Shown here one piece after another: positions 1-64,000 of a stretch of DNA of 64,000 nucleotides. The notes under the pieces are model-generated. The model searched no databases and was not told where the DNA came from. It worked only from the letters and a program-made list of their open reading frames with translations. Source of the stretch: Symbiodinium natans (lineage: Eukaryota > Sar > Dinophyceae > Suessiales > Symbiodiniaceae); NCBI GenBank assembly GCA_905221605.1, contig CAJNDS010000002.1:1181881-1245880 (forward strand), in the 5' to 3' direction. Within the stretch, counting starts at the first letter, position 1; each line of letters starts with the position of its first letter. The position numbers and the translations under genes were made by a program.

Positions 1-137
1 TAAACCCTAGAACCCCTAAACCCCATAAACCCGAAAACATCCTAAAACCCGCAAACGCCCGCCACCTGAATGTCTCCGCGTACGAAGGCCCAATGGGGGC
101 TAATCTGACACTCAGGAGTAACCTCGGAATATAAAAA

Positions 138-290
138 GGGTGCCCTTTCTGGTTTAAAGGGGCTTACATAAGGGAAGCTAAGCCCCAAACCCTAAACCCT
201 AAACCCTAAACCCTAAACCCTAAACTCTAAACCCCAAACAAACCCTGAAAAAAGGAATCAGGGCCGACTCGTAGTAATCCTGAGGGCCGG
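138..290. mobile_element. Fold-back element family FB6, interrupted by telomere-like repeats
   Basis: The left half carries TGCCCTTTCTGGTTTAAAGG and the right half GGAATCAGGGCC. The same two halves lie next to each other at 33497-33580 and, more diverged, at 34968-35088. Here a (CCCTAAA)n block at 188-239 separates them. No coding capacity is seen. The family is defined only from these copies. Confidence 0.4.
188..239 (-). repeat. (CCCTAAA)n telomere-like array
   Basis: About seven heptamers, the last ones degenerate (CTCTAAA, CCCCAAA). The array sits inside the FB6 element. Confidence 0.9.
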
Positions 291-314
291 TAAGCCGACT
301 GAAAACCAAGGCCG

Positions 315-373
315 GGGTTTAGGGTTTAGGGTTTAGGGTTTAGGGTTTAGGGTTTTGGGTTTTGGGTTTAGGG
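315..373 (+). repeat. (TTTAGGG)n telomere-like array
   Basis: About eight heptamers in TTTAGGG orientation, with TTTTGGG variants at the right end. It faces the CCCTAAA block at 188-239 across a spacer of about 75 bases. Confidence 0.9.
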
Positions 374-476
374 TGTAGGCCCAACAGGCCCTACTTGCAA
401 GAGCGGAACTCAAGCCGGAGAGGAGTCCCGCAATATTGAACCCCTTTACATTGCTACCCTAACCCCTAATCCCGAA

Positions 477-517
477 TCCCTAAACCCTAAACCCTAAACC
501 CTAAACCCTAAACCCTT
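477..517 (-). repeat. (CCCTAAA)n telomere-like array
   Basis: About six near-perfect heptamers. The spacer from 374 to 476 has stops in all minus-strand frames and is read as intron interior. Confidence 0.9.
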
Positions 518-610
518 ATCCGCCGAGATGCCGAAAGGCCCTGCTGGTGAGGCAATGACTCCCGGAACGAGCGCCTCGCAGCAATCGGTCTGGGGAGTTC
601 GGCTTCAAAG
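516..610 (-). CDS. Putative mini-exon (minus strand)
   Basis: This spacer between a CCCTAAA array and a TTTAGGG region is open on the minus strand and reads FEAELPRPIAARRSFRESLP before running into the array. The acceptor would be CCTTAAG|CTTTGAAG. The donor is unclear. No family is recognised. A stretch of this size can stay open by chance, so confidence is low. It is included because it fits the pattern of better-bounded spacers elsewhere in the window. Confidence 0.25.
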
Positions 611-628
611 CTTAAGGGTGTTGGGGTT

Positions 629-920
629 TAGGGTTTAGGCTTAGGGTATAGGGTTTGGGGGCTTAGAGTTTAAGGGTTTAGGGGTTTGGGGCTTTAGGGT
701 TTAGGGTTTTAGGAGCATAGTGTTTAAGGGTCCAGGGTTTCGGGGTTTTGGGGTTTAAGGGTTCGGGAGTATAGGGTTTAGGGGCATAGAGTTTAAGGGT
801 TTAGGTCTAGGGTGTTAGGGTTTGAGGCCTTTTTGGGGGCATAGGGGCTAAGGGTCTAGGGTTTAGGGTTTGAGGATTTGGGAATTTAGGGTTTCAGGGT
901 TTAAGATTTGTGGAGTTTTA
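629..920 (+). repeat. Degenerate TTTAGGG region
   Basis: Heptamers and 8- to 9-mers such as TTTAGGGG and TTTAAGGG with many substitutions. It looks like an old, decayed array. Nothing else is recognised up to 1108. Confidence 0.8.
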
Positions 921-1108
921 GGGTTTGTACGTAGGGTTTGTGGGCTTCGGAGCTGAGAACTTTGGGGACGAGGGTTGCGCGTTGCCGCTTCAAAATCTCC
1001 AAAAGACTCCTAAGGACCTCCCACCCTCCCCCAAAGACACAAGGCAAGGCAGAGAAAACCTGCGCCTAAAAGAGAAGCAAACATGCCGGTTTTGGGTGGA
1101 TCGAACCC

Positions 1109-1244
1109 TCCCTAAACCCTAAACCCTAAACCCTAAACCCTAAACCCTAAGCCCTAAACCCTAAACCCTAAACCCTAAACCCTAAACCCTAAACCCTAAA
1201 CCCTAAACCCTAAACCCTAAACCCTAAACCCTAAACCCTAAACC
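1109..1244 (-). repeat. Long (CCCTAAA)n array
   Basis: About 19 heptamers, nearly perfect apart from one CCCTAAG. One of the longest homogeneous blocks in the window. Confidence 0.95.
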
Positions 1245-1265
1245 CACCCACGCCCTACAAACCCT

Positions 1266-1378
1266 AAATCCTAGTTGAGGTGCGCTGCCTATCTGCGCAA
1301 GGGACGCCACAAGCCTCGATGGCGACGCAGGGATAGGTCTCCGCCGCGTCGCACAGCTTACGTCTCGGCCGGCTGAGG
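1266..1378 (-). CDS. Putative mini-exon (minus strand)
   Basis: Open across the spacer on the minus strand, reading LSRPRRKLCDAAETYPCVAI and onwards. The acceptor is CCCTCAG|CCGG. A second minus frame is also open, so the frame is uncertain. The spacer is flanked by CCCTAAA on the left and TTTAGGG on the right, the common arrangement for exon candidates here. Confidence 0.25.
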
Positions 1379-1385
1379 GCTTGGG

Positions 1386-1632
1386 GCTTCCAGGGTTTAG
1401 GGGTTTAGGGTTTAGGGTTAGGGGGTTCGGGCTTTAGGGTTTAGAGCTTGGGTTTAGGGTTTAGGGCTTGGGGTTTACCAGGGTTTAGGTTTTTAGGGTT
1501 AAGGGTTCAGGGTTTTCGGGCTCGGGGCTAAGGGCTTCTATAGGGCTTAGGGTCTGGGGTTTAGGGGGCTTAGGGGGTTTAGGGGGTTTAGGGGGTTTAG
1601 GGAGTTTGGGGGTTTAGGGGGTTTAGGGCTTT
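1386..1632 (+). repeat. Degenerate TTTAGGG and TTTAGGGGG array
   Basis: It starts with heptamers and drifts into TTTAGGGGG 9-mers around 1558-1632. From 1640 to 2060 there is only degenerate telomere-like sequence and unassigned DNA. Confidence 0.8.
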
Positions 1633-2093
1633 TTGGCTTATAGGCTTTAGTTTCTTCTCTTGGTTGAAGCTAGGGTAGGGAAGGGGGCTGCTAAGGCCTT
1701 GCTTAGTGTGTTTGAGCGGTTTTAATTGGCATTTAGGGTCTACCTCCGTATCTTCAGTTTGGGATTTCGGGTTTAGGGTCTGTGCCCTCCTTTCCTGAGC
1801 ACTTGTTGGGTTTAGGGGGTAGGGTTTGGTGTTTAGGGTTTAAACAGAACAACAAGGGTTTAGGGTTTAGGGACTAGGGTTGAGAGAGCTTTTTGGACGA
1901 CAAAACAGGGAGAATAGAGGGTTCTTTCAAGACCTGAAGCCCCAAGCCGTAATCAACCTAGGATCGGGAAGCTTAGAGAACAGTTCTCAGAACCATCTTT
2001 TGTCAGCTAAACCGGTAATGTCCGTTCCTTGGGTGCAGAAACTGCAACCTGCAACCTGCAACCTGCAACCCTAAACCCTAAACCCTAAACCCC

Positions 2094-2199
2094 CGGTCCA
2101 GGTAGCGAAAGCCCAGTCTGCAACTCTCCGGGGATCCAAGCATCTCGTCTTTGAGGTTGTGGCCCCAGACCTTCCCCGAAAAGAGCACATGAGGGCCTA
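2094..2199 (-). CDS. Putative mini-exon (minus strand)
   Basis: The spacer between CCCTAAA (left) and TTTAGGG (right) is open on the minus strand, reading GPHVLFSGKVWGHNLKDEML and onwards. A possible acceptor is CCGAGTAG|GCCC. No family is recognised. Chance openness cannot be excluded. Confidence 0.25.
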
Positions 2200-3192
2200 C
2201 TCGGGGTTTAGGGTTTAGGGTTTAGGGTGGAGGGATTAGGGTTTATGGGGTGTAGATACTGTTCAACTCACTACCCAAAGCCTGTAGGAAATGGTTCAGC
2301 TACCCAACTCCATAGCTGCGGGATAACGGAACCCTGCGGTGCAGCGTTAAAAAAATTCTTGAACCCAAAAACCCTGGACCCTGAAACCCAAAACCCTAGA
2401 CCCTAAACCCCCTAATTTCAAACCCGAAACCCGATAAGCCCCAATCTGAATCCTTTGGACTCGTCAGGGAGCGATTAGGTCAAAATCACTCCTTAGGTTA
2501 ATTCGGTATCGGGCTCGGGGTTTAGGAGTTCAGGGCTTAGGGTTGAGATGTTGGGACAGGATATTCATCTTCATTGTCGGTTTATCCACCTGAAACACTC
2601 AACCCGAAACCCTGAACCCTACACCCCAAACTCCAAACCCCAGGTTACGCATCTGAAACCTTCAATCCGAAACCCTGAACCCCAAACCCTAAACTGCTCG
2701 AATCTACAAGCCAGACGAGACCCTCCAAGAACAGACCCAAGCAAAAATGATCATAAGAGGGACACACCTCAAACCAAAACCCCACTCAGCGAAACAGCAT
2801 TTCTGAGAATGATGGCCCCTTTTTGAAATCCCGCGGCCCGTATTTGAAGGTACCCTCAGCTGACCATATATAAGCGCCCTATGCCCTAAACCTTGTCCTA
2901 GACCCTAAACCCTAAACCCTAAACCCCTTAACCCCTTAACCCAAAAACCCTCAAGCCCCTGAAGCCCCAAACCAACCACTGACCGACTGATGCCACCTGA
3001 AAGCCTGATTGGCCCAAAGACTTCTAGGGTTTAGGGTTTAGGGTTTCTCAAGGACCGAAAATGTGAATGTGGGTAGTTCCCGAAAGAACGGTACCCCGGT
3101 ACGACGGTACTTTTTTGGGTCCCCTATACAATATGGCACCATTATAACAAGGAATCAGCACCAGGAGCAGCAGCGGCAGCAACAGGCGGATT

Positions 3193-3290
3193 TCGGTTTA
3201 GGGTTTAGGGTTTATAAGGGTTAACCCTAAACCCTAAACCCTAAACCCTAAACCCTAAACCCTAAACCCTAAACCCCAAAACCCTACACC
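3193..3290. repeat. Head-to-head telomere-like junction
   Basis: TTTAGGG repeats run to about 3213 and meet CCCTAAA repeats from 3222, with only TATAAGGGTTAA between them. The two orientations almost touch, as at an end-to-end telomere fusion. Confidence 0.85.
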
Positions 3291-3368
3291 CTAAACCCCT
3301 CAAGGGCCTCTTGCACCTGAACCGGGCGAGTCGCTTGAGGTGCTCGCCTGGCCTTGGCGCAAAAGGAT

Positions 3369-3435
3369 TGGGTTTAAGGTTTAGGGTTTAGGGTTTGGGG
3401 TTTAGGGTTTAGGGTTTAGGGTTTAGGGTTTAAGG
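3369..3435 (+). repeat. (TTTAGGG)n array
   Basis: About nine heptamers. The spacer at 3297-3368 is partly open on the minus strand with an acceptor GGTTCAG|GTGC. Confidence 0.9.
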
Positions 3436-3590
3436 TCAAGGTTTTCCGGGCTTAATTGAGGGTTTTGGGCTTTAGGGCTTTTATATCGCAACCTTCATTG
3501 AGGATTCTACGGTTCAGTTGGTTTGCATCATCTCTAGTATCTCTAGATTTAGGGTTGAAGGTTTCAGGGTTTAGGGTTTAGCCTGCAAAC

Positions 3591-3703
3591 CCAAAGGATC
3601 CATGTACCTGTATAGTACAGTATATACTTGGGCCTTAAAGGGGTTCCTATATAGTAGCTTTAGGGCCCAAGTATATACCATATAGGTACATGGATCCTTA
3701 GGG
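3591..3703 (-). mobile_element. Fold-back element FB1 (GGATCC subtype)
   Basis: Near-perfect inverted arms AAGGATCCATGTACCTRTATAG and the reverse complement flank a short centre with TTCCTATATAGTAGCTTTAGGG. No ORF. The size and arms fit a miniature inverted-repeat element. The centre is in the opposite orientation to the copies at 5711 and 21662. Confidence 0.85.
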
Positions 3704-3821
3704 AAAGTTTCTGGCTTGAGCGTTTAGAGAAGGGGGGTGCGAGATGCAGGTCGGGGTGCCGATGGGGCACGGGTAGTGGGGGCATTCCTCCATGCTTTGA
3801 GAGGGCTTATAGTAAGGACCC

Positions 3822-3883
3822 CAACCCTAAACCCTAAACCCTAAACCCTAAACCCTAAACCCTAAACCCTAAACCCTAAACCG
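3822..3883 (-). repeat. (CCCTAAA)n array
   Basis: About nine perfect heptamers. Confidence 0.95.
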
Positions 3884-3911
3884 GAAAACCCTACAGTCAA
3901 AAGAGCTCAAA

Positions 3912-3954
3912 CCCTACACAACTGCTGCCGCAGCGCTGCAGCGGGGTGATCCAC
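3912..3954 (-). CDS. Putative mini-exon (minus strand)
   Basis: After the acceptor CTTCTGGCAG| the minus strand reads VDHPAAALRQQLCR. A possible donor is TT|GTGTAG. It lies between a CCCTAAA array and a TTTAGGG array. Very short, so the support is mainly its placement. Confidence 0.25.
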
Positions 3955-3970
3955 CTGCCAGAAGAGGTGT

Positions 3971-4030
3971 AGGGTCTAGGGTTTAGGGTTTAGGGTTTAG
4001 GGTTTAGGGTTCAGGGTTCAGGGTTTAGGG
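3971..4030 (+). repeat. (TTTAGGG)n array
   Basis: About eight heptamers, two of them TTCAGGG. It runs into a palindromic spacer (4030-4110) related to FB2 through its ACTTATAACCCACTTATAAG motif. Confidence 0.9.
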
Positions 4031-4221
4031 CACTTATAACCCACTTATAAGCCCCTTAAGTGCCCCGATATGGTTATAAGTACAGTTGTAGGTACAGTTA
4101 TAATAGGGTCTAGCTAGTGTTTAGGGTTTCGAGATTTGAAGTCTCAACGAACCTGCGTGGGTAACTATAACCCTAACTTTTTAAACCCTAAACCGCAAAC
4201 CCTAAACCCTAAACCCTTTGA

Positions 4222-4324
4222 GAATCAGTATAGAGAAAGTGTAGATATCTCTCCGTCAAGGGGCAACTCGCCATGCTTCTATCGTTCCCTGTGCTTGCAT
4301 ATCTTAACAGCCTTCTCAATTCAG
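4222..4324 (-). CDS. Putative mini-exon (minus strand)
   Basis: The whole spacer is open on the minus strand, reading ELRRLLRYASTGNDRSMASC and onwards to a run ending in DSQRV. Splice borders are unclear. CCCTAAA lies on the left and TTTAGGG-like DNA on the right. Confidence 0.3.
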
Positions 4325-4787
4325 GGCTTAGGGTTTGGGGTTTGGGGCGGCTTAGGGCGGTTTAGGGTTTGGGGTTTAGGGGTTCGGGTTCAGGGTTTAA
4401 GGCTTAGGGTTTAGGGCCCAAGCCCCACCCGTGAACACCTCATAAAGCGCGAAACGCAGAACCCCGAACCCACTCAAGACCCGTAATCCCCCAAACCCCT
4501 AAAGCCCTAAACTCCAAATCCCTAAACCCCTACCCTAAAACCCTAAACCCTAAGCCCCTAAACACCTCAATCCGAATCCTAAACCGCTAAGCCTCGAGCT
4601 TGAGGGCACGGCGTTTAGGTCTGGGATTTCCAGCATCCCAGGATGCAAGAGGGAACGGCTTCCTACCTCAAGCTCTAAATCCTAAACCCTAAACCATGAA
4701 CCCTGAACCCTAAACCCTAAACCCTAAACCCTAAACTCTAAACCCTTACACTAAACCCTAAACCTAGGCCTCCGGGACAACTTTCCC

Positions 4788-4866
4788 CAAGGGTCCATGT
4801 ACCCATATAGCATATACTTGGGCCATAAAGGGGGTGCCCATGTAGTAGCTTGAGGGCCCAAGTCTT
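4788..4866 (+). mobile_element. Truncated fold-back element FB1 (GGGTCC subtype)
   Basis: The left arm AAGGGTCCATGTACCCATATAG and the centre are present. The right arm stops after GGGCCCAAGT, so the hairpin is incomplete. Confidence 0.7.
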
Positions 4867-4970
4867 TATAGCTCCTTCGTATTTCTAGCAGAACTTCGTT
4901 TAGGAGTGTGGGGTTTTATTTAGGGTTTGGGGATTAGGGCTAAGGATTGAGGGTTTAGCTTAGGGCGTCT

Positions 4971-5512
4971 GTGCTCCGTGTCAACGCCCATGCCCCAGTG
5001 CCTTGTGGTTCATCGCGGACCCCGGCTCAAACAAAACCGTCGCACTTGCTTCTGAAGTCTTGGTTCCCGGGTGAGCAGATTGTCAGGGCTCAGGGCTTAG
5101 GGTTGAGCGTTATGGGTCCAAAGATTTTTATCAACGAAGGTATAACTGGGAATGAAGGAGTGTGTCGGCTGGTTGTGGATCTCTTCTTGCTGTGGGTGCA
5201 GCTAGTGGATTGCTATTGTCTGCCACACTGTGAGACTAACATTCATGAAAGGTCGGCTTACCTTCCCAACCTAGATCTTCATGTATGGTGGACTTCGCTG
5301 CTTCATACGTATACCTGCAAGCATATCCTGCAAAATTGCACTGCGATTCTCAGCATCACGCCGAGGTGTGTGTAACCTCTACATGCCATATCAGGCCTAG
5401 CGTTATACCACCTAGGGCATTTTTGCTTCTTCTGCACCCTCTTCGCTCCAAACCACGTCCCGGTTTTGGAGCCAGATGGCTGCGAAGAGCAGACATGAAC
5501 TCCGAGACCCCA
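4971..5512. other. Single-copy stretch without a recognised gene
   Basis: About 540 bases free of telomere-like repeats. A plus-strand frame stays open for 134 codons from 4971, and shorter frames are open on both strands. None matches a family I know. It could hold exon pieces or be intron interior. Confidence 0.4.
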
Positions 5513-5622
5513 CACCCTAAACCCTAAACCCTAAACCCTAAACCCTAAACCCTAAACCCTAACCCTAAACCCTAAACCCTAAACCCTACACCCTAAACCC
5601 TAAACCCTAAACCCTAAACCCT
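5512..5622 (-). repeat. (CCCTAAA)n array
   Basis: About 15 heptamers with one CCCTAA hexamer and one CCCTACA. Confidence 0.95.
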
Positions 5623-5710
5623 ACGAAAGAAAACCAAAAAGCGTAAGAGCCCTGAAGCCTCGGACCCTAACACCACAAAGCCGCAAACCCTCGGGTTTAA
5701 GGCTTACCCT

Positions 5711-5815
5711 AAGGATCCATGTACCTATGTAGTATATACTTGGGCCCTAAAGCTACTATAACGGAGCCCCTTTAAGGCCCTATTATATACTACATAGGTA
5801 CATGGATCCTTTGGG
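5711..5815 (+). mobile_element. Fold-back element FB1 (GGATCC subtype)
   Basis: AAGGATCCATGTACC at the left and GGTACATGGATCCTTT at the right, with the GGGCCCTAAAGCTACTATA centre. Flanked by CCCT and GGG, so the outermost bases resemble the telomere heptamer. Confidence 0.85.
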
Positions 5816-6221
5816 TTAGGGTCCACAGGAACTCCAAGTACGACATCGGGCATTTAGGGCTGAGGGCTTGGGGTCTCGAACCGGCTCGAAGCCGCGTTTA
5901 ACGTTTAGGGCTTTGGGTTTGGGGGCCGTGGGTTTAGGGTTGCCCTTTATACCACCCCAATAAAAGTTTAACTTTTTGCTCCCTTCATATGAAATTAGAG
6001 GAACCCTAAACTTACAAAGTGGTAAAGTTGTAGTAAAGTCCCACCTAGACTTAGAACTCGTTGCTCAGGCTTTGGGGTGTCACGTGTGGGGCTTAGGGCT
6101 GTTTCGGTTGGGGCTTGAAGGGCTTGCGTTTAAGGTTTCGGAGTTTCGGGTGTTTTCAGGCTCGAATAAACCGCACAGGATGCTCTGGAACCCTCAACCC
6201 TAATAACCCCCAAACTCGAGA

Positions 6222-6430
6222 CACCCAAACCCTAAGCCCCCTAAACCCGAAACGCCCAAACCCTAAACCCCCCAAACCCTAAACCCATAAACCCTAAACC
6301 CCCCAAACCCTAAACCCATAAACCCTAAACCCCCCAAACCCCAAACCCCAAACCCCAAACCCCAAACCCCAAACCCCAAACCCCAAACCCCAAACCCCAA
6401 ACCCTAAACCCTAAACCCTAAACCCTAAAC
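6222..6430 (-). repeat. CCCTAAA region with a homogenised CCCCAAA block
   Basis: Degenerate CCCTAAA and CCCCCCAAACCCTAAA units lead into about ten consecutive CCCCAAA heptamers (about 6336-6403), then perfect CCCTAAA again. The variant block shows local homogenisation. Confidence 0.9.
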
Positions 6431-6486
6431 CCCCCAGAGCCGGCTTCGATCTCCAGGGCTTCTCGGAAATAAAGGTTTGCCGAGCC
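6431..6486 (-). CDS. Putative mini-exon (minus strand)
   Basis: Bounded by acceptor GGTCTCAG| and a donor GG|GTTTAGGG that is the first telomere-like unit. The exon is 56 nt and reads GSANLYFREALEIEAGSG. CCCTAAA lies on the left and TTTAGGG on the right. It would be part of a longer spliced protein. Family unknown. Confidence 0.45.
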
Positions 6487-6549
6487 CTGAGACCCTGAAC
6501 CCGAACTCCCCCTGGCCCCACAGAACCTAGCCAATACGATCCGTCACTC

Positions 6550-6663
6550 TTAGGGTTTAGGGTTTAGGGTTTAGGGTTTAGGGTTTAGGGTTTAGGGTTT
6601 AGGGTTTAGGGTTTAGGCTTTGGGGTTTAGGGTTGAGGGTTTAGGGTTTAGGGTTTAGGGTTC
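6550..6663 (+). repeat. (TTTAGGG)n array
   Basis: About 16 heptamers with a few TTTGGGG and TTGAGGG variants. The spacer at 6664-6840 is open on both strands and is unassigned. Confidence 0.95.
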
Positions 6664-7106
6664 GCACCTTAGAGTTAGAAGCCCGAAACCCCCGATCTTT
6701 TCCTTTCATTAAACCCCAACTCCTTTTCGGGGCGGTCATGTACTCATTGGCTACGATAGCTGCTCGGGAAGCTGGAAGACCTGCTTGGAACACTGACACT
6801 TGTCGCCGAGGCTCTAAGTCCCTAAGTCTAAGGCCGACGCCCTAAACCTAAACCCTAAACCCGAACCCCCAAACCCTATGAGCCAAATACCCCACAGCAC
6901 AAACCCGAGGCTGCATAAGCCTCATAAGCCACAAACCCTAAGTCCTAAAACTCTAGAAGTCCAAAAACCCTGCACCCTAAGCCCTACCTACACCCTTCAA
7001 CCCTGAACCCTGCAAACCATAAAAGAGCCGTAGAACAGCCAGAAAACCGATTATACGGTATAGGGTTACAAGCGGAGTAGGCTTTAATTCTTACGGCTTA
7101 GTGAGC

Positions 7107-7173
7107 CCTAAACCCTAAACCCTAAACCCTAAACCCTAAACCCTAAACCCTAAACCCTAAACCCTAAACCCTA
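7107..7173 (-). repeat. (CCCTAAA)n array
   Basis: About nine perfect heptamers. Confidence 0.95.
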
Positions 7174-7296
7174 ATTAAACCCTACATCCCCGGAGCTTTT
7201 AGGGGGGGCTATCGGGTTTCTGGGGTGTATATAGGGCTATTCTAGGCTTTAGTGGGAGGACTTCGGCTTGGCGACATCACGAGCTCGCTGGCCCTC

Positions 7297-7363
7297 TGGG
7301 TTTAGGGTTTAGGGTTTAGGGTTTAGGGTTTAGGGTTTAGGGTTTAGGGTTTAGGGTTTAGGG
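7297..7363 (+). repeat. (TTTAGGG)n array
   Basis: About nine perfect heptamers facing the array at 7107-7173 across a spacer of about 120 bases. Confidence 0.95.
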
Positions 7364-7437
7364 CTCGGGAAGCTGGGGAATGAGGTCCCTAAACAGGCTT
7401 CCCTTGCCTTGGCACTCCCTGAACTCTAAACCCTAAA

Positions 7438-7514
7438 ACCTGAACCATCCTAAACCCTAAACCGGCCCTAAACCCTAAACCCTAAACCCTAAACCCTAAA
7501 CCCTAAACCCTAAA
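7438..7514 (-). repeat. (CCCTAAA)n array
   Basis: Degenerate at the left, then about six perfect heptamers. Confidence 0.9.
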
Positions 7515-7552
7515 GTGCCTGCTACGAACAACGAAGCAGGGCTTCAGCTCAC

Positions 7553-7620
7553 CGGAAACTCTGCAAGAAATACGGGCAGGGACCTGATGTGCGTCTCATG
7601 AGCAGCATGCTGGTCAAATA
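7553..7620 (-). CDS. Putative mini-exon with consensus donor
   Basis: The minus strand reads FDQHAAHETHIRSLPVFLAE and ends at CCG|GTGAGC, a near-consensus 5' splice site. The acceptor is probably CCAACAG|. The coding frame closes just after the donor, as expected if the frame really ends in an intron. A TTTAGGG-related region lies on the right. Family unknown. Confidence 0.5.
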
Positions 7621-7753
7621 CTGTTGGCATAGGGTTTTGGGTTCTGGGTTTGGGGTTTAGGGTTTAGTGTTCGGGATTCAGGGATTTTAGGCTTCAAGGT
7701 TTAGGGTTTGGGCTCTCTCCAAAAATCTGACCAGCTTGTCAGGGCATCTCCAA

Positions 7754-7895
7754 CTAAACCCTAAACCCTAAACCCTAAACCCTAAACTCTAAACCCTAAA
7801 CCCTAAACCCTAAACCCTAAACCCTAAACCCTAAACCCTAAACCCTAAGCCCTAAGCCCTAAGCCCTAAGCCCTAAACTCTAAACCCTAAACCCT
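7754..7895 (-). repeat. (CCCTAAA)n array with CCCTAAG block
   Basis: About 20 units. Four consecutive CCCTAAG units (about 7847-7874) form a homogeneous variant block inside CCCTAAA. Confidence 0.95.
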
Positions 7896-8037
7896 TACCG
7901 GCCGTCCTAGATCACGTATCAGGTCAGAGCATGCTCTGGGCCCAAAGAGCCCCAATGCCCCTCAACTACGGAATATTCCTTCAATAACACAGGGATCCTT
8001 AGTAGGATTTGAGGTGTATTCCTTAGGGGTATTGGTC

Positions 8038-8138
8038 TCTAAACCCTAAACCCTAAACCCTAAACCTAAACCCTAACGCCTTAATCCTAAACCCTAGGCC
8101 CTAAACCCTAAACTTACCCTAAACCCTAAACCCTAAAC
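8038..8138 (-). repeat. (CCCTAAA)n array, degenerate
   Basis: Perfect units at both ends with a degenerate middle (CCCTAACG, CCCTAGG). Confidence 0.85.
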
Positions 8139-8173
8139 CCCATAAGCTGAGCATTGAGAGACGCTGCACACTT
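8139..8173 (-). CDS. Putative mini-exon (minus strand)
   Basis: Acceptor CGACGGTCCAG| and donor GGG|GTTTAGGG bound a 35-nt piece reading KCAASLNAQLMG. The open frame extends upstream, so the exon may be longer. Short, so support is moderate to low. Confidence 0.35.
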
Positions 8174-8435
8174 CTGGACCGTCGCCCCAGCGGAAACAAG
8201 GGGTGGGTGGGTCGTCATTCAGACGGTGATGTGCACCTCGCTCTCTCTCAGGTTTAGGGTGTAGGGTTGAGGGGCTGAGGGTTTAGAACTCTTCCGAGGG
8301 TGCAATGTGAGGATAAAAAGCCCGTGAGCGCAGGAAAAACGTCCTTAACCCTCTTCGCAGTAAGGAGCGCATATTGCTTCGCAGACATAGATAAAGCCCT
8401 AAACCGGAAACCCCAACCCGAAACCGGAAAGCCTT

Positions 8436-8566
8436 ACTTGGAGGTTCAAGGTACCTCTAAGCCACCCCAATGATAACTGCACTTATAAGCCCCCTAAGTC
8501 CTCTAAGTAATTAGGTTTTACGTAGACTCATAGTTGGCGTTAGAAGTACCCATAAACCTCCAAGGA
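8436..8566 (+). mobile_element. Fold-back element FB2
   Basis: Left arm ACTTGGAGGTTCAAGGTAC, right arm GTACCCATAAACCTCCAAG. Internal ACTTATAAGCCCC motif shared with the copies at 15931, 33277 and 46040. No ORF. Confidence 0.75.
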
Positions 8567-8627
8567 GGCCCTTGACCTCAAGCTGCAAAACCTTAAACCC
8601 CAACACCTTAAACCCCAAAACTTGGGA

Positions 8628-8712
8628 CGTTGCCCCCTTAGACTAACAGTCCTCAATAGGGACTAGAATGCCTCCCCCCATTCTAACCCCTATTAAGGAC
8701 TGTTAGTAGAAG
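8628..8712 (+). mobile_element. Fold-back element FB4
   Basis: CCCCCTTAGACTAACAGTCC pairs with GGACTGTTAGTAGAAGGGG around a GGGGGGAGGCATT-type centre. Related shorter copies lie at 41828, 57612 and 62583. Confidence 0.7.
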
Positions 8713-8739
8713 GGGCCCAGTGACGACAGAGGACATACG

Positions 8740-8787
8740 GTGCCCTAAACCCTAAACCCTAAACCCTAAACCCTAAACCCTAAACCG
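8740..8787 (-). repeat. (CCCTAAA)n array
   Basis: About six heptamers. Confidence 0.9.
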
Positions 8788-8835
8788 GGCCTTCTGAGTG
8801 AAAGCTGCCAGGCTCACATCGTTTTGACGACTGCT

Positions 8836-8993
8836 TGAAGGTTCATGGGTAGATCTGTAGTATTCCGGACTCGGGGTTTAGGGTTTAGGTGTGGTTTTTG
8901 GGCTGTGTGCTCAGGGCTCCTGATAAGTTGGGTGGGTGATTATCAATGACGGTATATATGTATACAAGGTCAACTACCCACGAACCTTCAAAG
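8836..8993 (+). mobile_element. Fold-back element FB2b with telomere-like centre
   Basis: The arms TTGAAGGTTCATGGGTAG and CTACCCACGAACCTTCAA are nearly complementary. The centre holds a short TTTAGGG stretch (about 8875-8890). A related hairpin is at 38455-38573. Confidence 0.65.
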
Positions 8994-9009
8994 AACCCTC
9001 ACTAAGGTA

Positions 9010-9107
9010 CATACAACCCCAGGCCCTAACCCCGGCCCTAAGCCCTAAGCCCTAAACCCTAAACCCTAGCCCTAAACCCTAAGCCCTAAACCCTAAACCC
9101 TAAACCC
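9010..9107 (-). repeat. (CCCTAAA)n array, degenerate
   Basis: Mixed CCCTAAA and CCCTAAG units that end two bases before the donor of the exon candidate at 9115. Confidence 0.85.
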
Positions 9108-9114
9108 AACGTAC

Positions 9115-9157
9115 CTGAAACGATTTGCATTGGCTCAGGGTCTCCGCAGGCTGGAAC
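9115..9157 (-). CDS. Putative mini-exon with strong donor
   Basis: A 43-nt minus-strand piece reading FQPAETLSQCKSFQ between acceptor GGGCCAG| and donor CAG|GTACGT, one of the best 5' splice sites in the window. The CCCTAAA array on the left starts right after the donor. Family unknown. Confidence 0.5.
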
Positions 9158-9915
9158 CTGGCCCGCAACGGTCAGCACCCCACACCAGGAGGGATGTGCC
9201 CAGCCCTAAACCCAAAACCCAAAACCCCAAACCCTAAAACGAGGGAATTCGGATCCCTCTGCAGGGATTCCTTGTGGCTTTAACCAACAAGGAGGATGTA
9301 AGGTACCTACTTCCCCAATTCCCGACAAACTGCCTGAACCCCTCAGCCCTAAACCCGCTGCCCGTAAGATTTGGGGGTTGCACTTGACATGGCCGACTTC
9401 AGAAAGAAACCCTAAACCCTACACCATAAACCCTAGACCCCGAACCCTTGGGCCGTAGTATCAGGGCCAGATTGGGATCATATTTAAGGGGAACCTTTGG
9501 GGGTACAACCTTAGGGGTACGGGTACGAGCCTTAACGAAGTCAAGAAGGGACGATTTAAAACCCTAGCCTAAACCCCAAACCCAAAAACCCCAATGTTCC
9601 GATCTCGAGCACAGCCCAGCCAAACACGAAACCCCAAACCCTAAACCCTACACCCTAAACTTTGCTCTAAACCCTAAACCCTAAACCCAGCACATGCCCG
9701 AGAGACATTCTAGCATAGAGGGGGCCATTGGGCAAACTTTACCTTACCTGAGGCTGAGCCACAGGGCTAGTCTACTGGAAGGATCAGGGGGCGTAGTAAG
9801 TGGGGCTATAAGTAAGGCAACAAAACTTAAACTGTTTTAACCCCAAGTAAGGTACCTTATATCCCTATATACTAAGTGCCTCGATCTTCCAAAGTAGGGA
9901 CGCCATGAATTTGCA

Positions 9916-10013
9916 GGGGCCCATGTACCTATATTGCTTGGGCCTTAAGGGGTTCCCATATTATGGCAGCTTCAGGGCCACGTATGTACTATACTATATA
10001 GGTACACGCACCC
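9916..10013 (+). mobile_element. Diverged fold-back element FB1
   Basis: GGGCCCATGTACCTATAT at the left and ATATAGGTACACGCACCCTT at the right keep the hairpin form with several mismatches. 9200-9915 holds degenerate telomere-like DNA and unassigned single-copy sequence. Confidence 0.6.
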
Positions 10014-10079
10014 TTCCTCTGTATAAACCCTATATATATATATATATAGATGCGCCTGATAAAGTCCTTATAAACCTCA

Positions 10080-10168
10080 GGTTTAGGGCTAGGGTTGAGG
10101 GTTGAGGGTTGAGGGTTGAGGGTTTAGGGTTTAGGGTTTAGGGTTTAGGGTTTAGGGTTTAGGGTGCT
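10080..10168 (+). repeat. TTGAGGG block followed by TTTAGGG array
   Basis: Four consecutive TTGAGGG units (10092-10122) precede about six TTTAGGG units. Another case of a homogenised variant block. Confidence 0.9.
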
Positions 10169-10261
10169 AGAGTTTGGGCACCCAAGGTCCTGAAAAAGAT
10201 GCCAATGATTCTGTCCCTTGCTCCCCATGGCTTAGGGTTTAAAGTTGAGGGTTGCCCCTAA

Positions 10262-10327
10262 CTAAACCCTAAACCCTAAACCCTAAACCCCAAACCCTAA
10301 ACCCTAAACCCTCAACCCTAAACCCCG
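10262..10327 (-). repeat. (CCCTAAA)n array
   Basis: About nine units with CCCCAAA and CCCTCAA variants. Confidence 0.9.
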
Positions 10328-10774
10328 GGTTCCTTCAGTGATGCCAACCCCAAACACAAAGGCCAAACCTAAACCCTTGAAACCAGATGGTCGCCACCCC
10401 TAACCCTAAAACCCTTTAGAGGGTTTAGGGTTTAGGGTTTATAAGGGTTGGGGTGTAATTTGGGTTTAGAGTTTAATTAGGGTTTAGGGTTCAGGGTCCT
10501 TAAACACTCGACCTTAAACCGAAAAAATCATTCAACACCTATAAGAAGCCCTTCTCCAGCTTAAGATCCCAACTGGCTGGCGAGCCTAGGCCTCAAGCGT
10601 CCCCGCGCCTGTCACGAAGCCGGGCTCTCCGGCCCTAAACCCTAAACCCTAAACACCAAACCCCTAAACTCTCAACCCTAAACCCTTAACTAAGGGGTAT
10701 TGGGGTGTCTGGGCTTCCTCCCAACCGGCGATGTCGGGGTGACGGCTGTGCGGATGAGGCGCTCGGAGGACGTC

Positions 10775-10917
10775 TAAACCCTAAACCCTAAACCCTAAAC
10801 CCTAAACCCTAAACCCTAAACCCTAAACCCTAAACCCTAAACCCTAAACCCTAAACCCTAAACCCTAAACCCTAAACCCTAAACCCTAAACCCTAACCCT
10901 AAACCCTAAACCCTACA
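10775..10917 (-). repeat. Long (CCCTAAA)n array
   Basis: About 20 heptamers, almost perfect, with one CCCTAA hexamer. Confidence 0.95.
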
Positions 10918-11021
10918 CCCTGCCCACCCTTTACTTCGAGGAAGCAGCCTAACACTATGGGGCCCCTACTCTGACACAGTTTTCGGCCACTTTCAGTGGT
11001 GGCACTTGGTAGTCAACCCAG

Positions 11022-11122
11022 GGGGTCCATTTGTAGTACTAGTACGGAGTTAGGCACCCACAGACCATATTTGGTATGGTTTTTTGGGTACCTAGTTCTA
11101 TAGTAGTACTACCAATGGACGC
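11022..11122 (+). mobile_element. Fold-back element, single copy (FB10)
   Basis: GGGTCCATTTGTAGTACTAG pairs with TAGTAGTACTACCAATGGAC, with inner arms GGCACCC and GGGTACC around ACCATATTTGGTATGGT. No second copy was noticed. Confidence 0.6.
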
Positions 11123-11184
11123 TCTAGGCAACATCCCTGCTCCGAATATTGACCCTATAGACGCTTAAGGGTTTAGGGTTTGGG

Positions 11185-11331
11185 GTAGTTGCATGGTCCC
11201 TTAGTATGGGCCCTTAAATGGGGACCCCTTGTATACCCCCTTATGCACCCTACACAACCCGAGGGCCCAGACGTCAGAACCCGTTAGAGCCAGGAGGTAA
11301 GGGACCGTATTCAGGTGCCCCTGTAGCTGTA
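11185..11331 (+). mobile_element. Fold-back element FB3
   Basis: Starts GGTAGTTGCATGGTCCCTTA and ends in GGTAAGGGACCGTATTCAGG-type sequence. Copies at 34712, 36476 and 39318 share TACATGGTYYCTTAGTATGG. No ORF. Confidence 0.7.
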
Positions 11332-11345
11332 GAAACCCGCAAAGT

Positions 11346-11428
11346 ACCCCTAAACCCTAAACCCTAACCCCGAAACCCCAAACCCCAAACCCTAAACCCC
11401 AAACCCTAAACCCTAAACCCTAAACCCC
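11346..11428 (-). repeat. (CCCTAAA)n array
   Basis: Mixed CCCTAAA and CCCCAAA units. The stretch at 11430-12350 holds degenerate telomere-like DNA in both orientations and no clear gene. Confidence 0.85.
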
Positions 11429-12280
11429 CCAGAATATCTTGGGGAGCATAGGACCCCAAGCTGCCTCTTAAGCAGCAGGGCTCTGTTCCCCTTTTGGGTG
11501 TCGGGTTTCGGGGGTTTAGGGGGTTTGCGGTTTGGGGGTTTAGGGATTTAAGTTATAGGGGTTTGGGGGTTTAGGGTTTAGGGGTAAGAGAGTTTAGGGT
11601 GTCGGGTTAAGGGTTGGGTTTGGGGGCTTAGGGTTTGGGGGCTTCAGGGTTTCTCGAGGCTGCGGGGCTTAGGTGTGTAGCGGTCGAGGCTTTGAGGTAC
11701 TGATGGCACCTGCACTGTGTGGAAACCCGCGGAAACATCGCAAAACAGGCCCCAAACCCAAAACCCAAAACCCTAAACCCTGAACCCTAAACCGACACCC
11801 TAAAACCGAGAATCCCAAGCCCTAATCCGCATCCCGGCCACCAGGAATCAAAGCGCCAGCCTTGAAAAAGGCTCCGCTCGATCATCCTGAACGCGGATTG
11901 GGGTTTGGGGCTTGGGGCTTGGGGCTTGGGGTTTAGGGCTTGGGGTGTAGGGTTTAGGGTTTACGGTTTAGGGTTTACGGTTTAGGGTCCCCTCAGTCTA
12001 CATGACCTCGGAGGCATGGCTACTGTAGGGCTGGGTGGTCCTTGAGAGCTTCCACTGAAATCGTGGAGGGTTTGCCGGTAACCCCAATCCCTGCCGATTA
12101 GTACCGCCCACCAAGCAGCAGACACATAGCTGACCCCCAATGCCTACAAAAACAAAGCCAGCCTAAACAAGGGTCAAGTGTCAACAAGGATCATAACCAC
12201 CCTTACCCTACGTCTTATACTGCACCTCTTCTGTAGCTGCATGCGCAAAAACCTTTTAACCCGAAACACCAAATCCTGAA

Positions 12281-12348
12281 CCCTAAACCCTAAACCCTAA
12301 ACCCTAAACCCTAAACCCTAAACCCTAAACCCTAAACCCTAAACCGAA
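12281..12348 (-). repeat. (CCCTAAA)n array
   Basis: About nine perfect heptamers. Confidence 0.95.
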
Positions 12349-12357
12349 ACACCAAAC

Positions 12358-12455
12358 CCTGGAGTTTCGGGTTGACATGTCCTCGCCCGTGGCGTGGTTG
12401 CCGCGAGATCTGCAGGTAGACCCCCTTCCAGCTGCCTTGTTAGAGCTTTGTTAGG
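12358..12455 (-). CDS. Putative mini-exon (minus strand)
   Basis: 98 nt reading NKALTRQLEGGLPADLAATT and onwards to QPETPG. The acceptor is GCCCAAAG| and the donor CCAGG|GTTTGG. The CCCTAAA array follows directly on the donor side. Hydrophilic, family unknown. Confidence 0.45.
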
Positions 12456-13553
12456 CTTTGGGCTGAGGGACTGCTTTGGTTTCGCAGTTTTTTTATGGCT
12501 GAAGCGTACATAATCTCCATGTTTACACGCTGGACTTTCCAAGGAACCTCAAAACTCCAATTCACGATCATGGAGCCGTGTCCTGCAAAAAAGAAGAACA
12601 AGGAAAAGGGCTGCTCTAAGGTTTATAGGCGTGGGGGGTTGCATTGTTGTCAAACTCAAAGTACACACTTCCTAACCCCGAACCCTAAGCCCAAATTCGA
12701 AACCCTCACACGCAGTGTACAGCCCACGTCTGAACCAAACGGAAGCTCCACTTCGGAGGTCAACTCCGGTTGGAGTTGGTAAGTGGTGCAGATTGCAGCC
12801 ATCCCCCAAACAGTTTGTAGTCAGGGTCCTGTCTGAAGTTTAGCGTTCGGGAAATCAAAACATCAGCTTTCCCGCAAAGTGCTTGACCTACCTAGTCAGC
12901 ATGAGAATGTCGTTCGAATCACGACGAGGCCAACAACCCTAAACCCTAAAGCCGAAAACCCAAAACCCTAAGCCCTATAAGCCCTAAAGCCCTAAAGCCC
13001 TAAAACCCTAAACCATAACGCCTAAAACCCTAAACCCTAAACCCTGAACCCTAAACCCTAAACCCTAAACTGGCCCCCTGAACCCCAATGATGCCAGACG
13101 GAGCAGGCTTCTACATGCAAGGAAAAGGGTTTAGGCTTTAGGGTTTAGGGTTTAGGCTTTAGGGTTTCGGGTTTCGGGTTTAGGGCCTAGGGTTTAGGGC
13201 TTGCCCCACAACCTGAACCCTAAGCCCGAAACCTTAGACTCAACTCCCAGACTCCACACTCTCCGCCCGTAAACACCCCTAAACCCTAAACCCTAAACCC
13301 TGAACCCTAAACCCTCAACCCCTAAACCCTCCGCCGTAGAAATGGGGACCCTTCGTGGTCTCAGGTTCTAGACACTTAGGGCTTTAGTTTAGTCAGGGTG
13401 CTCGGCTGCCGAGAGACTAGCCCGAAGCCCCACTCACAAAACCCTAAACCTCAAAACCCCAAACTCTAAACCCCAAACCCTAAACCCTAGACCCTGGCCC
13501 TAAACGCTAAACCCCAAACCCGAAACCCTAAACCCCAAACCCTGAGGAAGCAC

Positions 13554-13606
13554 CTCGGCATGGGTGAATTGGGCCCTTTTGCGGCAAGGCGCCTGCCGGC
13601 ATCAAT
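13554..13606 (-). CDS. Putative mini-exon with telomere-variant acceptor
   Basis: The acceptor is CCCTAG| directly at the edge of a TTTAGGG-orientation array on the plus strand, and the donor is CCGAG|GTGCTT. It reads IDAGRRLAAKGPNSPMP. Short. Frame inferred. Confidence 0.35.
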
Positions 13607-13722
13607 CTAGGGTTTAGGGTTTTGGGGTTAGGGTTTGGGGTTTAGGGTTTGGGGTTAAGGGTTTGGGGTTTAGGATTTGGGTTTAGGGTTTTGGGGTTTA
13701 GGGTTTGGGGTTTAGGGTGGTT
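13607..13722 (+). repeat. TTTAGGG/TTTGGGG mixed array
   Basis: TTTAGGG units alternate with TTTGGGG units, giving a dimeric period of about 14. 13740-14110 continues as degenerate TTTAGGG-like DNA. Confidence 0.85.
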
Positions 13723-14117
13723 CCCGAAGATGGGGGTTGAGTAAGGAGGATCTCAGGGTAGAAGCTTTAGGGGGCTTGTAGGAGCTTATGGGGCTTAAGG
13801 GCTGTTCGGGCTTGTACGGTTTTTGTCGGGCTTAGGGCTTAGGGACTCCAACTGAGGGTTTAGAAGGTTTAGAGGGAGGGTTCTCAGGTTCAGAGGGTTT
13901 GCAGGGTGTGGAGGGATTAGGGTTTAGGGTTTAGGGTTGAGGGTTTAGGGTGTAGGGTTGTTAGAGGACATCCTCTGCAGCTGCATATCAAGAACTCCCC
14001 GGCGTCGATGGAACAGGTAGGGTTGATACCACAGGTGGAGTACTTGCAGCAAGGAAGGGATACCACGGGTGGGCTTAGGGCTTAAGGTTTAGGGTTTGGG
14101 GCTTAGGGCTTAGGGAT

Positions 14118-14193
14118 CAATATGAGCCTCTGTTGCTCAAAGATCGTTTGCAGCATGGCCCTGAACATCCTCCGGAATGAGGGGAACGGCCTC
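14118..14193 (-). CDS. Putative mini-exon with strong pyrimidine tract
   Basis: The acceptor is preceded by CATCTTCTTCTGTAG|, the best polypyrimidine tract seen here. The minus strand reads PFPSFRRMFRAMLQTIFEQQ and onwards. The donor is not evident before TTGATCCC. A plus-strand frame is open opposite, but it has no splice support. Confidence 0.4.
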
Positions 14194-14874
14194 CTACAGA
14201 AGAAGATGCAGACTGAAGCCAAGCGCATCGGACGTGGGACGATTTGCTTAATTAAACCCCCAAGCCCCACGAAGCACCCGAAAGCCCATGAAACCCTATC
14301 ACCCTCTTAAACCTCAACCCGACTAAAGTCTGCAAGCACTTTACGGGGGCAAGGTATCCCCGTTCCCGAGCACTAGCCGAGTATTCCCTTTCATGCTTCT
14401 TTACTTCTCCCTCGGTTCAGGGTGTAGGGTTTCCAGTCTTGGATCATCATTACGTGATCTGAAGCTTCATCCCTAACCCTACACCCTAAACCTCTATTCA
14501 CAGTGTAAGGTTCAGGGTTTGCAGGCCATTGAATTGAGACTTCCAGGTGAAAGATCGGGGAATGCTTCCTTACCGATGACACTCCACGCCTCGATATATG
14601 GGGGAACCTGTGCACCTGCAAACATAATATAGGGTTTTGGGCTTAGGGTTTTAGGGTTTTGGGGTTTTGGGCTTGTAGAACAAGACCCCCAAGCCTAAAC
14701 CTAAACCCCGGAACGAAGATCCCAAAAAGCTGAAACCTCTACAGCCTGAAGCATAAACCTACCCTGAAACTCAACCTAAACCCTAGAACCTTATACCCTC
14801 CGCCAAAACTGAACCCTAAAACCGTATAACCCTAAAACCTTAAAACCCTAAAACCGTAAGACAATAAAACCCAA

Positions 14875-15048
14875 ACACCCTACAACCCTAAAACCCTACA
14901 ACCCTACAACCCTACAACCCTAAAACCCTAAAACCCTAAAACCCTAAAACCCTAAAACCCTAAAACCCTAAAACCCTAAACCCTAAACCCTAAAACCCTA
15001 AACCCTAAACCCTAAACCCTAAAACCCTAAAACCCTAAAACCCTAACC
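14875..15048 (-). repeat. Octamer array (CCCTAAAA)n and (CCCTACAA)n
   Basis: The unit is eight bases here, not seven, with CCCTACAA units at the left and CCCTAAAA units to the right, interrupted by a few heptamers. 14200-14875 has no recognised gene. Confidence 0.9.
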
Positions 15049-15116
15049 CGCAGCCCACCGGGAAGGCCTATGCCTTGCTCCCCGCTGGAGGAAGAGCTCC
15101 CTGGCGTCCTGGTTGA

Positions 15117-15205
15117 GGATTTAGGGTTTAGGGTTGAGGGTTTAGGGTTGAGGGTTTAGGGTTCAGGGAAACGGTTTTAGGGTTTAGGGTTGAGGGTTTA
15201 GGGTC
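15117..15205 (+). repeat. TTTAGGG/TTGAGGG alternating array
   Basis: TTTAGGG and TTGAGGG alternate, giving a 14-base period. Confidence 0.85.
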
Positions 15206-15341
15206 TAGAATTCAGTGTTTCGAGGATTCACAGAGGCACGTCGTGCCCTTGCAGTTGCGTTGTGTGCTGGAGCTTGCGGCTGGGTATGCTCCTCCTGCCA
15301 GGAAGCCACCCAGGAAGATGCCGAACCTTGCTTGCTCCCCT

Positions 15342-15513
15342 AAGGATCCATGTACCTATATAGTATATTGTTTAGGGTTTAGGGTTTAGGGTTTAGGGTT
15401 TAGGGTTTAGGGTTTAGGGTTTAGGGATTAGGAAACTTGGGCCCTAAAGCTACTATATAGGAACCCCTTTTAAGGCCCAAGTATATACTATATAGGTACA
15501 TGGATCCTTTGGG
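15342..15513 (+). mobile_element. Fold-back element FB1 split by a telomere-like array
   Basis: A full GGATCC-subtype FB1 whose left arm is interrupted. TATAGTATAT is followed by about eight TTTAGGG units (about 15369-15433) and then ACTTGGGCCCTAAAG resumes. Compared with intact copies no element bases are missing. Confidence 0.85.
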
Positions 15514-15631
15514 GGCTCGTGCCATGCCACAGCTGGGCTCGGTGAGTGCGGGACATCATGTCTCCTCCGCGTCGGGCCCCCATCCACGGACATCCTTGAC
15601 GCCAATGTTCTAGCTGATCCGGAAGAGCGCC

Positions 15632-15711
15632 TAGGGTTTAGGGTTTAGGGTTTAGGGTTTAGGGTTTAGGGTTTAGGGTTTAGGGTTTAGGGTTTAGGGT
15701 TTAGGGTTTAC
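15632..15711 (+). repeat. (TTTAGGG)n array
   Basis: About 11 perfect heptamers. Confidence 0.95.
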
Positions 15712-15930
15712 AGAGCCAAGCTCTGCAAATCTGTGATGTTCTGGCTGCGCACGACCAGCCAGACTGCGGAGTTGTGCAAGCAGCCAAATGACATCTGCGC
15801 CCAAAGTCGGGAACACCCATCGTAGGCCCCCTGTCACAAACTTAAAAAGCCTACAGACCCTGAAACCCCCGGTTCTGAGTAGGGAATGAGGGAATGAGGG
15901 CCCTATATATACCCTTTCAGAAAATAATAT

Positions 15931-16073
15931 ACTTGGAGGTTCATGGGAAATACGAACCAAGTATAACTGCACTCGGAACTGTACTTATAACCATATTAGG
16001 GCACTTAAGGGGCTTAGAAGTGGGTTGTAAGTACAGTCATACTTGGTTAATAAGTAATATGAACCTCAAAGTA
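15931..16073 (+). mobile_element. Fold-back element FB2
   Basis: Left arm ACTTGGAGGTTCATGGGAAA, right end TATGAACCTCAAAGTA. Inner ACTTATAACCATATTAGGGC is shared with the 46040 copy. Confidence 0.75.
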
Positions 16074-16150
16074 CACCCTAAACCCTAAACCCTAAACCCT
16101 AAACCCTAAACCCTAAACCCTAAACCTGAAACCCTAAACCCTAAACCCTG
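16074..16150 (-). repeat. (CCCTAAA)n array
   Basis: About ten heptamers directly abutting the end of FB2. Confidence 0.9.
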
Positions 16151-16226
16151 GAAAACCAACCCGAAATCCGGAGGCCAAAACGCCAAAGAACTCCTAATAG
16201 CTTTGACTCTCTGAGCCCCAAACCAA

Positions 16227-16298
16227 GGGTTTAGGGTTTAGGGTTTAGGGTTTAGGGTTTAGGGTTTAAGGTTTAGGGTTTAGGGTTTAGGGTTTAGG
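16227..16298 (+). repeat. (TTTAGGG)n array
   Basis: About ten heptamers. The spacer 16300-16440 is open in several frames, including a minus reading DHVDFLEGFLQDGLPL. Unresolved. Confidence 0.9.
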
Positions 16299-17250
16299 GT
16301 TGAAGGCAAACTCAAGAGGTGCTGGGGCTAGTTGGCCTAGCTGGAGGGTGGCCCCTTTGTCAGCGGAAGCCCATCCTGCAGGAAGCCCTCGAGGAAGTCC
16401 ACGTGGTCCTCCGGAACAAGTCAAAGTGCGCAACGCTGCGGGTTATTTGAAGGTTGCTTGGTATATAGGGACTATATATGGTATATATATATATATGTAT
16501 ATATCCCATTCCGGGACCTCTCACTCCTCCCGGAAGAACCCAAAACCCATTTCCTATTGGGGTCCTGATTCTGTTCGTAAACCCTCATTTTCTTGAAGGT
16601 GAATAGGAAGGATTGTTAAAGTCTGGCAGACCCCACGCCGTAGACGGCTCCGCAGCCAGGGGCCTAGAGCCTAACATCCCCAACCCTAGCTACAGAAACT
16701 TGTTATACCATTAACAAAAGCTACAGGGTTTGGGGTTTTGGGTTTACGTAGGGTTTAGGACAACAAGTAAAGCTCAACAACGCCTTCTGAAGGGCACAGA
16801 AGTCTTTTTCCCTACGTAAGCTTTCACCTTAAAACCCGATCAGTTTGTGATCCTCTTGAGCTCCAAACCGAAGCACCCAAGTTATGGCACCCCTAAACCC
16901 TAAACCCTAAACCCGAAACCCTAAACCCTTATGGCACCCTGAAGACGAACCTTCACACTCAGCACACCACCCTGAGGCATGTTTGGGCGGAGGCAGCTTG
17001 TGGTCCCTCAGGGGACCCAGGATGCCCCATGCATACTAGGTATAGATAAGGACATATAACTACATATATATATATATACTTTTTATTTATTGAGTATACC
17101 TTATAGAATTATATATATATCTATTTATTTATTTATTGAATTAGTCCCTATATACCAAGTAAGCCTCAAATAACGCCCAGATAACACCTAAGGTCCAGCT
17201 TTAGTCCCCTGCCTATAATAGAACCCAACGCCCTCCCATAAACTCTCCCT

Positions 17251-17362
17251 AAGGGTCCATGTACCCTATATAGGATAACCCTAAACCCTAAACCCTAAAC
17301 CCTAAACCCTAAACCCTAAACCCTAAACCCAAATATATACTGTATAGGTACATGGACCCTTA
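17251..17362 (+). mobile_element. Fold-back element FB1 with centre replaced by telomere-like repeats
   Basis: Arms AAGGGTCCATGTACC and GGTACATGGACCCTTA are intact. The normal centre is absent and about seven CCCTAAA units (17278-17330) stand in its place. Confidence 0.8.
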
Positions 17363-17373
17363 GCAACTCCCCC

Positions 17374-17435
17374 CAGAGCGCTCCTCGAGGTTCGTTGCTT
17401 GAGCCTCCCTGGCCTTTTCCAAAGGCGCAGTTGTT
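17374..17435 (-). CDS. Putative mini-exon (minus strand)
   Basis: After the acceptor TTCAAG| the minus strand reads TTAPLEKAREAQATNLEERS, coiled-coil-like. The donor is not clear. Confidence 0.35.
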
Positions 17436-17716
17436 CTTGAACCCTAAACCCCAAACCCCAAACCCTAAACCCTACACCCTAAACCCTACACTGGTTCATG
17501 GTTGGAATCGTATTTAAAAATTAAGTTTATAATTCTTATTGGGTTTAAGTACCCTTAAAATGTAAAATGTTACCCAACTCTGACCAAGTACACCCTAGAC
17601 CCAATTCTTCAGGGAATGGTGAAGGAAATCCAGGTTGAAGGTGGGGCGGGTCGGGAGCGGCTTCTCAGGTGGCGCGGTTGGGGGCTCCGAAATTGGGTTT
17701 TACATGCACCCTGGCA

Positions 17717-17790
17717 GGGTTTAGGGCTAGGGTTTAGGGTTTTGGGTTTAGGGTTTAGGGTTTAGGGTTTAGGGTTTAGGGTTTAGGGTT
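17717..17790 (+). repeat. (TTTAGGG)n array
   Basis: About ten heptamers, one TTTTGGG. Confidence 0.9.
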
Positions 17791-17848
17791 CCTAAATTGG
17801 GGATTTCAAACATGCCTCGATAACTCGACGACGGCCTACCGTCAGCAC

Positions 17849-17900
17849 AAGCTTTCCGCGGAGTCTGGCAGCTTAATCTTCGCCAAGCACTCGATGTACT
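17849..17900 (-). CDS. Putative mini-exon (minus strand)
   Basis: 52 nt between CACTTGCCCAG| and AGCTT|GTGCTG. It reads YIECLAKIKLPDSAES, and the frame closes four codons beyond. Family unknown. Confidence 0.4.
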
Positions 17901-17921
17901 CTGGGCAAGTGCCAATCCCCT

Positions 17922-18026
17922 AAGGGTCCATGTACCTATACAGTATATACTTGGGCCTTAAAGAGGTTATTATATAGTAGCTTTAGGGCCCAAGTTTCTA
18001 CGAAATAGGTACATGGACCCTTAGGG
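17922..18026 (+). mobile_element. Fold-back element FB1 (GGGTCC subtype)
   Basis: AAGGGTCCATGTACCTATAC left, GGTACATGGACCCTTAGGG right, centre GGCCTTAAAGAGG. Intact hairpin. Confidence 0.85.
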
Positions 18027-18092
18027 TACCCTAAACCCTAAACCCTAAACCCTAAACCTAAACCCTAAACCCTAAACCCTAAACCCTAAACC
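18027..18092 (-). repeat. (CCCTAAA)n array
   Basis: About nine heptamers directly after FB1. Confidence 0.9.
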
Positions 18093-18185
18093 AAGACGCA
18101 GCTCAGCCAATGGTCCGTGAAATGGGCATCTCAAGCTTTCCTGAAGCATCTTCTATGTTTCCGGAAGATGCTTGGAAGCTCTTTT

Positions 18186-18330
18186 GACTTAGTAAGTCTA
18201 CTTATAATCGTATTTTCTCCCTAGACCCGAAACCCTAAACACTAAACTTCTAAACTCTAAACCCTAAACCGCCCTCTAATCACCCCCCATAGCCCACCTT
18301 ACTAACCCTACCTCCTAAATCAAGCGGGCG
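18186..18330. mobile_element. Fold-back-like element FB9, telomere-interrupted
   Basis: GACTTAGTAAGTCTACTTA on the left and CACCTTACTAACCCTACC on the right match, in reverse order, the motifs at 28430-28740. A degenerate CCCTAAA stretch lies between. Confidence 0.45.
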
Positions 18331-18742
18331 TCCAAGTGACCCCAGGGTGACACGAACATGGCCCCACCTGGGATGTTGCTATTGGTCATTCGTAGGGGAG
18401 TGGAGGGAATGAGGTACCCTGTATGATCCCAGGCCCTAAGCCCTAAACCCTAAACCCTAAACCCTAAACCCTAAACCGGGAGGTACTGAGTTCCCTCGTT
18501 CCCCACTTCAAAAGCCGGCAAAGCAAGCGAACTTACGGCCACCATCACGGCCTCCCGTAAGCTGACCGTTCGCTTGAACATTCAGGACTCCTACTTTTCA
18601 AACAATCGTGCCCAAAGCCCTCCTGCAGAAGGTATTTGGGCTATTTTGAGCCTCAAGGGTCTATATGTACTATACTCCCCTTAGAACCTTAATAAAAACA
18701 CCAAATGTTAATATCCTCGTGGGGTTTCAGGGTCTATAGCCT

Positions 18743-18822
18743 ACCCCTAAACCCTAAACCCTAAACCCTAAACCCTAAACCCTAAACCCTAAACCCTAAA
18801 CCCTGAACCCTAAACCCTAAGG
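18743..18822 (-). repeat. (CCCTAAA)n array
   Basis: About 11 heptamers. Confidence 0.95.
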
Positions 18823-18849
18823 GTCAAAAGGTAAGCTCCAGCCCCCCGT

Positions 18850-18913
18850 GTTGCGTGTTTGAACGGCCTGGCGCTCTTCGTCAAGCCGTTCGGCCGAGAA
18901 GTCCTTGGCGCAG
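18850..18913 (-). CDS. Putative mini-exon (minus strand)
   Basis: After ATTCCAACAG| it reads CAKDFSAERLDEERQAVQTR, strongly charged and helix-like. The donor is unclear. CCCTAAA lies on the left and TTTGGGG on the right. Confidence 0.4.
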
Positions 18914-18979
18914 CTGTTGGAATGGGGTTTGGGGTTTTAGGGAACCCTAAACCCTAAACCCTGGACTGACACGCATGTG

Positions 18980-19440
18980 TCTACCTACCAACCAACCAAC
19001 CAACCTAAACCTCATTCCCCATGAAGCAGGGAACTCTACTCCAACGGTAAGGCGACATATACTTTGTTTCTTGTTTAAGGGTTTCTGTAGGCTACTGATG
19101 CATTCTTAACGCTCTATAGGTTACTCCATTGGAGACAACTGCGGGCCACAAATTGGGCCCCGCACTCGCAACTCGCGCAGCTGTCGGATGGTCTCCTGCG
19201 CTCGTCTCAGGAGGAGAAACCCTTCACATGGAGTCATTTATATAGCACGTAGACGTGCGCTGGCATAATATGTCTATCTGTATAGGTATCTGGTGCTCAT
19301 GAATATGTTTAAATTATTTACCGATCTATTGATGTATTTGTTGTGAGTTATACATATCTGTTTGTTTGGTTTACATATGTCTGCTCCAGTGTATGTGGCT
19401 ACATACTTCTGTGTTGACCTCCCTTGAAGGGGTAGAAAAA
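18980..19440. other. AT-richer single-copy stretch, no gene seen
   Basis: It contains (CCAA)n near 18990 and an AT-rich part with TGTTTGTTTGGTTTACATA-like runs. No convincing frame on either strand. Probably intron interior or intergenic. Confidence 0.4.
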
Positions 19441-19484
19441 GTAAGCTACCCTGTAGGATTAAGTTGAACCTTGAGCCTGCTCTC

Positions 19485-19740
19485 GAGGGTTTAGGCTTTT
19501 AGGGTTAGGGTTTAGGGTTTAGGGTTTAGGGTTTAGGGTTTAGGGTTTAGGGTTTAGGGTTTAGGGTTCAGGGTTCAGGGTTTAGGGTTCAGGGTTCAGG
19601 GTTCAGGGTTCAGGGTTCAGGGTCAGGGTTCAGGGTTTAGGGTTTAGGGTTTAGGGTTTAGGGTTTAGGGTTTAGGGTTTAGGGTTTAGGGTTTAGGGTT
19701 TAGGGTTTAGGGTTTAGGGTTTAGGGTTTAGGGTTTAGGG
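19485..19740 (+). repeat. Longest TTTAGGG array with TTCAGGG core
   Basis: About 35 units. A central run of TTCAGGG units (about 19566-19637) is flanked on both sides by long perfect TTTAGGG runs, a clear internal variant block. Confidence 0.95.
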
Positions 19741-19820
19741 GCACTTCCGGCCTCGGAGAAGCGGAGTTGGGAAGCCTCAACCTCCTCGCGGCTGCGAGCT
19801 GGATTGCTCAAGACATCCAT
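19741..19820 (-). CDS. Putative mini-exon (minus strand)
   Basis: Reads MDVLSNPARSREEVEASQLR and onwards to FSEAGSA. A candidate acceptor inside is GCAATCCAG|. Unusually, TTTAGGG arrays lie on both sides, so it does not follow the usual C-left, G-right rule. Confidence 0.3.
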
Positions 19821-20059
19821 GGGAATTCCAAGGGTTTTGGGGTTTAGGGTTTGGGTTTTAGGGTTCAGGTTGAGGGTTTAGGGTTTAGGGTTTGGGGCTT
19901 AGGGTTTGGGGAATATAGGGTTTAGAGTTTGGCTTTAGGGTTTAAGGTTGCGCGTTTAGGGTTTGGGGGATTGCAGTTAAGGGTTCGGGGACTAGGATAA
20001 AAGGCTTTGAGGTTTGGGGATGCGGGTTCAGCAGGGTTGTCAAGGCGAGATAACCCAGT

Positions 20060-20760
20060 AACCAATTTGGCATGTCCTGCCTTACACCCACGAGTGAACC
20101 ACAAACTAAAGACCGTCTTTCCAGCACGAGCAGGTTGTATAGTTACGGACCAAAACGAGGTTTTGGGTTCTTAGGGCAGATTTTCAACAGGGTCAGATGT
20201 ACGGGGCAGCTGAGGGGATATTGCTGCAGCTACGTTGGGCTCGCAGGTCGTAGCTCTCCAAGAAGCCTTTAAGGCAGGTATATGGACAAATCCGAAAGTC
20301 TTGAGGCCGGGTGATTGAGGAGAAATGCTTGGACGTGGGATTTCGAGAGCTGCTCAGAAACCTCTAAAAGTATTGGCGCCCCTGGGTCTCAGAAAACGCC
20401 TGGACCGACATTGGTCCAGGCTTTGCACTTGGTTTTCTGGGGAAGGGATGCCGCAGACCCCAAACCACAAAAAGCATAAGAACAAACAACATATACCATT
20501 GAAAACCTTAGTCAAGCAAACGACGTGACGTTTCACGCCTTCAGCTCCCTGGCCATATCCTCCTGGCACCTGCATTGGCGCTCAGGGTTTTGGGTGTGTA
20601 GGGTCTCCAGGATTTAGGGCTTATCAGGTTCAAGGCTCAGGGGTTAGGACTGTTTAGGCTTGAGGCTCTTGGGCTTATATGGGCCTTTCGGGTTTCAAGG
20701 CTTACGAAGTTAGGGCTCGACTCCAAAGTACCTTAAGCTATGCGCAGATTGCCTCCAGAA
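20060..20760. other. Single-copy stretch, coding status unresolved
   Basis: About 700 bases mostly free of heptamer repeats. Short frames are open on both strands (plus 20072-20272, minus 20354-20575), none recognisable. It may contain exon pieces. Confidence 0.4.
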
Positions 20761-20868
20761 ATAAATTCAACTACATATAAGCCCTGGTAGGTTCTGCGTC
20801 CAAAGCATTTCATAAAGTGAAGCCGTTGGGGATCTGTGAATAAGCTCCTGGGCCCCATCGATGCTTTT

Positions 20869-20974
20869 AAGGGTCCCTGCACCTACAATAATTTCTACTT
20901 CTGCCCTAAAGCTACTATGTAGGAGCCCCTTTTGAGCCCCAAGTATCACCTGTCTAGGCACATGGACCCTCAGG
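20869..20974 (+). mobile_element. Diverged fold-back element FB1
   Basis: AAGGGTCCCTGCACCTACAA left and GGCACATGGACCCTCAGGG right, with the GCTACTATGTAGGAGCCCC centre. Several arm mismatches suggest age. Confidence 0.7.
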
Positions 20975-21146
20975 GTTAGGGTACCAAACCCTGAACCCTA
21001 AAAGCCCTAAACCTCTGAACCCCTAAACCCCTAAACCCCTGAACCCCTAAAACTCTAAGCAACTAAACCCCTGAGCCCCAAAACCCCTAAACCCCTACCA
21101 AGTGTGCAACTAGCCCTCAACCCTCAACCATAAACCCTAACCCGCT

Positions 21147-21229
21147 ACATGCTAAACCCTAAACCCTAAACCCTAAACCCTAAACCCTAAACCCTAAACC
21201 CTAAACCCTAAACCCTAAACCCTAAACCC
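21147..21229 (-). repeat. (CCCTAAA)n array
   Basis: About 11 perfect heptamers. They end exactly at the donor of the exon candidate at 21232. Confidence 0.95.
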
Positions 21230-21231
21230 AC

Positions 21232-21306
21232 GAGTCCGCCTCTGCTCCACGCTGCGCACCAGCACCTCCAGGCGCTCAGCCGCGCCGAGGAGCGAGACGC
21301 GCTGCT
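21232..21306 (-). CDS. Putative coiled-coil mini-exon (75 nt)
   Basis: Acceptor GGCCCAG| and donor ACTC|GTGGGT bound 25 codons reading QRVSLLGAAERLEVLVRSVE and onwards, with leucine/valine spacing like a heptad repeat. GC-rich. A CCCTAAA array follows the donor. Probably one piece of a long structural protein, by inference. Confidence 0.5.
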
Positions 21307-21309
21307 CTG

Positions 21310-21660
21310 GGCCAGGGGGGGGGGGGGTTTGGGCCTTGGGGTGGATTTGAGGTGGGTTTTCGGGTGGATTTGAGGTGGGTTTTTATGGCCTGAGGTTTTA
21401 GTAGGGAGTCTAGGGGTTTAGGGAAGTTGAGGGGGTTTTATGGTCTTAGGTTTTACTAGGGAGTTTAGGGTTTAGGGGGGGGGGTTTCTGGTCTTAGGTC
21501 TTCGGTTTTAGTAGGGAGTTCAGGGTTGTCAGTGATTCTTTTTAAGGGAGGGGCGGGGGGGGGGGGGGGGGGGGGGGTTGGGGTTTTCGGGGGGACTTCG
21601 GGTTCTAGGGATGAGGGTTTCGGCGCCTTTGGGGGGGTTTGGGGGCTCAAGGGTTAACCC
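21310..21660. repeat. G-rich region with poly-G tracts
   Basis: Runs of G at about 21317-21328 and a long run at about 21551-21578, in a strand-biased G-rich sequence with TTTAGGG remnants. It could form quadruplexes. No gene. Confidence 0.8.
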
Positions 21661-21661
21661 T

Positions 21662-21766
21662 AAGGATCCATGTACCTATATGGTATATACTTGGGCCCTA
21701 AAGCTACTATATAGGAACCCCTTTAAGGCCCAAGTATATACTATACAGGTACATGGATCCTTTGGG
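21662..21766 (+). mobile_element. Fold-back element FB1 (GGATCC subtype)
   Basis: Intact arms AAGGATCCATGTACC / GGTACATGGATCCTTT with the GGGCCCTAAAGCTACTATATA centre. Confidence 0.85.
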
Positions 21767-22049
21767 TAAGGGTTGTTCATGGCTGTCGAAGGGCATATAA
21801 AGTGCATGAGGAGTACTAGAAAGGCTTGCATGCTATGGGGCCATGTACAATGGCCCATTTTGGTGTGTGTGTGTGTGTTGTGTATATGTATATATATATA
21901 TATATGCTCACCCCCCCCCAATGGACCCACCGCGGATGGCAGCCGAGTCCTAGCCAGATCAAGGCAAAAAAGCAACAAAACAAGAAACTAACAAAAACCA
22001 ACAAACCAAAAAAATCCAAAAAACCAAAAAAACCAAAAAAAATAAAAAA

Positions 22050-22973
22050 AAAAAACCATCTTTTCCAAAACTATGGGGCTGGGGCCTCCAAAAGATGGTT
22101 TTTTTGGTTTTCTCGAGAAAAAGATGGTTTTTTTGGTTCGAAACCATCTTTTTCTCGAGAAAAAGATGGTTTTTGAGCAGCCGCTCTTCGAAAAACCATC
22201 CTTTTCTCGAGAAAAAGATGGTTTTACCAGGACAAGACCTCCAAAAACCATCTTTTTCTCGAGAAAAAGATGGTCTTACCAGGACAAGACCTCCAAAAAC
22301 CATCTTTTTCTCGAGAAAAAGATGGTTTTTCCAGGACAAGATCTCCAAAAACCATCTTTTTCTCGAGAAAAAGATGGTTTTTCGAAGAGCGGCTGCTCAA
22401 AAACCATCTTTTTCTCGAGAAAAAGATGGTTTCGAACCAAAAAAACCATCTTTTTCTCGAGAAAACCAAAAAAACCATCTTTTGGAGGCCCCAGCCCCAT
22501 AGTTTTGGAAAAGATGGTTTTTTTGGTTTTTTTGGTTTTCTTGGTTTTCTCGAGAAAAAGATGGTGTTTTGGTTCGAAACCATCTTTTTCTCGAGAAAAA
22601 GATGGTTTTGAGCAACAACCCTTCGAAAAACCATCTTTTTCTCGAGAAAAAGATGGTTTTACCAGGAGAAGACCTCCAAAAACCATCTTTTTCTCGAGAA
22701 AAAGATGGTTTTACCAGGACAAGACCTCCAAAAACCATCTTTTTCTCGAGAAAAAGATGGTTTTTCCAGGGCAAGATCTCCAAAAACAATTTTTTTCTCG
22801 AGAAAAAGATTGTTTTTCGAAGAGCGGCTGCTCAAAAACCATCTTTTTCTCGAGAAAAAGATGTTTTCGAACCAAAAAAACCATCTTTTGGAGGCCCCAG
22901 CCCCATAGTTTTGGAAAAGATGTTTTTTTTGTTTTTTTTGGTTTTTTTGGTTTTCTCGAGAAAAAGATGGTTA
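22050..22973. repeat. Cluster of XhoI-centred perfect palindromes
   Basis: A 34-bp palindrome built on CCATCTTTTTCTCGAG and its reverse complement recurs more than a dozen times, separated by short variable pieces (ACCAGGACAAGACCTCC, GAGCAGCCGCTCTTCG). The whole forms two similar halves of about 460 bp. Each half is flanked by a GGGGCTGGGGCCTCC block or its complement, so it is palindromic on a larger scale too. Long frames on both strands are by-products of this symmetry and not genes. Confidence 0.9.
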
Positions 22974-23029
22974 AGTTTTAGGGGTTTAAGCCTCGTGCAC
23001 TACAGGGTTATAAGGTTCTAATCCTATAG

Positions 23030-24375
23030 GTATTGCCTTAACCTTTAACCCTAAACCTTTAACTTTAAACCCTGCAGGGTTAACCCCGTGAGAAATTTAG
23101 AGATAGACCCCGAAAAGACCCTAAACCTTCTTACACGGTGTAATGGTTTAAAAACCGATAGGACATGTATACCTTCAGCGCCTGTAGGGTTCAAGCCTTT
23201 GAACGTGCTAGACCCCTATAGGGTGCTAAGGTTCTGACCCTAAAGGGTTTAGGGTTAAGGCTTAAATGCCCTCTAGGTTTAAATGCCTAAGTCTTAAACA
23301 CCAAACCTTTAAACCTTCATCCTATGGGGTTTGAAGGTCAAGGGTTTAGGCTTGATTGCCGAGGGCTTTAGGGTCTTGACCCTAGAGGGTTTAGGGTTAA
23401 GGAATAGATGCGTAAACCTTAAACCCTTAAGGTTTAAACTCTATGGGCTTAGGTTTTAATGTCTAAATTTTAAACCCTAAGCCTTGAAACCTTCACACTA
23501 CAGAGTTTAGAGGTGTTAAGGGTGACAAATTGATTACATACTTAGCTTTAAATGCCTGAATCTTAAACCCCAATTCTTTAAACCTTAACCCTATAGGGTT
23601 TAAAGGTTAAGGGCTTAGTGTTAATCGCTGTCTTAGGTTTAAATGTCTGAATCTTAAACCCTAAAACTTTAAACCTTCACCCTATAGGGTTTAAAGGTTA
23701 AGGGTTTAGGTCGAATCGTCAGCTTAGATTTAAATGTCTAAGTAAAGAATCCTAAACCTTTAAATCTCATCCCTATGGGGTTTAAGGTTAAGGGTTCAAT
23801 ATGAACTGCCGGCATAGGTCTAAATACCTAAACCTTAAACTTAAACCCTAAACCTTTAAATGTCTTAACCCTGTAGGGTTTAAAGGTTAAAGGCTTAGCG
23901 TTAATTGCCGGAATAGGTTTAAATGCCTAAATCTTAAGCCCGAAACCTTTAAACCTTAGCCCAACAGGGTTTAAAGGTTAAGGGTTTAAAATTAGTTGCA
24001 GGCTTAATTAGGTTTAAATGCCTACATCTTATATCCTAAACCTTTAAAAATCTAAACCCTATAGGGTTTAAAGGTTAAGGGCTTGGCTACAGGTTTAAAT
24101 GGCTAAATATTAAATCCGAAACCTTTAAACCTTAGCCCAACAGGGTTTAAAGGTTATGGGTTTAAAATTAGTTGCAGGCTTAGGTTTAAATGCCTACATC
24201 TTAAAGCCTAAACCTGTAAAAATCTTAACCCTATAGAATTTAAAGGTTAAGGGCTTAGCTTTAATTACCGGCATAGGTTCAAATGCCTAAATCTTAAACC
24301 CTTAACAATTAAACCTTAACCCTACAGGGTTTAAGGTTAAGGGTTTTTTTGCAGGCTTAGGTTTAAATGCCTAGA
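23030..24375. repeat. Satellite of about 91 bp, telomere-related
   Basis: About 14 diverged tandem copies. Anchors such as CCCTATAGGGTTTAAAGG recur at about 23591, 23682, 23773, 23871, 23962, 24059, 24138, 24231 and 24322, giving a period near 91. Monomers contain AACCCTATAGGGTT palindromes and CCTAAACC-type motifs, so an origin from decayed heptamer arrays is possible. Confidence 0.85.
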
Positions 24376-25336
24376 TCTTAAATTATAAACAAAAGCCAGC
24401 AGAAAGAAAAACCCTCCGTGTGTGTGTGAGAGGGTGAATTAAGGAATACAGTCAAAAATCCGGTCACCGGAAAATCACCAGACAGCAGAGGTTTTAGCGG
24501 TATTTGCGGTACTTTTGCAAAGATCAAGGCCTGCGGTGGGTCCATTGGGGGGGGGGGGGTGACCATATATATATATACACATGTATATATATAGAACCGA
24601 GACGGACTTCATCAACGAATCGGAATTCATCAACGACAAAATTGGAGAACAATCTAACTACTCTTCGCTGAAAAGCCAGATTCTTGTCCCAAAACCCAAA
24701 ATCCAACACCCTAACTAACCCTGAAAGCCTCTAAATCCCCACAGCCTTCCAGCGCTGCTGACAGCTTGGAAGTCACTGCCTGGCACTGGGCTGATGTATT
24801 TCTCTAGACATTTAGAGCGCAGAGATATGCTTACATACATATAGAGATATCTGTGTAGTTGGTTTGTAACAAGATGCTCAATGACATGTATAAGTGTTGC
24901 TTTTGTTTAGCTTCTTATACACATAGGCCTAGGTTAGTATATACCTAAACCCTAAACCCTAAACCCTAAACCCATAACCCATATACCCAAGGCCCACCTT
25001 GAAAACTTGCCCCCCCCCCCCCCCTTTCCAAGGTAATGAGGACCTGTGGTTGTGCAGCTGCTTGGTGTTTTTCTAGTACACCTATACCTCAACTACTGTC
25101 GGGTTCTAGGAGGAATGAAGGGTGTAGCTATCCTACCTGCCACTCTACCCACAGATTTCAAGTAAGCTGTGAGGGTTTAAGGTTCAGGGGTCGGGGTTGA
25201 AAGCGCTGTTCGGGATGTCAGGGTGTAGTAGGGGCTCGGGCCCCTAACAGTTTCAGATGCCTTGCAGGGGCATGTACTCTACTACAGGCTCAAAGGGTTT
25301 AGGGTTTAGTGCTTAGGGTTTAGGGTTTAGGGCTGG
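24376..25336. other. Single-copy stretch upstream of the endonuclease gene's 3' side
   Basis: Mixed sequence with a (TA)n tract near 24565-24592, poly-G near 24548 and poly-C near 25012. A few heptamers lie at 24945-24975. No gene recognised on either strand. Confidence 0.5.
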
Positions 25337-25446
25337 ATGATGTGGGGGTTTCCGAAAAGAGGGGTATACTTTTTGGGGGTTCCAATAATCAGGATTATAG
25401 TATTTGGGGTATGTAAGGGGTACCCCTTTCGGGAAATCCCCATGTT
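25337..25446. mobile_element. Fold-back element FB5
   Basis: GGGGGTTTCCGAAAAGAGGG on the left and CCCTTTCGGGAAATCCCCAT on the right are near-complementary. Shared TTTCCGAAA and GTAGTAGGATT-type motifs link it to 30129, 30655, 39930 and 61555. It overlaps the 3' end of the endonuclease ORF. Confidence 0.7.
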
Positions 25447-26717
25447 GCTGTTGTGTTGGTGTGTGCTGAACACTCCCTTTTGTAATTCCGTAGAGTGGAC
25501 ATCACATAGGTTGACGTTGCATCCGAAACGCTGTAGGCTGGCATCGAAGTCAGCACGCAGTGACTGCTGGCCCCTGCAGCGAGGAGAGATCGTATGTCGG
25601 ATCGAAGTAGCTGAAGCCGCTCTTCAGCACATCGTAGTTTGTGGTCTTCTTGTAGCTTCTCCAGCTGCGACTCAAGCACACCACGCCCTGGGCCTTCGAA
25701 CCTCCACAACTGTTTTTGCAATCCACGGATGCTCTCTGCCCTTGCCAGACCTAGGAGACTCAATCGCCGGTAGCGACCTTGATTTCCTGCCTCGGCCTGG
25801 AGTTTGCTTCGGACCTCGTGGAAGTCCTGTTTGCAAATGTTCATCGCAATCCGTGCGGCCTTGCGCTTCGCCCGCAAACCTGCAGCCACCAAGCTCGCAA
25901 GTACATACTTGCAATCTGCACTTCTGTGTATAGTCAGTCGATGGAAAGCATTCTTTCTATCTCTGTATATTGAGCAGTGTACACCTTGCGCTGCCAAGAA
26001 AACCTCGAAGGCCTGGAGGACTTGCGGATGCTTCTGCCCGATGTCCAACCTCACGTACGCAGGTCGTCTCGTTGAAATGCTGCCTTCAGCATCGAAGAAC
26101 CCCGCCAAGTAGTGCCAAGAGGGGCATGAAACTGGAGGAGGCTCTTCTCTCTTCAACCTCTTCAAGTCAGCAAGGGCGCAAGCCTGCAAGCGGAGGTGCT
26201 GCCGCCACTGGCTGGCAATGGCCAATTGGGAGCGCTTGCAGCAAGAGCTGCCCAGCAAAACAGCCGCTGCGCGCTGAGCAGTTTGAGCATAGACCTGCCA
26301 CATCAAGCATGGTCTCCACAAGCCCACGGTGGCGGTGTGTCTGATGATTCCACCCCCCAATACATTTCTGAAGAACAGCAGCACGCTGCTTGAAGACTGG
26401 GTTTGTGTCACAGAGAGCTTGACGCAACCACCAGTGCCCTGGACACAGCCATCACCATCGAAGAAGCCAGCCAGGTAATCGCGCACTCGCACTGACACAT
26501 GCTTACGTGGCTCAGCATGTTCAGCACGCAAGGGCAAACGATACCTTCTCCCGATGGCCTCGAAATAGCTTGCGGCGGGCAGGCGGAGGCGCGCCTGAAA
26601 ACGCCGGAGCTGTTCAAAGCGGCGCTGCAGCTGCTGCAGGGTCAGCGGTGTGCCAGCACACGTTGACATCGCAAGAGAAAGCAGCGTTTGATCAGAGTGG
26701 AGCCTCAACAGCTTCAT
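25395..26717 (-). CDS. LAGLIDADG homing endonuclease-like protein
   Basis: 440 codons from an ATG. Two LAGLIDADG motifs are visible: YLAGFFDGDGCV at residues 81-92 and YLAGFFDAEGSIS at 203-215, each with an acidic residue in the catalytic position (D and E). The spacing of about 120 residues fits a single-chain, two-motif endonuclease that would bind and cut a long DNA site. An arginine/leucine-rich N-terminal part precedes motif 1, and a basic, helix-rich C-terminal part (about 285-400) follows motif 2. About the last 16 codons and the stop come from the FB5 fold-back element, so the original C-terminus has probably been lost or replaced. GC-rich and clearly coding, unlike the surroundings. 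If the flanking mini-exons belong to one gene, this ORF lies in an intron. It could also be a free-standing selfish gene. Activity is unknown. Confidence 0.85.
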   Translation of the reverse strand: MKLLRLHSDQTLLSLAMSTCAGTPLTLQQLQRRFEQLRRFQARLRLPAASYFEAIGRRYRLPLRAEHAEPRKHVSVRVRDYLAGFFDGDGCVQGTGGCVKLSVTQTQSSSSVLLFFRNVLGGGIIRHTATVGLWRPCLMWQVYAQTAQRAAAVLLGSSCCKRSQLAIASQWRQHLRLQACALADLKRLKREEPPPVSCPSWHYLAGFFDAEGSISTRRPAYVRLDIGQKHPQVLQAFEVFLAAQGVHCSIYRDRKNAFHRLTIHRSADCKYVLASLVAAGLRAKRKAARIAMNICKQDFHEVRSKLQAEAGNQGRYRRLSLLGLARAESIRGLQKQLWRFEGPGRGVLESQLEKLQEDHKLRCAEERLQLLRSDIRSLLAAGASSHCVLTSMPAYSVSDATSTYVMSTLRNYKRECSAHTNTTATWGFPERGTPYIPQIL

Positions 26718-27004
26718 TTCCGTCAGTCTCTAACTGAAACTGCATGGGTAGTGAAGAAAACCATGATCGAATGCAGTGGCGTGTTCATGCTTGTTCTATG
26801 GCTCGGGGGTATGAACCTTTCTTGTCCTCAAGCCCAGACCTCGTGATCCTCTTGGCCCCCTGAGAAGACCCTAAATCATACACCGAAAAGCCCTCCCAAG
26901 CCGAGGCAGCCCTAAGCCCATGAGCCCTTTTACGACTATCAACCCTAAACCATAAACCCCTTAAGCCGCTCAATGTGCTTAGACAGATGAAGAGTTTAAT
27001 TGCA

Positions 27005-27013
27005 AGAGAAGCA

Positions 27014-27044
<31 letters not shown>

Positions 27045-27090
27045 GAGAGAGAGCGACAGAGCGACAGAGCGACAGAGAGAGAGAGAGAGG
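27005..27090. repeat. (GA)n microsatellite
   Basis: Long GAGAGA runs with a GCGACA trimer insertion (GAGCGACAGAGCGACA). The ORFs through it are artefacts. Confidence 0.9.
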
Positions 27091-27186
27091 ATGTCTTGCT
27101 TGCAAGGACACCACCAACTGGAAGCCCAGGGCATCCAGGATGTTACCAACCTGTCCTCCCCCCTGCGAGAAAAAAAGGTGTTTGCG

Positions 27187-27240
27187 CTAAAGCCCCCCCC
27201 CCCCAAAAAAAAAAAAAAAAAAAAAAAACAAAAAAAAGAG
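27187..27240. repeat. Poly-C followed by poly-A
   Basis: About ten C then more than 20 A with a few interruptions. The A tract could be a retro-insertion tail, but no element body was seen next to it. Confidence 0.8.
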
Positions 27241-27541
27241 ATTAGACGGTGTCATTTCAAAGAGCTGCATCAGAAACCTAGCAAGGAGCGGTGCAAAAAC
27301 GGATGTTTTTGCTTGCATGGAATCAGATTGTCGGACCCAACCCCCCACCCCCCACCCCCCTCAGCCCTAGTTACACTCGAAAAAAAATCTCTAAAGCCCT
27401 ATAAAAACCCTAAACTCCCCAAACTCCAAAGTCCTAAACTCCACAGATCTCTTGGGCCAAGCAACCCTGAACTCAAAACAATTCTGAGGACCCAAGCACA
27501 TCCCGCAACTCTGAACCCCCAGGAAGCACTGAGCCCTAAAC

Positions 27542-27597
27542 CCCCTCAAAATGGCGGACATGGCCTCCCGAACGTGTCCTTCCTTCTCGAGTTGCTC
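27542..27597 (-). CDS. Putative coiled-coil mini-exon (56 nt)
   Basis: Acceptor CTTACCGCAG| and donor GGGG|GTTTAG bound 18 codons plus two bases, reading EQLEKEGHVREAMSAILR. Charged and helical. The donor GT lies in a telomere-like unit (decayed here). Good borders on both sides. Confidence 0.55.
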
Positions 27598-28129
27598 CTG
27601 CGGTAAGGCAAGGTTTCCCAGCAAGCTGATAGAAGGGGAAAAGGGTTTAGAGTTTACGGCCTAGGGTGTAGGTTTTGGGGTATAGGTCTGGGGCGTAGGA
27701 AAAAATTTTGAGAGTAGGGAGGGAGCCCAAGCAAAGCGGAAACACCGGTACTATAGGGGTCGGAATAACTACTAATGTTACTCCCTTAGGGTGCCTGTAA
27801 AAAATATACTATAATCACCCCTAACCCTATTCTAAGCATTCAGGCCCCTATACTATGAAGTTGGGCGTCCGAGAAGCTTTAGGGTTTAACTATGATGGTT
27901 TTCAACCAGGGTCCTTCTCTTGGTAGTTAGGGTTTAGGGCTTGCGGTTTGCGGTTTGTAAGGATAAGGGCAGAGGGGTCCGCAAGCAGCGTGCAAGCACA
28001 AGCTTTGCCTACAGGCTTGGCCCTCCTGCTTGAGGCTATGAACCTTCAAGGTTTCGGGCTTAAAAGGCTTTAGGGCTTAAGAGGCTTACAAGTGACCAGG
28101 CCTTGGAGCTTGGGGTTTAGGGTTTGGAG

Positions 28130-28200
28130 TTTAGGGTTTCGGGTTTAGGATTAGGGTTTAGGGTTTAGGGTTTAGGGCTTAGGGCTTAGGGCTTAGGGGC
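28130..28200 (+). repeat. TTTAGGG/CTTAGGG array
   Basis: Mixed TTTAGGG units, then three GCTTAGG units. Confidence 0.85.
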
Positions 28201-28227
28201 TCTCAAGTGCGCCCTGCACCCCGAAAC

Positions 28228-28278
28228 CCCCCGGGGGGGCTCGCCGTGAGCTGCTTCTTGGCCGCCTCTAAGGCTTGC
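28228..28278 (-). CDS. Putative mini-exon (minus strand)
   Basis: Acceptor CTCCGGAG| and donor GGGG|GTTTCG. Reads QALEAAKKQLTASPPG. Here TTTAGGG lies on the left and CCCTAAA on the right, the reverse of the usual order, so support is weaker. Confidence 0.4.
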
Positions 28279-28429
28279 CTCCGGAGCAGAGAACAGGGTC
28301 TTGGGTTTCTTATCCCTGTAACCCTGAAACCCAAAAACCCTAAAACCCTTGACCCTCTAGAACATCTGCACTAAACTTTTAAACCTTTGACTTCGTGGCA
28401 GTAGGCGGTGCCAACGTGTGTCGACTTGC

Positions 28430-28740
28430 AAGCCATTTCGACTTAGTAAGTAGGGTTTAGGGTTTAGGGTTTAGGGTTTAGGGTTTAGGGTTTAGGATTT
28501 AGGGTTTAGGGTTTAATTAAGGTTTAAGGTTTAGGGTTTGGAGTTTGGGGTTTGGAGTTTAGGGTTAGTAAGGTGGGTGGTGGGGATTTTAAGAGAGCTT
28601 CTAGGGATACTAAGCAGACTTACTAAGCAGGGTTAGTAAGGTGGGTGATGGGGATTTTCAGAGGGCTTCTAGGGGGATACTAAGTAAGAGGGCTTCTAGG
28701 GTATACTAAGTAGACTTCCTAAGTCAGCAAGAGCTTCCAA
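28430..28740. mobile_element. FB9-like elements with internal TTTAGGG array
   Basis: GACTTAGTAAGTAGGG is followed by a TTTAGGG array (28447-28565), then GTTAGTAAGGTGGGTGGTGG twice in tandem with TACTAAGCAGACTTACTAAG and TACTAAGTAGACTTCC. Motifs match 18186-18330 in reverse complement. Confidence 0.5.
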
Positions 28741-28810
28741 GGAGGGACCCTTGTAAGGGACCCTAGTTGCATACTTGCTGTTTTGGTCTTGGGTATCCAA
28801 GCACTACCCT

Positions 28811-28915
28811 AAGGATCCATGTACCTATATAGTATATACTTGGGCCCTCAAGCTACTATATAGGAACCCCTTTAAGGCCCAAAAACATACTATATAGGTA
28901 CATGGATCCTTTGGG
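28811..28915 (+). mobile_element. Fold-back element FB1 (GGATCC subtype)
   Basis: Intact arms. One arm has AAAAACATACTATATAGG instead of CAAGTATATACTATATAGG. Confidence 0.85.
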
Positions 28916-28916
28916 C

Positions 28917-29348
28917 TAGGCTATTTATAGTAACGGTGCGTATCCCATGAAGCCATTGAAGATGAGACAAGAGCACGCCAGCATGCTAGAAACATGGTCT
29001 TCTGTGTCTACAAGATTGGAAACCTAGTTCGGTTATGGTCGTCATCGTCACTATTAAACGGATCTTACATGCCCATTGCGTTTCATTGAACTGACATAAC
29101 AGAGACGAAGTGTAGTAATGTGATCACATACTAGTAGTGGTGATGACAATCGCAAGCTGTCAGTGGCAGTTGCTCACATCGTGCATACTTCTTTTGGCCA
29201 GGACTTTGGACTGAGAGCATGAAGATGTTCCTCCCTCGGCGATTCGTGTATATGGTCGGTCCCAAACGACCGACTCAAGCACGTAGACTGCAGCCACACA
29301 TGCTTCCTATTCAGCAAACTGCGCAGCGTGGCTGCTGCTCGGAGGGAC
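28917..29348. other. Single-copy stretch downstream of the membrane protein gene
   Basis: No heptamers and no convincing frame. Probably the 3' untranslated or intergenic part of the minus-strand gene at 29349-29909. Confidence 0.4.
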
Positions 29349-29909
29349 TTACCTTAAGAGAGGCTGTTGCGCTGGTTGAGATGTGCTTTCTCGTGCTTCG
29401 ATGGTTCCTCGCCTGGAAAGCACGTGATCCGCCCCAACTAATACAAGGACAGCCAGTTCCACTACACACACGACCACAACAAACAGAACCAAGCCACCAA
29501 AGCATTCTTCTGTCACACGTTCTGGATCCATGTCGATCAGTGTCTTTGTAAAACTGTGGTTGATATAGCATGCTCCCACCAACAAGAGCATGAGCAAGAC
29601 GACATTCTTGATAGAGCAGACAAGGCTCTGAATAAAGAATCCGACACCCCACCAGTTCAAAAGCTGAATCAACCCCTGCAGGTAGCGTACGACGTAGGGG
29701 TCGAATGCTTCCAGGGCGCAAGCTGTACCTTCGTCTCTCGGCGACACGACGCTCCAAGCACTCGAAAGCAGCAAGAGGAGGACGACGAGAGTGTGCAAGA
29801 CCCGAGCCACTTTGCCATAGATCGTAGCCGCTGGTACTGGTGCCGTCCAAAAACTGCTTGGATTGGTGCTGTGACGATCTTCGGTTGTTGACATCCTTGG
29901 GGACGACAT
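29349..29909 (-). CDS. Putative four-helix membrane protein
   Basis: 186 codons from the ATG at 29909. The frame is open further upstream, but that part lies in a local tandem repeat, so the internal ATG giving MSSPRMSTTEDRH is preferred. Four hydrophobic segments are seen: about residues 36-56, 78-98, 102-116 and 138-160. The last is LVLFVVVVCVVELAVLVLVG. The N-terminal 30 residues are polar and the C-terminal tail is short, basic and polar, ending QPLLR. No catalytic motif or family recognised. Transport, channel or scaffold roles are all possible. Intronless as read, unlike the mini-exon pattern around it, so it may be a separate gene. The plus-strand frames opposite lack this hydrophobic periodicity. 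Confidence 0.55.
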   Translation of the reverse strand: MSSPRMSTTEDRHSTNPSSFWTAPVPAATIYGKVARVLHTLVVLLLLLSSAWSVVSPRDEGTACALEAFDPYVVRYLQGLIQLLNWWGVGFFIQSLVCSIKNVVLLMLLLVGACYINHSFTKTLIDMDPERVTEECFGGLVLFVVVVCVVELAVLVLVGADHVLSRRGTIEARESTSQPAQQPLLR

Positions 29910-29936
29910 GAACCCTAAAAGGGCTTCTGGTTCATA

Positions 29937-30056
29937 ACATACCTTACGAGGAACTATAGTAGTATAGAGTATCTCATAATATACCTTCATAGGAACTGTG
30001 GTAGTATAGAGTAAGTATATCATCATATACAACTCTAGTGGTATAGAGCATATGAC
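29937..30056. repeat. Short tandem repeat of about 50 bp
   Basis: Three diverged copies of a unit with GTAGTATAGAGTA and CATAATATACCTT lie just upstream (minus strand) of the membrane protein start. They could be part of its promoter region. Confidence 0.7.
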
Positions 30057-30128
30057 CCGGGTTCTGTCGGTCCCCAAGGGCGAAGGACATCGAACTAACG
30101 ATGGTTACCGCGCATACGTCCGTGGAAG

Positions 30129-30247
30129 TGCATATATGGTGGTTTCCGAAATGGGGGGGGGGGGGGCCTTATTTGGGGGTCCGTATTGTAAGGGAATCCT
30201 ACTATTTGGGGGGGGGGGGGGGTCTCCTTCGAACACCCCCATATAAG
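30129..30247. mobile_element. Fold-back element FB5 with expanded G runs
   Basis: GGTGGTTTCCGAAATGGGGG left, CCCCCATATAAG right. Two G runs of about 13-16 have expanded inside. Confidence 0.65.
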
Positions 30248-30654
30248 AACAAGCGATTCCAAGTAGATGATGCCACTGCCACCTTCGATTTAAAAAAAAA
30301 TTCTGCTATGCGTGACCACGACTGAATGGGACTTACCAATATGCCGCCCTGTATTGCATGTCTTGATGCGCGACTCAATGGGACAAACCACACAGCCCCT
30401 ACACCCTAATCCCTCAAACCCCAACAGCAATGTAAGCAATGTAACCCCATTTCCTCCCTAAACCTTAAACACTTATCCCTAAGGCCCCAAGACAGGACTC
30501 TTCAAGAACAAATGTTGTAGATACTTTTCAGCCAAAGAGACTATATACATGGGCGGTCCTCTGAACCACAGTAACTTTTGCCGATTGTAATGCGGAGCCT
30601 TCTGCTTTAGGGGTTTAGGGTTGAGGGTTTAAGGTTTAGAGCTCATATGCTAAT

Positions 30655-30763
30655 TTACGACAATAAGGAACCCTAGCGTAAACCACCCAAGTAGTAGGAT
30701 TCCCTCATAATAAGGACCCCGATAAGGTACTCCTAGTATCGCAAACCCCTATATTGCATGTAC
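30655..30763 (-). mobile_element. FB5 copy in opposite orientation
   Basis: AAGTAGTAGGATTCCCTCAT and AATAAGGACCCCGATAAGGT match the reverse complement of the 61555 copy. Confidence 0.6.
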
Positions 30764-30904
30764 GGCGTCAGATCTGTTCGGATGTCCTGAACGCCTCTGT
30801 GCAAGCTCAAGGGTCTGACCGCCCCAACCCCTAAGGCGTCAACGCTCAACCCTGAACCCGAACCTTCAAAGCCCAAAGAGCAGTTCAGGGCGTCGGGTCA
30901 CCAT

Positions 30905-31127
30905 AAGGGTCCATGTACCTATATAGTATACTTGGGCCTTAAAGGCGGGGTTCCGGTATAGTAGCTTTAGGGCCCAAGTATATTGAAGTGGGGGGTATAT
31001 TTCTTGTACCCCCCCTAGACCACACCCAATGTATACACTCACCAATATTATCAAGGACATACATACACTCACCAAAAAACAGAAATTTCATCGCTGCTTC
31101 AATATAAAGGTACATGGACCCTTAGGG
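30905..31127 (+). mobile_element. Fold-back element FB1 carrying a nested FB7 insertion
   Basis: The left arm and centre of a GGGTCC-subtype FB1 run to CCCAAGTATAT. Then about 120 bp of FB7 intervene, and the right arm AGGTACATGGACCCTTAGGG follows. Confidence 0.75.
30983..31104. mobile_element. Inserted element FB7
   Basis: Ends TGAAG and CTTCA are inverted. The body has TATATTTCTTGTACC and two ATACACTCACCAA motifs that recur at 40427-40535. No ORF. Confidence 0.6.
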
Positions 31128-31299
31128 GGTGTAGGGTTTATGGGATTTACAGGGCTTCGGGCTGCGGACCCCCGACAGCCTAGCAATTCATGAAGCCCTA
31201 AACCCGAAACACTGCAGACCTCCGACCCTAATCTTGCAAGGGGGCTGTTTTGGGACTTAGGGACGCGAAATTCTTCCGGGTTTAAGATTTGGGGTAAAT

Positions 31300-31477
31300 T
31301 TGGGGTTTAGGTTTAGGGTTAGGGTTTAGGGTTTAGGGTTTAGGGTTTAGGGTTTAGGGTTTAGGGTTTTAGGGTTTTAGGGTTTTAGGGTTTTAGGGTT
31401 TTAGGGTTTAGGGTTTAGGGTTTAGGGTTTAGGGTTTAGGGTTTAGGGTTTAGGGTTTAGGGTTTAGGGTTTAGGGT
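31300..31477 (+). repeat. (TTTAGGG)n array with TTTTAGGG octamer core
   Basis: About 24 units. Five TTTTAGGG octamers (about 31365-31405) sit between heptamer runs. Confidence 0.95.
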
Positions 31478-31566
31478 TGTTTGCTCCGCCCGGCCTGCAC
31501 AGTTCGCCCTGCTCAGCCACGGAGCTCTTCATCTTGGACCTTACATCGAAGGGCTTGGGATCTAGG
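31478..31566 (-). CDS. Putative mini-exon (minus strand)
   Basis: Reads LDPKPFDVRSKMKSSVAEQG and onwards. The acceptor is CCACCTAG|. An internal GAT|GTAAGG could be an alternative donor. TTTAGGG arrays lie on both sides. Moderate to low support. Confidence 0.3.
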
Positions 31567-31569
31567 TGG

Positions 31570-31720
31570 TTTAGGGTTTAGGGCTTAGGGTTTCGGATTT
31601 AGGGGTTTAGGGGTTTAGGGGTTTAGGGGGTTTAGGGGGTTTAGGGGTTTAGGGGTTTAGGGGCTTAGGGGCTTAGGGGTATAGGGGTTTAGGGGTTTAG
31701 GGGTTTCGGGTCTGAGGGTT
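31570..31720 (+). repeat. TTTAGGGG octamer array
   Basis: Mostly TTTAGGGG and TTTAGGGGG units. 31720-32100 has no recognised gene. Confidence 0.85.
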
Positions 31721-32104
31721 TAGGGTTTCGGGCTGAGGCTCTAGGATTTGAAGGGATAGCTTTGGAGGGTTTCGGGTTTTGGGGGCACTTTGAAGGGGTG
31801 TAGAATTCAAGGTTCAATGCTTCTGTAGGTCCAGTTTGCAGCCGTAATATACCCCGCAGGAAAAAACATGCAGGTTCCTAACACACCCTGAACGCTTCGT
31901 GTGAGAAACATAGAATCAGGGTAGAGAGTTCGGGTCGAGGCACAGAAAAGTGCCGTGATACTGCAATTGTTCAACTTATACGCTTTTCCTGTTTATGGCA
32001 ACTTAACTGAAGCAGTCCTGCACGTGAGACCAAAAGTCACACATACGCCTGAACTCCCCGTTCTCCCCCAAACCTCGAAAGCTACAATGGCCAGGACAAG
32101 GGCT

Positions 32105-32250
32105 TGGGTTTAGGGTTTACGGTTTAGGGTTTAGGGTTTAGGGTTTAGGGTTTAGGGTTTAGGGTTTAGGGTTTAGGGTTTAGGGTTTAGGGTTTAGGGT
32201 TTAGCGTTTAGGGTTTAGCGTTTAGGGTTTAGGGTTTAGGGTTCAGCATC
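32105..32250 (+). repeat. (TTTAGGG)n array
   Basis: About 20 heptamers with TTTAGCG variants near the right end. Confidence 0.95.
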
Positions 32251-32349
32251 TCAAGTCCAAGCATTCACTAGTCAAGCAATTACTCCAGGAAAATACCCAC
32301 CCGCCCAAAGAATCCCACAACATTAAGAAAATATTTTACTTGTAGAACG

Positions 32350-32757
32350 ACCTTGCCCATGCCCAGTAAAACGGCGACCTTGCAAACGGCGACCTTGCCC
32401 AGTAAAACGGCGACCTTGCCCAGTAAAACGGCGACCCTGCCCAGTAAAACGGCGACCTTCGGACACCCCCCCCTGCCCAGTAAAAATGCTACCTTGGGCC
32501 CCGAAGGTCGCCGTTTTACTGGGCAAGGTCGATTTTGGTCAAAAAATCGACCTTGCCCAGTAAAACGGCGACCTTGCCCAGCAAAACGGCGACCTTCGGG
32601 GTCCAAGGTCGCATTTTTACTGGGCAGGGGCGGAAGGTCGCCGTTTTACTGGGCAAGGTCGATTTTTTTGACCGAACTGACCTTGCCCAGTAAAACGGCG
32701 ACCTTGCCCAGTAAAACGGCGACCTTGCCCAGAAAAACGGCGACCTTGCCCAGTAAC
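32350..32757. repeat. Second palindromic cluster (CCTTGCCCAGTAAAACGGCGA)
   Basis: A 21-bp unit with core CCCAGTAAAACGGCGACCTT repeats in direct and inverted orientation. Hairpins centre on CGATTTTGGTCAAAAAATCG and similar loops. Same design as 22050-22973 but unrelated sequence. ORFs through it on both strands are artefacts. Confidence 0.9.
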
Positions 32758-32789
32758 TCCTTAACATTTAAATTATATATGAAAGAGAG

Positions 32790-32865
32790 GTTTAGGGTTT
32801 AGGGTTTAGGGTTTAGGGTTTAGGGTTTAGGGTTTAGGGTTTAGGGTTTAGGGTTTAGGGTTCGG
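32790..32865 (+). repeat. (TTTAGGG)n array
   Basis: About 11 heptamers, then degenerate TTCCGGG-type units. 32940-33020 is single-copy with no gene seen. Confidence 0.9.
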
Positions 32866-33276
32866 GTTCCGGGTTCCGGGTTGCGGGTTTCGGGTTTAGG
32901 GCTTCGGGCTTAGGGTATAGGGTTTAGGGTTAGGGTCTGCTTGAAGATTCGCAATTTGTTACAGTTACTTGTAAGGGTTGTTGCCATGAATAGTGCTACG
33001 ACTTTATACTTTCAAGTGCCCACGGAACTTCATTCAGAACCTCCAGCCCAAACCCCTAAACCTCAAACCCTAAACCCCAAACCGCAAGCCCGCAAACCGA
33101 AACCCCAAACCCTAAACCCCAAACCCTAAACCCCAAACCCTAAACCCTAAACCCCAAGTCCTAAACCCTAAACCCCAAACCCCAAACCTGAATCCGAAGC
33201 CTCGGGTGATGGTCCATCGGCCTCCGGCCCGACCCTGACCTAACTCCTCATCCCCTACCCCTACACCCCAAACCCT

Positions 33277-33419
33277 ACTTGGAGGTTCATGGTACTTAGT
33301 AACCCAAATACAAGTGTACGTATTACCCACTTATAAGCCCCTTGATTACCCTATGTGGGTATACGTGGGTTATAAGTACAGATATATTTGGCTTACTAAG
33401 TACCATGAAACTCCAAGTA
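33277..33419 (+). mobile_element. Fold-back element FB2
   Basis: ACTTGGAGGTTCATGGTACT left, GTACCATGAAACTCCAAGTA right. Inner CTTATAAGCCCCTTGATTAC. Long near-perfect arms. Confidence 0.8.
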
Positions 33420-33496
33420 AACCCTGAACCAACTCCTCAACCCCCCCCTCTGAAGTCAGCAGCAAGACCCAAGAGCAACCTGAAAATAGAAGAAGG

Positions 33497-33580
33497 TGCC
33501 CTTTTTGGTTTAAAGGTGCGTATAAGGGACCCTGAACCTAAAACATGTATACAAGGGATCAGGGCCTACTTTGGGTCCTA
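33497..33580. mobile_element. Element FB6, uninterrupted copy
   Basis: TGCCCTTTTTGGTTTAAAGG and GGGATCAGGGCCTACTTTGG are adjacent here. It serves as the reference for the split copy at 138-290. Confidence 0.5.
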
Positions 33581-33709
33581 GAAACTCAAAAAACTAAACC
33601 CTAAACCCTAAACCCTAACCGCTGAACCGCGAAACCGCTAAACCCTAAACCCTAAACCCTAAACCCTATAAGCCCCCCTAAACTTCCTAAACCTGTCCTC
33701 AAATTGGAC

Positions 33710-33788
33710 CCCGGAGCTCTGGGATCTCCCGCTTCATGGTCTTCAGAACCTGATCCACTTCTTCCGCCAAGCTCTGGCGCGTGGAGGC
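33710..33788 (-). CDS. Putative coiled-coil mini-exon (79 nt)
   Basis: Acceptor CCATAAGCAG| and donor CGGG|GTCCAA bound 26 codons plus one base. It reads ASTRQSLAEEVDQVLKTMKR and onwards to EIPELR. Charged and helix-rich, with L/V at heptad spacing. CCCTAAA lies on the left and TTTAGGG on the right. One of the clearest candidates. The frame closes two codons past the donor. Confidence 0.6.
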
Positions 33789-34142
33789 CTGCTTATGGTT
33801 TGGGGTTTAGGGTTTAGGGTTCAGGGTTTAGGGTGTAGGGCTTAGGGTTTGGGGTTTAGGGTCTAGCACCCCCAAACCCTGAGCCTACACCAAAACCCGA
33901 AACCTATAAACCCCACAGACATGAACCTTAGTAGACTGCAGCCTCTATCGGGCGAAGCACCCAAACTGAACAGTCGGTTCTGCTCCGTTCTGCGTCGTCA
34001 CGGCGCAGACCCTACGCCCCAAACCCTAAAGAAACTACGCTCAACAGCTCTAAAGCCCTAGAGACCTTAAGCTCGACCTTCCCAATAGTCCATTAGGGTT
34101 AAGGGTTTAGGGTTTAGGGTTGAGGGGCTGCGAAGCACACCT

Positions 34143-34544
34143 CTAGGCTCTTTTTGGATATGTGCGTTCCGCGATCCGCCATGACGCACGTTGGCCATCC
34201 GGCCCATTTGAACGGCACTCAGGCATGCATCCGCTGATCATGGGCCATAGTTCGTCGCGTTCACCTCTTGGAGGACTTCTCTTTGCTGAAAAATCGGCCG
34301 CCAAATCCACGATGTTGAGGCATTGGTACTTGTGCTTCTCGCCCGTGGCTTCCGACACGTCGACACGCACAGTGTTGTTGAAGTGATACTCGACTGGATG
34401 AGGTCTTGGTCCAGGTGCCGTCTTGACGCAGATGTCACACCTCGCCAATCCAGCCGTTTCCCCCCCCCCCCCCCTTATACCACAAATAGGGCTGGCCAAA
34501 AACCAAGATACCCGAAATTGCCCTAAACCCTGCACCGCATACAC
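34143..34544 (-). pseudogene. Retroelement integrase remnant
   Basis: The minus frame contains CDICVK, then HPVEYHFNNTVRVDVSEATG (about residues 50-69) and HKYQCLNIVDLAADFSAK. This resembles the junction of the zinc-binding part (last C-x2-C) with the start of the integrase catalytic core, where the Asp in RVDV would be the first catalytic residue, as in LTR-retrotransposon polyproteins. The recognisable part is about 34275-34448. The rest of the core and all other domains are missing. A poly-C tract (34460-34474) and telomere-like DNA flank it. It reads as a broken fragment. It could instead be a captured exon. Confidence 0.5.
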
Positions 34545-34711
34545 CCTGAACCCTGAACCCTGAACCCTGAACCCTAAAGCCTAAACCCTAAACCCTAGCG
34601 GGCACCGTCAGCCCCGAAACCCTAACCCTCAGCATAAAACCCTCTTGCGCCCCGAAGCCCCAAATGCGAAACCCTAAACCCGAATCCCTAAACGTTCAGC
34701 AGCATTTGTTC

Positions 34712-34812
34712 GGGTAGTTACATGGTCTCTTAGTATGGGCACTTTTGCAAGGGGACCCCTTGCCCAACCCAAGAGTCCATACTTCAGAACCCTTGGAGGG
34801 AGGTAAGGGACC
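34712..34812 (+). mobile_element. Fold-back element FB3, short copy
   Basis: GGGTAGTTACATGGTCTCTT left, GGAGGTAAGGGACC right. Confidence 0.65.
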
Positions 34813-34967
34813 CTTCGGGTTTAGGGTTCGGGGTTTAGGGTTTAGGATTTAGGATTTAGGGTTTAGGGTTTAGGGCCTCAGCCCTAAACCCTCAAGCCTA
34901 AACCGCCTAACTTACCAGCCCCCTGCCTAGACCAAGAGTAGCCAAGGAAGAATCAAAAATGGCACCC

Positions 34968-35088
34968 CTTTTCGTTCAAAAGGGTCGGTAAGGGAACCCA
35001 AACCCTAAAACAGGGTCTACTCCGGGTGCTAGTTGTAGGGGAACTTGATATCTACGCCCCTGATTCCCTGTCAAGAACCAGCACCCGT
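34968..35088. mobile_element. Diverged FB6-like element
   Basis: GGCACCCCTTTTCGTTCAAA left and GATTCCCTGTCAAGAACCAG right, with ACTCCGGGTGCTAGTTG centre. Confidence 0.4.
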
Positions 35089-35276
35089 AAACCCTAAACC
35101 GTTGAAAACCCTACACCTCGAATTACCCCGAAACCCCAACCCTCAAACCCTAAACCCTCTGACCCTGTACCCCTAAACCCCAAACCCTAACCCTACAGCC
35201 TCTACCCCTAAGCCCTAAACCCCAAACCCTAAACCCTAAACCCCTAAGCCCTTAAACAAGACACAGACATCCAAAC

Positions 35277-35311
35277 CTCCGTCTCCAACGCGCTGCTCAG
35301 CTCCTTGTGCT
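35277..35311 (-). CDS. Putative mini-exon (minus strand)
   Basis: Reads HKELSSALETE up to donor ACGGAG|GTTTGG. The acceptor could be CTCCAAG|. The open frame extends upstream, so the left border on the transcript is uncertain. Confidence 0.35.
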
Positions 35312-35400
35312 CTTGGAGGGGTTTGGAGGGTTTTGGGGCTTAGGGGAGTTCAGGGGTTTGGGTGGGGTTTAAGGTTTAGGGTTTAGGGTTTAGGGCTAGG

Positions 35401-35446
35401 ATTTTTTTTTTTTTTGGGGAGGGGGGGGGGGGGGGGGGGGGGGGGG
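35401..35446. repeat. Poly-T followed by poly-G
   Basis: About 13 T then about 30 G with one break. Strong strand asymmetry. Confidence 0.9.
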
Positions 35447-35661
35447 CGGTTGAGGGTCTAGGGTTACAAGAGTAAGGTTTGCTTTACTTCCTGGCCCAGT
35501 TTTCTAGGGGATTCTACCTTTGGTCCTGAAGGAGTCACTGGAGTGCCACGAAGAGGATTGAAGCTTCAAACCCTAAACCCTAAACCCTAAACCCTAAACC
35601 CTAACCCCCAAAACCCTGAAACCTGAAAGCTACGTAATCCCTCCAAAGGTCGCCTACTCAC

Positions 35662-35703
35662 ATGACTGTCTTTCGGGCTGCAGGGCTGAGGCGCTCCGCG
35701 GTT
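35662..35703 (-). CDS. Putative mini-exon with telomere-variant acceptor and consensus donor
   Basis: Acceptor ACCCTAG| and donor CAT|GTGAGT bound 42 nt reading TAERLSPAARKTV. GTGAGT is a strong 5' site, and CCCTAG is one base from the heptamer. Confidence 0.4.
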
Positions 35704-36475
35704 CTAGGGTAACCCCAGATCCTGAACCCAAAACCACTAAACCCTAAACCCCAAAAGCTGATCCCTAAAAGTCCAAAAACTTACAACTTCTGCCTGGAAC
35801 TTATTAACCCAAAACCCCAAACCTGGATCGCCAGTCATAAAGTTTCAGAACCTTCACACTCCTTGTCTGTCCGTACACACCTCCATAGCTTTGACTTTGA
35901 TTGATTCAATCTCACTGGCAGGGGGCCAATACATCCAATTGTAGAGATGTGGTCTTAACTGGGGGGGGGGGGGCTGCTTCTAAAAAGGCGGGCCTCTTCT
36001 ACACAGGCAAATGTGATATCCCCCAAGCCCCCCTGGAGTTTGAACATTGAGTTTCGCGAGTGTTGTTTTTGCTTCTGCTTTTGCCGGCTTGGGGCGGGAG
36101 GGCGGTTCTCTTGTTATAAAATGCCGAGTCAACACGAAGGATGATAGTCGCCAGAGGTATGTGATGCCCAATTGTTGGGTCTTCGTTCTGTCCGCATACA
36201 TGTGGCCCAACATCAAACCATTCCAAGCCCAAGAGACTGGAACAATATCTTCACCCGCAGGCCTTGAGCAAGACCCTAGCGGTTTAGAGTTTAGGGCTTC
36301 GGGTTTTGGGCTTAAGGTTTCGGGTTTGGGGGAACCCTAAACTCTAAAACCCTAAGCCCTCAACACAACTCACCGGGGGAATAATCCCTCTAGACTCCTC
36401 AATATGTCCCTTGAAGGGGCTGCACAGGGTACCCAATACCCAAATTCCCAACGTGAGGCAGAACAGAAATCTTAG

Positions 36476-36613
36476 GGTAGTTACATGGTCCCTTAGTATG
36501 GGCCCTCAACAAGGGACCCCTTATATTCCTGTCTTATATACTCTTTGCAAGCCAAGGGCAGAACCCTTTTAAAGAGGGTAGGGGACCATATTCAGGGCCC
36601 ATGAAACTATATA
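36476..36613 (+). mobile_element. Fold-back element FB3
   Basis: GGGTAGTTACATGGTCCCTT left, GGGGACCATATTCAGGGCCC and ATGAAACTATATACCC right. Long complementary arms. Confidence 0.75.
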
Positions 36614-36746
36614 CCCTTACAAGAACGCAAAAGCCATAAACCCTAGAAACCCTAAATCCCGAAACCCCTAAACCCCTAAACCCTAAACCCCTAAACCCCT
36701 AAACCCTAAACCCTAACCCTAAACTCTAACCCCCTAAACTCTGAAC

Positions 36747-36827
36747 GGTTCATGTTGCTCTCCTTGAAGTTCTTCTCCAACTTCGCGTCTGCTGCCTCGG
36801 CAGAGACTACAGATTGAAGGTGCATGT
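36747..36827 (-). CDS. Putative coiled-coil mini-exon (81 nt)
   Basis: Reads MHLQSVVSAEAADAKLEKNF and onwards to KESNMN, ending at donor AACC|GTTCAG. The acceptor is CAAACAAG| or the internal ATCTGTAG|. CCCTAAA lies on the left and TTTAGGG on the right. Confidence 0.5.
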
Positions 36828-37069
36828 CTTGTTTGGATTGCGGGGCGTTACGAGGGCTTGGGGTTTAGGGTTTAGGGTTGGCTTAGGGTCAGGGTTTAGG
36901 GTTGAGGGCTTGGGCTTTAGACTTTAAGCTGCAGGCCACTAGAGGCTCTACTAGGCAATGATCAGGCAATGGAACAGCTTCCATGTTCCCTTCACTTGGC
37001 TTGACGCAAAGACCCCTGAACCCCCAGAACCCGAAGACCCTAACTGTCAAAAACCCTAAAAGCCCGAAA

Positions 37070-37359
37070 GCCCCAAAACCCCAAAACCCTGAAACCCTGG
37101 AACCCCAAAACCAAAAACCCTACATCCCTAAACCCTATAAACCCCTAAACCCCTAAACCCCAAAACCCCAAACCCTAAAGCCTAAAACCCTACATCCCTA
37201 AACCCCAAACCCCAAAACCCCAACACCCTAAACGCCTAAAACCCTACATCCCTAAACCCTAAACCCTAAACCCAAAAAAGAACCCTAAACCCTAAAAGCT
37301 AAAACCCTGACCCCAAAACCCCCCGAACCCTAAAAGCCTAAAATCGCTGAACCCTAAAC
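37070..37359 (-). repeat. Degenerate CCCTAAA/CCCCAAAA region
   Basis: Heptamers, octamers and longer units such as AAAACCCTACATCCCTAAAC repeated three times (about 37107, 37186, 37239), a local higher-order repeat. Confidence 0.85.
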
Positions 37360-37418
37360 CCCCTGGGAGTCGCTGCCGCTCGTTTCTGGAGTTCCTCCTC
37401 AAGGCCCTTGTGAATTTC
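37360..37418 (-). CDS. Putative coiled-coil mini-exon (59 nt)
   Basis: Acceptor CTCCATTCCGCAG| and donor GGGG|GTTTAGGG bound 19 codons plus two bases reading EIHKGLEEELQKRAAATPR. Good pyrimidine tract. The donor is the first telomere-like unit. Flanked by CCCTAAA-type DNA on the left and TTTAGG-type on the right. Confidence 0.6.
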
Positions 37419-37821
37419 CTGCGGAATGGAGGGTTTAGGATTTAGGTTCAGGGTTTAGGGTCCGACTGCCTGGGGAGAATTTTGTGGGCAAGAGTTTAGG
37501 AGGGGTTTAGGGTTTAGGGTTTAGAGGCGAATGACATCTTTGGGTCCACGTATCCATTTCCGACGCATGCCCTGGTTCACTCAAGGCACACAAAGCCTCA
37601 AACCTCTGGGAGAGGAAAGCCCTTTAACCCTAAACCCCGAAAAGCATAAGCAGTTAAGGTTGAGGGTTTAGTGGGTTTAGGGTATGCTGGTGTTGTGACT
37701 GCAGTGTGACGACCGCATCCCCCTAACCATGAAGCCTCAACTCTGAACCCTAAACCCTAAAACCTATTGCCCGAACACCTGACGCCTGAACTCTAACTGG
37801 TAAAACCCTACACCCTAAACA

Positions 37822-38130
37822 CTGGGCGCATTCAAGAGCAATCTGCTCTCTGATTGACAACTCTTTGTGTTTGTCGGTCAAGATGTCTTCGCGCATCTTG
37901 TGCTTGACGCGACCACCATGAGAAAATCTCACGAAGATATTGAGCTTCAAACTTTGCAAGAACGAGCCTTCTTGCTGCAGTTGCATTTTCTGCAACGGTC
38001 TCCAACTCATTGAATATTATACACATCACTGTTGCAATGCGTGGAATGAAACGCTCAAGTGGTTGTGGTGATTTCTCATATGCGTCACAAAATCTCAATG
38101 AGTTTCTCCAAGTCCATAGCGCTCATAATT
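37822..38130 (-). pseudogene. Broken gene in three frames
   Basis: Three protein-like pieces follow each other on the minus strand in different frames: MSAMDLEKLIEIL, then RFCDAYEKSPQPLERFIPRI and onwards to RRLVLAKFEAQY, then GGRVKHKMREDILTDKHKEL and onwards to REQIALECAQ. Together they look like one coding sequence hit by frameshifts or small introns. Family not recognised. The satellite array starts right at its upstream end. Confidence 0.4.
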
Positions 38131-38132
38131 AC

Positions 38133-38320
38133 GAAGCCGGGCCTCCCCCGAATACTGAACTACGAGGCCGGGCCTTCCCGAATACTAAATGACGAAGCCG
38201 GGCCTCCCCGGAATACTAAATTACGAAGCCGGGCCTCCCCCGAATACTAAATTACGAAGCCGGGCCTCCCCCGAATACTAGATTACGAAGCCGGGTTTCC
38301 CCGGAGCAGTAAATTACGCA
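38133..38320 (+). repeat. Small array of a 31-bp monomer
   Basis: About six copies of ATTACGAAGCCGGGCCTCCC plus CCGAATACTAA. The same monomer, as ATCACGAGCCCGGGCCTCCC plus CCCAATACTAA, fills the giant fold-back at 48692-54615. Confidence 0.9.
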
Positions 38321-38454
38321 TAAACCCTAAACCCTAAGCTCATGGAAGCCCTGAACCCTAAACCTGAGTATGACCAAGCAGGCAAGCAGGGAAGTCCTTC
38401 AGCCGGGTGTTCATAAAGTGCTCCACCTGGCAGCATCAGAACACTTCGGCTGAT

Positions 38455-38573
38455 TTGAAGGTTCAGATCTACCCAGAAGTAGGGAGATAGCATACGTGCA
38501 CTGCTAAGTACTACCACCAAAACAGCATACACAACAATATGCAATCATCACGAATTTGCTCATGAACCTTCAA
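38455..38573 (+). mobile_element. Fold-back element FB2b
   Basis: TTTGAAGGTTCAGATCTACC left, TGCTCATGAACCTTCAAGTA right. Confidence 0.6.
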
Positions 38574-38819
38574 GTAGGAAAAGGACTTAGGACTTGGGCC
38601 TGGAGGATGTACAACCAAGGCCACAGGGGGGCCTAAGCCCCGTGTGTGTGACTGCTCTATACCCTAAACCCTAAACCCTAAACCCTTAACACAGAAAGAA
38701 AGAGAGGGTGCGTTTGGATACTTTAGTCAGGTGCCAGATACAGAAGAGCAGTGTAGAGCAACAGCTGTACCTTCAGCGCAGTTCTTTGACGTCAAAAACG
38801 AGATGATGTGCGGCTTCGT

Positions 38820-38842
38820 TTTCGCTCCCGCTGCCCTTCTAA

Positions 38843-38874
<32 letters not shown>

Positions 38875-39085
38875 GTTTTTTGAATCTCTCCCTCATTCTC
38901 ATTGTCCCTGACGTGCAGGCGGTGTATCCGGATTCTGCTCGTCTCTCTGGTTGTGTCGTTTCGTCTCTCTCGCTCTCGCTCTTTCGCTCTCTCCCTCTCT
39001 CTGTCTTTCTCTTCGTTTGCTAACCTATCTCTCCCTCTATGTTTTTTGAAGCCGTGTTTCCGGGATCTGTTCTCTCTCTCATCGC

Positions 39086-39116
<31 letters not shown>

Positions 39117-39190
39117 CACCTCCTTTATATAGAAAATGTTTCTATCTTGATTCACTCGCTTTTCTTTGTTCATGCCTCTCTCTCTCTTTG
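38820..39190. repeat. (CT)n-rich region
   Basis: Several TCTCTC runs with CGCTCTCGCTCTTTCGCTC variants. Arg/Glu-rich or Ser/Leu-rich ORFs on the two strands are consequences of the repeat. Confidence 0.9.
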
Positions 39191-39317
39191 TCTTGACTGA
39201 TTTCTTGGTGTGTTGTCTCAAAGGCAGCTACACCAGCGAGGGGGAGGCGGGGACCCCCCAAACCAGTACTAAAACTTGTAGTTCCTTAGTGTTTAGGGCT
39301 TAGGATTTAGGTCATAT

Positions 39318-39445
39318 TCTAGGGAAGATACATGGTTCATTCATATGGGTTTCGGTTGCATTCTTGGGAAGATACATGGTTCCTTAGTATGGTCCGTTAC
39401 CTTCGTTAAAGGGCTCTGAAGTAGGGGCCCATGGGTTCTGTAGGA
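39318..39445 (+). mobile_element. FB3-like element with duplicated arm
   Basis: GGGAAGATACATGGTTC occurs twice (39330 and 39368), followed by TTAGTATGG and GGGGCCCATGGGTTCTG. Confidence 0.55.
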
Positions 39446-39605
39446 TATATGAGGAGTATAAACATAATTCTCAAACATCTCCAACACATCCACGTGCGGT
39501 ACTGAATCTTACCTTGCTGTATGGATTTGTGGGTACTTGATCCCTAAGCTCTACACCCTAAACCCTAAACCCTAAACCCTAAACCCTAAATCCTAAACCC
39601 TAAAC

Positions 39606-39695
39606 CCTCCCCCACTCGCAGCCTCACCCAAGCGCGCCCGATGGTTTGGGACCACTTCTTTCAGAGAAGCCAAGTCCTGAAGGCGGGCTTGCAGC
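39606..39695 (-). CDS. Putative coiled-coil mini-exon (90 nt)
   Basis: Acceptor ACCCTAG| (edge of the array) and donor GGAGG|GTTTAGG bound 30 codons reading LQARLQDLASLKEVVPNHRA and onwards to RLGEAASGG. Both splice sites lie in telomere-like sequence: an intact TTTAGGG array on the right, CCCTAAA on the left. A very clear example of the pattern. Confidence 0.55.
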
Positions 39696-39824
39696 CTAGG
39701 GTTTAGGGTTTAGGGTTTAGGGTTTAGGGTTTAGGGTTTAGGGTTTAGGGTTTAGGGTTTAGGGTTTAGGGTTTAGGGTTTAGGGTTTAGGGTTTAGGGT
39801 TTAGGGTTTAGGGTTTAGGGTTTG
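39696..39824 (+). repeat. Long (TTTAGGG)n array
   Basis: About 18 perfect heptamers beginning exactly at the acceptor side of the exon candidate. Confidence 0.95.
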
Positions 39825-39929
39825 GGGGATAAAAAAAGGGTACGGCGGCAGATCTCAAGGGTTTGTGGTCTGGGGCTTATTGTTCTTAAACACTTCTAGC
39901 CACCCTACCCTTACTGATAGCTTCCGTAA

Positions 39930-40035
39930 TTAATTTGGGGGGGTTTCCGAAAGTCCTTATCATAAGGGAAAACCCTACTATTTGGGGACTATATTAGAGA
40001 TCCCAAATTTTTGGTCAATCCCATTTCTGATAGGC
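39930..40035. mobile_element. Fold-back element FB5
   Basis: GGGGGGTTTCCGAAAGTCC left, GGTCAATCCCATTTCTGAT right. GGAAAACCCTACTATTTGGG centre. Confidence 0.6.
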
Positions 40036-40087
40036 CCCAAAGGACCCAACACATGATCTTGCACCCCAAACACGGCACCCCAACATG

Positions 40088-40230
40088 CCTAAACCCTAAA
40101 CCCGAAACCCTAAACCCTAAACCCTAAACCCTAAACCCTAAACCCGAAACCCTAAACCCTAAACCCTAAACCCTAAACCCTAAACCCTAAACCCTAAACC
40201 CGAAACCCTAAACTCTAAACCCTAAACCCA
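40088..40230 (-). repeat. Long (CCCTAAA)n array
   Basis: About 20 heptamers with three spaced CCCGAAA variants. Confidence 0.95.
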
Positions 40231-40283
40231 AAAAGAGTGACCCTGATTCTTGCTGGTCTGCTTATATTGGGTTGGGGCGTTAC

Positions 40284-40397
40284 TTGGAGGATCGGGGCAC
40301 TTAGTAAGTAGGGATATGAGTACCTGAACTCGGATATAAATAGCTATAGTTGTAGTTACCTTACTTATAACCCCACTTACTAAGCCCTCGCAACCCC
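40284..40397. mobile_element. Fold-back element FB8
   Basis: GGGGCACTTAGTAAGTAGGG left, ATAACCCCACTTACTAAGCCC right. A second copy is at 46384. Confidence 0.6.
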
Positions 40398-40426
40398 AAA
40401 AGCTCAGCACGAAGCTTCTCTAAATG

Positions 40427-40535
40427 ATGTAGGGTTTATATTTCTTGTACCGCCAAAAGGACACCCAGTATATACACTCACCAATATTGAAAAGGAACCT
40501 TATATACACTCACCAAAAACAGTAATATACACCCT
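40427..40535. mobile_element. Element FB7, free-standing copy
   Basis: TATATTTCTTGTACCGCC and two TATACACTCACCAA motifs, matching the insertion at 30983-31104. Confidence 0.55.
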
Positions 40536-40567
40536 GTTCCAAATGCTTTTTACCCATCTGTGTCCAC

Positions 40568-40640
40568 CCTTGGCATCCCTCGCCCACAGCCTCACGAACC
40601 TCTCTGAGTTCTGCCTGCAGGCGTTCCTTGACAAGCTGCT
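40568..40640 (-). CDS. Putative coiled-coil mini-exon (73 nt)
   Basis: Acceptor AAGTCTGAG| and donor CCAAGG|GTGGAC. Reads QLVKERLQAELREVREAVGE, a textbook-looking charged helix. An FB1 element starts about 47 bases upstream on the transcript. The right flank lacks a heptamer array. Confidence 0.55.
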
Positions 40641-40687
40641 CTCAGACTTTCCACTACACTTCGTTGCCTTTGCCCGTGGCTTCCCCT

Positions 40688-40800
40688 AAGGGTCCATGTA
40701 CCTATATAGTATATACTTGGGCCTTAAAGGGGTTCCCATATACTTGGGCCTTAAAAGGGTTCCCATATAGTAGCTTTAAGGCCCAAGTATATACTATACG
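40688..40800 (+). mobile_element. Fold-back element FB1, truncated with internal duplication
   Basis: TATACTTGGGCCTTAAAGG and GGTTCCCATA are repeated in tandem, and the right arm stops at ATACTATACG without the outer TACATGGACCC. Confidence 0.75.
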
Positions 40801-41028
40801 TGGGCCTCTGCAGCTGGCACACCTGTGCCTGGGTGCCGAGCAGGAGCCCAAAAGCCCAAGAGGAACCACAATTTGGGAGCATGGAAGAGGTTCGGGCTTA
40901 GGGTTAGGGGCTTTTTCTGGTTTAGGGTCGATTCCTAACCACCCTAACCGCGTAAACCCCAACCGGGAAACCCCAAACCCTAAACTCTGAAAATGTTGTG
41001 AGGCTGCCTTCTGCAAGGTCGAGCTTAC

Positions 41029-41075
41029 CGTCCGCAGCGCAGTCACGTCCGCGACGCGGTCAACCTTCTCCTGCG
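41029..41075 (-). CDS. Putative mini-exon with consensus donor
   Basis: Acceptor ACACCTCAAG| and donor GGACG|GTAAGC bound 47 nt reading AQEKVDRVADVTALRT. GTAAGC is one of the strongest donors in the window. A TTTAGGG-type region follows on the right. Confidence 0.5.
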
Positions 41076-41099
41076 CTTGAGGTGTCAACCATAGGGTTG

Positions 41100-41830
41100 A
41101 GGGCTTGGGGTACGCGTTGAGGGTTTGTAGGGTTTAGGGTTTGTGGGGCTTAGGGTTTGTGGGGTTAGGGTCTAGGGTTTAGGGCTTCGGGTTTCGGGTT
41201 TAGGTTTAGGGTTTAGGGCATGAGCTTAGGGTTTTGTAAGGTTCAGGGTTTAGGGTTCAGGGTGTAGGCTCTAGGGAATGAGTTTAGGGGTGTTGTAGGG
41301 GTTAGGGTGGAGAGCTTAGGGCACGAGTGGGTTTAGGGTTTTGTATGGTCCAGGGTTGAGGGTATGAGTTGGTTTAGGATCCTGTGGGGTTTAGAGTTTA
41401 GGGTTTAGGGTTTAGGGTTTAGGGCATCAGTCGGCTAAGGGTTTTGAAAATATAGGGTTTAGGGTTCAGGGTTTTGTAGGACCGGTTTAGGGAATAGGGT
41501 TCGGGGTCTAGGACATGGGTTGGTTTAGGTTTTAGGGTTTAGGGTTCACGGTTTCGATGAGTTGGTTTAGGGCTTTGTAGGGTTTAGGGTTTAGGGCATG
41601 TGTTGGTTTAGGCTGTTGTAGGGTTTAGGGTTTAGAATTCAAGCTTTTAGGGGATTGAGTTTAGGGTTTTGTAGGGTTTAAGGTATGTGTGTAGGGGTTG
41701 TAGGTTTCGGGGTTAGGGTATGAGCTTGGGTTTGTAGGGTAGGGTTTAGGGTATAAGTTTAGAAGTTGCAAGGTGTCAGGTTTGGGGGATGAGTTGGGGG
41801 CTGGTAGGGTGCAGCGTCGGGTTTATAGCA
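41100..41830 (+). repeat. Degenerate TTTAGGG region with higher-order repeat
   Basis: Units of about 60-70 bp with TTTTGTAGGG, TTTAGGGTTTAGGG and GGCATGAGTTGGTTTAGG recur about nine times. A diverged higher-order repeat built from heptamers. Confidence 0.8.
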
Positions 41831-41882
41831 CCCCGATTATAATCCCTATGAAGGGCTGCCTGCTAGTAGAAGGGGGAACATC
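41828..41882 (+). mobile_element. FB4 partial copy
   Basis: CCCCGATTATAATCCCTAT and GCTAGTAGAAGGGGGAACAT match 57612-57672 and 8628-8712. Confidence 0.55.
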
Positions 41883-41917
41883 CCAAGGTTTAGGGCTTCT
41901 GCAAGGGCCCTAGGCGC

Positions 41918-42095
41918 CAACCCTAAACCCTAAACCCTAAACCCTAAACCCTAAACCCTAACCCTAAACCCTAAACCCTAAACCCTAAACCCTAAACCCT
42001 AAAGCCTAAAGCCTAAACCCTAAACCCTAAACCCTAAACCCTAAACCCTAAACCCTAAACTCTAAACTCTAAACCCTAAACCCTAAACCCTAAAC
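41918..42095 (-). repeat. Long (CCCTAAA)n array
   Basis: About 25 units with CCCTAA, GCCTAAA and CTCTAAA variants. It ends at the donor of the exon candidate at 42096. Confidence 0.95.
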
Positions 42096-42152
42096 CTCCC
42101 CAAAAAAGCCCCCGGCCTGCTCCAAGGTGAGTTGGAAAGCTTCCTTCATGGC
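42096..42152 (-). CDS. Putative mini-exon (57 nt, 19 codons)
   Basis: Acceptor GCCACCCTCAG| and donor GGGGAG|GTTTAGG. Reads AMKEAFQLTLEQAGGFFGE. Length divisible by three, both borders good, the donor GT opens the telomere-like array. Confidence 0.55.
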
Positions 42153-42613
42153 CTGAGGGTGGCACAATCAAGCCTTCGGACTGAAAGGGTTTAGGGTTTA
42201 TGGTTTAGGGTTTAAGGCTCGGAAACACGCAGCCATTCCCCAAACCCGCGAAATACGAAAACAAGCGTAGGCCACCCAAAAACGAAACTCTAAACAGACT
42301 CCAACTCCTCAAACCCCTCAGTGGTAAACCCTAAACCCTAAAGAGCCCCCTGAACTCCCCTACACTCGCCCCTCCCCCCAGCCAAATCTCCCTTAACCCC
42401 CTCCCTATGTATGGTACCTTCTCTAGAAAAGGCGGCCCCAGATATTTAGAGAACACTCGCAAACCTCCCCTACCCTAAATCCCTCAATCCCAAAACACCA
42501 AACCCAAAGCCTCATCCTCAAACCCTAAACCCTAAACCCTGAACCCTAAACCCTAAACCCTAGCCCTAAACCCTAAACCCTATAAACCCTGGCCCTAAAC
42601 GCAAAAGCCTAAC

Positions 42614-42663
42614 CTCCAGCAGCCCAGAAAGGCCTCCTCAGCGTTCGTCCGGCTCTGTGTCTC
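42614..42663 (-). CDS. Putative mini-exon (50 nt)
   Basis: Acceptor AACACAG| and donor TGGAG|GTTAGG bound 16 codons plus two bases reading ETQSRTNAEEAFLGCWR. Confidence 0.5.
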
Positions 42664-42918
42664 CTGTGTTTAAGGGTTCCTTCGAGGGGTCCAGAGGGTC
42701 TTTGTTTGGGTGCCTTAAAGGACGTTGAGGACGTTTATTGCTTGTTTGGGGTTTAGGGTTTTAGGGTTTTAGGGCTTTAGGGTTTTGGGGTTTTAGGGTA
42801 GGGTGTTGGGGTTTTAGGGTTTAGACACCCTCTGAAATCTCTTGGGGTCTTTGGGGTGCCTGATTCCTCGGGTAGGGCTCTTTGCGCGGGTTGCTTGAAG
42901 GGTTGCGGTTTGGGGCTT

Positions 42919-43075
42919 AATTAGGGCTCTTGGGGCTCTTAGGGCTTTTAGGGCTCTTAGGGCTCTTTGGGCTCTTAGGGCTCTTAGGGCTCTTAGGGCT
43001 CTTAGGGCTCTTAGGGCTCTTAGGGCTCTGAGGGCTCTGAGGGCTCTTAGGGCTCTTAGGGCTTTTAGGGCTTAG
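42919..43075 (+). repeat. (TTAGGGCTC)n nonamer array
   Basis: About 16 tandem 9-mers GGGCTCTTA, with GGGCTCTGA and GGGCTTTTA variants. A new repeat unit that looks derived from TTAGGG. Confidence 0.9.
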
Positions 43076-43197
43076 GGTTTAGGGTTTGGGGCTTTGCAGG
43101 GGTCTCTGGGGGATGTGTGGTGACTCTCTAAAAAACGTAACCTAAGGTGTTGAGGGCAGCTAACAGTAGTTGAAGGGTTCCTATATATAGGGGGATC

Positions 43198-43287
43198 TAG
43201 GGTTTAGGGTTTAGGGTTTAGGGTTTAGGGTTTAGGGTTTAGGGTTTAGGGTTTAGGGTTTAGGGTTTAGGGTTTAGGGTTTAGGGC
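43198..43287 (+). repeat. (TTTAGGG)n array
   Basis: About 13 perfect heptamers. Confidence 0.95.
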
Positions 43288-43487
43288 TACTAACCAACAG
43301 TAAGTTTGGGAACTGGAAGGTTAGACGGGCACATCATCCCTCTGCGTCGAAAGCTTGCACTTCTGAATTTCTGAACACCTCAAGTCCTAAGAGCCCCGTG
43401 CCTAAACCCTAAACCTTAAACCCTAAACCCTAAACCCTAAACCCAGACCCCAAAACCCTAAACCCTAAACCCTATTCCACCCCAAAC

Positions 43488-43540
43488 CCGTCCTTGAGAA
43501 TGCTCTCCCGAACTTCGCGAACGAGCTGGCTCAGCGTTTC
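43488..43540 (-). CDS. Putative coiled-coil mini-exon (53 nt)
   Basis: Acceptor CAGTCCGTGCCAG| and donor GACGG|GTTTGG (or a later GGG|GTGGAA). Reads ETLSQLVREVRESILKD. CCCTAAA lies on the left and TTTAGGG on the right. Confidence 0.55.
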
Positions 43541-43619
43541 CTGGCACGGACTGGGTTTAGGGTTGTTTAGGGTTTAGGGTTTAGGATTTAGGGTTTAGGG
43601 TTAAAGGTTAAAGGTGTTT

Positions 43620-43920
43620 GGGGTTGAGGGTCTGGGCTTCGGATATGGGGGAAGCAACCATCCCTTTAGGTATGGGGTAAGCAACCATCCCCTCAGAAAC
43701 CGATTCCCCTCTTACGAAGCAGAGTCTGAGGAAGACTTAGCATTTTCAAGTCGGACGTCAAGATCCTGTAAGAAACTATGAGCAACAAGGATGCAACAAA
43801 AACACGAATACTGTAGCGAACTGGCCATGGGTAAAGACGACCTTGAGCGAACACCTTGAACGTCTTAGTATGTGCGCCTCTTTACCAGTTAGAGTGGCAT
43901 CGGCGATTTGGAGACTAAAC
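43620..43920. other. Single-copy stretch, no gene seen
   Basis: About 300 bases with a small direct repeat GGGGAAGCAACCATCCC / GGGTAAGCAACCATCCC. No convincing frame. Confidence 0.4.
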
Positions 43921-44097
43921 CCTGAACCCTAACCCTAAACCCCTAAAAGGCTGAACCTTGACCCCTAAACCCCAAACCCTAGAATTCGGAGTTGCGGTGC
44001 CTTTGCCAGGCTCTTCGGATCTCGGACGACTCTTGGGACCGAGGATGCCGTACAAGGAGGTTTTCGGCTGAGGGCCGAGGGTTGCAGTTCATCAGTA

Positions 44098-44229
44098 TCC
44101 CTAAACCCTAAACCCTAAACCCTAAACCCAAACCTAAACCCTAAACCCTAAACCCTAAACCCTAAACCCTAAACCCTAAACCCTAAACCCTAAACCCTAA
44201 ACCCTAAACCCTAAACCCTAAACCCTAAC
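44098..44229 (-). repeat. Long (CCCTAAA)n array
   Basis: About 18 heptamers, nearly perfect. Confidence 0.95.
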
Positions 44230-44268
44230 TCTGGGTTCGAGGGGACGGGCTCTCGGGATGCGGCGCAC

Positions 44269-44328
44269 CTCGCCCTCGCGACGCTCCGTCATCTCCTGGC
44301 AAACGGTCTGCTTCAGCGCATCCAAGTC
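44269..44328 (-). CDS. Putative coiled-coil mini-exon (60 nt, 20 codons)
   Basis: Acceptor CTCCAGTTCAG| and donor GGCGAG|GTGCGC. Reads DLDALKQTVCQEMTERREGE. The frame stays open past this donor, so a longer exon to about 44233 is possible. Arrays on both sides are in CCCTAAA orientation. Confidence 0.6.
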
Positions 44329-45274
44329 CTGAACTGGAGGCGTCGGGCTTGGGGTTGACCCTAAACCCTAAACCCCAAACCCTAAACCCTAAACCCTAAA
44401 CCCGAATGAGCCCTCATTAACCCTGAGCCCTAAACTGTAAACCCTAAAGGGCGGCTGGTCAGGAGCTTGCAGGGTTGATATTGAGCTTTTAGGGCTTATG
44501 GGGCTTCTATATTTAGATGAGCTATTCTCCAAGTTTGAAGGTTCTCTTATATGTCCTGTATGGTACCGCACCTTAGGCAAAGGACCCCCCAAAAGGGACC
44601 CTAACTTAGAGAACTACCCTAAACCCAAAACCCAAAACCCAAAACCCTAAACCCAGTACAAGATGTAGGGTAAGGTCCCGAGCCCTGAAACTGTGCTCTG
44701 GGCTCCTGGTGCCTGTGTGTGCGAAAACTCTTCGAAACAGCTTCAGAAACTAACTTAGGGTTTAGGGTTTAGGGTTTATGGTTTAGGGTTTAGAGGTTGG
44801 CGGCAATGTCAGGGATGCCTCTAAGTGTAGATCTCAGCATCTAGGAGCCTGAAACATCTTACACTCTCAACTCACAACATCCATTATAGGTTGTATACAT
44901 ATATATATATATATGCTATCCCAGTGTAGGGACTGTGTAAGGGGCGGGGTGTTTTCCCCAAGGCTGCGATATAATAAAGTGCCATATCTGGCTGGTCCAC
45001 CCCCTTAAACCCACTGTAAGGACATGTGAAGAAGTTGATGGTGGCCGCCCCGCCCCCCCCCCCCCCCCCCCCCTCCCCGCCCTGGTCGCGCGCCCGCCAG
45101 TGGCTTTCAAGAGCGAAGATGAGGTGCTCCTTTGCTTTGGCGCCGGCTGGGACCTTTAGCCCTCGGTTCTGGCAATGTAAGGAGGCATCCGCTGAGCTCC
45201 TTCGGAGGCATAAACACGTCCAGGAATGTCACGTGCATGCTTTGCGGCTCAATCAGGATGTCTTCTTCGTGGTA

Positions 45275-45345
45275 AGGCCTAAACCCTAAACCCTAAACCC
45301 TAAGCCCTAAACCCTAAACCCTAAACCCTAAACCCTAAACCCTAA
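45275..45345 (-). repeat. (CCCTAAA)n array
   Basis: About ten heptamers. 44895-44914 holds a (TA)n tract and 45051-45073 poly-C. Confidence 0.9.
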
Positions 45346-45619
45346 TGGGATTTTGCGACGCCATTCAAACCTGGAGCGCAACCTTGCACCTCAAGTGCGT
45401 GGTGGCAGCGCTGACAGCTGCCGTCCTTCCTAAAGGCCCTCGAGACACTGCAACCCAAACCCTAAAACCCTAAACCCGAAACCCTAAACGTTAGCCCTAA
45501 ACCCTAAACCCTAAACCCTAAACCCATGAAGCTTGTTCCCTGATTATTAGGGTCCCTTTTTTCAGAGCAACTCCAAGGACGTCCCAAACGACCAGCCCCC
45601 CCAGACACAACCCCCGCAC

Positions 45620-45716
45620 CTAGAAATCCCCAAGCCCGAAAAGCCCTCCATGGCTCCTCCAACGCAGCCTTCAGGTCCTCGCGAAGGCGCCGGTACTGGA
45701 GGTCGGCAGCTTGCTG
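45620..45716 (-). CDS. Putative coiled-coil mini-exon (97 nt)
   Basis: Acceptor CTCGGGAG| and donor TTTCTAG|GTGCGG. Reads QQAADLQYRRLREDLKAALE, then EPWRAFRAWG. Strong helix signature. The acceptor edge GCTGCTCCCGAGACCTTTTG is duplicated at 45793-45812 beyond a short TTTAGGG array. Confidence 0.5.
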
Positions 45717-46039
45717 CTCCCGAGACCTTTTGGGGGGTTTAGTGTTTAGGGTTTAGGGTTTAGGGTTTGGGGTTTAGGGTTTAGGGTTTAGGGCTGCTCC
45801 CGAGACCTTTTGGGTTTACGGGGCTTCGTGGGGGTTTGGCGTTTAGGATTTAGGATTTAGGGTTTGAGGCGTTAGGGTTTTTGACCTCTGGGTTGATAGG
45901 GACTTAGGGGTGGGGGAGGAGGGGGGGGGGGGGGGATGGGGTTTAGGTGTTGATTGTTGAGGGGTTTAGGTTTAGCTCTCCTTTTCGGGTTTGGGGCGAT
46001 TTCGAGGCTCAGCGGTTGAGGCGCTTGGAGCCTCAATGT

Positions 46040-46185
46040 ACTTGGAGGTTCATGGTACTAATTAGCCAAATCATAACAGTACTTATACGACTGTGCTTAT
46101 AACCACATTAGGGCACTTAAGGGGCTTAAAAGTGGGTTCTAAGTACAGTTATAATTGGTTCATAAGCACCATGAACCTCCAAGTA
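46040..46185 (+). mobile_element. Fold-back element FB2
   Basis: ACTTGGAGGTTCATGGTACT left, GCACCATGAACCTCCAAGTA right. Long, nearly perfect arms. Confidence 0.8.
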
Positions 46186-46383
46186 GCGTTGAGAGGGTTT
46201 AGGGCCTCTAAACCGGAGCCAGAATCTCCATACCTGTGGAGCCATGCCAGTCGGCCCTATTAGGGTTTATATAGGGTTTAGGGTGTAGGCTTTATCCGCT
46301 GAGATGGCTACGGAGGAGGGTGGTTTTAGGGTCACCTTGCGGACTCATCGGCCTTTCTGTGTCTGACTGCCCATGGAGCATGG

Positions 46384-46535
46384 GGGCACTTAGTTAGTGG
46401 GGATACAAGAACCTTCATTGGGATGCTAAGTAGGCATAAGTATAGCTACCTTACTTATAGTAGGTATAAGTATGGTTACCTTACTTAGAAAAGTAGGTAT
46501 AAGTATAGTTGCCTTACTTATAACTCACGTAGTAA
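46384..46535. mobile_element. Fold-back element FB8 with internal tandem copies
   Basis: GGGGGCACTTAGTTAGTGGGG left, CACGTAGTAAGTCCCC right. AGTAGGTATAAGTATAG plus YTACCTTACTTATA repeats three times inside. Confidence 0.6.
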
Positions 46536-46552
46536 GTCCCCTGATCCTTGAG

Positions 46553-46734
46553 TTGTGGACTTGGCCACATCCCAAATCTCAGAATCGCAGGAACCCCTGT
46601 CGGACCGCGTAGCTCCAAAAAACGATCACACAGGCGATCAAAATTCAGATCTTCCAAAATTTTCCCTGGGAGGCCAGCATTTCTTGACATGCGCTTCAAG
46701 ATGACACCTCTTCGCAATAAAACGGACGAAAGAA
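46553..46734 (-). CDS. Putative exon (minus strand)
   Basis: From acceptor AACTGGCAG| the minus strand reads LRRGVILKRMSRNAGLPGKI, then LEDLNFDRLCDRFLELRG and onwards to RFGMWPSPQLKDQ, where it enters the FB8 element. It looks like a real globular-protein segment but is not recognised. A plus-strand frame opposite is also open. Confidence 0.3.
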
Positions 46735-46794
46735 CTGCCAGTTAAACAGGACCGGGTTGTGGGGTTTAAAGTTTTGGAGTTTAGGGTTTAGGGG

Positions 46795-46975
46795 TTTTCG
46801 GATCTTAAGGGTTTAAGGGTTTCAGGGTTAATGGTTAAGGGTTTAGGGGTTTAAGGGTTTAAGGGTTTAAGGGTTGAAGGGTTTAAGGGTTTAGGGGTTT
46901 AGGGGTTTAGGGGTTTAGGGTTAGGGTTTAGGGTTTAGGGTTTAGGGTTTAGGGCTAGGGTTTAGGGCTTTGTAG
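46795..46975 (+). repeat. (GGGTTTAA)n and TTTAGGG array
   Basis: Octamers GGGTTTAA, then GGGGTTTA, then heptamers, in order, so unit length changes along the block. Confidence 0.85.
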
Positions 46976-46990
46976 TCGGGAGCTGTGGAC

Positions 46991-47041
46991 GCCGGGCCTT
47001 GTGATGAGCTCATCACCCAATGCCTTGATCTTCTGAGCCAC
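46991..47041 (-). CDS. Putative mini-exon (51 nt)
   Basis: Acceptor CCCCAAG| and donor CCCGGC|GTCCAC. Reads VAQKIKALGDELITRPG. TTTAGGG-type DNA on both sides. Confidence 0.45.
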
Positions 47042-47199
47042 CTTGGGGAGATCCCCAGAGGAAGGCAGGAATAGAAAAGGGCCAATGTTTAGGGTTTAGG
47101 GTTTAGGGCTTAGGGCTTAGGGCTTAGGGTTTAGGGTTTAAGGTTTAGGATTTAGGGTTTAGGCGTTAGGCGTTTAGGGTTTAGGGTTTGGGGCACACC

Positions 47200-47700
47200 C
47201 ACACTGGCGTCCTAGGGTGGTGCATCCCCTCGAAACTGGGTTCCGGGTTTGTAGGTGTTAGGGCTTTTAGGGCGTTGAGTATTCTCAGGGTCTCGGAGGT
47301 TCCCTATGCTGGGTCTGCTGTGCTACAAGCGCGAGACGACTGAAGCCCCCTGGGGTTTTGGATTTCGGTCTCTGGGATGAAGCCTTGTGGGAAGCTTTCG
47401 AGAAACAACCGCCACGCATCCTTGATTGCCAAAGCCACAAATCCCAGAGGAGTATATAAATACAAAAATCAATAAACGTCAAAGATTTCAAATGCTCTTG
47501 ATCCTGTTTTACCTTGTTGTATATACCGAAATGCTTGATATGGTGGTCTTTCATTTCGTTGTCCCTCAAAATGCTTTCCACCTAAAGTGTTGATTGTTGA
47601 TCATTCCACCAACAAATCCAAAATAAGCTAATCCTCCTTCTTTAAAACAATTCTACAATATCACTTCTTGCTGGTGCCTAAACCATCTAGAGAAGGCATA
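47200..47700. other. AT-richer single-copy stretch
   Basis: The minus strand is open from about 47581 to 47285. It begins ESILRDNEMKDHHIKHFGIY and has a GTAAAA donor-like site after ACAACAAG. Coding status uncertain. Base composition differs from the neighbours. Confidence 0.3.
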
Positions 47701-48119
47701 AAGCATAAACCCTAAATCCTAAACCCTCGACCCTAACCCCGCCAACCTGAACCTAAGACCCCCTCCAGGCACACGTGCATCCCTGGTTGAAAGGGCTCGT
47801 GAACACTTCCAGTCTGGGCTGCGAGTAGGCATGTCACCGTAACAATTTGCGCTACTTCTTAGGGTTTAGGGTTTAGGGCTTAGGGTTTAGGGTTTAGGGT
47901 TTAGGAGCCCTCCAAGAACTCTGAAGCTTAAACCCTAGAACTTCAAACCCTCCCTGAAGGTTCATGAGTACGAATTCGGTCGGGTGGCAATGACCCTTGC
48001 TAATTTCCAGGCACATATCCCCTAAACCCTAAGCCCTGAACCCTGAACCCGAAACCCGAAACCCTAAACCCTAAACCCTAAACCCTAAACTAAAAAAACA
48101 AATCAAGTGCTGGGCCCAC

Positions 48120-48173
48120 CTCTGTCTCTGTTGCCGCGCGCTCCTTCGTCTCAGTTTCGAGGTCTGCTCGCGC
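48120..48173 (-). CDS. Putative coiled-coil mini-exon (54 nt, 18 codons)
   Basis: Acceptor CCTGTTCTCAACAG| with a good pyrimidine tract and donor ACAGAG|GTGGGC. Reads ARADLETETKERAATETE. Both borders are close to consensus. Confidence 0.6.
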
Positions 48174-48377
48174 CTGTTGAGAACAGGTTCTGGTTTAGTA
48201 GGGTTTCGCCCTAGGGTTTAGGGTTTGGGTTTGCGGTTTAGGGTTTGGGGTTTGGGGTTTAGGGTCTAGGGTATAGGGTTGCCGGGTTTCGACCTAAAGG
48301 GTTTTCCCTGACACCTAAACCCTGAACCCTAAAGCCTAAACCCTAACACCCTGAACCCGAAACCCTAAACCCTAAAC

Positions 48378-48465
48378 CCTGGAGGTTTAGGGTCTGGGGG
48401 CTGTCCCAGGCCTTCTTCATTCGGAGCTCGAGGCTCTCAAACATGGCCAAGCGAAGGCCGCGCTC
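48378..48465 (-). CDS. Putative coiled-coil mini-exon (88 nt)
   Basis: Acceptor AACTAGCCACAG| and donor CCAGG|GTTTAGG. Reads ERGLRLAMFESLELRMKKAW and onwards. An upstream stop in frame lies just before the acceptor, which supports the border. Confidence 0.5.
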
Positions 48466-48529
48466 CTGTGGCTAGTTGCCCGAGCAAGGATGGCTTTAGG
48501 GTTCAGGATGTTTTCAGGGTCTACTGCCC

Positions 48530-48690
48530 TATAAACACTATAAACACTATCAACCCTATAAACCCTATAAACACCTATAAAACCATTTGAACCCTATAAA
48601 CCCTGTAAACACCTTTAAACCCATAAACCCCTAAAATCTCTTTAAACCCTATAACCCCCCCCTATAAACCCTATAAACGCCTTCAAACCC
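48530..48690 (-). repeat. (CCCTATAAA)n-type array
   Basis: Degenerate 9-mers CCCTATAAA and CACTATAAA. They end directly at the giant fold-back. Confidence 0.8.
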
Positions 48691-48691
48691 T

Positions 48692-51600
48692 GACCTTTAG
48701 GTATAATGTGAGGTAGCCTCTTTGTTTAGTATTGGGGGCCTAGCCCGGGCTTCCCCCCAATACTGAATCACGAGCCCGGGCCTCCCCCCAATACTAAATC
48801 ACGAGCCCGGCCCTCCCCCCAATACTAAATCACGAGCCCGCGCTTCCCCCCAATACTAAATCACGAGCCCGGGCCTCCCCCCAATACTAAATCACGAGCC
48901 CGGGCTCGTAATTTAGTATTGGGGGAATTTCTATTTCAAAGATTTCAAAGATTTCAAAGGTTGCAAAAGGCGGGGGAAACTCCCGGGAAGTTTCCCAAAC
49001 CTTTTGCAACCTTTGAAATCTTTGAAATCTTTGAAATAGAAATTCCCCCCTTGCTTCCCCAATACTAAACCACGAGCCCGGGCTTTCCCCCAATACTAAA
49101 TCACGAGCCCGGGCTTCCCCCCAATACGAAATCACGAGCCCGGGCTTCACCCCTAATACTAAATCACGAGCCCGGCCCTCCCCCCAATACTAAATCACGA
49201 GCCCGGCCCTCCCCCCAATACTGAATCACGAGCCCGGCCCTCCCCCAAATACTAAATCACGAGCCCGGGCCTCCCCCCAATACTAAATCACGAGCCCGGG
49301 CTCGTAATTTAGTATTGGGGGAATTTCTATTTCAAAGATTTCAAAGATTTCAAAGATTTCAAAGGTTGCAAAAGGCGGGGGAAACTCCCGGGAAGTTTCC
49401 CAAACCTTTTGCGACCTTTGAAATCTTTGAAATCTTTGAAATCTTTGAAATAGAAATTCCCCCCGGGCTTCCCCAATACTAAACCACGAGCCCGGGCTTC
49501 CCCCCAATACTAAATCACGAGCCCGGGCTTCCCCCCAATACTAAATCACGAGCCCGGGCTTCACCCCTAATACTAAATCACGAGCCCGGCCCTCCCCCCA
49601 ATACTAAATCACGAGCCCGGGCCTCTCCCCAATACTAAATCACGAGCCCGGCCCTCCCCCCAATACTAAATCACGAGCCCGGGCTTCCCCCCAATACTAA
49701 ATCACGAGCCCGGGCTCGTAATTTAGTATTGGGGGAATTTCTATTTCAAAGATTTCAAAGATTTCAAAGGTTGCAAAAGGCGGGGGAAACTCCCGGGAAG
49801 TTTCCCAAACCTTTTGCAACCTTTGAAATCTTTGAAATCTTTGAAATCTTTGAAATTTGAAATAGAAATTCCCCCAACACTAAATAACAGCCCGGGCTCC
49901 ATTTAGTATGGGGGGAGGGCCGGGCTCGTGATTTAGTATTGGGGGGAAGCCCGGGCTCGTGATTTAGTATTGGGGGGAAGCCCGGGCTCGTAATTTAGTA
50001 TTGGTGGAAGCCCGGGCTCGTAATTTAGTATGGGGGAATTTCTATTTCAAAGATTTCAAAGATGTTCAAAGATTTTCAAGTTTGCAAAAGGCGGGGGAAA
50101 CTCCCGGGAAGTTCCCAAACCTTTTGCAACCTTTGAAATCTTTGAAATCTTTGAAATAGAAATTCCCCCAATGCTAAATTACGAGCCCGGGCTCGTGATT
50201 TAGTATTGGGGGGAGGGCGGGGCTCGTGATTTAGTATTGGGGGGAAGCCCGGGCTCGTGATTTAGTATTGGGGGGAAGCCCGGGCTCGTGATTTAGTATT
50301 GGGGGGAAGCCCGGGCTCGTAATTTAGTATTGGGGGAATTTCTATTTCAAAGATATTTCAAAGAATTCAAAGATTTCAAAGGTTGCAAAAGGCGGGGAAA
50401 CTCCCGGGAATTTCCCCCGCCTTTTGCAACCTTTGAAATCTTTGAAATCTTTGAAATAGAAATTCCCCCAATGCTAAATTACGAGCCCGGGCTCGTGATC
50501 TAGTATTGGGGGGAAGCCCGGGCTCGTGATTTAGTATTGGGGGGAAGGGCCGGGCTCGTGATTTAGTATTGGGGGGAAGCGCGGGCTCGTGATTTAGTAT
50601 TGGGGGGAGGGCCGGGCTCGTCATTTAATATTGGGGAGGCCCGGGGGCAATTTCTATTTCAGAGATTTCAATCATTTCAAAGATTTCAAAGGTTGCAAAA
50701 GGCGGGGGAAACTCCCGGGAAGTTTCCCAAACCTTTTGCAACCTTTGAAATCTTTGAAATCTTTGAAATAGAAATTCCCCCAATACTAAATTACGAGCCC
50801 GGGCTCGTGATTTAGTATTGGGGGGAGGCCCGGGCTCGTGATTTAGTATTTGGGGGAGGGCCGGGCTCGTGATTTAGTATTGGGGAGAGGCCCGGGCTCG
50901 GGATTTAGTATTGGGGGGAGGGCCGGGCTCGTGATTTAGTATTGGGGTGAAGCCCGGCTCGTGATTTAGTATTGGGGGGAAGCCCGGGCTCGTGATTTAG
51001 TATTGGGGGGAAGCCCGGGCTCGTGGTTTAGTATTGGGGAAGCCCGGCGGAAATTTCTATTTCAAGATTTCAAAATTTCAAAGATTTCAAAGATTTCAAA
51101 GGTTGCAAAAGGTTTGGGAAACTTCCCGGGAGTTTCCCCCGCCTTTTGCAACCTTTGAAATCTTTGAAATCTTTGAAATCTTTAAAATAGAAATTCCCCC
51201 AATACTAAATTACAAGCCCGGGCTCGTGATTTAGTATTGGGGGGAGGCCCGGGCTCATGATTTAGTATTTGGGGGAGGGCCGGGCTCGTGATTTAGTATT
51301 GGGGGGAGGCCCGGGCTCGTGATTTAGTATTGGGGGGAGGGCCGGGCTCGTGATTTAGTATTAGGGGTGAAGCCCGGCCTCGTGATTTCGTATTGGGGGG
51401 AAGCCCGGGCTCGTGATTTAGTATTGGGGGGAAGCCCGGGCTCGTGGTTTAGTATTGGGGAAGCCCGGGGGGAATTTCTATTTCAAAGATTTCAAAGATT
51501 TCAAAGGTTGCAAAAGGTTTGGGAAACTTACCGGGAGTTTTCCCCCGCCTTTTGCAACCTTTGAAATCTTTGAAATAGAAATTCCCCCAATACTAAATTA

Positions 51601-54600
51601 CGAGCCCGGGCTCGTGATTTAGTATTGGGGGGAAGCCCGGGCTCGTGATTTAGTATTGGGGGGAAGGGCCGGGCTCGTGATTTAGTATTGGGGGGAAGCC
51701 CGGGCTCGTAATTTAGTATTGGGTGGAAGCCCGGGCTCGTAATTTAGTATTGGGGGAATTTCTATTTCAAAGATTTCAAAAATTTCAAAGATTTCAAAGG
51801 TTGCAAAAGGCGGGGGAAACTCCCGGGAAGTTTCCCAAACCTTTTGCAACCTTTGAAATCTTTGAAATCTTTGAAATAGAAATTCCCCCAATACTAAATT
51901 ACGAGCCCGGGCTCGTGATTTAGTATTGGGGGGAAGCCCGGGCTCGTGATTTAGTATTGGGGGGAGGGCCGGGCTCGTGATTTAGTATTGGGGAAAGGCC
52001 CGGGCTCGTGATTTAGTATTGGGGGGAGGGCCGGGCTCGTGATTTAGTATTAGGGGTGAAGCCCGGGCTCGTGATTTAGTATTGGGGGCAAGCCCGGGCT
52101 CGTGATTTAGTATTGGGGGGAAGCCCGGGCTCGTGGTTTAGTATTGGGGAAGCCCGGCGGGAATTTCTATTTCAAAGATTTCAAAGATTTCAAAGGTTGC
52201 AAAAGGTTTGGGAAACTTCCCGGGAGTTTCCCCCGCCTTTTGCAACCTTTGAAATCTTTGACATCTTTGAAATCTTTGAAATAGAATTTCCCCCAATACT
52301 AAATTACAAGCCCGGGCTCGTGATTTAGTATTGGGGGGAGGCCCGGGCTCGTGATTTAGTATTTGGGGGAGGGCCGGGCTCGTGATTTAGTATTGGGGGA
52401 GGGCCGGGCTCGTGATTTAGTATTGGGGGGAAGGGCCGGGCTCGTGATTTAGGATTGGGGGGAAGCCCGGGCTCGTGATTTAGTATTGGGGGGAAGCCCG
52501 GGCTCGTAATTTAGTATTGGGGGAATTTCTATTTCAAAGATTTCAAAGATTTCAAAGGTTGCAAAAGGCGGGGAAACTCCCGGGAATTTCCCCCGCCTTT
52601 TGCAACCTTTGAAATCTTTGAAATCTTTGAAATAGAAATTCCCCCAATGCTAAATTACGAGCCCGGGCTCGTGATCTAGTATTGGGGGGAAGCCCGGGCT
52701 CGTGATTTAGTATTGGGGGGGAAGCCCGGGCTCGTGGTTTAGTGTTGGGGAAGCCCGGGGGGAATTTCTATTTCAAAGATTTCAAAGAATTCAAAGATTT
52801 CAAAGGTTGCAAAAGGTTTGGGAAACTTCCCGGGAGTTTCCCCCGCCTTTTGCAACCTTTGAAATCTTTGAAATCTTTGAAATCTTTGTTCCCCCAATAC
52901 TAAATTACGAGCCCGGGCTCGTGATCTAGTATTGGGGGGAAGCCCGGGCTCGTGATTTAGCATTGGGGGGAAGCCCGGGCTCGTGGTTTAGTATTGGGGA
53001 AGCCCGGGGGGAATTTCTATTTCAAAGATTTCAAAGATTTCAAAGATTTCAAAGGTTGCAAAAGGTTTGGGAAACTTCCCGGGAGTTTCCCCCGCCTTTT
53101 GCAACCTTTGAAATCTTTGAAATCTTTGAAATAGAAATTCCCCCAATACTAAATTACGAGCCCGGGCTCGTGATTTAGTATTGGGGGGAAGCCCGGGCTC
53201 GTGATTTAGTATTGGGGGGAGGGCCGGGCTCGTGATTTAGTATTGGGGAGAGGCCTGGGCTCGTGATTTAGTGTTGGGGGGAGGGCCGGGCGCGTGATTT
53301 AGTATTAGGGGTGAAGGTTGGGGCTCGTGATTTAGTATTGGTGGGAAGCCCGGGCTCGTGATTTAGTATTGGGGGGAAGCCCGGGCTCGTGGTTTAGTAT
53401 TGGGGAAGCCCGGCGGGAATTTCTATTTCAAAGATTTCAAAGATTTCAAAGATTTCAAAGGTTGCAAAAGGTTTGGGAAACTTCCCGGGAGTTTCCCCCG
53501 CCTTTTGCAACCTTTGAAATCTTTGAAATCTTTGAAATCTTTGAAATAGAAATTCCCCCAGTACTAAATTACGAGCCCGGGCTCGTGATTTAGTATTGGG
53601 GGGAGGCCCGGGCTCGTGATTTAGTATTTGGGGGAGGGCCGGGCTCGTGATTTAGTATTGGGGGGAGGCCCGGGCTCGTGATTAGTATTGGGGGGAGGGC
53701 CGGGCTCGTGATTTAGTATTAGGGGTGAAGCCCGGGCTCGTGATTTCGTATTGGGGGAAAGCCCGGGCTCGTGATTTAGTATTGGGGTGAGGCCCGGGCT
53801 CGTGGTTTAGTATTGGGGAAGCCCGGGGGGAATTTCTATTTCAAAGATTTCAAAGATTTCAAAGGTTGCAAAAGGTTTGGGAAACTTCCCGGGAGTTTCC
53901 CCCGCCTCTTGCAACCTTTGAAATCTTTGAAATCTTTGAAATAGAAATTCCCCCAATACTAAATTACGAGCCCGGGCTCGTGATTTAGTATTGGGGGGAA
54001 GCCCGGGCTCGTGATTTAGTATTGGGGGGAGGGCCGGGCTCGTGATTTAGTATTGGGGGGAGGCCCGGGCTCGTGATTTAGTATTGGGGGGAGGGCTGGG
54101 CTCGTGATTTAGTATTAGGGTGAAGCCCGGGCTCGTGATTTAATATTGGGGGGAAGCCCGGGCTCGTGATTTAGTATTGGGGGGAAGGGGCTCGTGGTTT
54201 AGTATTGGGGAAGCCCGGGGGGAATTTCTATTTCAAAGATTTCAAAGATTTCAAAGATTTCAAAGGTTGCAAAAGGTTTGGGAAACTTCCCGGGAGTTTC
54301 CCCCGCCTTTTGCAACCTTTGAAATCTTTGAAATCTTTGAAATAGAAATTCCCCCAATACTAAATTACGAGCCCGGGCTCGTGATTTAGTATTGGGGGGA
54401 AGCCCGGGCTCGTGATTTAGTATTGGGGGGAAGCGCGGGCTCGTGATTTAGTATTGGGGGGAAGCGCGGGCTCGTGATTTAGTATTGGGGGGAGGGCCGG
54501 GCTCGTGATTTAGTATTGGGGGGAGGCCCGGGCTCGTGATTCAGTATTGGGGGGAAGCCCGGGCTAGGCCCCCAATACTAAACAAAGAGGCTACCTCACA

Positions 54601-54615
54601 TTATACCTAAAGGTC
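48692..54615. mobile_element. Giant fold-back element (5.9 kb)
   Basis: The two ends are inverted copies. GACCTTTAGGTATAATGTGA at 48692 and its reverse complement at 54615 start arms that match for about 180 bases with no difference noticed. The interior is filled with a monomer of about 30 bp (AATACTAAATCACGAGCCCGGGCTTCCCCCC and variants). The monomer runs in one orientation from the left end to about 49890 and mostly in the other from there to the right end. About 14 larger hairpins are embedded (separate entry). No gene. All ORFs inside are repeat by-products. No clear target duplication was found. Confidence 0.9.
48925..54345. repeat. Embedded hairpins GAATTTCTATTTCAAAGATT... inside the giant element
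   Basis: About 14 copies, at about 48925, 49315, 49733, 50035, 50335, 50650, 51050, 51473, 51755, 52160, 52524, 52760, 53010, 53418, 53830 and 54223. Each has TTTCAAAGATTTCAAAGG arms, a GCAAAAGG inner arm and a GAAACTCCCGGGAAGTTTCC or similar loop. The number of GATTTCAAA steps varies from two to four between copies. Confidence 0.9.
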
Positions 54616-54860
54616 CTTCGTACATATATATATATATCACGAATACAAGAAGCAATGCCCAGGGCAGAAGGCATAAATACAAAGTAGGGTAAAGGTTCAG
54701 TCTAAGCTTGCTCAAAAACAAGGATTACGAAGGGGAAAGTTCTTTGATTGCAGAACAACCCCAACCCTCAAGCCAAGAAGCTCTCAAGCTGGGTCCGACA
54801 GATTAAAAAAAGAAGGGGCGTGGGCTTGATGGCAGGGCCCAGGCCGTGTAGGGATCGACT

Positions 54861-54932
54861 TGGTTCGCGCGTGCCGTCAAGGGCTTGCCGGTAGTGCCGG
54901 CGCCTGCAGGAAGCTTCGAGCATGAGCCTAAT
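54861..54932 (-). CDS. Putative mini-exon (minus strand)
   Basis: Reads LMLEASCRRRHYRQALDGTR after acceptor GAGGATTAG|. An internal CTTCCTGCAG| is an alternative. Donor possibly ACCAA|GTCGAT. Confidence 0.35.
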
Positions 54933-54976
54933 CCTCTCAAACCTAAACCCTAAACCCTAAACCCTAAACCCTAAAC

Positions 54977-55129
54977 CTGTTGAGAGAGAGCCTAAATTTT
55001 TGCACCATCTGCAAAAATCCTTGACCCTGCACCCCTTCCACGACGCCCTGCGAGATGGCAACGTGGTGTGCTCTTAGGTGAGAGAAGTTCACACTTGGAA
55101 TCTTGAGCCCGGCACGGAACTCTTTAGTG
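54977..55129 (-). CDS. Putative exon bounded by telomere-like splice sites (153 nt)
   Basis: Acceptor ACCCTAAG| and donor CAACAG|GTTTAGGG. Reads TKEFRAGLKIPSVNFSHLRA and onwards to FLQMVQKFRLSLN. This is the longest exon candidate with both sites inside heptamer-like sequence. Family unknown. Confidence 0.5.
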
Positions 55130-55496
55130 CTTAGGGTTTCTTGGGGCTTTTGGCCTTTATCTCTCATGTGACCCCACAGAAGCACCCTTCACACCCCGTC
55201 AAGGTACAGAATCTGTGGGCTTGGCGCGCCCCCCTTCCACTGCCACAACAGGAGGAAGTTGAGGCTTTGGCGTAAAGGTCTTGGGGCTCAAAAACAGGGG
55301 GACGATCAGGCCCCAAACCCTGAACAAAGAACTCCACGGCCCTGAAGGAACCAAACTTTCTGAAGCTGCCAAACGCCTGGATCCCCCAACCCCCCCTACA
55401 TCCCTAAATCGCTAAATCCCTAAGTTGCTGATCCCTGAACCCTAAACCCTAAACCCCAAACCCTAGACCCTAAACTCTAAACCCTAAACCCTAAAC

Positions 55497-55576
55497 CTAA
55501 AAGCACTTGGAGGAAGCCCTTGGAGCACCGTGTCGCGGCCACGCTCCTGCCAAGTCTTGGACATCAGACAGACGGT
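55497..55576 (-). CDS. Putative mini-exon (80 nt)
   Basis: Acceptor CCCTGCATCCTCAG| and donor CTTTTAG|GTTTAGGG. Reads TVCLMSKTWQERGRDTVLQG and onwards. Good pyrimidine tract. The donor opens the array. Confidence 0.55.
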
Positions 55577-55599
55577 CTGAGGATGCAGGGCTCCAAGGG

Positions 55600-55770
55600 T
55601 TTAGGGGTTTGGGGTTTAGGGTTCAGGGTTCAGGGTTTAGGGTGAGGGTTTAGGGTTTAGGGTGAGGGTTTAGGGCTTGGGGCTTAGGGCTTAGGGCTTG
55701 GGGCTTGGGGCTTAGGGCTTAGGGTTTAGGGTTTAGGGTTTAGGGTGTAGGTTTTAGGGTTGAGGGTTAC
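55600..55770 (+). repeat. TTTAGGG/CTTAGGG/CTTGGGG array
   Basis: Variant heptamers in short homogeneous runs. 55800-55817 is poly-G, and 55820-56500 shows no gene. Confidence 0.85.
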
Positions 55771-56504
55771 ACTCTCTTTTTTTCCTCTTTCTGTTTTTGC
55801 GGGGGGGGGGGGGGGGGAGGGCTTTTTGAACTTGGGGGCTTTGGCTGTTGGAGATTTAAAACAGACAAAAAAAAACAAACGAGCCCTATAAGGTTGAGGT
55901 CGTCGCTTTTTGCCATTTTGTTTTGTTTTGTTGGGGAGGGGGGGTGGGGTGCCCTTATGATGATGGTGCCTTTTTGCCGGTGCTTTTGAAGATAAAGGGC
56001 CATGTTGCAACGAAAAGAAGGGGACCCTGATCTCGGGCGTCCGGCCAGCAGAAACTGGAAGGCAACCTGACTTTCAATGTTTTGACCAGAAACCTCTCAA
56101 CGCAGTAAGGGCCCCTGAAATGGGCCCTAACCCTGGGGGAAAGCTGAAAGCAGGGTTTAGCGTTTAGGGATTTAGGGCGGTAGGGTTGGGGGTTTAGGGT
56201 TGAGGCCTCCTGTGAAGTTCCAGCCGTGCCAGGTGATGGAGCAGAGCGGAAGGAAAATGAGAGCACCTCGGCAGACGATTGAAGGGGCTCAGGCGTTTAG
56301 AGTTTAGGGCGCTAGTAGGGCGCCTCGGGAAGAAATTGAAGGGCTTGGTCCTGAACGCGTTTTGATGCTGTAGGAGTACAATGCTTTAAGACACAAAGTA
56401 GCGGTGTGCTGCTGCCAGAAGCAACAATGCCACTCTTGTTGCGGACATGTGGGGGCCTTTCTAACATAACCCTGTGAACGTAGGATGTGTCATCTGCTGC
56501 TGCT

Positions 56505-56567
56505 TCTAAACCCTATACCCTATACCCTAAACCCTAAACCCTAAACCCTAAACCCTAAACCCTAAAC
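56505..56567 (-). repeat. (CCCTAAA)n array
   Basis: Starts with CCCTATA units, then about seven perfect heptamers. Confidence 0.9.
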
Positions 56568-56647
56568 CCTAAATTGGCCAACAGTCCTGAAATCGCATGT
56601 GCCTGAGCGGCGGACTCGAGATGGAACGCTTCGGCCGGTTCATGTTG
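56568..56647 (-). CDS. Putative mini-exon (80 nt)
   Basis: Acceptor CAACACTCTTCACAG| with a pyrimidine tract, donor TTTAGG|GTTTAGGG. Reads QHEPAEAFHLESAAQAHAIS and onwards to GLLANL. A plus-strand frame opposite ends at GTTGAG|GTATGC, so the strand is not certain. Confidence 0.4.
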
Positions 56648-57003
56648 CTGTGAAGAGTGTTGAGGTATGCAAGGAGTTTTGTAGTTTGTATATGCAATCA
56701 GGTCCCTACACCCTAAGCCCTAAGCCCTTAACCCTAAGCAAAATCGGTAAACAAGGGCGCGCTGGAGGATACATGGGGCAATGTCAGCTTGTGCCATGCC
56801 GCTGTATCAGCCAAAGGCTGCAATTCAAAGAAGCGGAAGACCTGCTCTTCCATAGTCATAGTCACCGGAGCAGGCTGCGACCCCGAAAATGGCACATGCT
56901 TTCTTACCCGTCTTCGCAACTCAGCTGATCTGCGAATAGACCCACACAAGCTCACATGAATTCGAGCTACTAAATGCTATGGAACCTTAAATAAATATGA
57001 GAG

Positions 57004-57348
57004 ATGGCAGAGGTCCGAGAAAGCGACCGCAAAATGCCACCCTCAGCTCTGTCCGAAGCAAACGCCGGACATTCATCTGAGCAGGAGCGTCGCGCCCGGG
57101 AAACGCTTCAGGCTCTGCCGCAAATCCCGCGAACCAAACGCATTCCTTGGATCTTGGGTCTGGTTGAGTGGGCGGCTAAGGGCTTCGAAAGGGGTTTTGA
57201 GGCTATGGAAGAGAATGTGGATGACGGCCGGCGGCCGAACCGAAAACCCGACGCGAAACGAAAGAGGCACACACAACATTACACCACATCCAAAAGCCGA
57301 GAAGTCCGCTACTGCAGCTCCAGATATGGGACTGTGAGCTGCGAATAG
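57004..57348 (+). CDS. Hypothetical ORF, strand uncertain
   Basis: 114 codons from an ATG, reading MAEVRESDRKMPPSALSEAN and, further on, KRIPWILGLVEWAAKGFERG. Protein-like in the middle, basic at the C-terminus. It would be the only plus-strand gene in the window. A minus-strand frame overlaps it. No family recognised. Confidence 0.25.
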   Translation: MAEVRESDRKMPPSALSEANAGHSSEQERRARETLQALPQIPRTKRIPWILGLVEWAAKGFERGFEAMEENVDDGRRPNRKPDAKRKRHTQHYTTSKSREVRYCSSRYGTVSCE

Positions 57349-57463
57349 GTGCGAGATAACTCTTACAGCCGAGAGATCCCTTGAGCTGATTGCAACAAAA
57401 AAAACCAGGAAGAACGGTTGCGGCTGTTCCTGGACTAAAGACATCCCTACACAAAGTAACCTG

Positions 57464-57592
57464 TCAATCTCGGCACAGCGTCCGCTCTTGGAAGATGCGC
57501 ACAGGGTCGTTGACTTCATCGAAGGCAACCCGTTCCTGGGCGCGTACGTCCGGTCCCAGGTTCGCAAGATTTCGCAACAACCACATCCTTGA
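57464..57592 (-). CDS. Putative exon, both strands open
   Basis: The minus strand reads LLRNLANLGPDVRAQERVAF and onwards to FDEVNDPVRIFQERTLCRD. The plus strand of the same DNA reads LLEDAHRVVDFIEGNPFLGA. Both look protein-like. Minus is preferred only because neighbours are minus. Confidence 0.3.
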   Translation of the reverse strand, partial: SRMWLLRNLANLGPDVRAQERVAFDEVNDPVRIFQERTLCRD

Positions 57593-57611
57593 TAGGGATT
57601 CTCGGGATTCT

Positions 57612-57672
57612 AGTACCCCCCCTTATAGTCCCGATTATTAAGGGCTGTTAATATAAGGGGGAACATCCCAGC
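57612..57672 (+). mobile_element. FB4 short copy
   Basis: CCCCCCTTATAGTCCCGATT and TTAATATAAGGGGGAACATC. Inverted ends. The stretch 57673-58480 is single-copy with short frames on both strands and no recognised gene. Confidence 0.6.
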
Positions 57673-58481
57673 ATGGAGCAGGGAAGCATGGGCGTGGCAA
57701 GTACTCAGTTCAGCATTCCGATCCCACAAGAACGCACCGTAGCTACAGCAGAGCTCGAGATGAAGCAGTGCCAAGTCAGAATGTCACCTGCACCAGAACA
57801 TGTCCAGGAGGCGTTGACGCTACCTCGTACCACGTGAAGACTTGCTACAGTCATTATGCGACTGTGATCTCGTTAGGCTTTCCTGCTTAATCGGCTTTCA
57901 GTTCTCCTGGCGCGTCCAATTCCCCAACAAGGAAGGGGTCAAGAAAATTATGAGCTTGAATTCCCGTGTCTTCCTTGCAGAGACACACTACTCCAAATAT
58001 CTCCCGACCCTAAACTCTCTCTTCAAGGGAGTCTTGCAAAGTGAGCGGCTGCCTTCCAGTACTCCGAGGAGTCCAGCTCTTTCTTTGTCACAGGCAAGGA
58101 CGGCAGGTACTCCACCTGAAACCGTTGCCACTCAATCTGCTCTGTTTTGCATGTCACCCTCACTCGGTAAGACTTCCTGCTTCTCCAACGGACCCCAAAT
58201 CAGAGGGAAACATCGTCAGAGTACTGGGGCCTGCCATCTGCTTGCGTTGTGATACGTAGTCTGTACATTCTCGGTAGCCTCCAGGACCCGTCGGAACACC
58301 GCCCAATTCCTACGCGCTCAACCCAAAGCTGTGTGCGAGCCAGACACATCCTGTGGCTTCATGCCGCCCGCTTCCTGAGAATCATGGCTGGAAAACCCGT
58401 TCGCTGCTTGCAAAGATCCCAGATTCCCCTTGCCAGCAATACCAGAAGCAAAGACGCTGGAATGTAACAGCCTGGCCCAGC

Positions 58482-58578
58482 CCCTGCCCACTCTGCCGTC
58501 AAGCACACAAACAACTGATTGCATGTGCAAGGATCGTTGGCGATGCGAAAGAACGTGTTGAGTTCCTCCAAGCTCCTC
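58482..58578 (-). CDS. Putative exon (minus strand)
   Basis: After acceptor CTTCCCGCGCAG| the minus strand reads SLEELNTFFRIANDPCTCNQ and onwards to LFVCLTAEWA. A long plus-strand frame (58353-58973) lies opposite, so the strand remains open. Confidence 0.3.
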
Positions 58579-59089
58579 CTGCGCGGGAAGCAGTGGCAGC
58601 ATCCGCAGGTGCTGCTTTTCACATAGCGCACTTTTTGTCAGATTGGATTTACAGCGTGCTTCGGCGAGGGCAGAAGCTCCGGTACAGCTTGTCGGCGACG
58701 TCGGCGTCTAGACGTTCGCTAAGCTTGTCTCCTTACGCTGCCACGCCAAAGAGCTTCTTCTCTGGGAGGCTCCAGGGCTGGAAGGTTCTCCAGGGCTATG
58801 ACTCCCTTAAACATCGGGATCTAAACAGATCGTTTATGCTACCTCTACCACAGCTGGGTTGGGGTGCCCTGCATGCTGTAAGGCCATCATACACTGTGAC
58901 TGTTGAAGGCAGCCAGTGTGGATCGCCACAGCATTCAGGAGACAGTGCTACCCAACCCCTATATCGGTCCTAAATCCTAAAGCCTAGAATATAGGAAGTC
59001 GCGCATGCGACCTTACGCCTCAAACGTGTTTGTTGTCGGGGTCACTCTGTTGGCAGACAAGGCCCCGAGCACCACCCCAAGTCCTTATC

Positions 59090-59213
59090 CCCTAAACCCT
59101 AAACCCTAAACCCTAAACCCTAAACCCTAAACCCTAAACCCTAAACCCTAAACCCTAAACCCCAAACCCTAAACCCTATAAACCCTAAACCCCGTAACCC
59201 CCTAACCCTAAAC
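59090..59213 (-). repeat. (CCCTAAA)n array
   Basis: About 12 perfect heptamers and then degenerate units up to the donor of the next exon candidate. Confidence 0.9.
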
Positions 59214-59284
59214 TGGCCAAGTGTCCAAGTTCCTTCACAGTCGTCTGGAACTTTCCAGCAGCCTTTCTTGCTTGATCCGCCTCG
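59214..59284 (-). CDS. Putative coiled-coil mini-exon (71 nt)
   Basis: Acceptor GATTGATTGTTGCAG| and donor GGCCA|GTTTAGGG. Reads EADQARKAAGKFQTTVKELG and onwards to HLA. Branch-point-like TTGAT and a clean AG. One of the best supported. Confidence 0.6.
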
Positions 59285-59693
59285 CTGCAACAATCAATCG
59301 AGAGTTTGGCGGCTTTGCAAAAGGGGTTTCTGGAGTTGGGCCCAGGTGCCCAGACCCCCGGCCCCAACCAGAAGCCCCCTGACCCGAACCCTGAAAGCCC
59401 TAAACTCTAAACCCTAAAATCCCTACAGCCCGAAAAGCCCGTTTAAAGCCCGAAAGAGCCCTAGACCCTAAAAACATTATTCAACCCTGAACCCCCCAGA
59501 ACCACCCAAAAGCCTTAAACCCAAAACCCCTGAAACAAAAAAAACACAAAAGCCCTAACCCCTAAACCCACCCCCCCCCCCCCCCCAAAAAAAAAAAAAA
59601 AAACCATGAGCTGCGTTTGGGGGGTTCAAGGCGTGGAGATGTGCTGGCCTTCAGCCTGAGGCTTGCTGAAGGGTTCGGCCCCACGGAGAGGAG

Positions 59694-59800
59694 TTTAGGG
59701 TTTAGGGTTTAGGGTTTAGGGTTTAGGGTTTATGGGTTTTGGGTTTTGGGTTTAGGGTTTAGGGTTTAGGGTTTAGTGTTTAGGGTTTAGGGTTTAGGGG
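59694..59800 (+). repeat. (TTTAGGG)n array
   Basis: About 14 units, two of them TTTTGGG. 59565-59603 is poly-C followed by poly-A. Confidence 0.9.
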
Positions 59801-60055
59801 CCTTTCGGGTCTGAGAGTTCGAGTCTTATAGAGGGGCCTTGGTCTAGCGACTCCAAAGGTGCTCGTGAGAATTGGGGATCTCTCCACGGGGCTTCTAGCT
59901 TGGCTTTAGGATTTTACTTGGGACCCTCTTTACCTACAGTTTAATGGGTTGTACCTACTAATTAAGGGGTAGCTACTAAACTGTATGTAAATCGAGCCCC
60001 AGGTAGCATACCTAGCCTCCCCCAAGCGTTCGTCAGACTTCGGGAAGCTCTGTCA

Positions 60056-60110
60056 GCGTGCGGCAAGTTCTTCCCGTGCCAAGTCTCGTAGCTGGTCTCG
60101 GGATCCCAGA
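60056..60110 (-). CDS. Putative mini-exon (minus strand)
   Basis: Reads SLGSRDQLRDLAREELAAR after acceptor TTCGAAG|. The only donor nearby would be a GC type (GCAC|GCTGAC). A second minus frame is open, so the frame is a guess. Confidence 0.3.
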
Positions 60111-60653
60111 CTTCGAAGCCCACCATCCTTAGTTTTAGGGTTTAGGGTTTAGGGTTTAGGGTTTTGGGTTTAGGGTTTAGGGTTTAGGTCGTTTAGGTCG
60201 TTTAGGTCGTTTAGAGCTTGGGAGAGGGGTGTAGAGTGTCCGGCCAGGGTACCAAGATCGGGATTCCGTCTTGTCCAGCGGTGGCCCTTTGAAAAATATT
60301 TCTGAATTCGATCTTCTTAACAAAACCCAATAGGGGAAAATACGCCATTTCCCAAAGGCTAAACCATAAACCCTAAACCCTGAAGTACTTGAAAGTTCTG
60401 GTAAGTGCCCGGCAGAAAAAGCGGCGTGGTCAAGGCACCTCGACAATCTCAATAGGCTTGCAGGTTCAAAGCCGCAAAGCCGCCATTTATGGGCACGTTA
60501 TATGGTTAAACATGGTGTCTATAGCGCACCTAATGATATCACAACTTGAGCTCATTCTCCCAAGAAAAAACGTTTACCCAGAAAAAAAGCGGAGCCATGC
60601 ACCTGCCGGGAAGGGTGGAGCGTTTACATCCTTGGGTTCCTCGTCCGCACGAA

Positions 60654-60893
60654 CTAATATCGCAACGGTATCGTCACCAAACCGCAACCCAACTGCTGAA
60701 AGCAACATCGAACGGTGTCCGCAAGGATTTGTTGTATCGCCCCAAATGACAGTACGCCCCAAAAGACGCTGCGGAAAACAACAATATTAGAAGATACTTC
60801 TCGCACCCTCTCTAATGAGCAGGGTCGTGTTTTCAAGAACCACTTTGTAGCCAGTACGTGTTCAACAGTCACGGGGTCTTCATTGGCCAGCAC
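60654..60893 (-). CDS. Hypothetical ORF or exon
   Basis: Minus frame LANEDPVTVEHVLATKWFLK, then TRPCSLERVREVSSNI and onwards. The first codon is GTG, so it is more likely an exon than a complete gene. No family recognised. Confidence 0.3.
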   Translation of the reverse strand: MLANEDPVTVEHVLATKWFLKTRPCSLERVREVSSNIVVFRSVFWGVLSFGAIQQILADTVRCCFQQLGCGLVTIPLRY

Positions 60894-61088
60894 GTGTTCT
60901 CAACTTACCCTTTTCTTGGCTGCTAGCTGCTCCCATTGGCTCGTTCTGAACTGTGAGTCCGCTTCACCCCTAACCTTACCTTGCCAAAACCCTCGAAAAA
61001 CCCTATGAAACCCTCTAACAAACCCTTCGCAAATAATGAAAGCCTGCAATGAACTTTACTGAATCTAAGCCGCAAAACATCCTCAAAC

Positions 61089-61141
61089 CCTGAATGTGGA
61101 CAAGCCGCGCTCCACCTGCGACAAGCCTCCAGGCCCTTGCC
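61089..61141 (-). CDS. Putative mini-exon (53 nt)
   Basis: Acceptor CCGTGAACAG| and donor TCAGG|GTTTGAGG. Reads GKGLEACRRWSAACPHS. An internal CGCAG|GTGGAG could be an alternative donor. Confidence 0.5.
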
Positions 61142-61465
61142 CTGTTCACGGAATTCGGGTTTATAGGGTTTAGGGTTTAGGGGTTAGGGCTGAGGGCGTC
61201 AAGGGTTCCTTTGGGAGTGAACTGGTCTGGGGCAAGCATCGGAATTTGCGTGCTTTGAGTTTCAAGAACTGTAACTGGAGGACTCATGCTGCAGAGGCTT
61301 GTAGAGGTTGTCGCATCGGATCTTGGGGGCTAAGCTTGCGCTCAAACACTAAACCCTGAACCTAAACCCTAAACCCTTAACCCTAAACCCTTAACCCTAA
61401 ACCCTTAATCCTAAACCCTTAACCCGAGACCCTAAACCCTGAACCCTGAACCCTGAAACCTAAAC

Positions 61466-61505
61466 CCTGGCCTGAGGACACCAGAGCTTTCAGCTGAGTC
61501 AATGC
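61466..61505 (-). CDS. Putative mini-exon (40 nt)
   Basis: Acceptor TCGTGCAGCAG| and donor CCAGG|GTTTAGG. Reads ALTQLKALVSSGQ. Confidence 0.5.
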
Positions 61506-61554
61506 CTGCTGCACGAAATCGAGTCATGGCATGGCAGCCCACCGAAAACACATG

Positions 61555-61657
61555 GAGTTTCCGAAATTAGGGGGTACCTTATTGGGGTGCTTATTCTCAG
61601 GGAATCCTACTACTTCGGGTCCATATTAGGGGTCGCCTATTTCGTAAGCCCCCACGT
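61555..61657. mobile_element. Fold-back element FB5
   Basis: GGAGTTTCCGAAATTAGGGG left, CCTATTTCGTAAGCCCCCAC right. Confidence 0.65.
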
Positions 61658-62360
61658 GGCTCCTTCAGTAACTCGGCTGACCCACATGGGTATTTCCTGG
61701 ATAGGCGTATTTCTTTTTTAAAATTACCTCCAAATACATAGAACCCCCTTATCAAGGGACGCCTCGCAACACGGTAAGTATAGGCTTGAGGGCTCACGCT
61801 TGGAGGATGTGCCCAGGCACTTTGGGGGTAGTCCAGAGTTTAGGGTTTAGATTCCACTGGGTCGAGTGGCTCAGAGGTTTGGGCTTTCCTTGTTGGGATT
61901 TAGAGGACGGGCAATGCAAGCCCAAGCGTGGGGCGACGTGCTTCAACCCACTGAGTTCTCACACCCGTTGCTGTCGGCTCTAAGCCAATTCTTGTGCCCA
62001 CAACCTTAGTGTGAGGTTCTTGGTAAGAGGGGGCGGAGTTCCGAGCCGCGAGTGCTTGGATCGGGCCCCTGGGCCCCTGGATCGTGGACGAAAAATGAAA
62101 CAACTAACCTCTTTGATGATACTGGAGATCGAGGGGCCTGCCCAGCCGAGCACAGCCCACCACCGCAGTTCTCGTCACTGACCTGAAAGACAGCCCAAGG
62201 AAGAGGCTTGTTTTCGAGGTTCTAACCCTAAACCCTAAATCAACCCTAAACCCTAAATCTATAGTTAGGGCCTCTTTTTTAGGGAAACCTACCCACAGCA
62301 ACAACCAAGGGATCCGGCCTTGAGGCCATCTGGGACATCTTCGCCACCGCCCCTGCGATG

Positions 62361-62436
62361 CGGCACCCTGAACCCCTAAACCCCTAAACCCCTAAACCCC
62401 TAAACCCCTAAACCCCTAAACCCCTAAACCCTAAAC
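62361..62436 (-). repeat. (CCCCTAAA)n octamer array
   Basis: Seven CCCCTAAA octamers followed by two heptamers. Confidence 0.9.
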
Positions 62437-62484
62437 CCTAAGACGGCTGTAAGTAGAGTCTCCGTGAAAAACATCCGAGACACC
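62437..62484 (-). CDS. Putative mini-exon (48 nt)
   Basis: Acceptor CAATTTGTTCAG| and donor TTAGG|GTTTAGGG. Reads VSRMFFTETLLTAVL. A plus-strand reading opposite is also open but lacks good sites. Confidence 0.35.
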
Positions 62485-62582
62485 CTGAACAAATTGTGAG
62501 CCCTAAACGCGGCCAAGTTATGCAAACTGTATGAATCCCCCCCCCCCCCCATGCCCACAGCTTGGGTTGTTCCCCTTTTTTC

Positions 62583-62672
62583 TAACAGTCCTTAGTAGGG
62601 ATACTGTAGGGATTATCATAGGGGGGGACGATATTCCCTATTCAGACTGTGAGTATAAGGTGCAACATCCCA
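62583..62672 (+). mobile_element. FB4 copy
   Basis: AACAGTCCTTAGTAGGGATA left, TTCAGACTGTGAGTATAAGG right. Confidence 0.5.
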
Positions 62673-62950
62673 GCCCACAGCCTCGAAACGACATCTCCGA
62701 CAAAAAAGCGATACCATTCGGCGGCTTCTCGAACAGACACCGCCTGGCAAAGGAAGCTCGTCCCGCCGCATGGGTTTTTGCCCGTATTCTGGGAAGGACT
62801 TGCTTAAATTTTGGCAAGTGATGCGCACTTCCTGAATCGCCAGAGTCGCATGCATCAAGCATTGAGGGCCTAACAGCCTCCCGCAAGGGAAGCCTTACAC
62901 ATCCTTACACCCTTTTCCCAAATCCGATAAAAAAACCCTAAACCCTGAAC

Positions 62951-63049
62951 CCTGTCAAACTTAAGCCGGACAGAAATGGACGGCGCCTTGCCCCTGTACA
63001 GCGCCATGCGTTCCTCCGGGCCTACCGACAAGTCGATTTGGGGAGGCGG
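62951..63049 (-). CDS. Putative exon (99 nt, 33 codons)
   Basis: Acceptor CACTGGGAAG| and donor GACAGG|GTTCAGGG, the latter in a telomere-variant unit. Reads PPPQIDLSVGPEERMALYRG, then KAPSISVRLKFDR. Amphipathic, strand-like. Looks like a globular-domain segment. Together with 63156-63325 it may belong to the start of the same gene. Confidence 0.6.
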
Positions 63050-63155
63050 CTTCCCAGTGTCTCCATTACCCGTCCAATTTTGACATGGATGGCAAATGCA
63101 TCCGTCACTAGTGGGATGTTGGTTGATGAAGGGGTATTGGGGTGCCTGGGTTCAT

Positions 63156-63325
63156 TTAGCGACAGCAGGGCTCTAATCTAAGTTCGCTGTGGCCTCCGGC
63201 CGACAGGAACACGCAGACTGTGATCAGTTCTCCTTCCCCCGGCTCCACTTGCATGTTGTATTGCAAAAGAACGTGAGAAGCCCTGCTCAGCACAGCTGCA
63301 TCCACGAGAGTTATGGAAAATTGGC
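63156..63325 (-). CDS. Putative exon (minus strand)
   Basis: After acceptor CAACAAACTAG| it reads QFSITLVDAAVLSRASHVLL and onwards to ITVCVFLSAGGHSELRLEP. Alternating hydrophobic residues suggest beta strands. The frame is also open upstream to an ATG at 63491 (MLVRLGGQRCCRLLEFLGRC). Donor uncertain. Family not recognised. Confidence 0.5.
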
Positions 63326-63589
63326 CTAGTTTGTTGGTGGGAGAACCCTTTCTTTGGTGTTTTTTGGACTTCTTGGCTAGCACTATTCTACCCTGAAAAA
63401 ACCCCCCACGGGCCCTGCTGGGCTCGTGCCGGCAGCGACCCAAAAACTCCAAGAGCCGGCAGCAGCGCTGACCGCCGAGCCTTACCAGCATGAGGGTTCA
63501 GGCTTAGGTGAAGGGGTCATGGGGGTTCACGGCCCTAGGGCTTGGGAATCTTAAGGCTTTGGGTTTAGGACTTGGGGGGCTCCAGGACT

Positions 63590-63760
63590 CCAACATGCCG
63601 AGCCAAGAGAAGGTGAGATCGGTGTGCGGACCATGGACCATAGTGTTTGTTCTCGAGACCTTCTCGGCGAACTGCGAAACTGTCGCTCTTGGAGATCCGA
63701 AGTGCGAAGCCGTCGTCGCTGTTTGTTCCTGGCCTCGCTAATCAGGCGTCCATCTGTTGG
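63590..63760 (-). CDS. Putative exon (minus strand)
   Basis: After acceptor GTGACTTGCAG| it reads PTDGRLISEARNKQRRRLRT, then SDLQERQFRSSPRRSREQ and onwards. Very basic. A donor may be CGAGAAG|GTCTCG, which would end the exon near 63666. A plus-strand frame stays open from 63633 to the window end, so the strand is not settled. Confidence 0.35.
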
Positions 63761-64000
63761 CTGCAAGTCACAGCCGACCCTCGCCTGGATGCAAGTTACA
63801 TCTGGTCTGCGTGTGTCCGTCTGTGCAATCCTGGCTCATCAGGAAATGGTAAGCTTCTTTCTTATTCCTTCGGGTGTGGAGAGCTTTTTGCCATTGAAGC
63901 GCAATCCTTGGAGAGCCCTGGGTGTGTTCTTGGGGCTTCTCTTGAGGGATGTTCTTCAAATGTGCCAGCGGAATGTTGTCTGGAGCGCTTGGAATGGTCA

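Follow-up and report, generated by a model that had tools for sequence, protein, structure and literature searches.

The stretch of Symbiodinium natans DNA analysed here (the window, 64,000 nucleotides, mid-scaffold on a scaffold of 2,062,061 bases in an assembly of 759 Mb) very probably holds two ordinary minus-strand protein-coding genes with many tiny exons, whose introns have been enlarged by telomere-type arrays in a polarity tolerated by splicing. We placed 34 exons between 26,828 and 63,480, all on the minus strand (16 in gene A and 18 in gene B), with sizes of 25-73 nt and a mean of 46 nt. At the level of sequence, homology or agreement with an annotated protein establishes these exons, their order and strand, the open frames, and donors (GC/GA/GT) and acceptors (AG|G) that can be placed at their borders. 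The features are:

57073..63480, minus strand: gene A, 16 exons found up to 63,480, 738-nt open frame
63414-63480, 62987-63021, 62682-62743, 62319-62352, 62138-62182, 61472-61505, 61109-61135, 60414-60438, minus strand: gene A exons 1-8
60088-60127, 59226-59280, 58680-58731, 58536-58578, 58348-58374, 58050-58115, 57483-57535, 57073-57145 (with stop), minus strand: gene A exons 9-16
57146..63413, minus strand: gene A introns (n = 15), mean 378 nt, 17% telomere-type repeat
48742..54565, no strand: satellite of 31 bp, arranged in units of about 400 bp; lies between genes A and B, outside the exon chain
26828..48465, minus strand: gene B, 18 exons found, 816-nt open frame
48412-48465, 48120-48173, 46998-47041, 45657-45726, 44269-44328, 43493-43540, 42634-42663, 42117-42152, 41008-41070, minus strand: gene B exons 1-9
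39623-39676, 38397-38426, 37377-37418, 36763-36795, 35277-35303, 33733-33788, 31495-31539, 28241-28278, 26828-26859 (with stop), minus strand: gene B exons 10-18
26860..48411, minus strand: gene B introns (n = 17), mean 1,225 nt, 33% telomere-type repeat

Strand and reality of the exons were decided by homology and not by the count of open spacers. Thirteen minus-strand pieces of gene B, stitched in order, matched P0001, P0002 and P0003 (E = 9.7e-56, 8.0e-37 and 2.1e-27), the first from S. natans and the other two, as independent evidence, from Effrenium voratum and a metagenome. With refined junctions, gene B exons 4-18 are exactly identical to P0001 across 220 residues, a part that contains 10 of the 13 stitched pieces, which were chosen before P0001 was seen. 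P0001 is evidently the annotation of the gene B locus itself, so gene B was already annotated and P0001 is not independent evidence. In tblastn, the E. voratum protein P0002 also matched gene B exons 1-9 (48412 to 41008), in part weakly; exons 10-18 matched nothing beyond P0001, their sole support, and since the two genes and their architecture are independent of these exons, the odds of our reading are unchanged. For gene A, a second stitched set found homologs at E = 3.1e-13, 9.0e-12 and 3.6e-5. Specifically, 11 of its 16 exons were matched by tblastn of P0004, P0005 and P0006 (E up to 0.01), and the remaining five (62987, 61472, 61109, 60414 and 58348) were fitted by hand into collinear gaps. 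Once spliced, both genes have an open frame, that of gene A through to its stop, and for 20 of the 34 exons tblastn found collinear matches in proteins of other organisms. The gene B product is predicted to be a coiled-coil-like protein; SF-assemblin was rejected as its family, being without Pfam support. A Pfam search of genes A and B and their homologs gave nothing above cut-off, and a search of PDB chains with P0004 gave none at E up to 1. Residues 112-151 of the E. voratum protein match contig C2036 and have no match upstream of gene B, either in the 15.5 kb of the window or in the 10 kb beyond; the N-terminal exons of gene B's family sit on a separate contig. The spliced leader DinoSL has 205 exact sites in the genome (reversed control, 0), which marks it as a dinoflagellate nuclear genome; one lies on the window's scaffold, and the window itself has none even when 3 mismatches are allowed.

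The original prediction of minus-strand mini-exons, belonging to a few genes with telomere-type introns, is thus borne out by the matches of the stitched exons to dinoflagellate proteins. Moreover, its seven best exons, assigned to a common minus strand, all overlap exons placed later, all of them minus (those at 33.7 and 37.4 kb on P0001 alone, and that at 63.0 kb hand-placed from P0004). Their borders fared less well: both were correct in two of seven (44269-44328 and 48120-48173), the acceptor in five and the donor in two, and of the five GT donors that proved wrong, four are the start of a repeat unit (GTTTAGGG or GTTCAGGG). A GT had been expected after the exons, but 28 of the 32 donors are GC or GA. 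Exon sizes had been put at 35-150 nt instead of the 25-73 nt found, and the description of the introns as largely telomere repeat was overstated (33% of intron bases in gene B and 17% in gene A). The chain of exons, thought to span the window, is confirmed from 26,828 to 63,480 and is no more than a candidate left of 26.8 kb, where 15 stitched candidate pieces, compared with 2,336 candidates, gave zero matches at E values up to 10. Nor are the exons odd, as had been implied: S. natans genes typically have many short exons and GC/GA/GT donors (PMC10666404), and the unusual part is the introns. Symbiodiniaceae-type intron borders (GT/GC/GA donor, AG|G acceptor) could be placed in all 32 junctions of genes A and B, with 19 GC, 9 GA and 4 GT donors and with AGG acceptors in 32 out of 32, a count that is partly by construction because AG|G was used to place the junctions. 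The published figures for S. natans are 58/18.4/23.6% for GC/GA/GT donors and 97.1% for AGG acceptors (PMC10666404).

Telomere-type arrays make up 28.6% of the window, in both orientations, and the genome holds about 2.14 million telomere-type 24-mer sites (reversed control, 55). These TTTAGGG-type tandem repeats lie away from chromosome ends, as interstitial telomeric sequences do. We found that array polarity is tied to exons, with CCCTAAA (C-type) upstream and TTTAGGG (G-type) downstream, and that this tie is weak at gene A acceptors. Read in the coding direction, 13 of 17 gene B introns have a TTTAGGG-type array as the first one past the donor, and 15 of 17 have a CCCTAAA-type array as the last one ahead of the acceptor. 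In the first 150 nt of gene A introns, masked bases number 366 for TTTAGGG-type arrays and 0 for CCCTAAA-type arrays; their last 150 nt are mixed (160 G versus 126 C masked bases), and the acceptor side breaks the rule, the nearest upstream array being CCCTAAA in 5 out of 12 instances. For gene B together with 19 exons elsewhere, the nearest upstream array is CCCTAAA in 31 of 37 instances and the nearest downstream array TTTAGGG in 27 of 36; both sides conform in 25 of 36, whereas random unmasked positions of the window do so in 23% (p = 4e-9). Dynein genes on three other scaffolds have the same architecture as genes A and B. Among 13 further dynein exons (C96 and C1971), 13 conform upstream, 9 downstream and 9 on both sides, against local backgrounds of 67%, 46% and 30% (p = 0.005, 0.08 and 0.004), so that the downstream side alone is not significant. 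The array order over the whole window is near random (CG 88, GC 87, CC 71, GG 53), and exons take up 12.7% of the bases in C-G spacers versus 0.6% in G-C spacers. Predicted pairing of intron ends averaged -61 kcal/mol for the 5' and 3' ends of one intron, -59 across an exon, -56 between different introns, -49 for 5' with 5', -26 for 3' with 3' and -38 for shuffled ends; pairing being general, it does not tell which ends meet. A literature search found no description of such exon-oriented telomere-type intron arrays.

One dynein exon (ALHL...TK) has the same borders in the telomere-poor C1757 and in the telomere-rich C1971 and C96, so that, as far as genomic sequence goes, introns of this exon are shown in three genes both with and without repeats. 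From the telomere-poor copy with the same exon borders, we infer that telomere-type arrays probably entered pre-existing introns. We propose that these introns were later enlarged by the arrays, that the ordinary spliceosome would still remove them, and that the most likely reason for the polarity is that only some array orientations would be tolerated by splicing. In the transcript sense, a CCCTAAA array is free of G, with four of seven bases pyrimidine; lacking G, it offers neither an AG acceptor nor a GT, GC or GA donor and would therefore be harmless directly ahead of a 3' splice site. TTTAGGG arrays differ in this respect: each carries AG|G and GT in every unit and could form a row of decoy acceptors if it lay before a real one, and it may be tolerable right after a donor because an acceptor there would be too close for use. 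In line with this, AGG occurs 95.9 times per kb in G-type arrays and 3.8 times in C-type arrays, and on average 0.81 times in the last 60 nt of introns, 2.59 times in the first 60 nt and 1.66 times at random. Against it, 6 AGG decoys lie within 60 nt of one gene A acceptor. Decoy avoidance alone does not account for the rarity of CCCTAAA directly after donors. The branch-site motif CTRAY had a match in the last 60 nt of a single gene B intron out of 17 and thus lends no support to a branch-point role of CCCTAAA. A bolder reading, which we advance as speculation with the balance against it, is that the arrays enlarge introns throughout the genome and that the splicing machinery reads their orientation. 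CCCTAAA would then be a safe or helpful approach to the 3' splice site and TTTAGGG a donor-side tract; any intron start could pair with any end, exons would be held together, and circular RNAs or exon skipping might be by-products.

How the arrays arose, and how they affect splicing, can be weighed against several other accounts. Break healing, which we consider possible though rather doubtful, would have telomerase or the copying of telomeric RNA place TTTAGGG on both sides of intronic breaks that were then joined, leaving TTTAGGG...CCCTAAA head to head and exon fragments that resemble tiny capped chromosomes. The orientation is that of two joined telomeres, and insertion of interstitial telomeric repeats at double-strand breaks has been reported in mammals (PMC7215372), but this account predicts one array order everywhere and not an exon-tied polarity within the near-random order of the window. 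It concerns origin and could be compatible with the splicing account of polarity. It is unlikely that introner-type DNA elements created the introns by insertion, with the arrays as their terminal inverted repeats and with target-site duplications providing the splice sites. Gene B introns do mostly start with TTTAGGG and finish with CCCTAAA, as inverted repeats would, and introners with 4-bp duplications and terminal inverted repeats have been reported in S. microadriaticum (PMC9860276). Direct repeats at the boundaries slightly exceed shuffled pairings (sum 67, p = 0.03), the donor equals the next exon's first two bases in 9 of 17 instances (p = 0.04), and short, partly palindromic elements that are dispersed and lie outside the arrays recur among 11 of 32 introns, making 8 intron pairs. 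Against this, the boundary repeats are mostly the shared AGG, no non-array element is common to most introns, and 21 of 32 match no other when those of genes A and B are compared. The putative inverted repeats of gene B introns are not flush with the intron ends, and the 3' ends of gene A introns do not follow the pattern. In the one exon compared across three dynein genes, the borders are the same without arrays (C1757), which argues that those introns did not arise with them.

It is very improbable that the chain of exons represents the remains of a decayed gene or an artefact of assembly. The location of E. voratum residues 112-151 on C2036 and not upstream of gene B would fit such a view, as would the satellite between the two genes, whose orientation switches near 49.86 kb; the open frames, the collinear matches of 20 exons and the shared dynein architecture all speak against it. 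Chance, in the form of short open spacers between arrays, is refuted for 26.8-63.5 kb by collinear homology with E values down to 1e-55, and we give it next to no weight. GT-AG candidates are nearly as frequent on the plus strand as on the minus (127 versus 162, and 31 versus 44 at scores above 8), a weak outcome for the strand control proposed with the original prediction. A scan of codon scores gave 18 segments on the minus and 10 on the plus strand at scores of 9 or more; the corresponding counts were 14 and 7 when the window was reversed, and 2 on each strand when the spacers were shuffled. We therefore did not accept either scan as proof of strand, since the margin over the plus strand and over the reversed window is too small.

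Intronic telomere-type repeats are known in mammals; here they take a large share of the introns and their orientation follows the exons. This case allows a direct test of whether splicing shapes simple repeats or is shaped by them, and raises the question of how 30-nt exons are recognized amid repeats with one decoy splice site per seven bases. It is also a warning for gene finders, since a GT-AG reading is drawn to repeat decoys, as at four of the seven donors first proposed. Like genes A and B, the reported nuclear genes of S. natans CCMP2548 have GC/GA/GT donors, AG|G acceptors and short exons, with about 15 introns per gene, although the published mean exon is 106 nt versus 46 nt here and the published intron 486 nt versus 1,225 nt in gene B (PMC8045281; PMC10666404). 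In the main text of PMC8045281, 'telomer' has 0 occurrences and telomere-type intron content is unmentioned. As in reported dinoflagellate introners, intron ends here tend to be complementary and some borders may carry short direct repeats (PMC9860276; PMC7789003; PMC10666404); unlike introners, the arrays consist of simple tandem repeats of telomere type, and one tested exon has introns that exist without them. Interstitial telomeric sequences, whose effect on splicing PMC7215372 names only as interesting to test, are likewise internal, in part intronic, and arranged head to head. Unlike the sequences described there, the arrays in S. natans form a major part of the intron DNA and are oriented with respect to the exons.

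The original prediction read about 50 minus-strand spacers between telomere-type arrays, open and with AG before and GT after them, as mini-exons. Taken alone, this open-spacer criterion is weak; support came from the homology of the joined pieces, since the proposed check of joining predicted exons and searching proteins returned matches to dinoflagellate proteins for two genes:

57,073-63,480, minus strand: gene A, 16 exons
26,828-48,465, minus strand: gene B, 18 exons, coiled-coil-like product

The gene B query, built by consecutively joining 13 minus-strand pieces that run from 48.5 down to 33.7 kb, gave three matches at E ≤10 among 4,535 candidates, and the gene A query, made of joined pieces from 55-63 kb, gave three among 275.

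Protein matches of the two joined queries
P0001, S. natans: gene B query, 74% identity over 77%, E 9.7e-56
P0002, Effrenium voratum: gene B query, 63% identity over 60%, E 8.0e-37
P0003, metagenome: gene B query, 66% identity over 44%, E 2.1e-27
P0004: gene A query, 44% identity over 42% of this joined query, E 3.1e-13
P0005, S. pilosum: gene A query, E 9.0e-12
P0006: gene A query, E 3.6e-5

Evidently, P0001 is the annotation of the gene B locus; P0002 and P0003 are independent. By tblastn, exons 1-9 match P0002 (six at E ≤0.13, three more weakly), while for exons 10-18 the sole match is P0001. After refinement, the frame of 18 exons reproduces exactly the last 220 residues of P0001, whose first ten residues map to 46,352-46,381 (tblastn); unlike the start of P0001, the frame runs on through three exons further upstream, guided by P0002 and P0003. 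N-terminal exons of the family lie on another contig (C2036:73488-76577), each between CCCTAAA and TTTAGGG arrays, a placement that may reflect a misjoin, a split gene or a paralog. For gene A, 11 of the 16 exons were located by collinear tblastn hits of its three matches on the minus strand, the other five being positioned by hand, and the spliced frame of 245 residues is open to the stop. P0004 showed no likeness to PDB chains at E ≤1 and no Pfam family over the cut-off; its N-terminus may be a thylakoid-lumen signal.

Other observations concern gene B. A diverged copy of one of its exons (C2442:177385-177492) shares 74% identity with P0001 across 27 residues. Just 3' of the stop, at 25985-26594 (minus strand), lies a pair of homing-endonuclease-like LAGLIDADG_3 domains, each passing the Pfam cut-off (E 5e-8 and 2e-5). 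Within an intron, a 128-codon open frame with hydrophobic stretches (29448-29831, minus strand) has the top codon score of the window (22.4) and matched no Pfam family over the cut-off.

The 34 exons of both genes measure 25-73 nt (mean 45.7). All 32 predicted acceptors are AG followed by G, and the 32 predicted donors are GC (19), GA (9) and GT (4), counts that are partly convention, because an AGG shared by both borders leaves the cut ambiguous by a few bases and we set it at AG/G. The seven intervals originally ranked best all fall on placed exons, with the acceptor correct in five, but the donor was correct in only two.

Telomere-type arrays, masked as 14-mers with at most 3 mismatches, make up 28.6% of the window; by plus-strand orientation, TTTAGGG accounts for 13.7% and CCCTAAA for 14.9%. 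Across 759,417,921 bases in 2,543 contigs, a telomere-type 24-mer has 1,068,777 forward and 1,069,729 reverse sites (reversed control, 25 and 30), and its density is 4.75/kb in the window, C2:1181881-1245880, against a genome average of 2.8/kb. The spread is uneven: among 34 dynein and chaperonin loci, which overlap in part, five hold 32-65% telomere-type bases and 29 hold at most 4%.

Around exons these arrays are oriented. For gene B and loci on C1812, C2036, C1971 and C96, read in coding sense by the nearest array on each side, the upstream array is CCCTAAA-type in 31/37 exons and the downstream array TTTAGGG-type in 27/36, the C1812 borders being approximate (10/14 and 9/14 there). Both sides carry these types in 25/36, against 23% at random unmasked spots in the window (p 4e-9). 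In a later set of 13 further dynein exons from C96 and C1971, the counts were 13/13 upstream (local background 67%, p 0.005), 9/13 downstream (46%; not significant alone, p 0.08) and 9/13 on both sides (30%, p 0.004). Gene A, at the telomere-poorer window end, has the downstream orientation in 11/13 and the upstream one in only 5/12; pooled, the three sets give 49/62 upstream and 47/62 downstream. Exons fill 12.7% of spacer bases in the gene region where CCCTAAA precedes and TTTAGGG follows (35 spacers), 6.1% between two CCCTAAA arrays (41), 3.4% between two TTTAGGG arrays (33) and 0.6% in the reverse arrangement (27). Array order across the whole window is near random (CG 88, GC 87, CC 71, GG 53), and thus the polarity belongs to the exons.

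A perfect CCCTAAA array contains no G and hence neither AG nor a G-initial donor, whereas each TTTAGGG unit carries AG/G and GT; AGG occurs 95.9 times per kb in TTTAGGG arrays, 3.8 in CCCTAAA arrays and 21.5 in unmasked DNA. In the 32 introns its mean count is 0.81 in the last 60 nt and 2.59 in the first 60 nt, with 1.66 in random stretches. Selection against decoy acceptors would keep TTTAGGG away from acceptors, but it does not account for the donor side. On that side, G-runs may play a positive part, or intron ends may pair; the computed pairing is strong, but equally so across exons as within introns.

Dynein genes bear on the age of such introns. A 69-nt dynein exon (GCC...AAG) has the same borders, AG/GCC and AAG/GA, in C1757, which is telomere-poor, as in the telomere-rich C1971 and C96, although its 3' border may sit up to 3 bases further on, GAC after AAG being common to all three before they diverge. 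Preceding this exon is an intron of 53 nt in C1757 (from both flanks) and of ~1.7 kb in C1812, where 14 dynein heavy-chain exon pieces lie in order across 15 kb. Since the borders are the same with and without arrays, the dynein introns compared at this one exon probably predate their arrays. Eleven dynein pieces over 8.8 kb of C96 find their equivalent in a single unbroken frame on C158 (identities 52-95%, at least 70% in 7/11); within one genome, this heavy chain is thus a natural counterpart, free of introns, to its relative in at least 11 small exons.

Outside arrays, eight intron pairs share short elements, several palindromic, involving 11/32 introns, and 21/32 match no other intron at E 1e-3; dispersed elements therefore exist, none common to most introns. 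Introns 3, 9, 15 and 16 of gene B (minus strand) share such partly palindromic elements (intron 15 against 3: 141 bp, 79% identical, inverted). Dinoflagellate introners are reportedly the subject of Roy et al. 2023 (Curr Biol). The dinoflagellate spliced leader has 205 exact genome sites, at least one on the window's contig C2 (reversed control, 0), and none was found in the window; at C2:2025066 it stands immediately 3' of CCCTAAAC and is followed by ATG, the pattern expected of a retroposed mRNA. Other repeats in the window are:

48742-54565: 31-bp satellite (AGCCCGGGCTCGTGATTTAGTATTGGGGGGA) in ~400-bp units, with an orientation switch near 49.86 kb
near 38.1-38.3 kb: units resembling the 31-bp satellite, by eye
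22141-22867: palindromic 52-bp tandem unit, CTCGAG at its centre
23446-24382: 91-bp tandem array made of telomere-like pieces

Titles, abstracts and selected passages of the literature (including PMC11453091, PMC7789003, PMC8045281, PMC10522408, PMC11114475, PMC9860276, PMC10235076, PMC11508785, PMC7023079, PMC7215372 and PMC10666404) yielded no description of dinoflagellate introns that contain telomere-type arrays in a preferred orientation. For S. natans, PMC10666404 gives GC 58%, GA 18.4% and GT 23.6% at donors, AGG at 97.1% of acceptors, and mean lengths of 106 bases for exons and 486 for introns. Given these donors and exon sizes, mini-exons with GC, GA or GT donors are ordinary in this species: the donor types of genes A and B are like those of its published genes, and their exons lie at the short end of the range.
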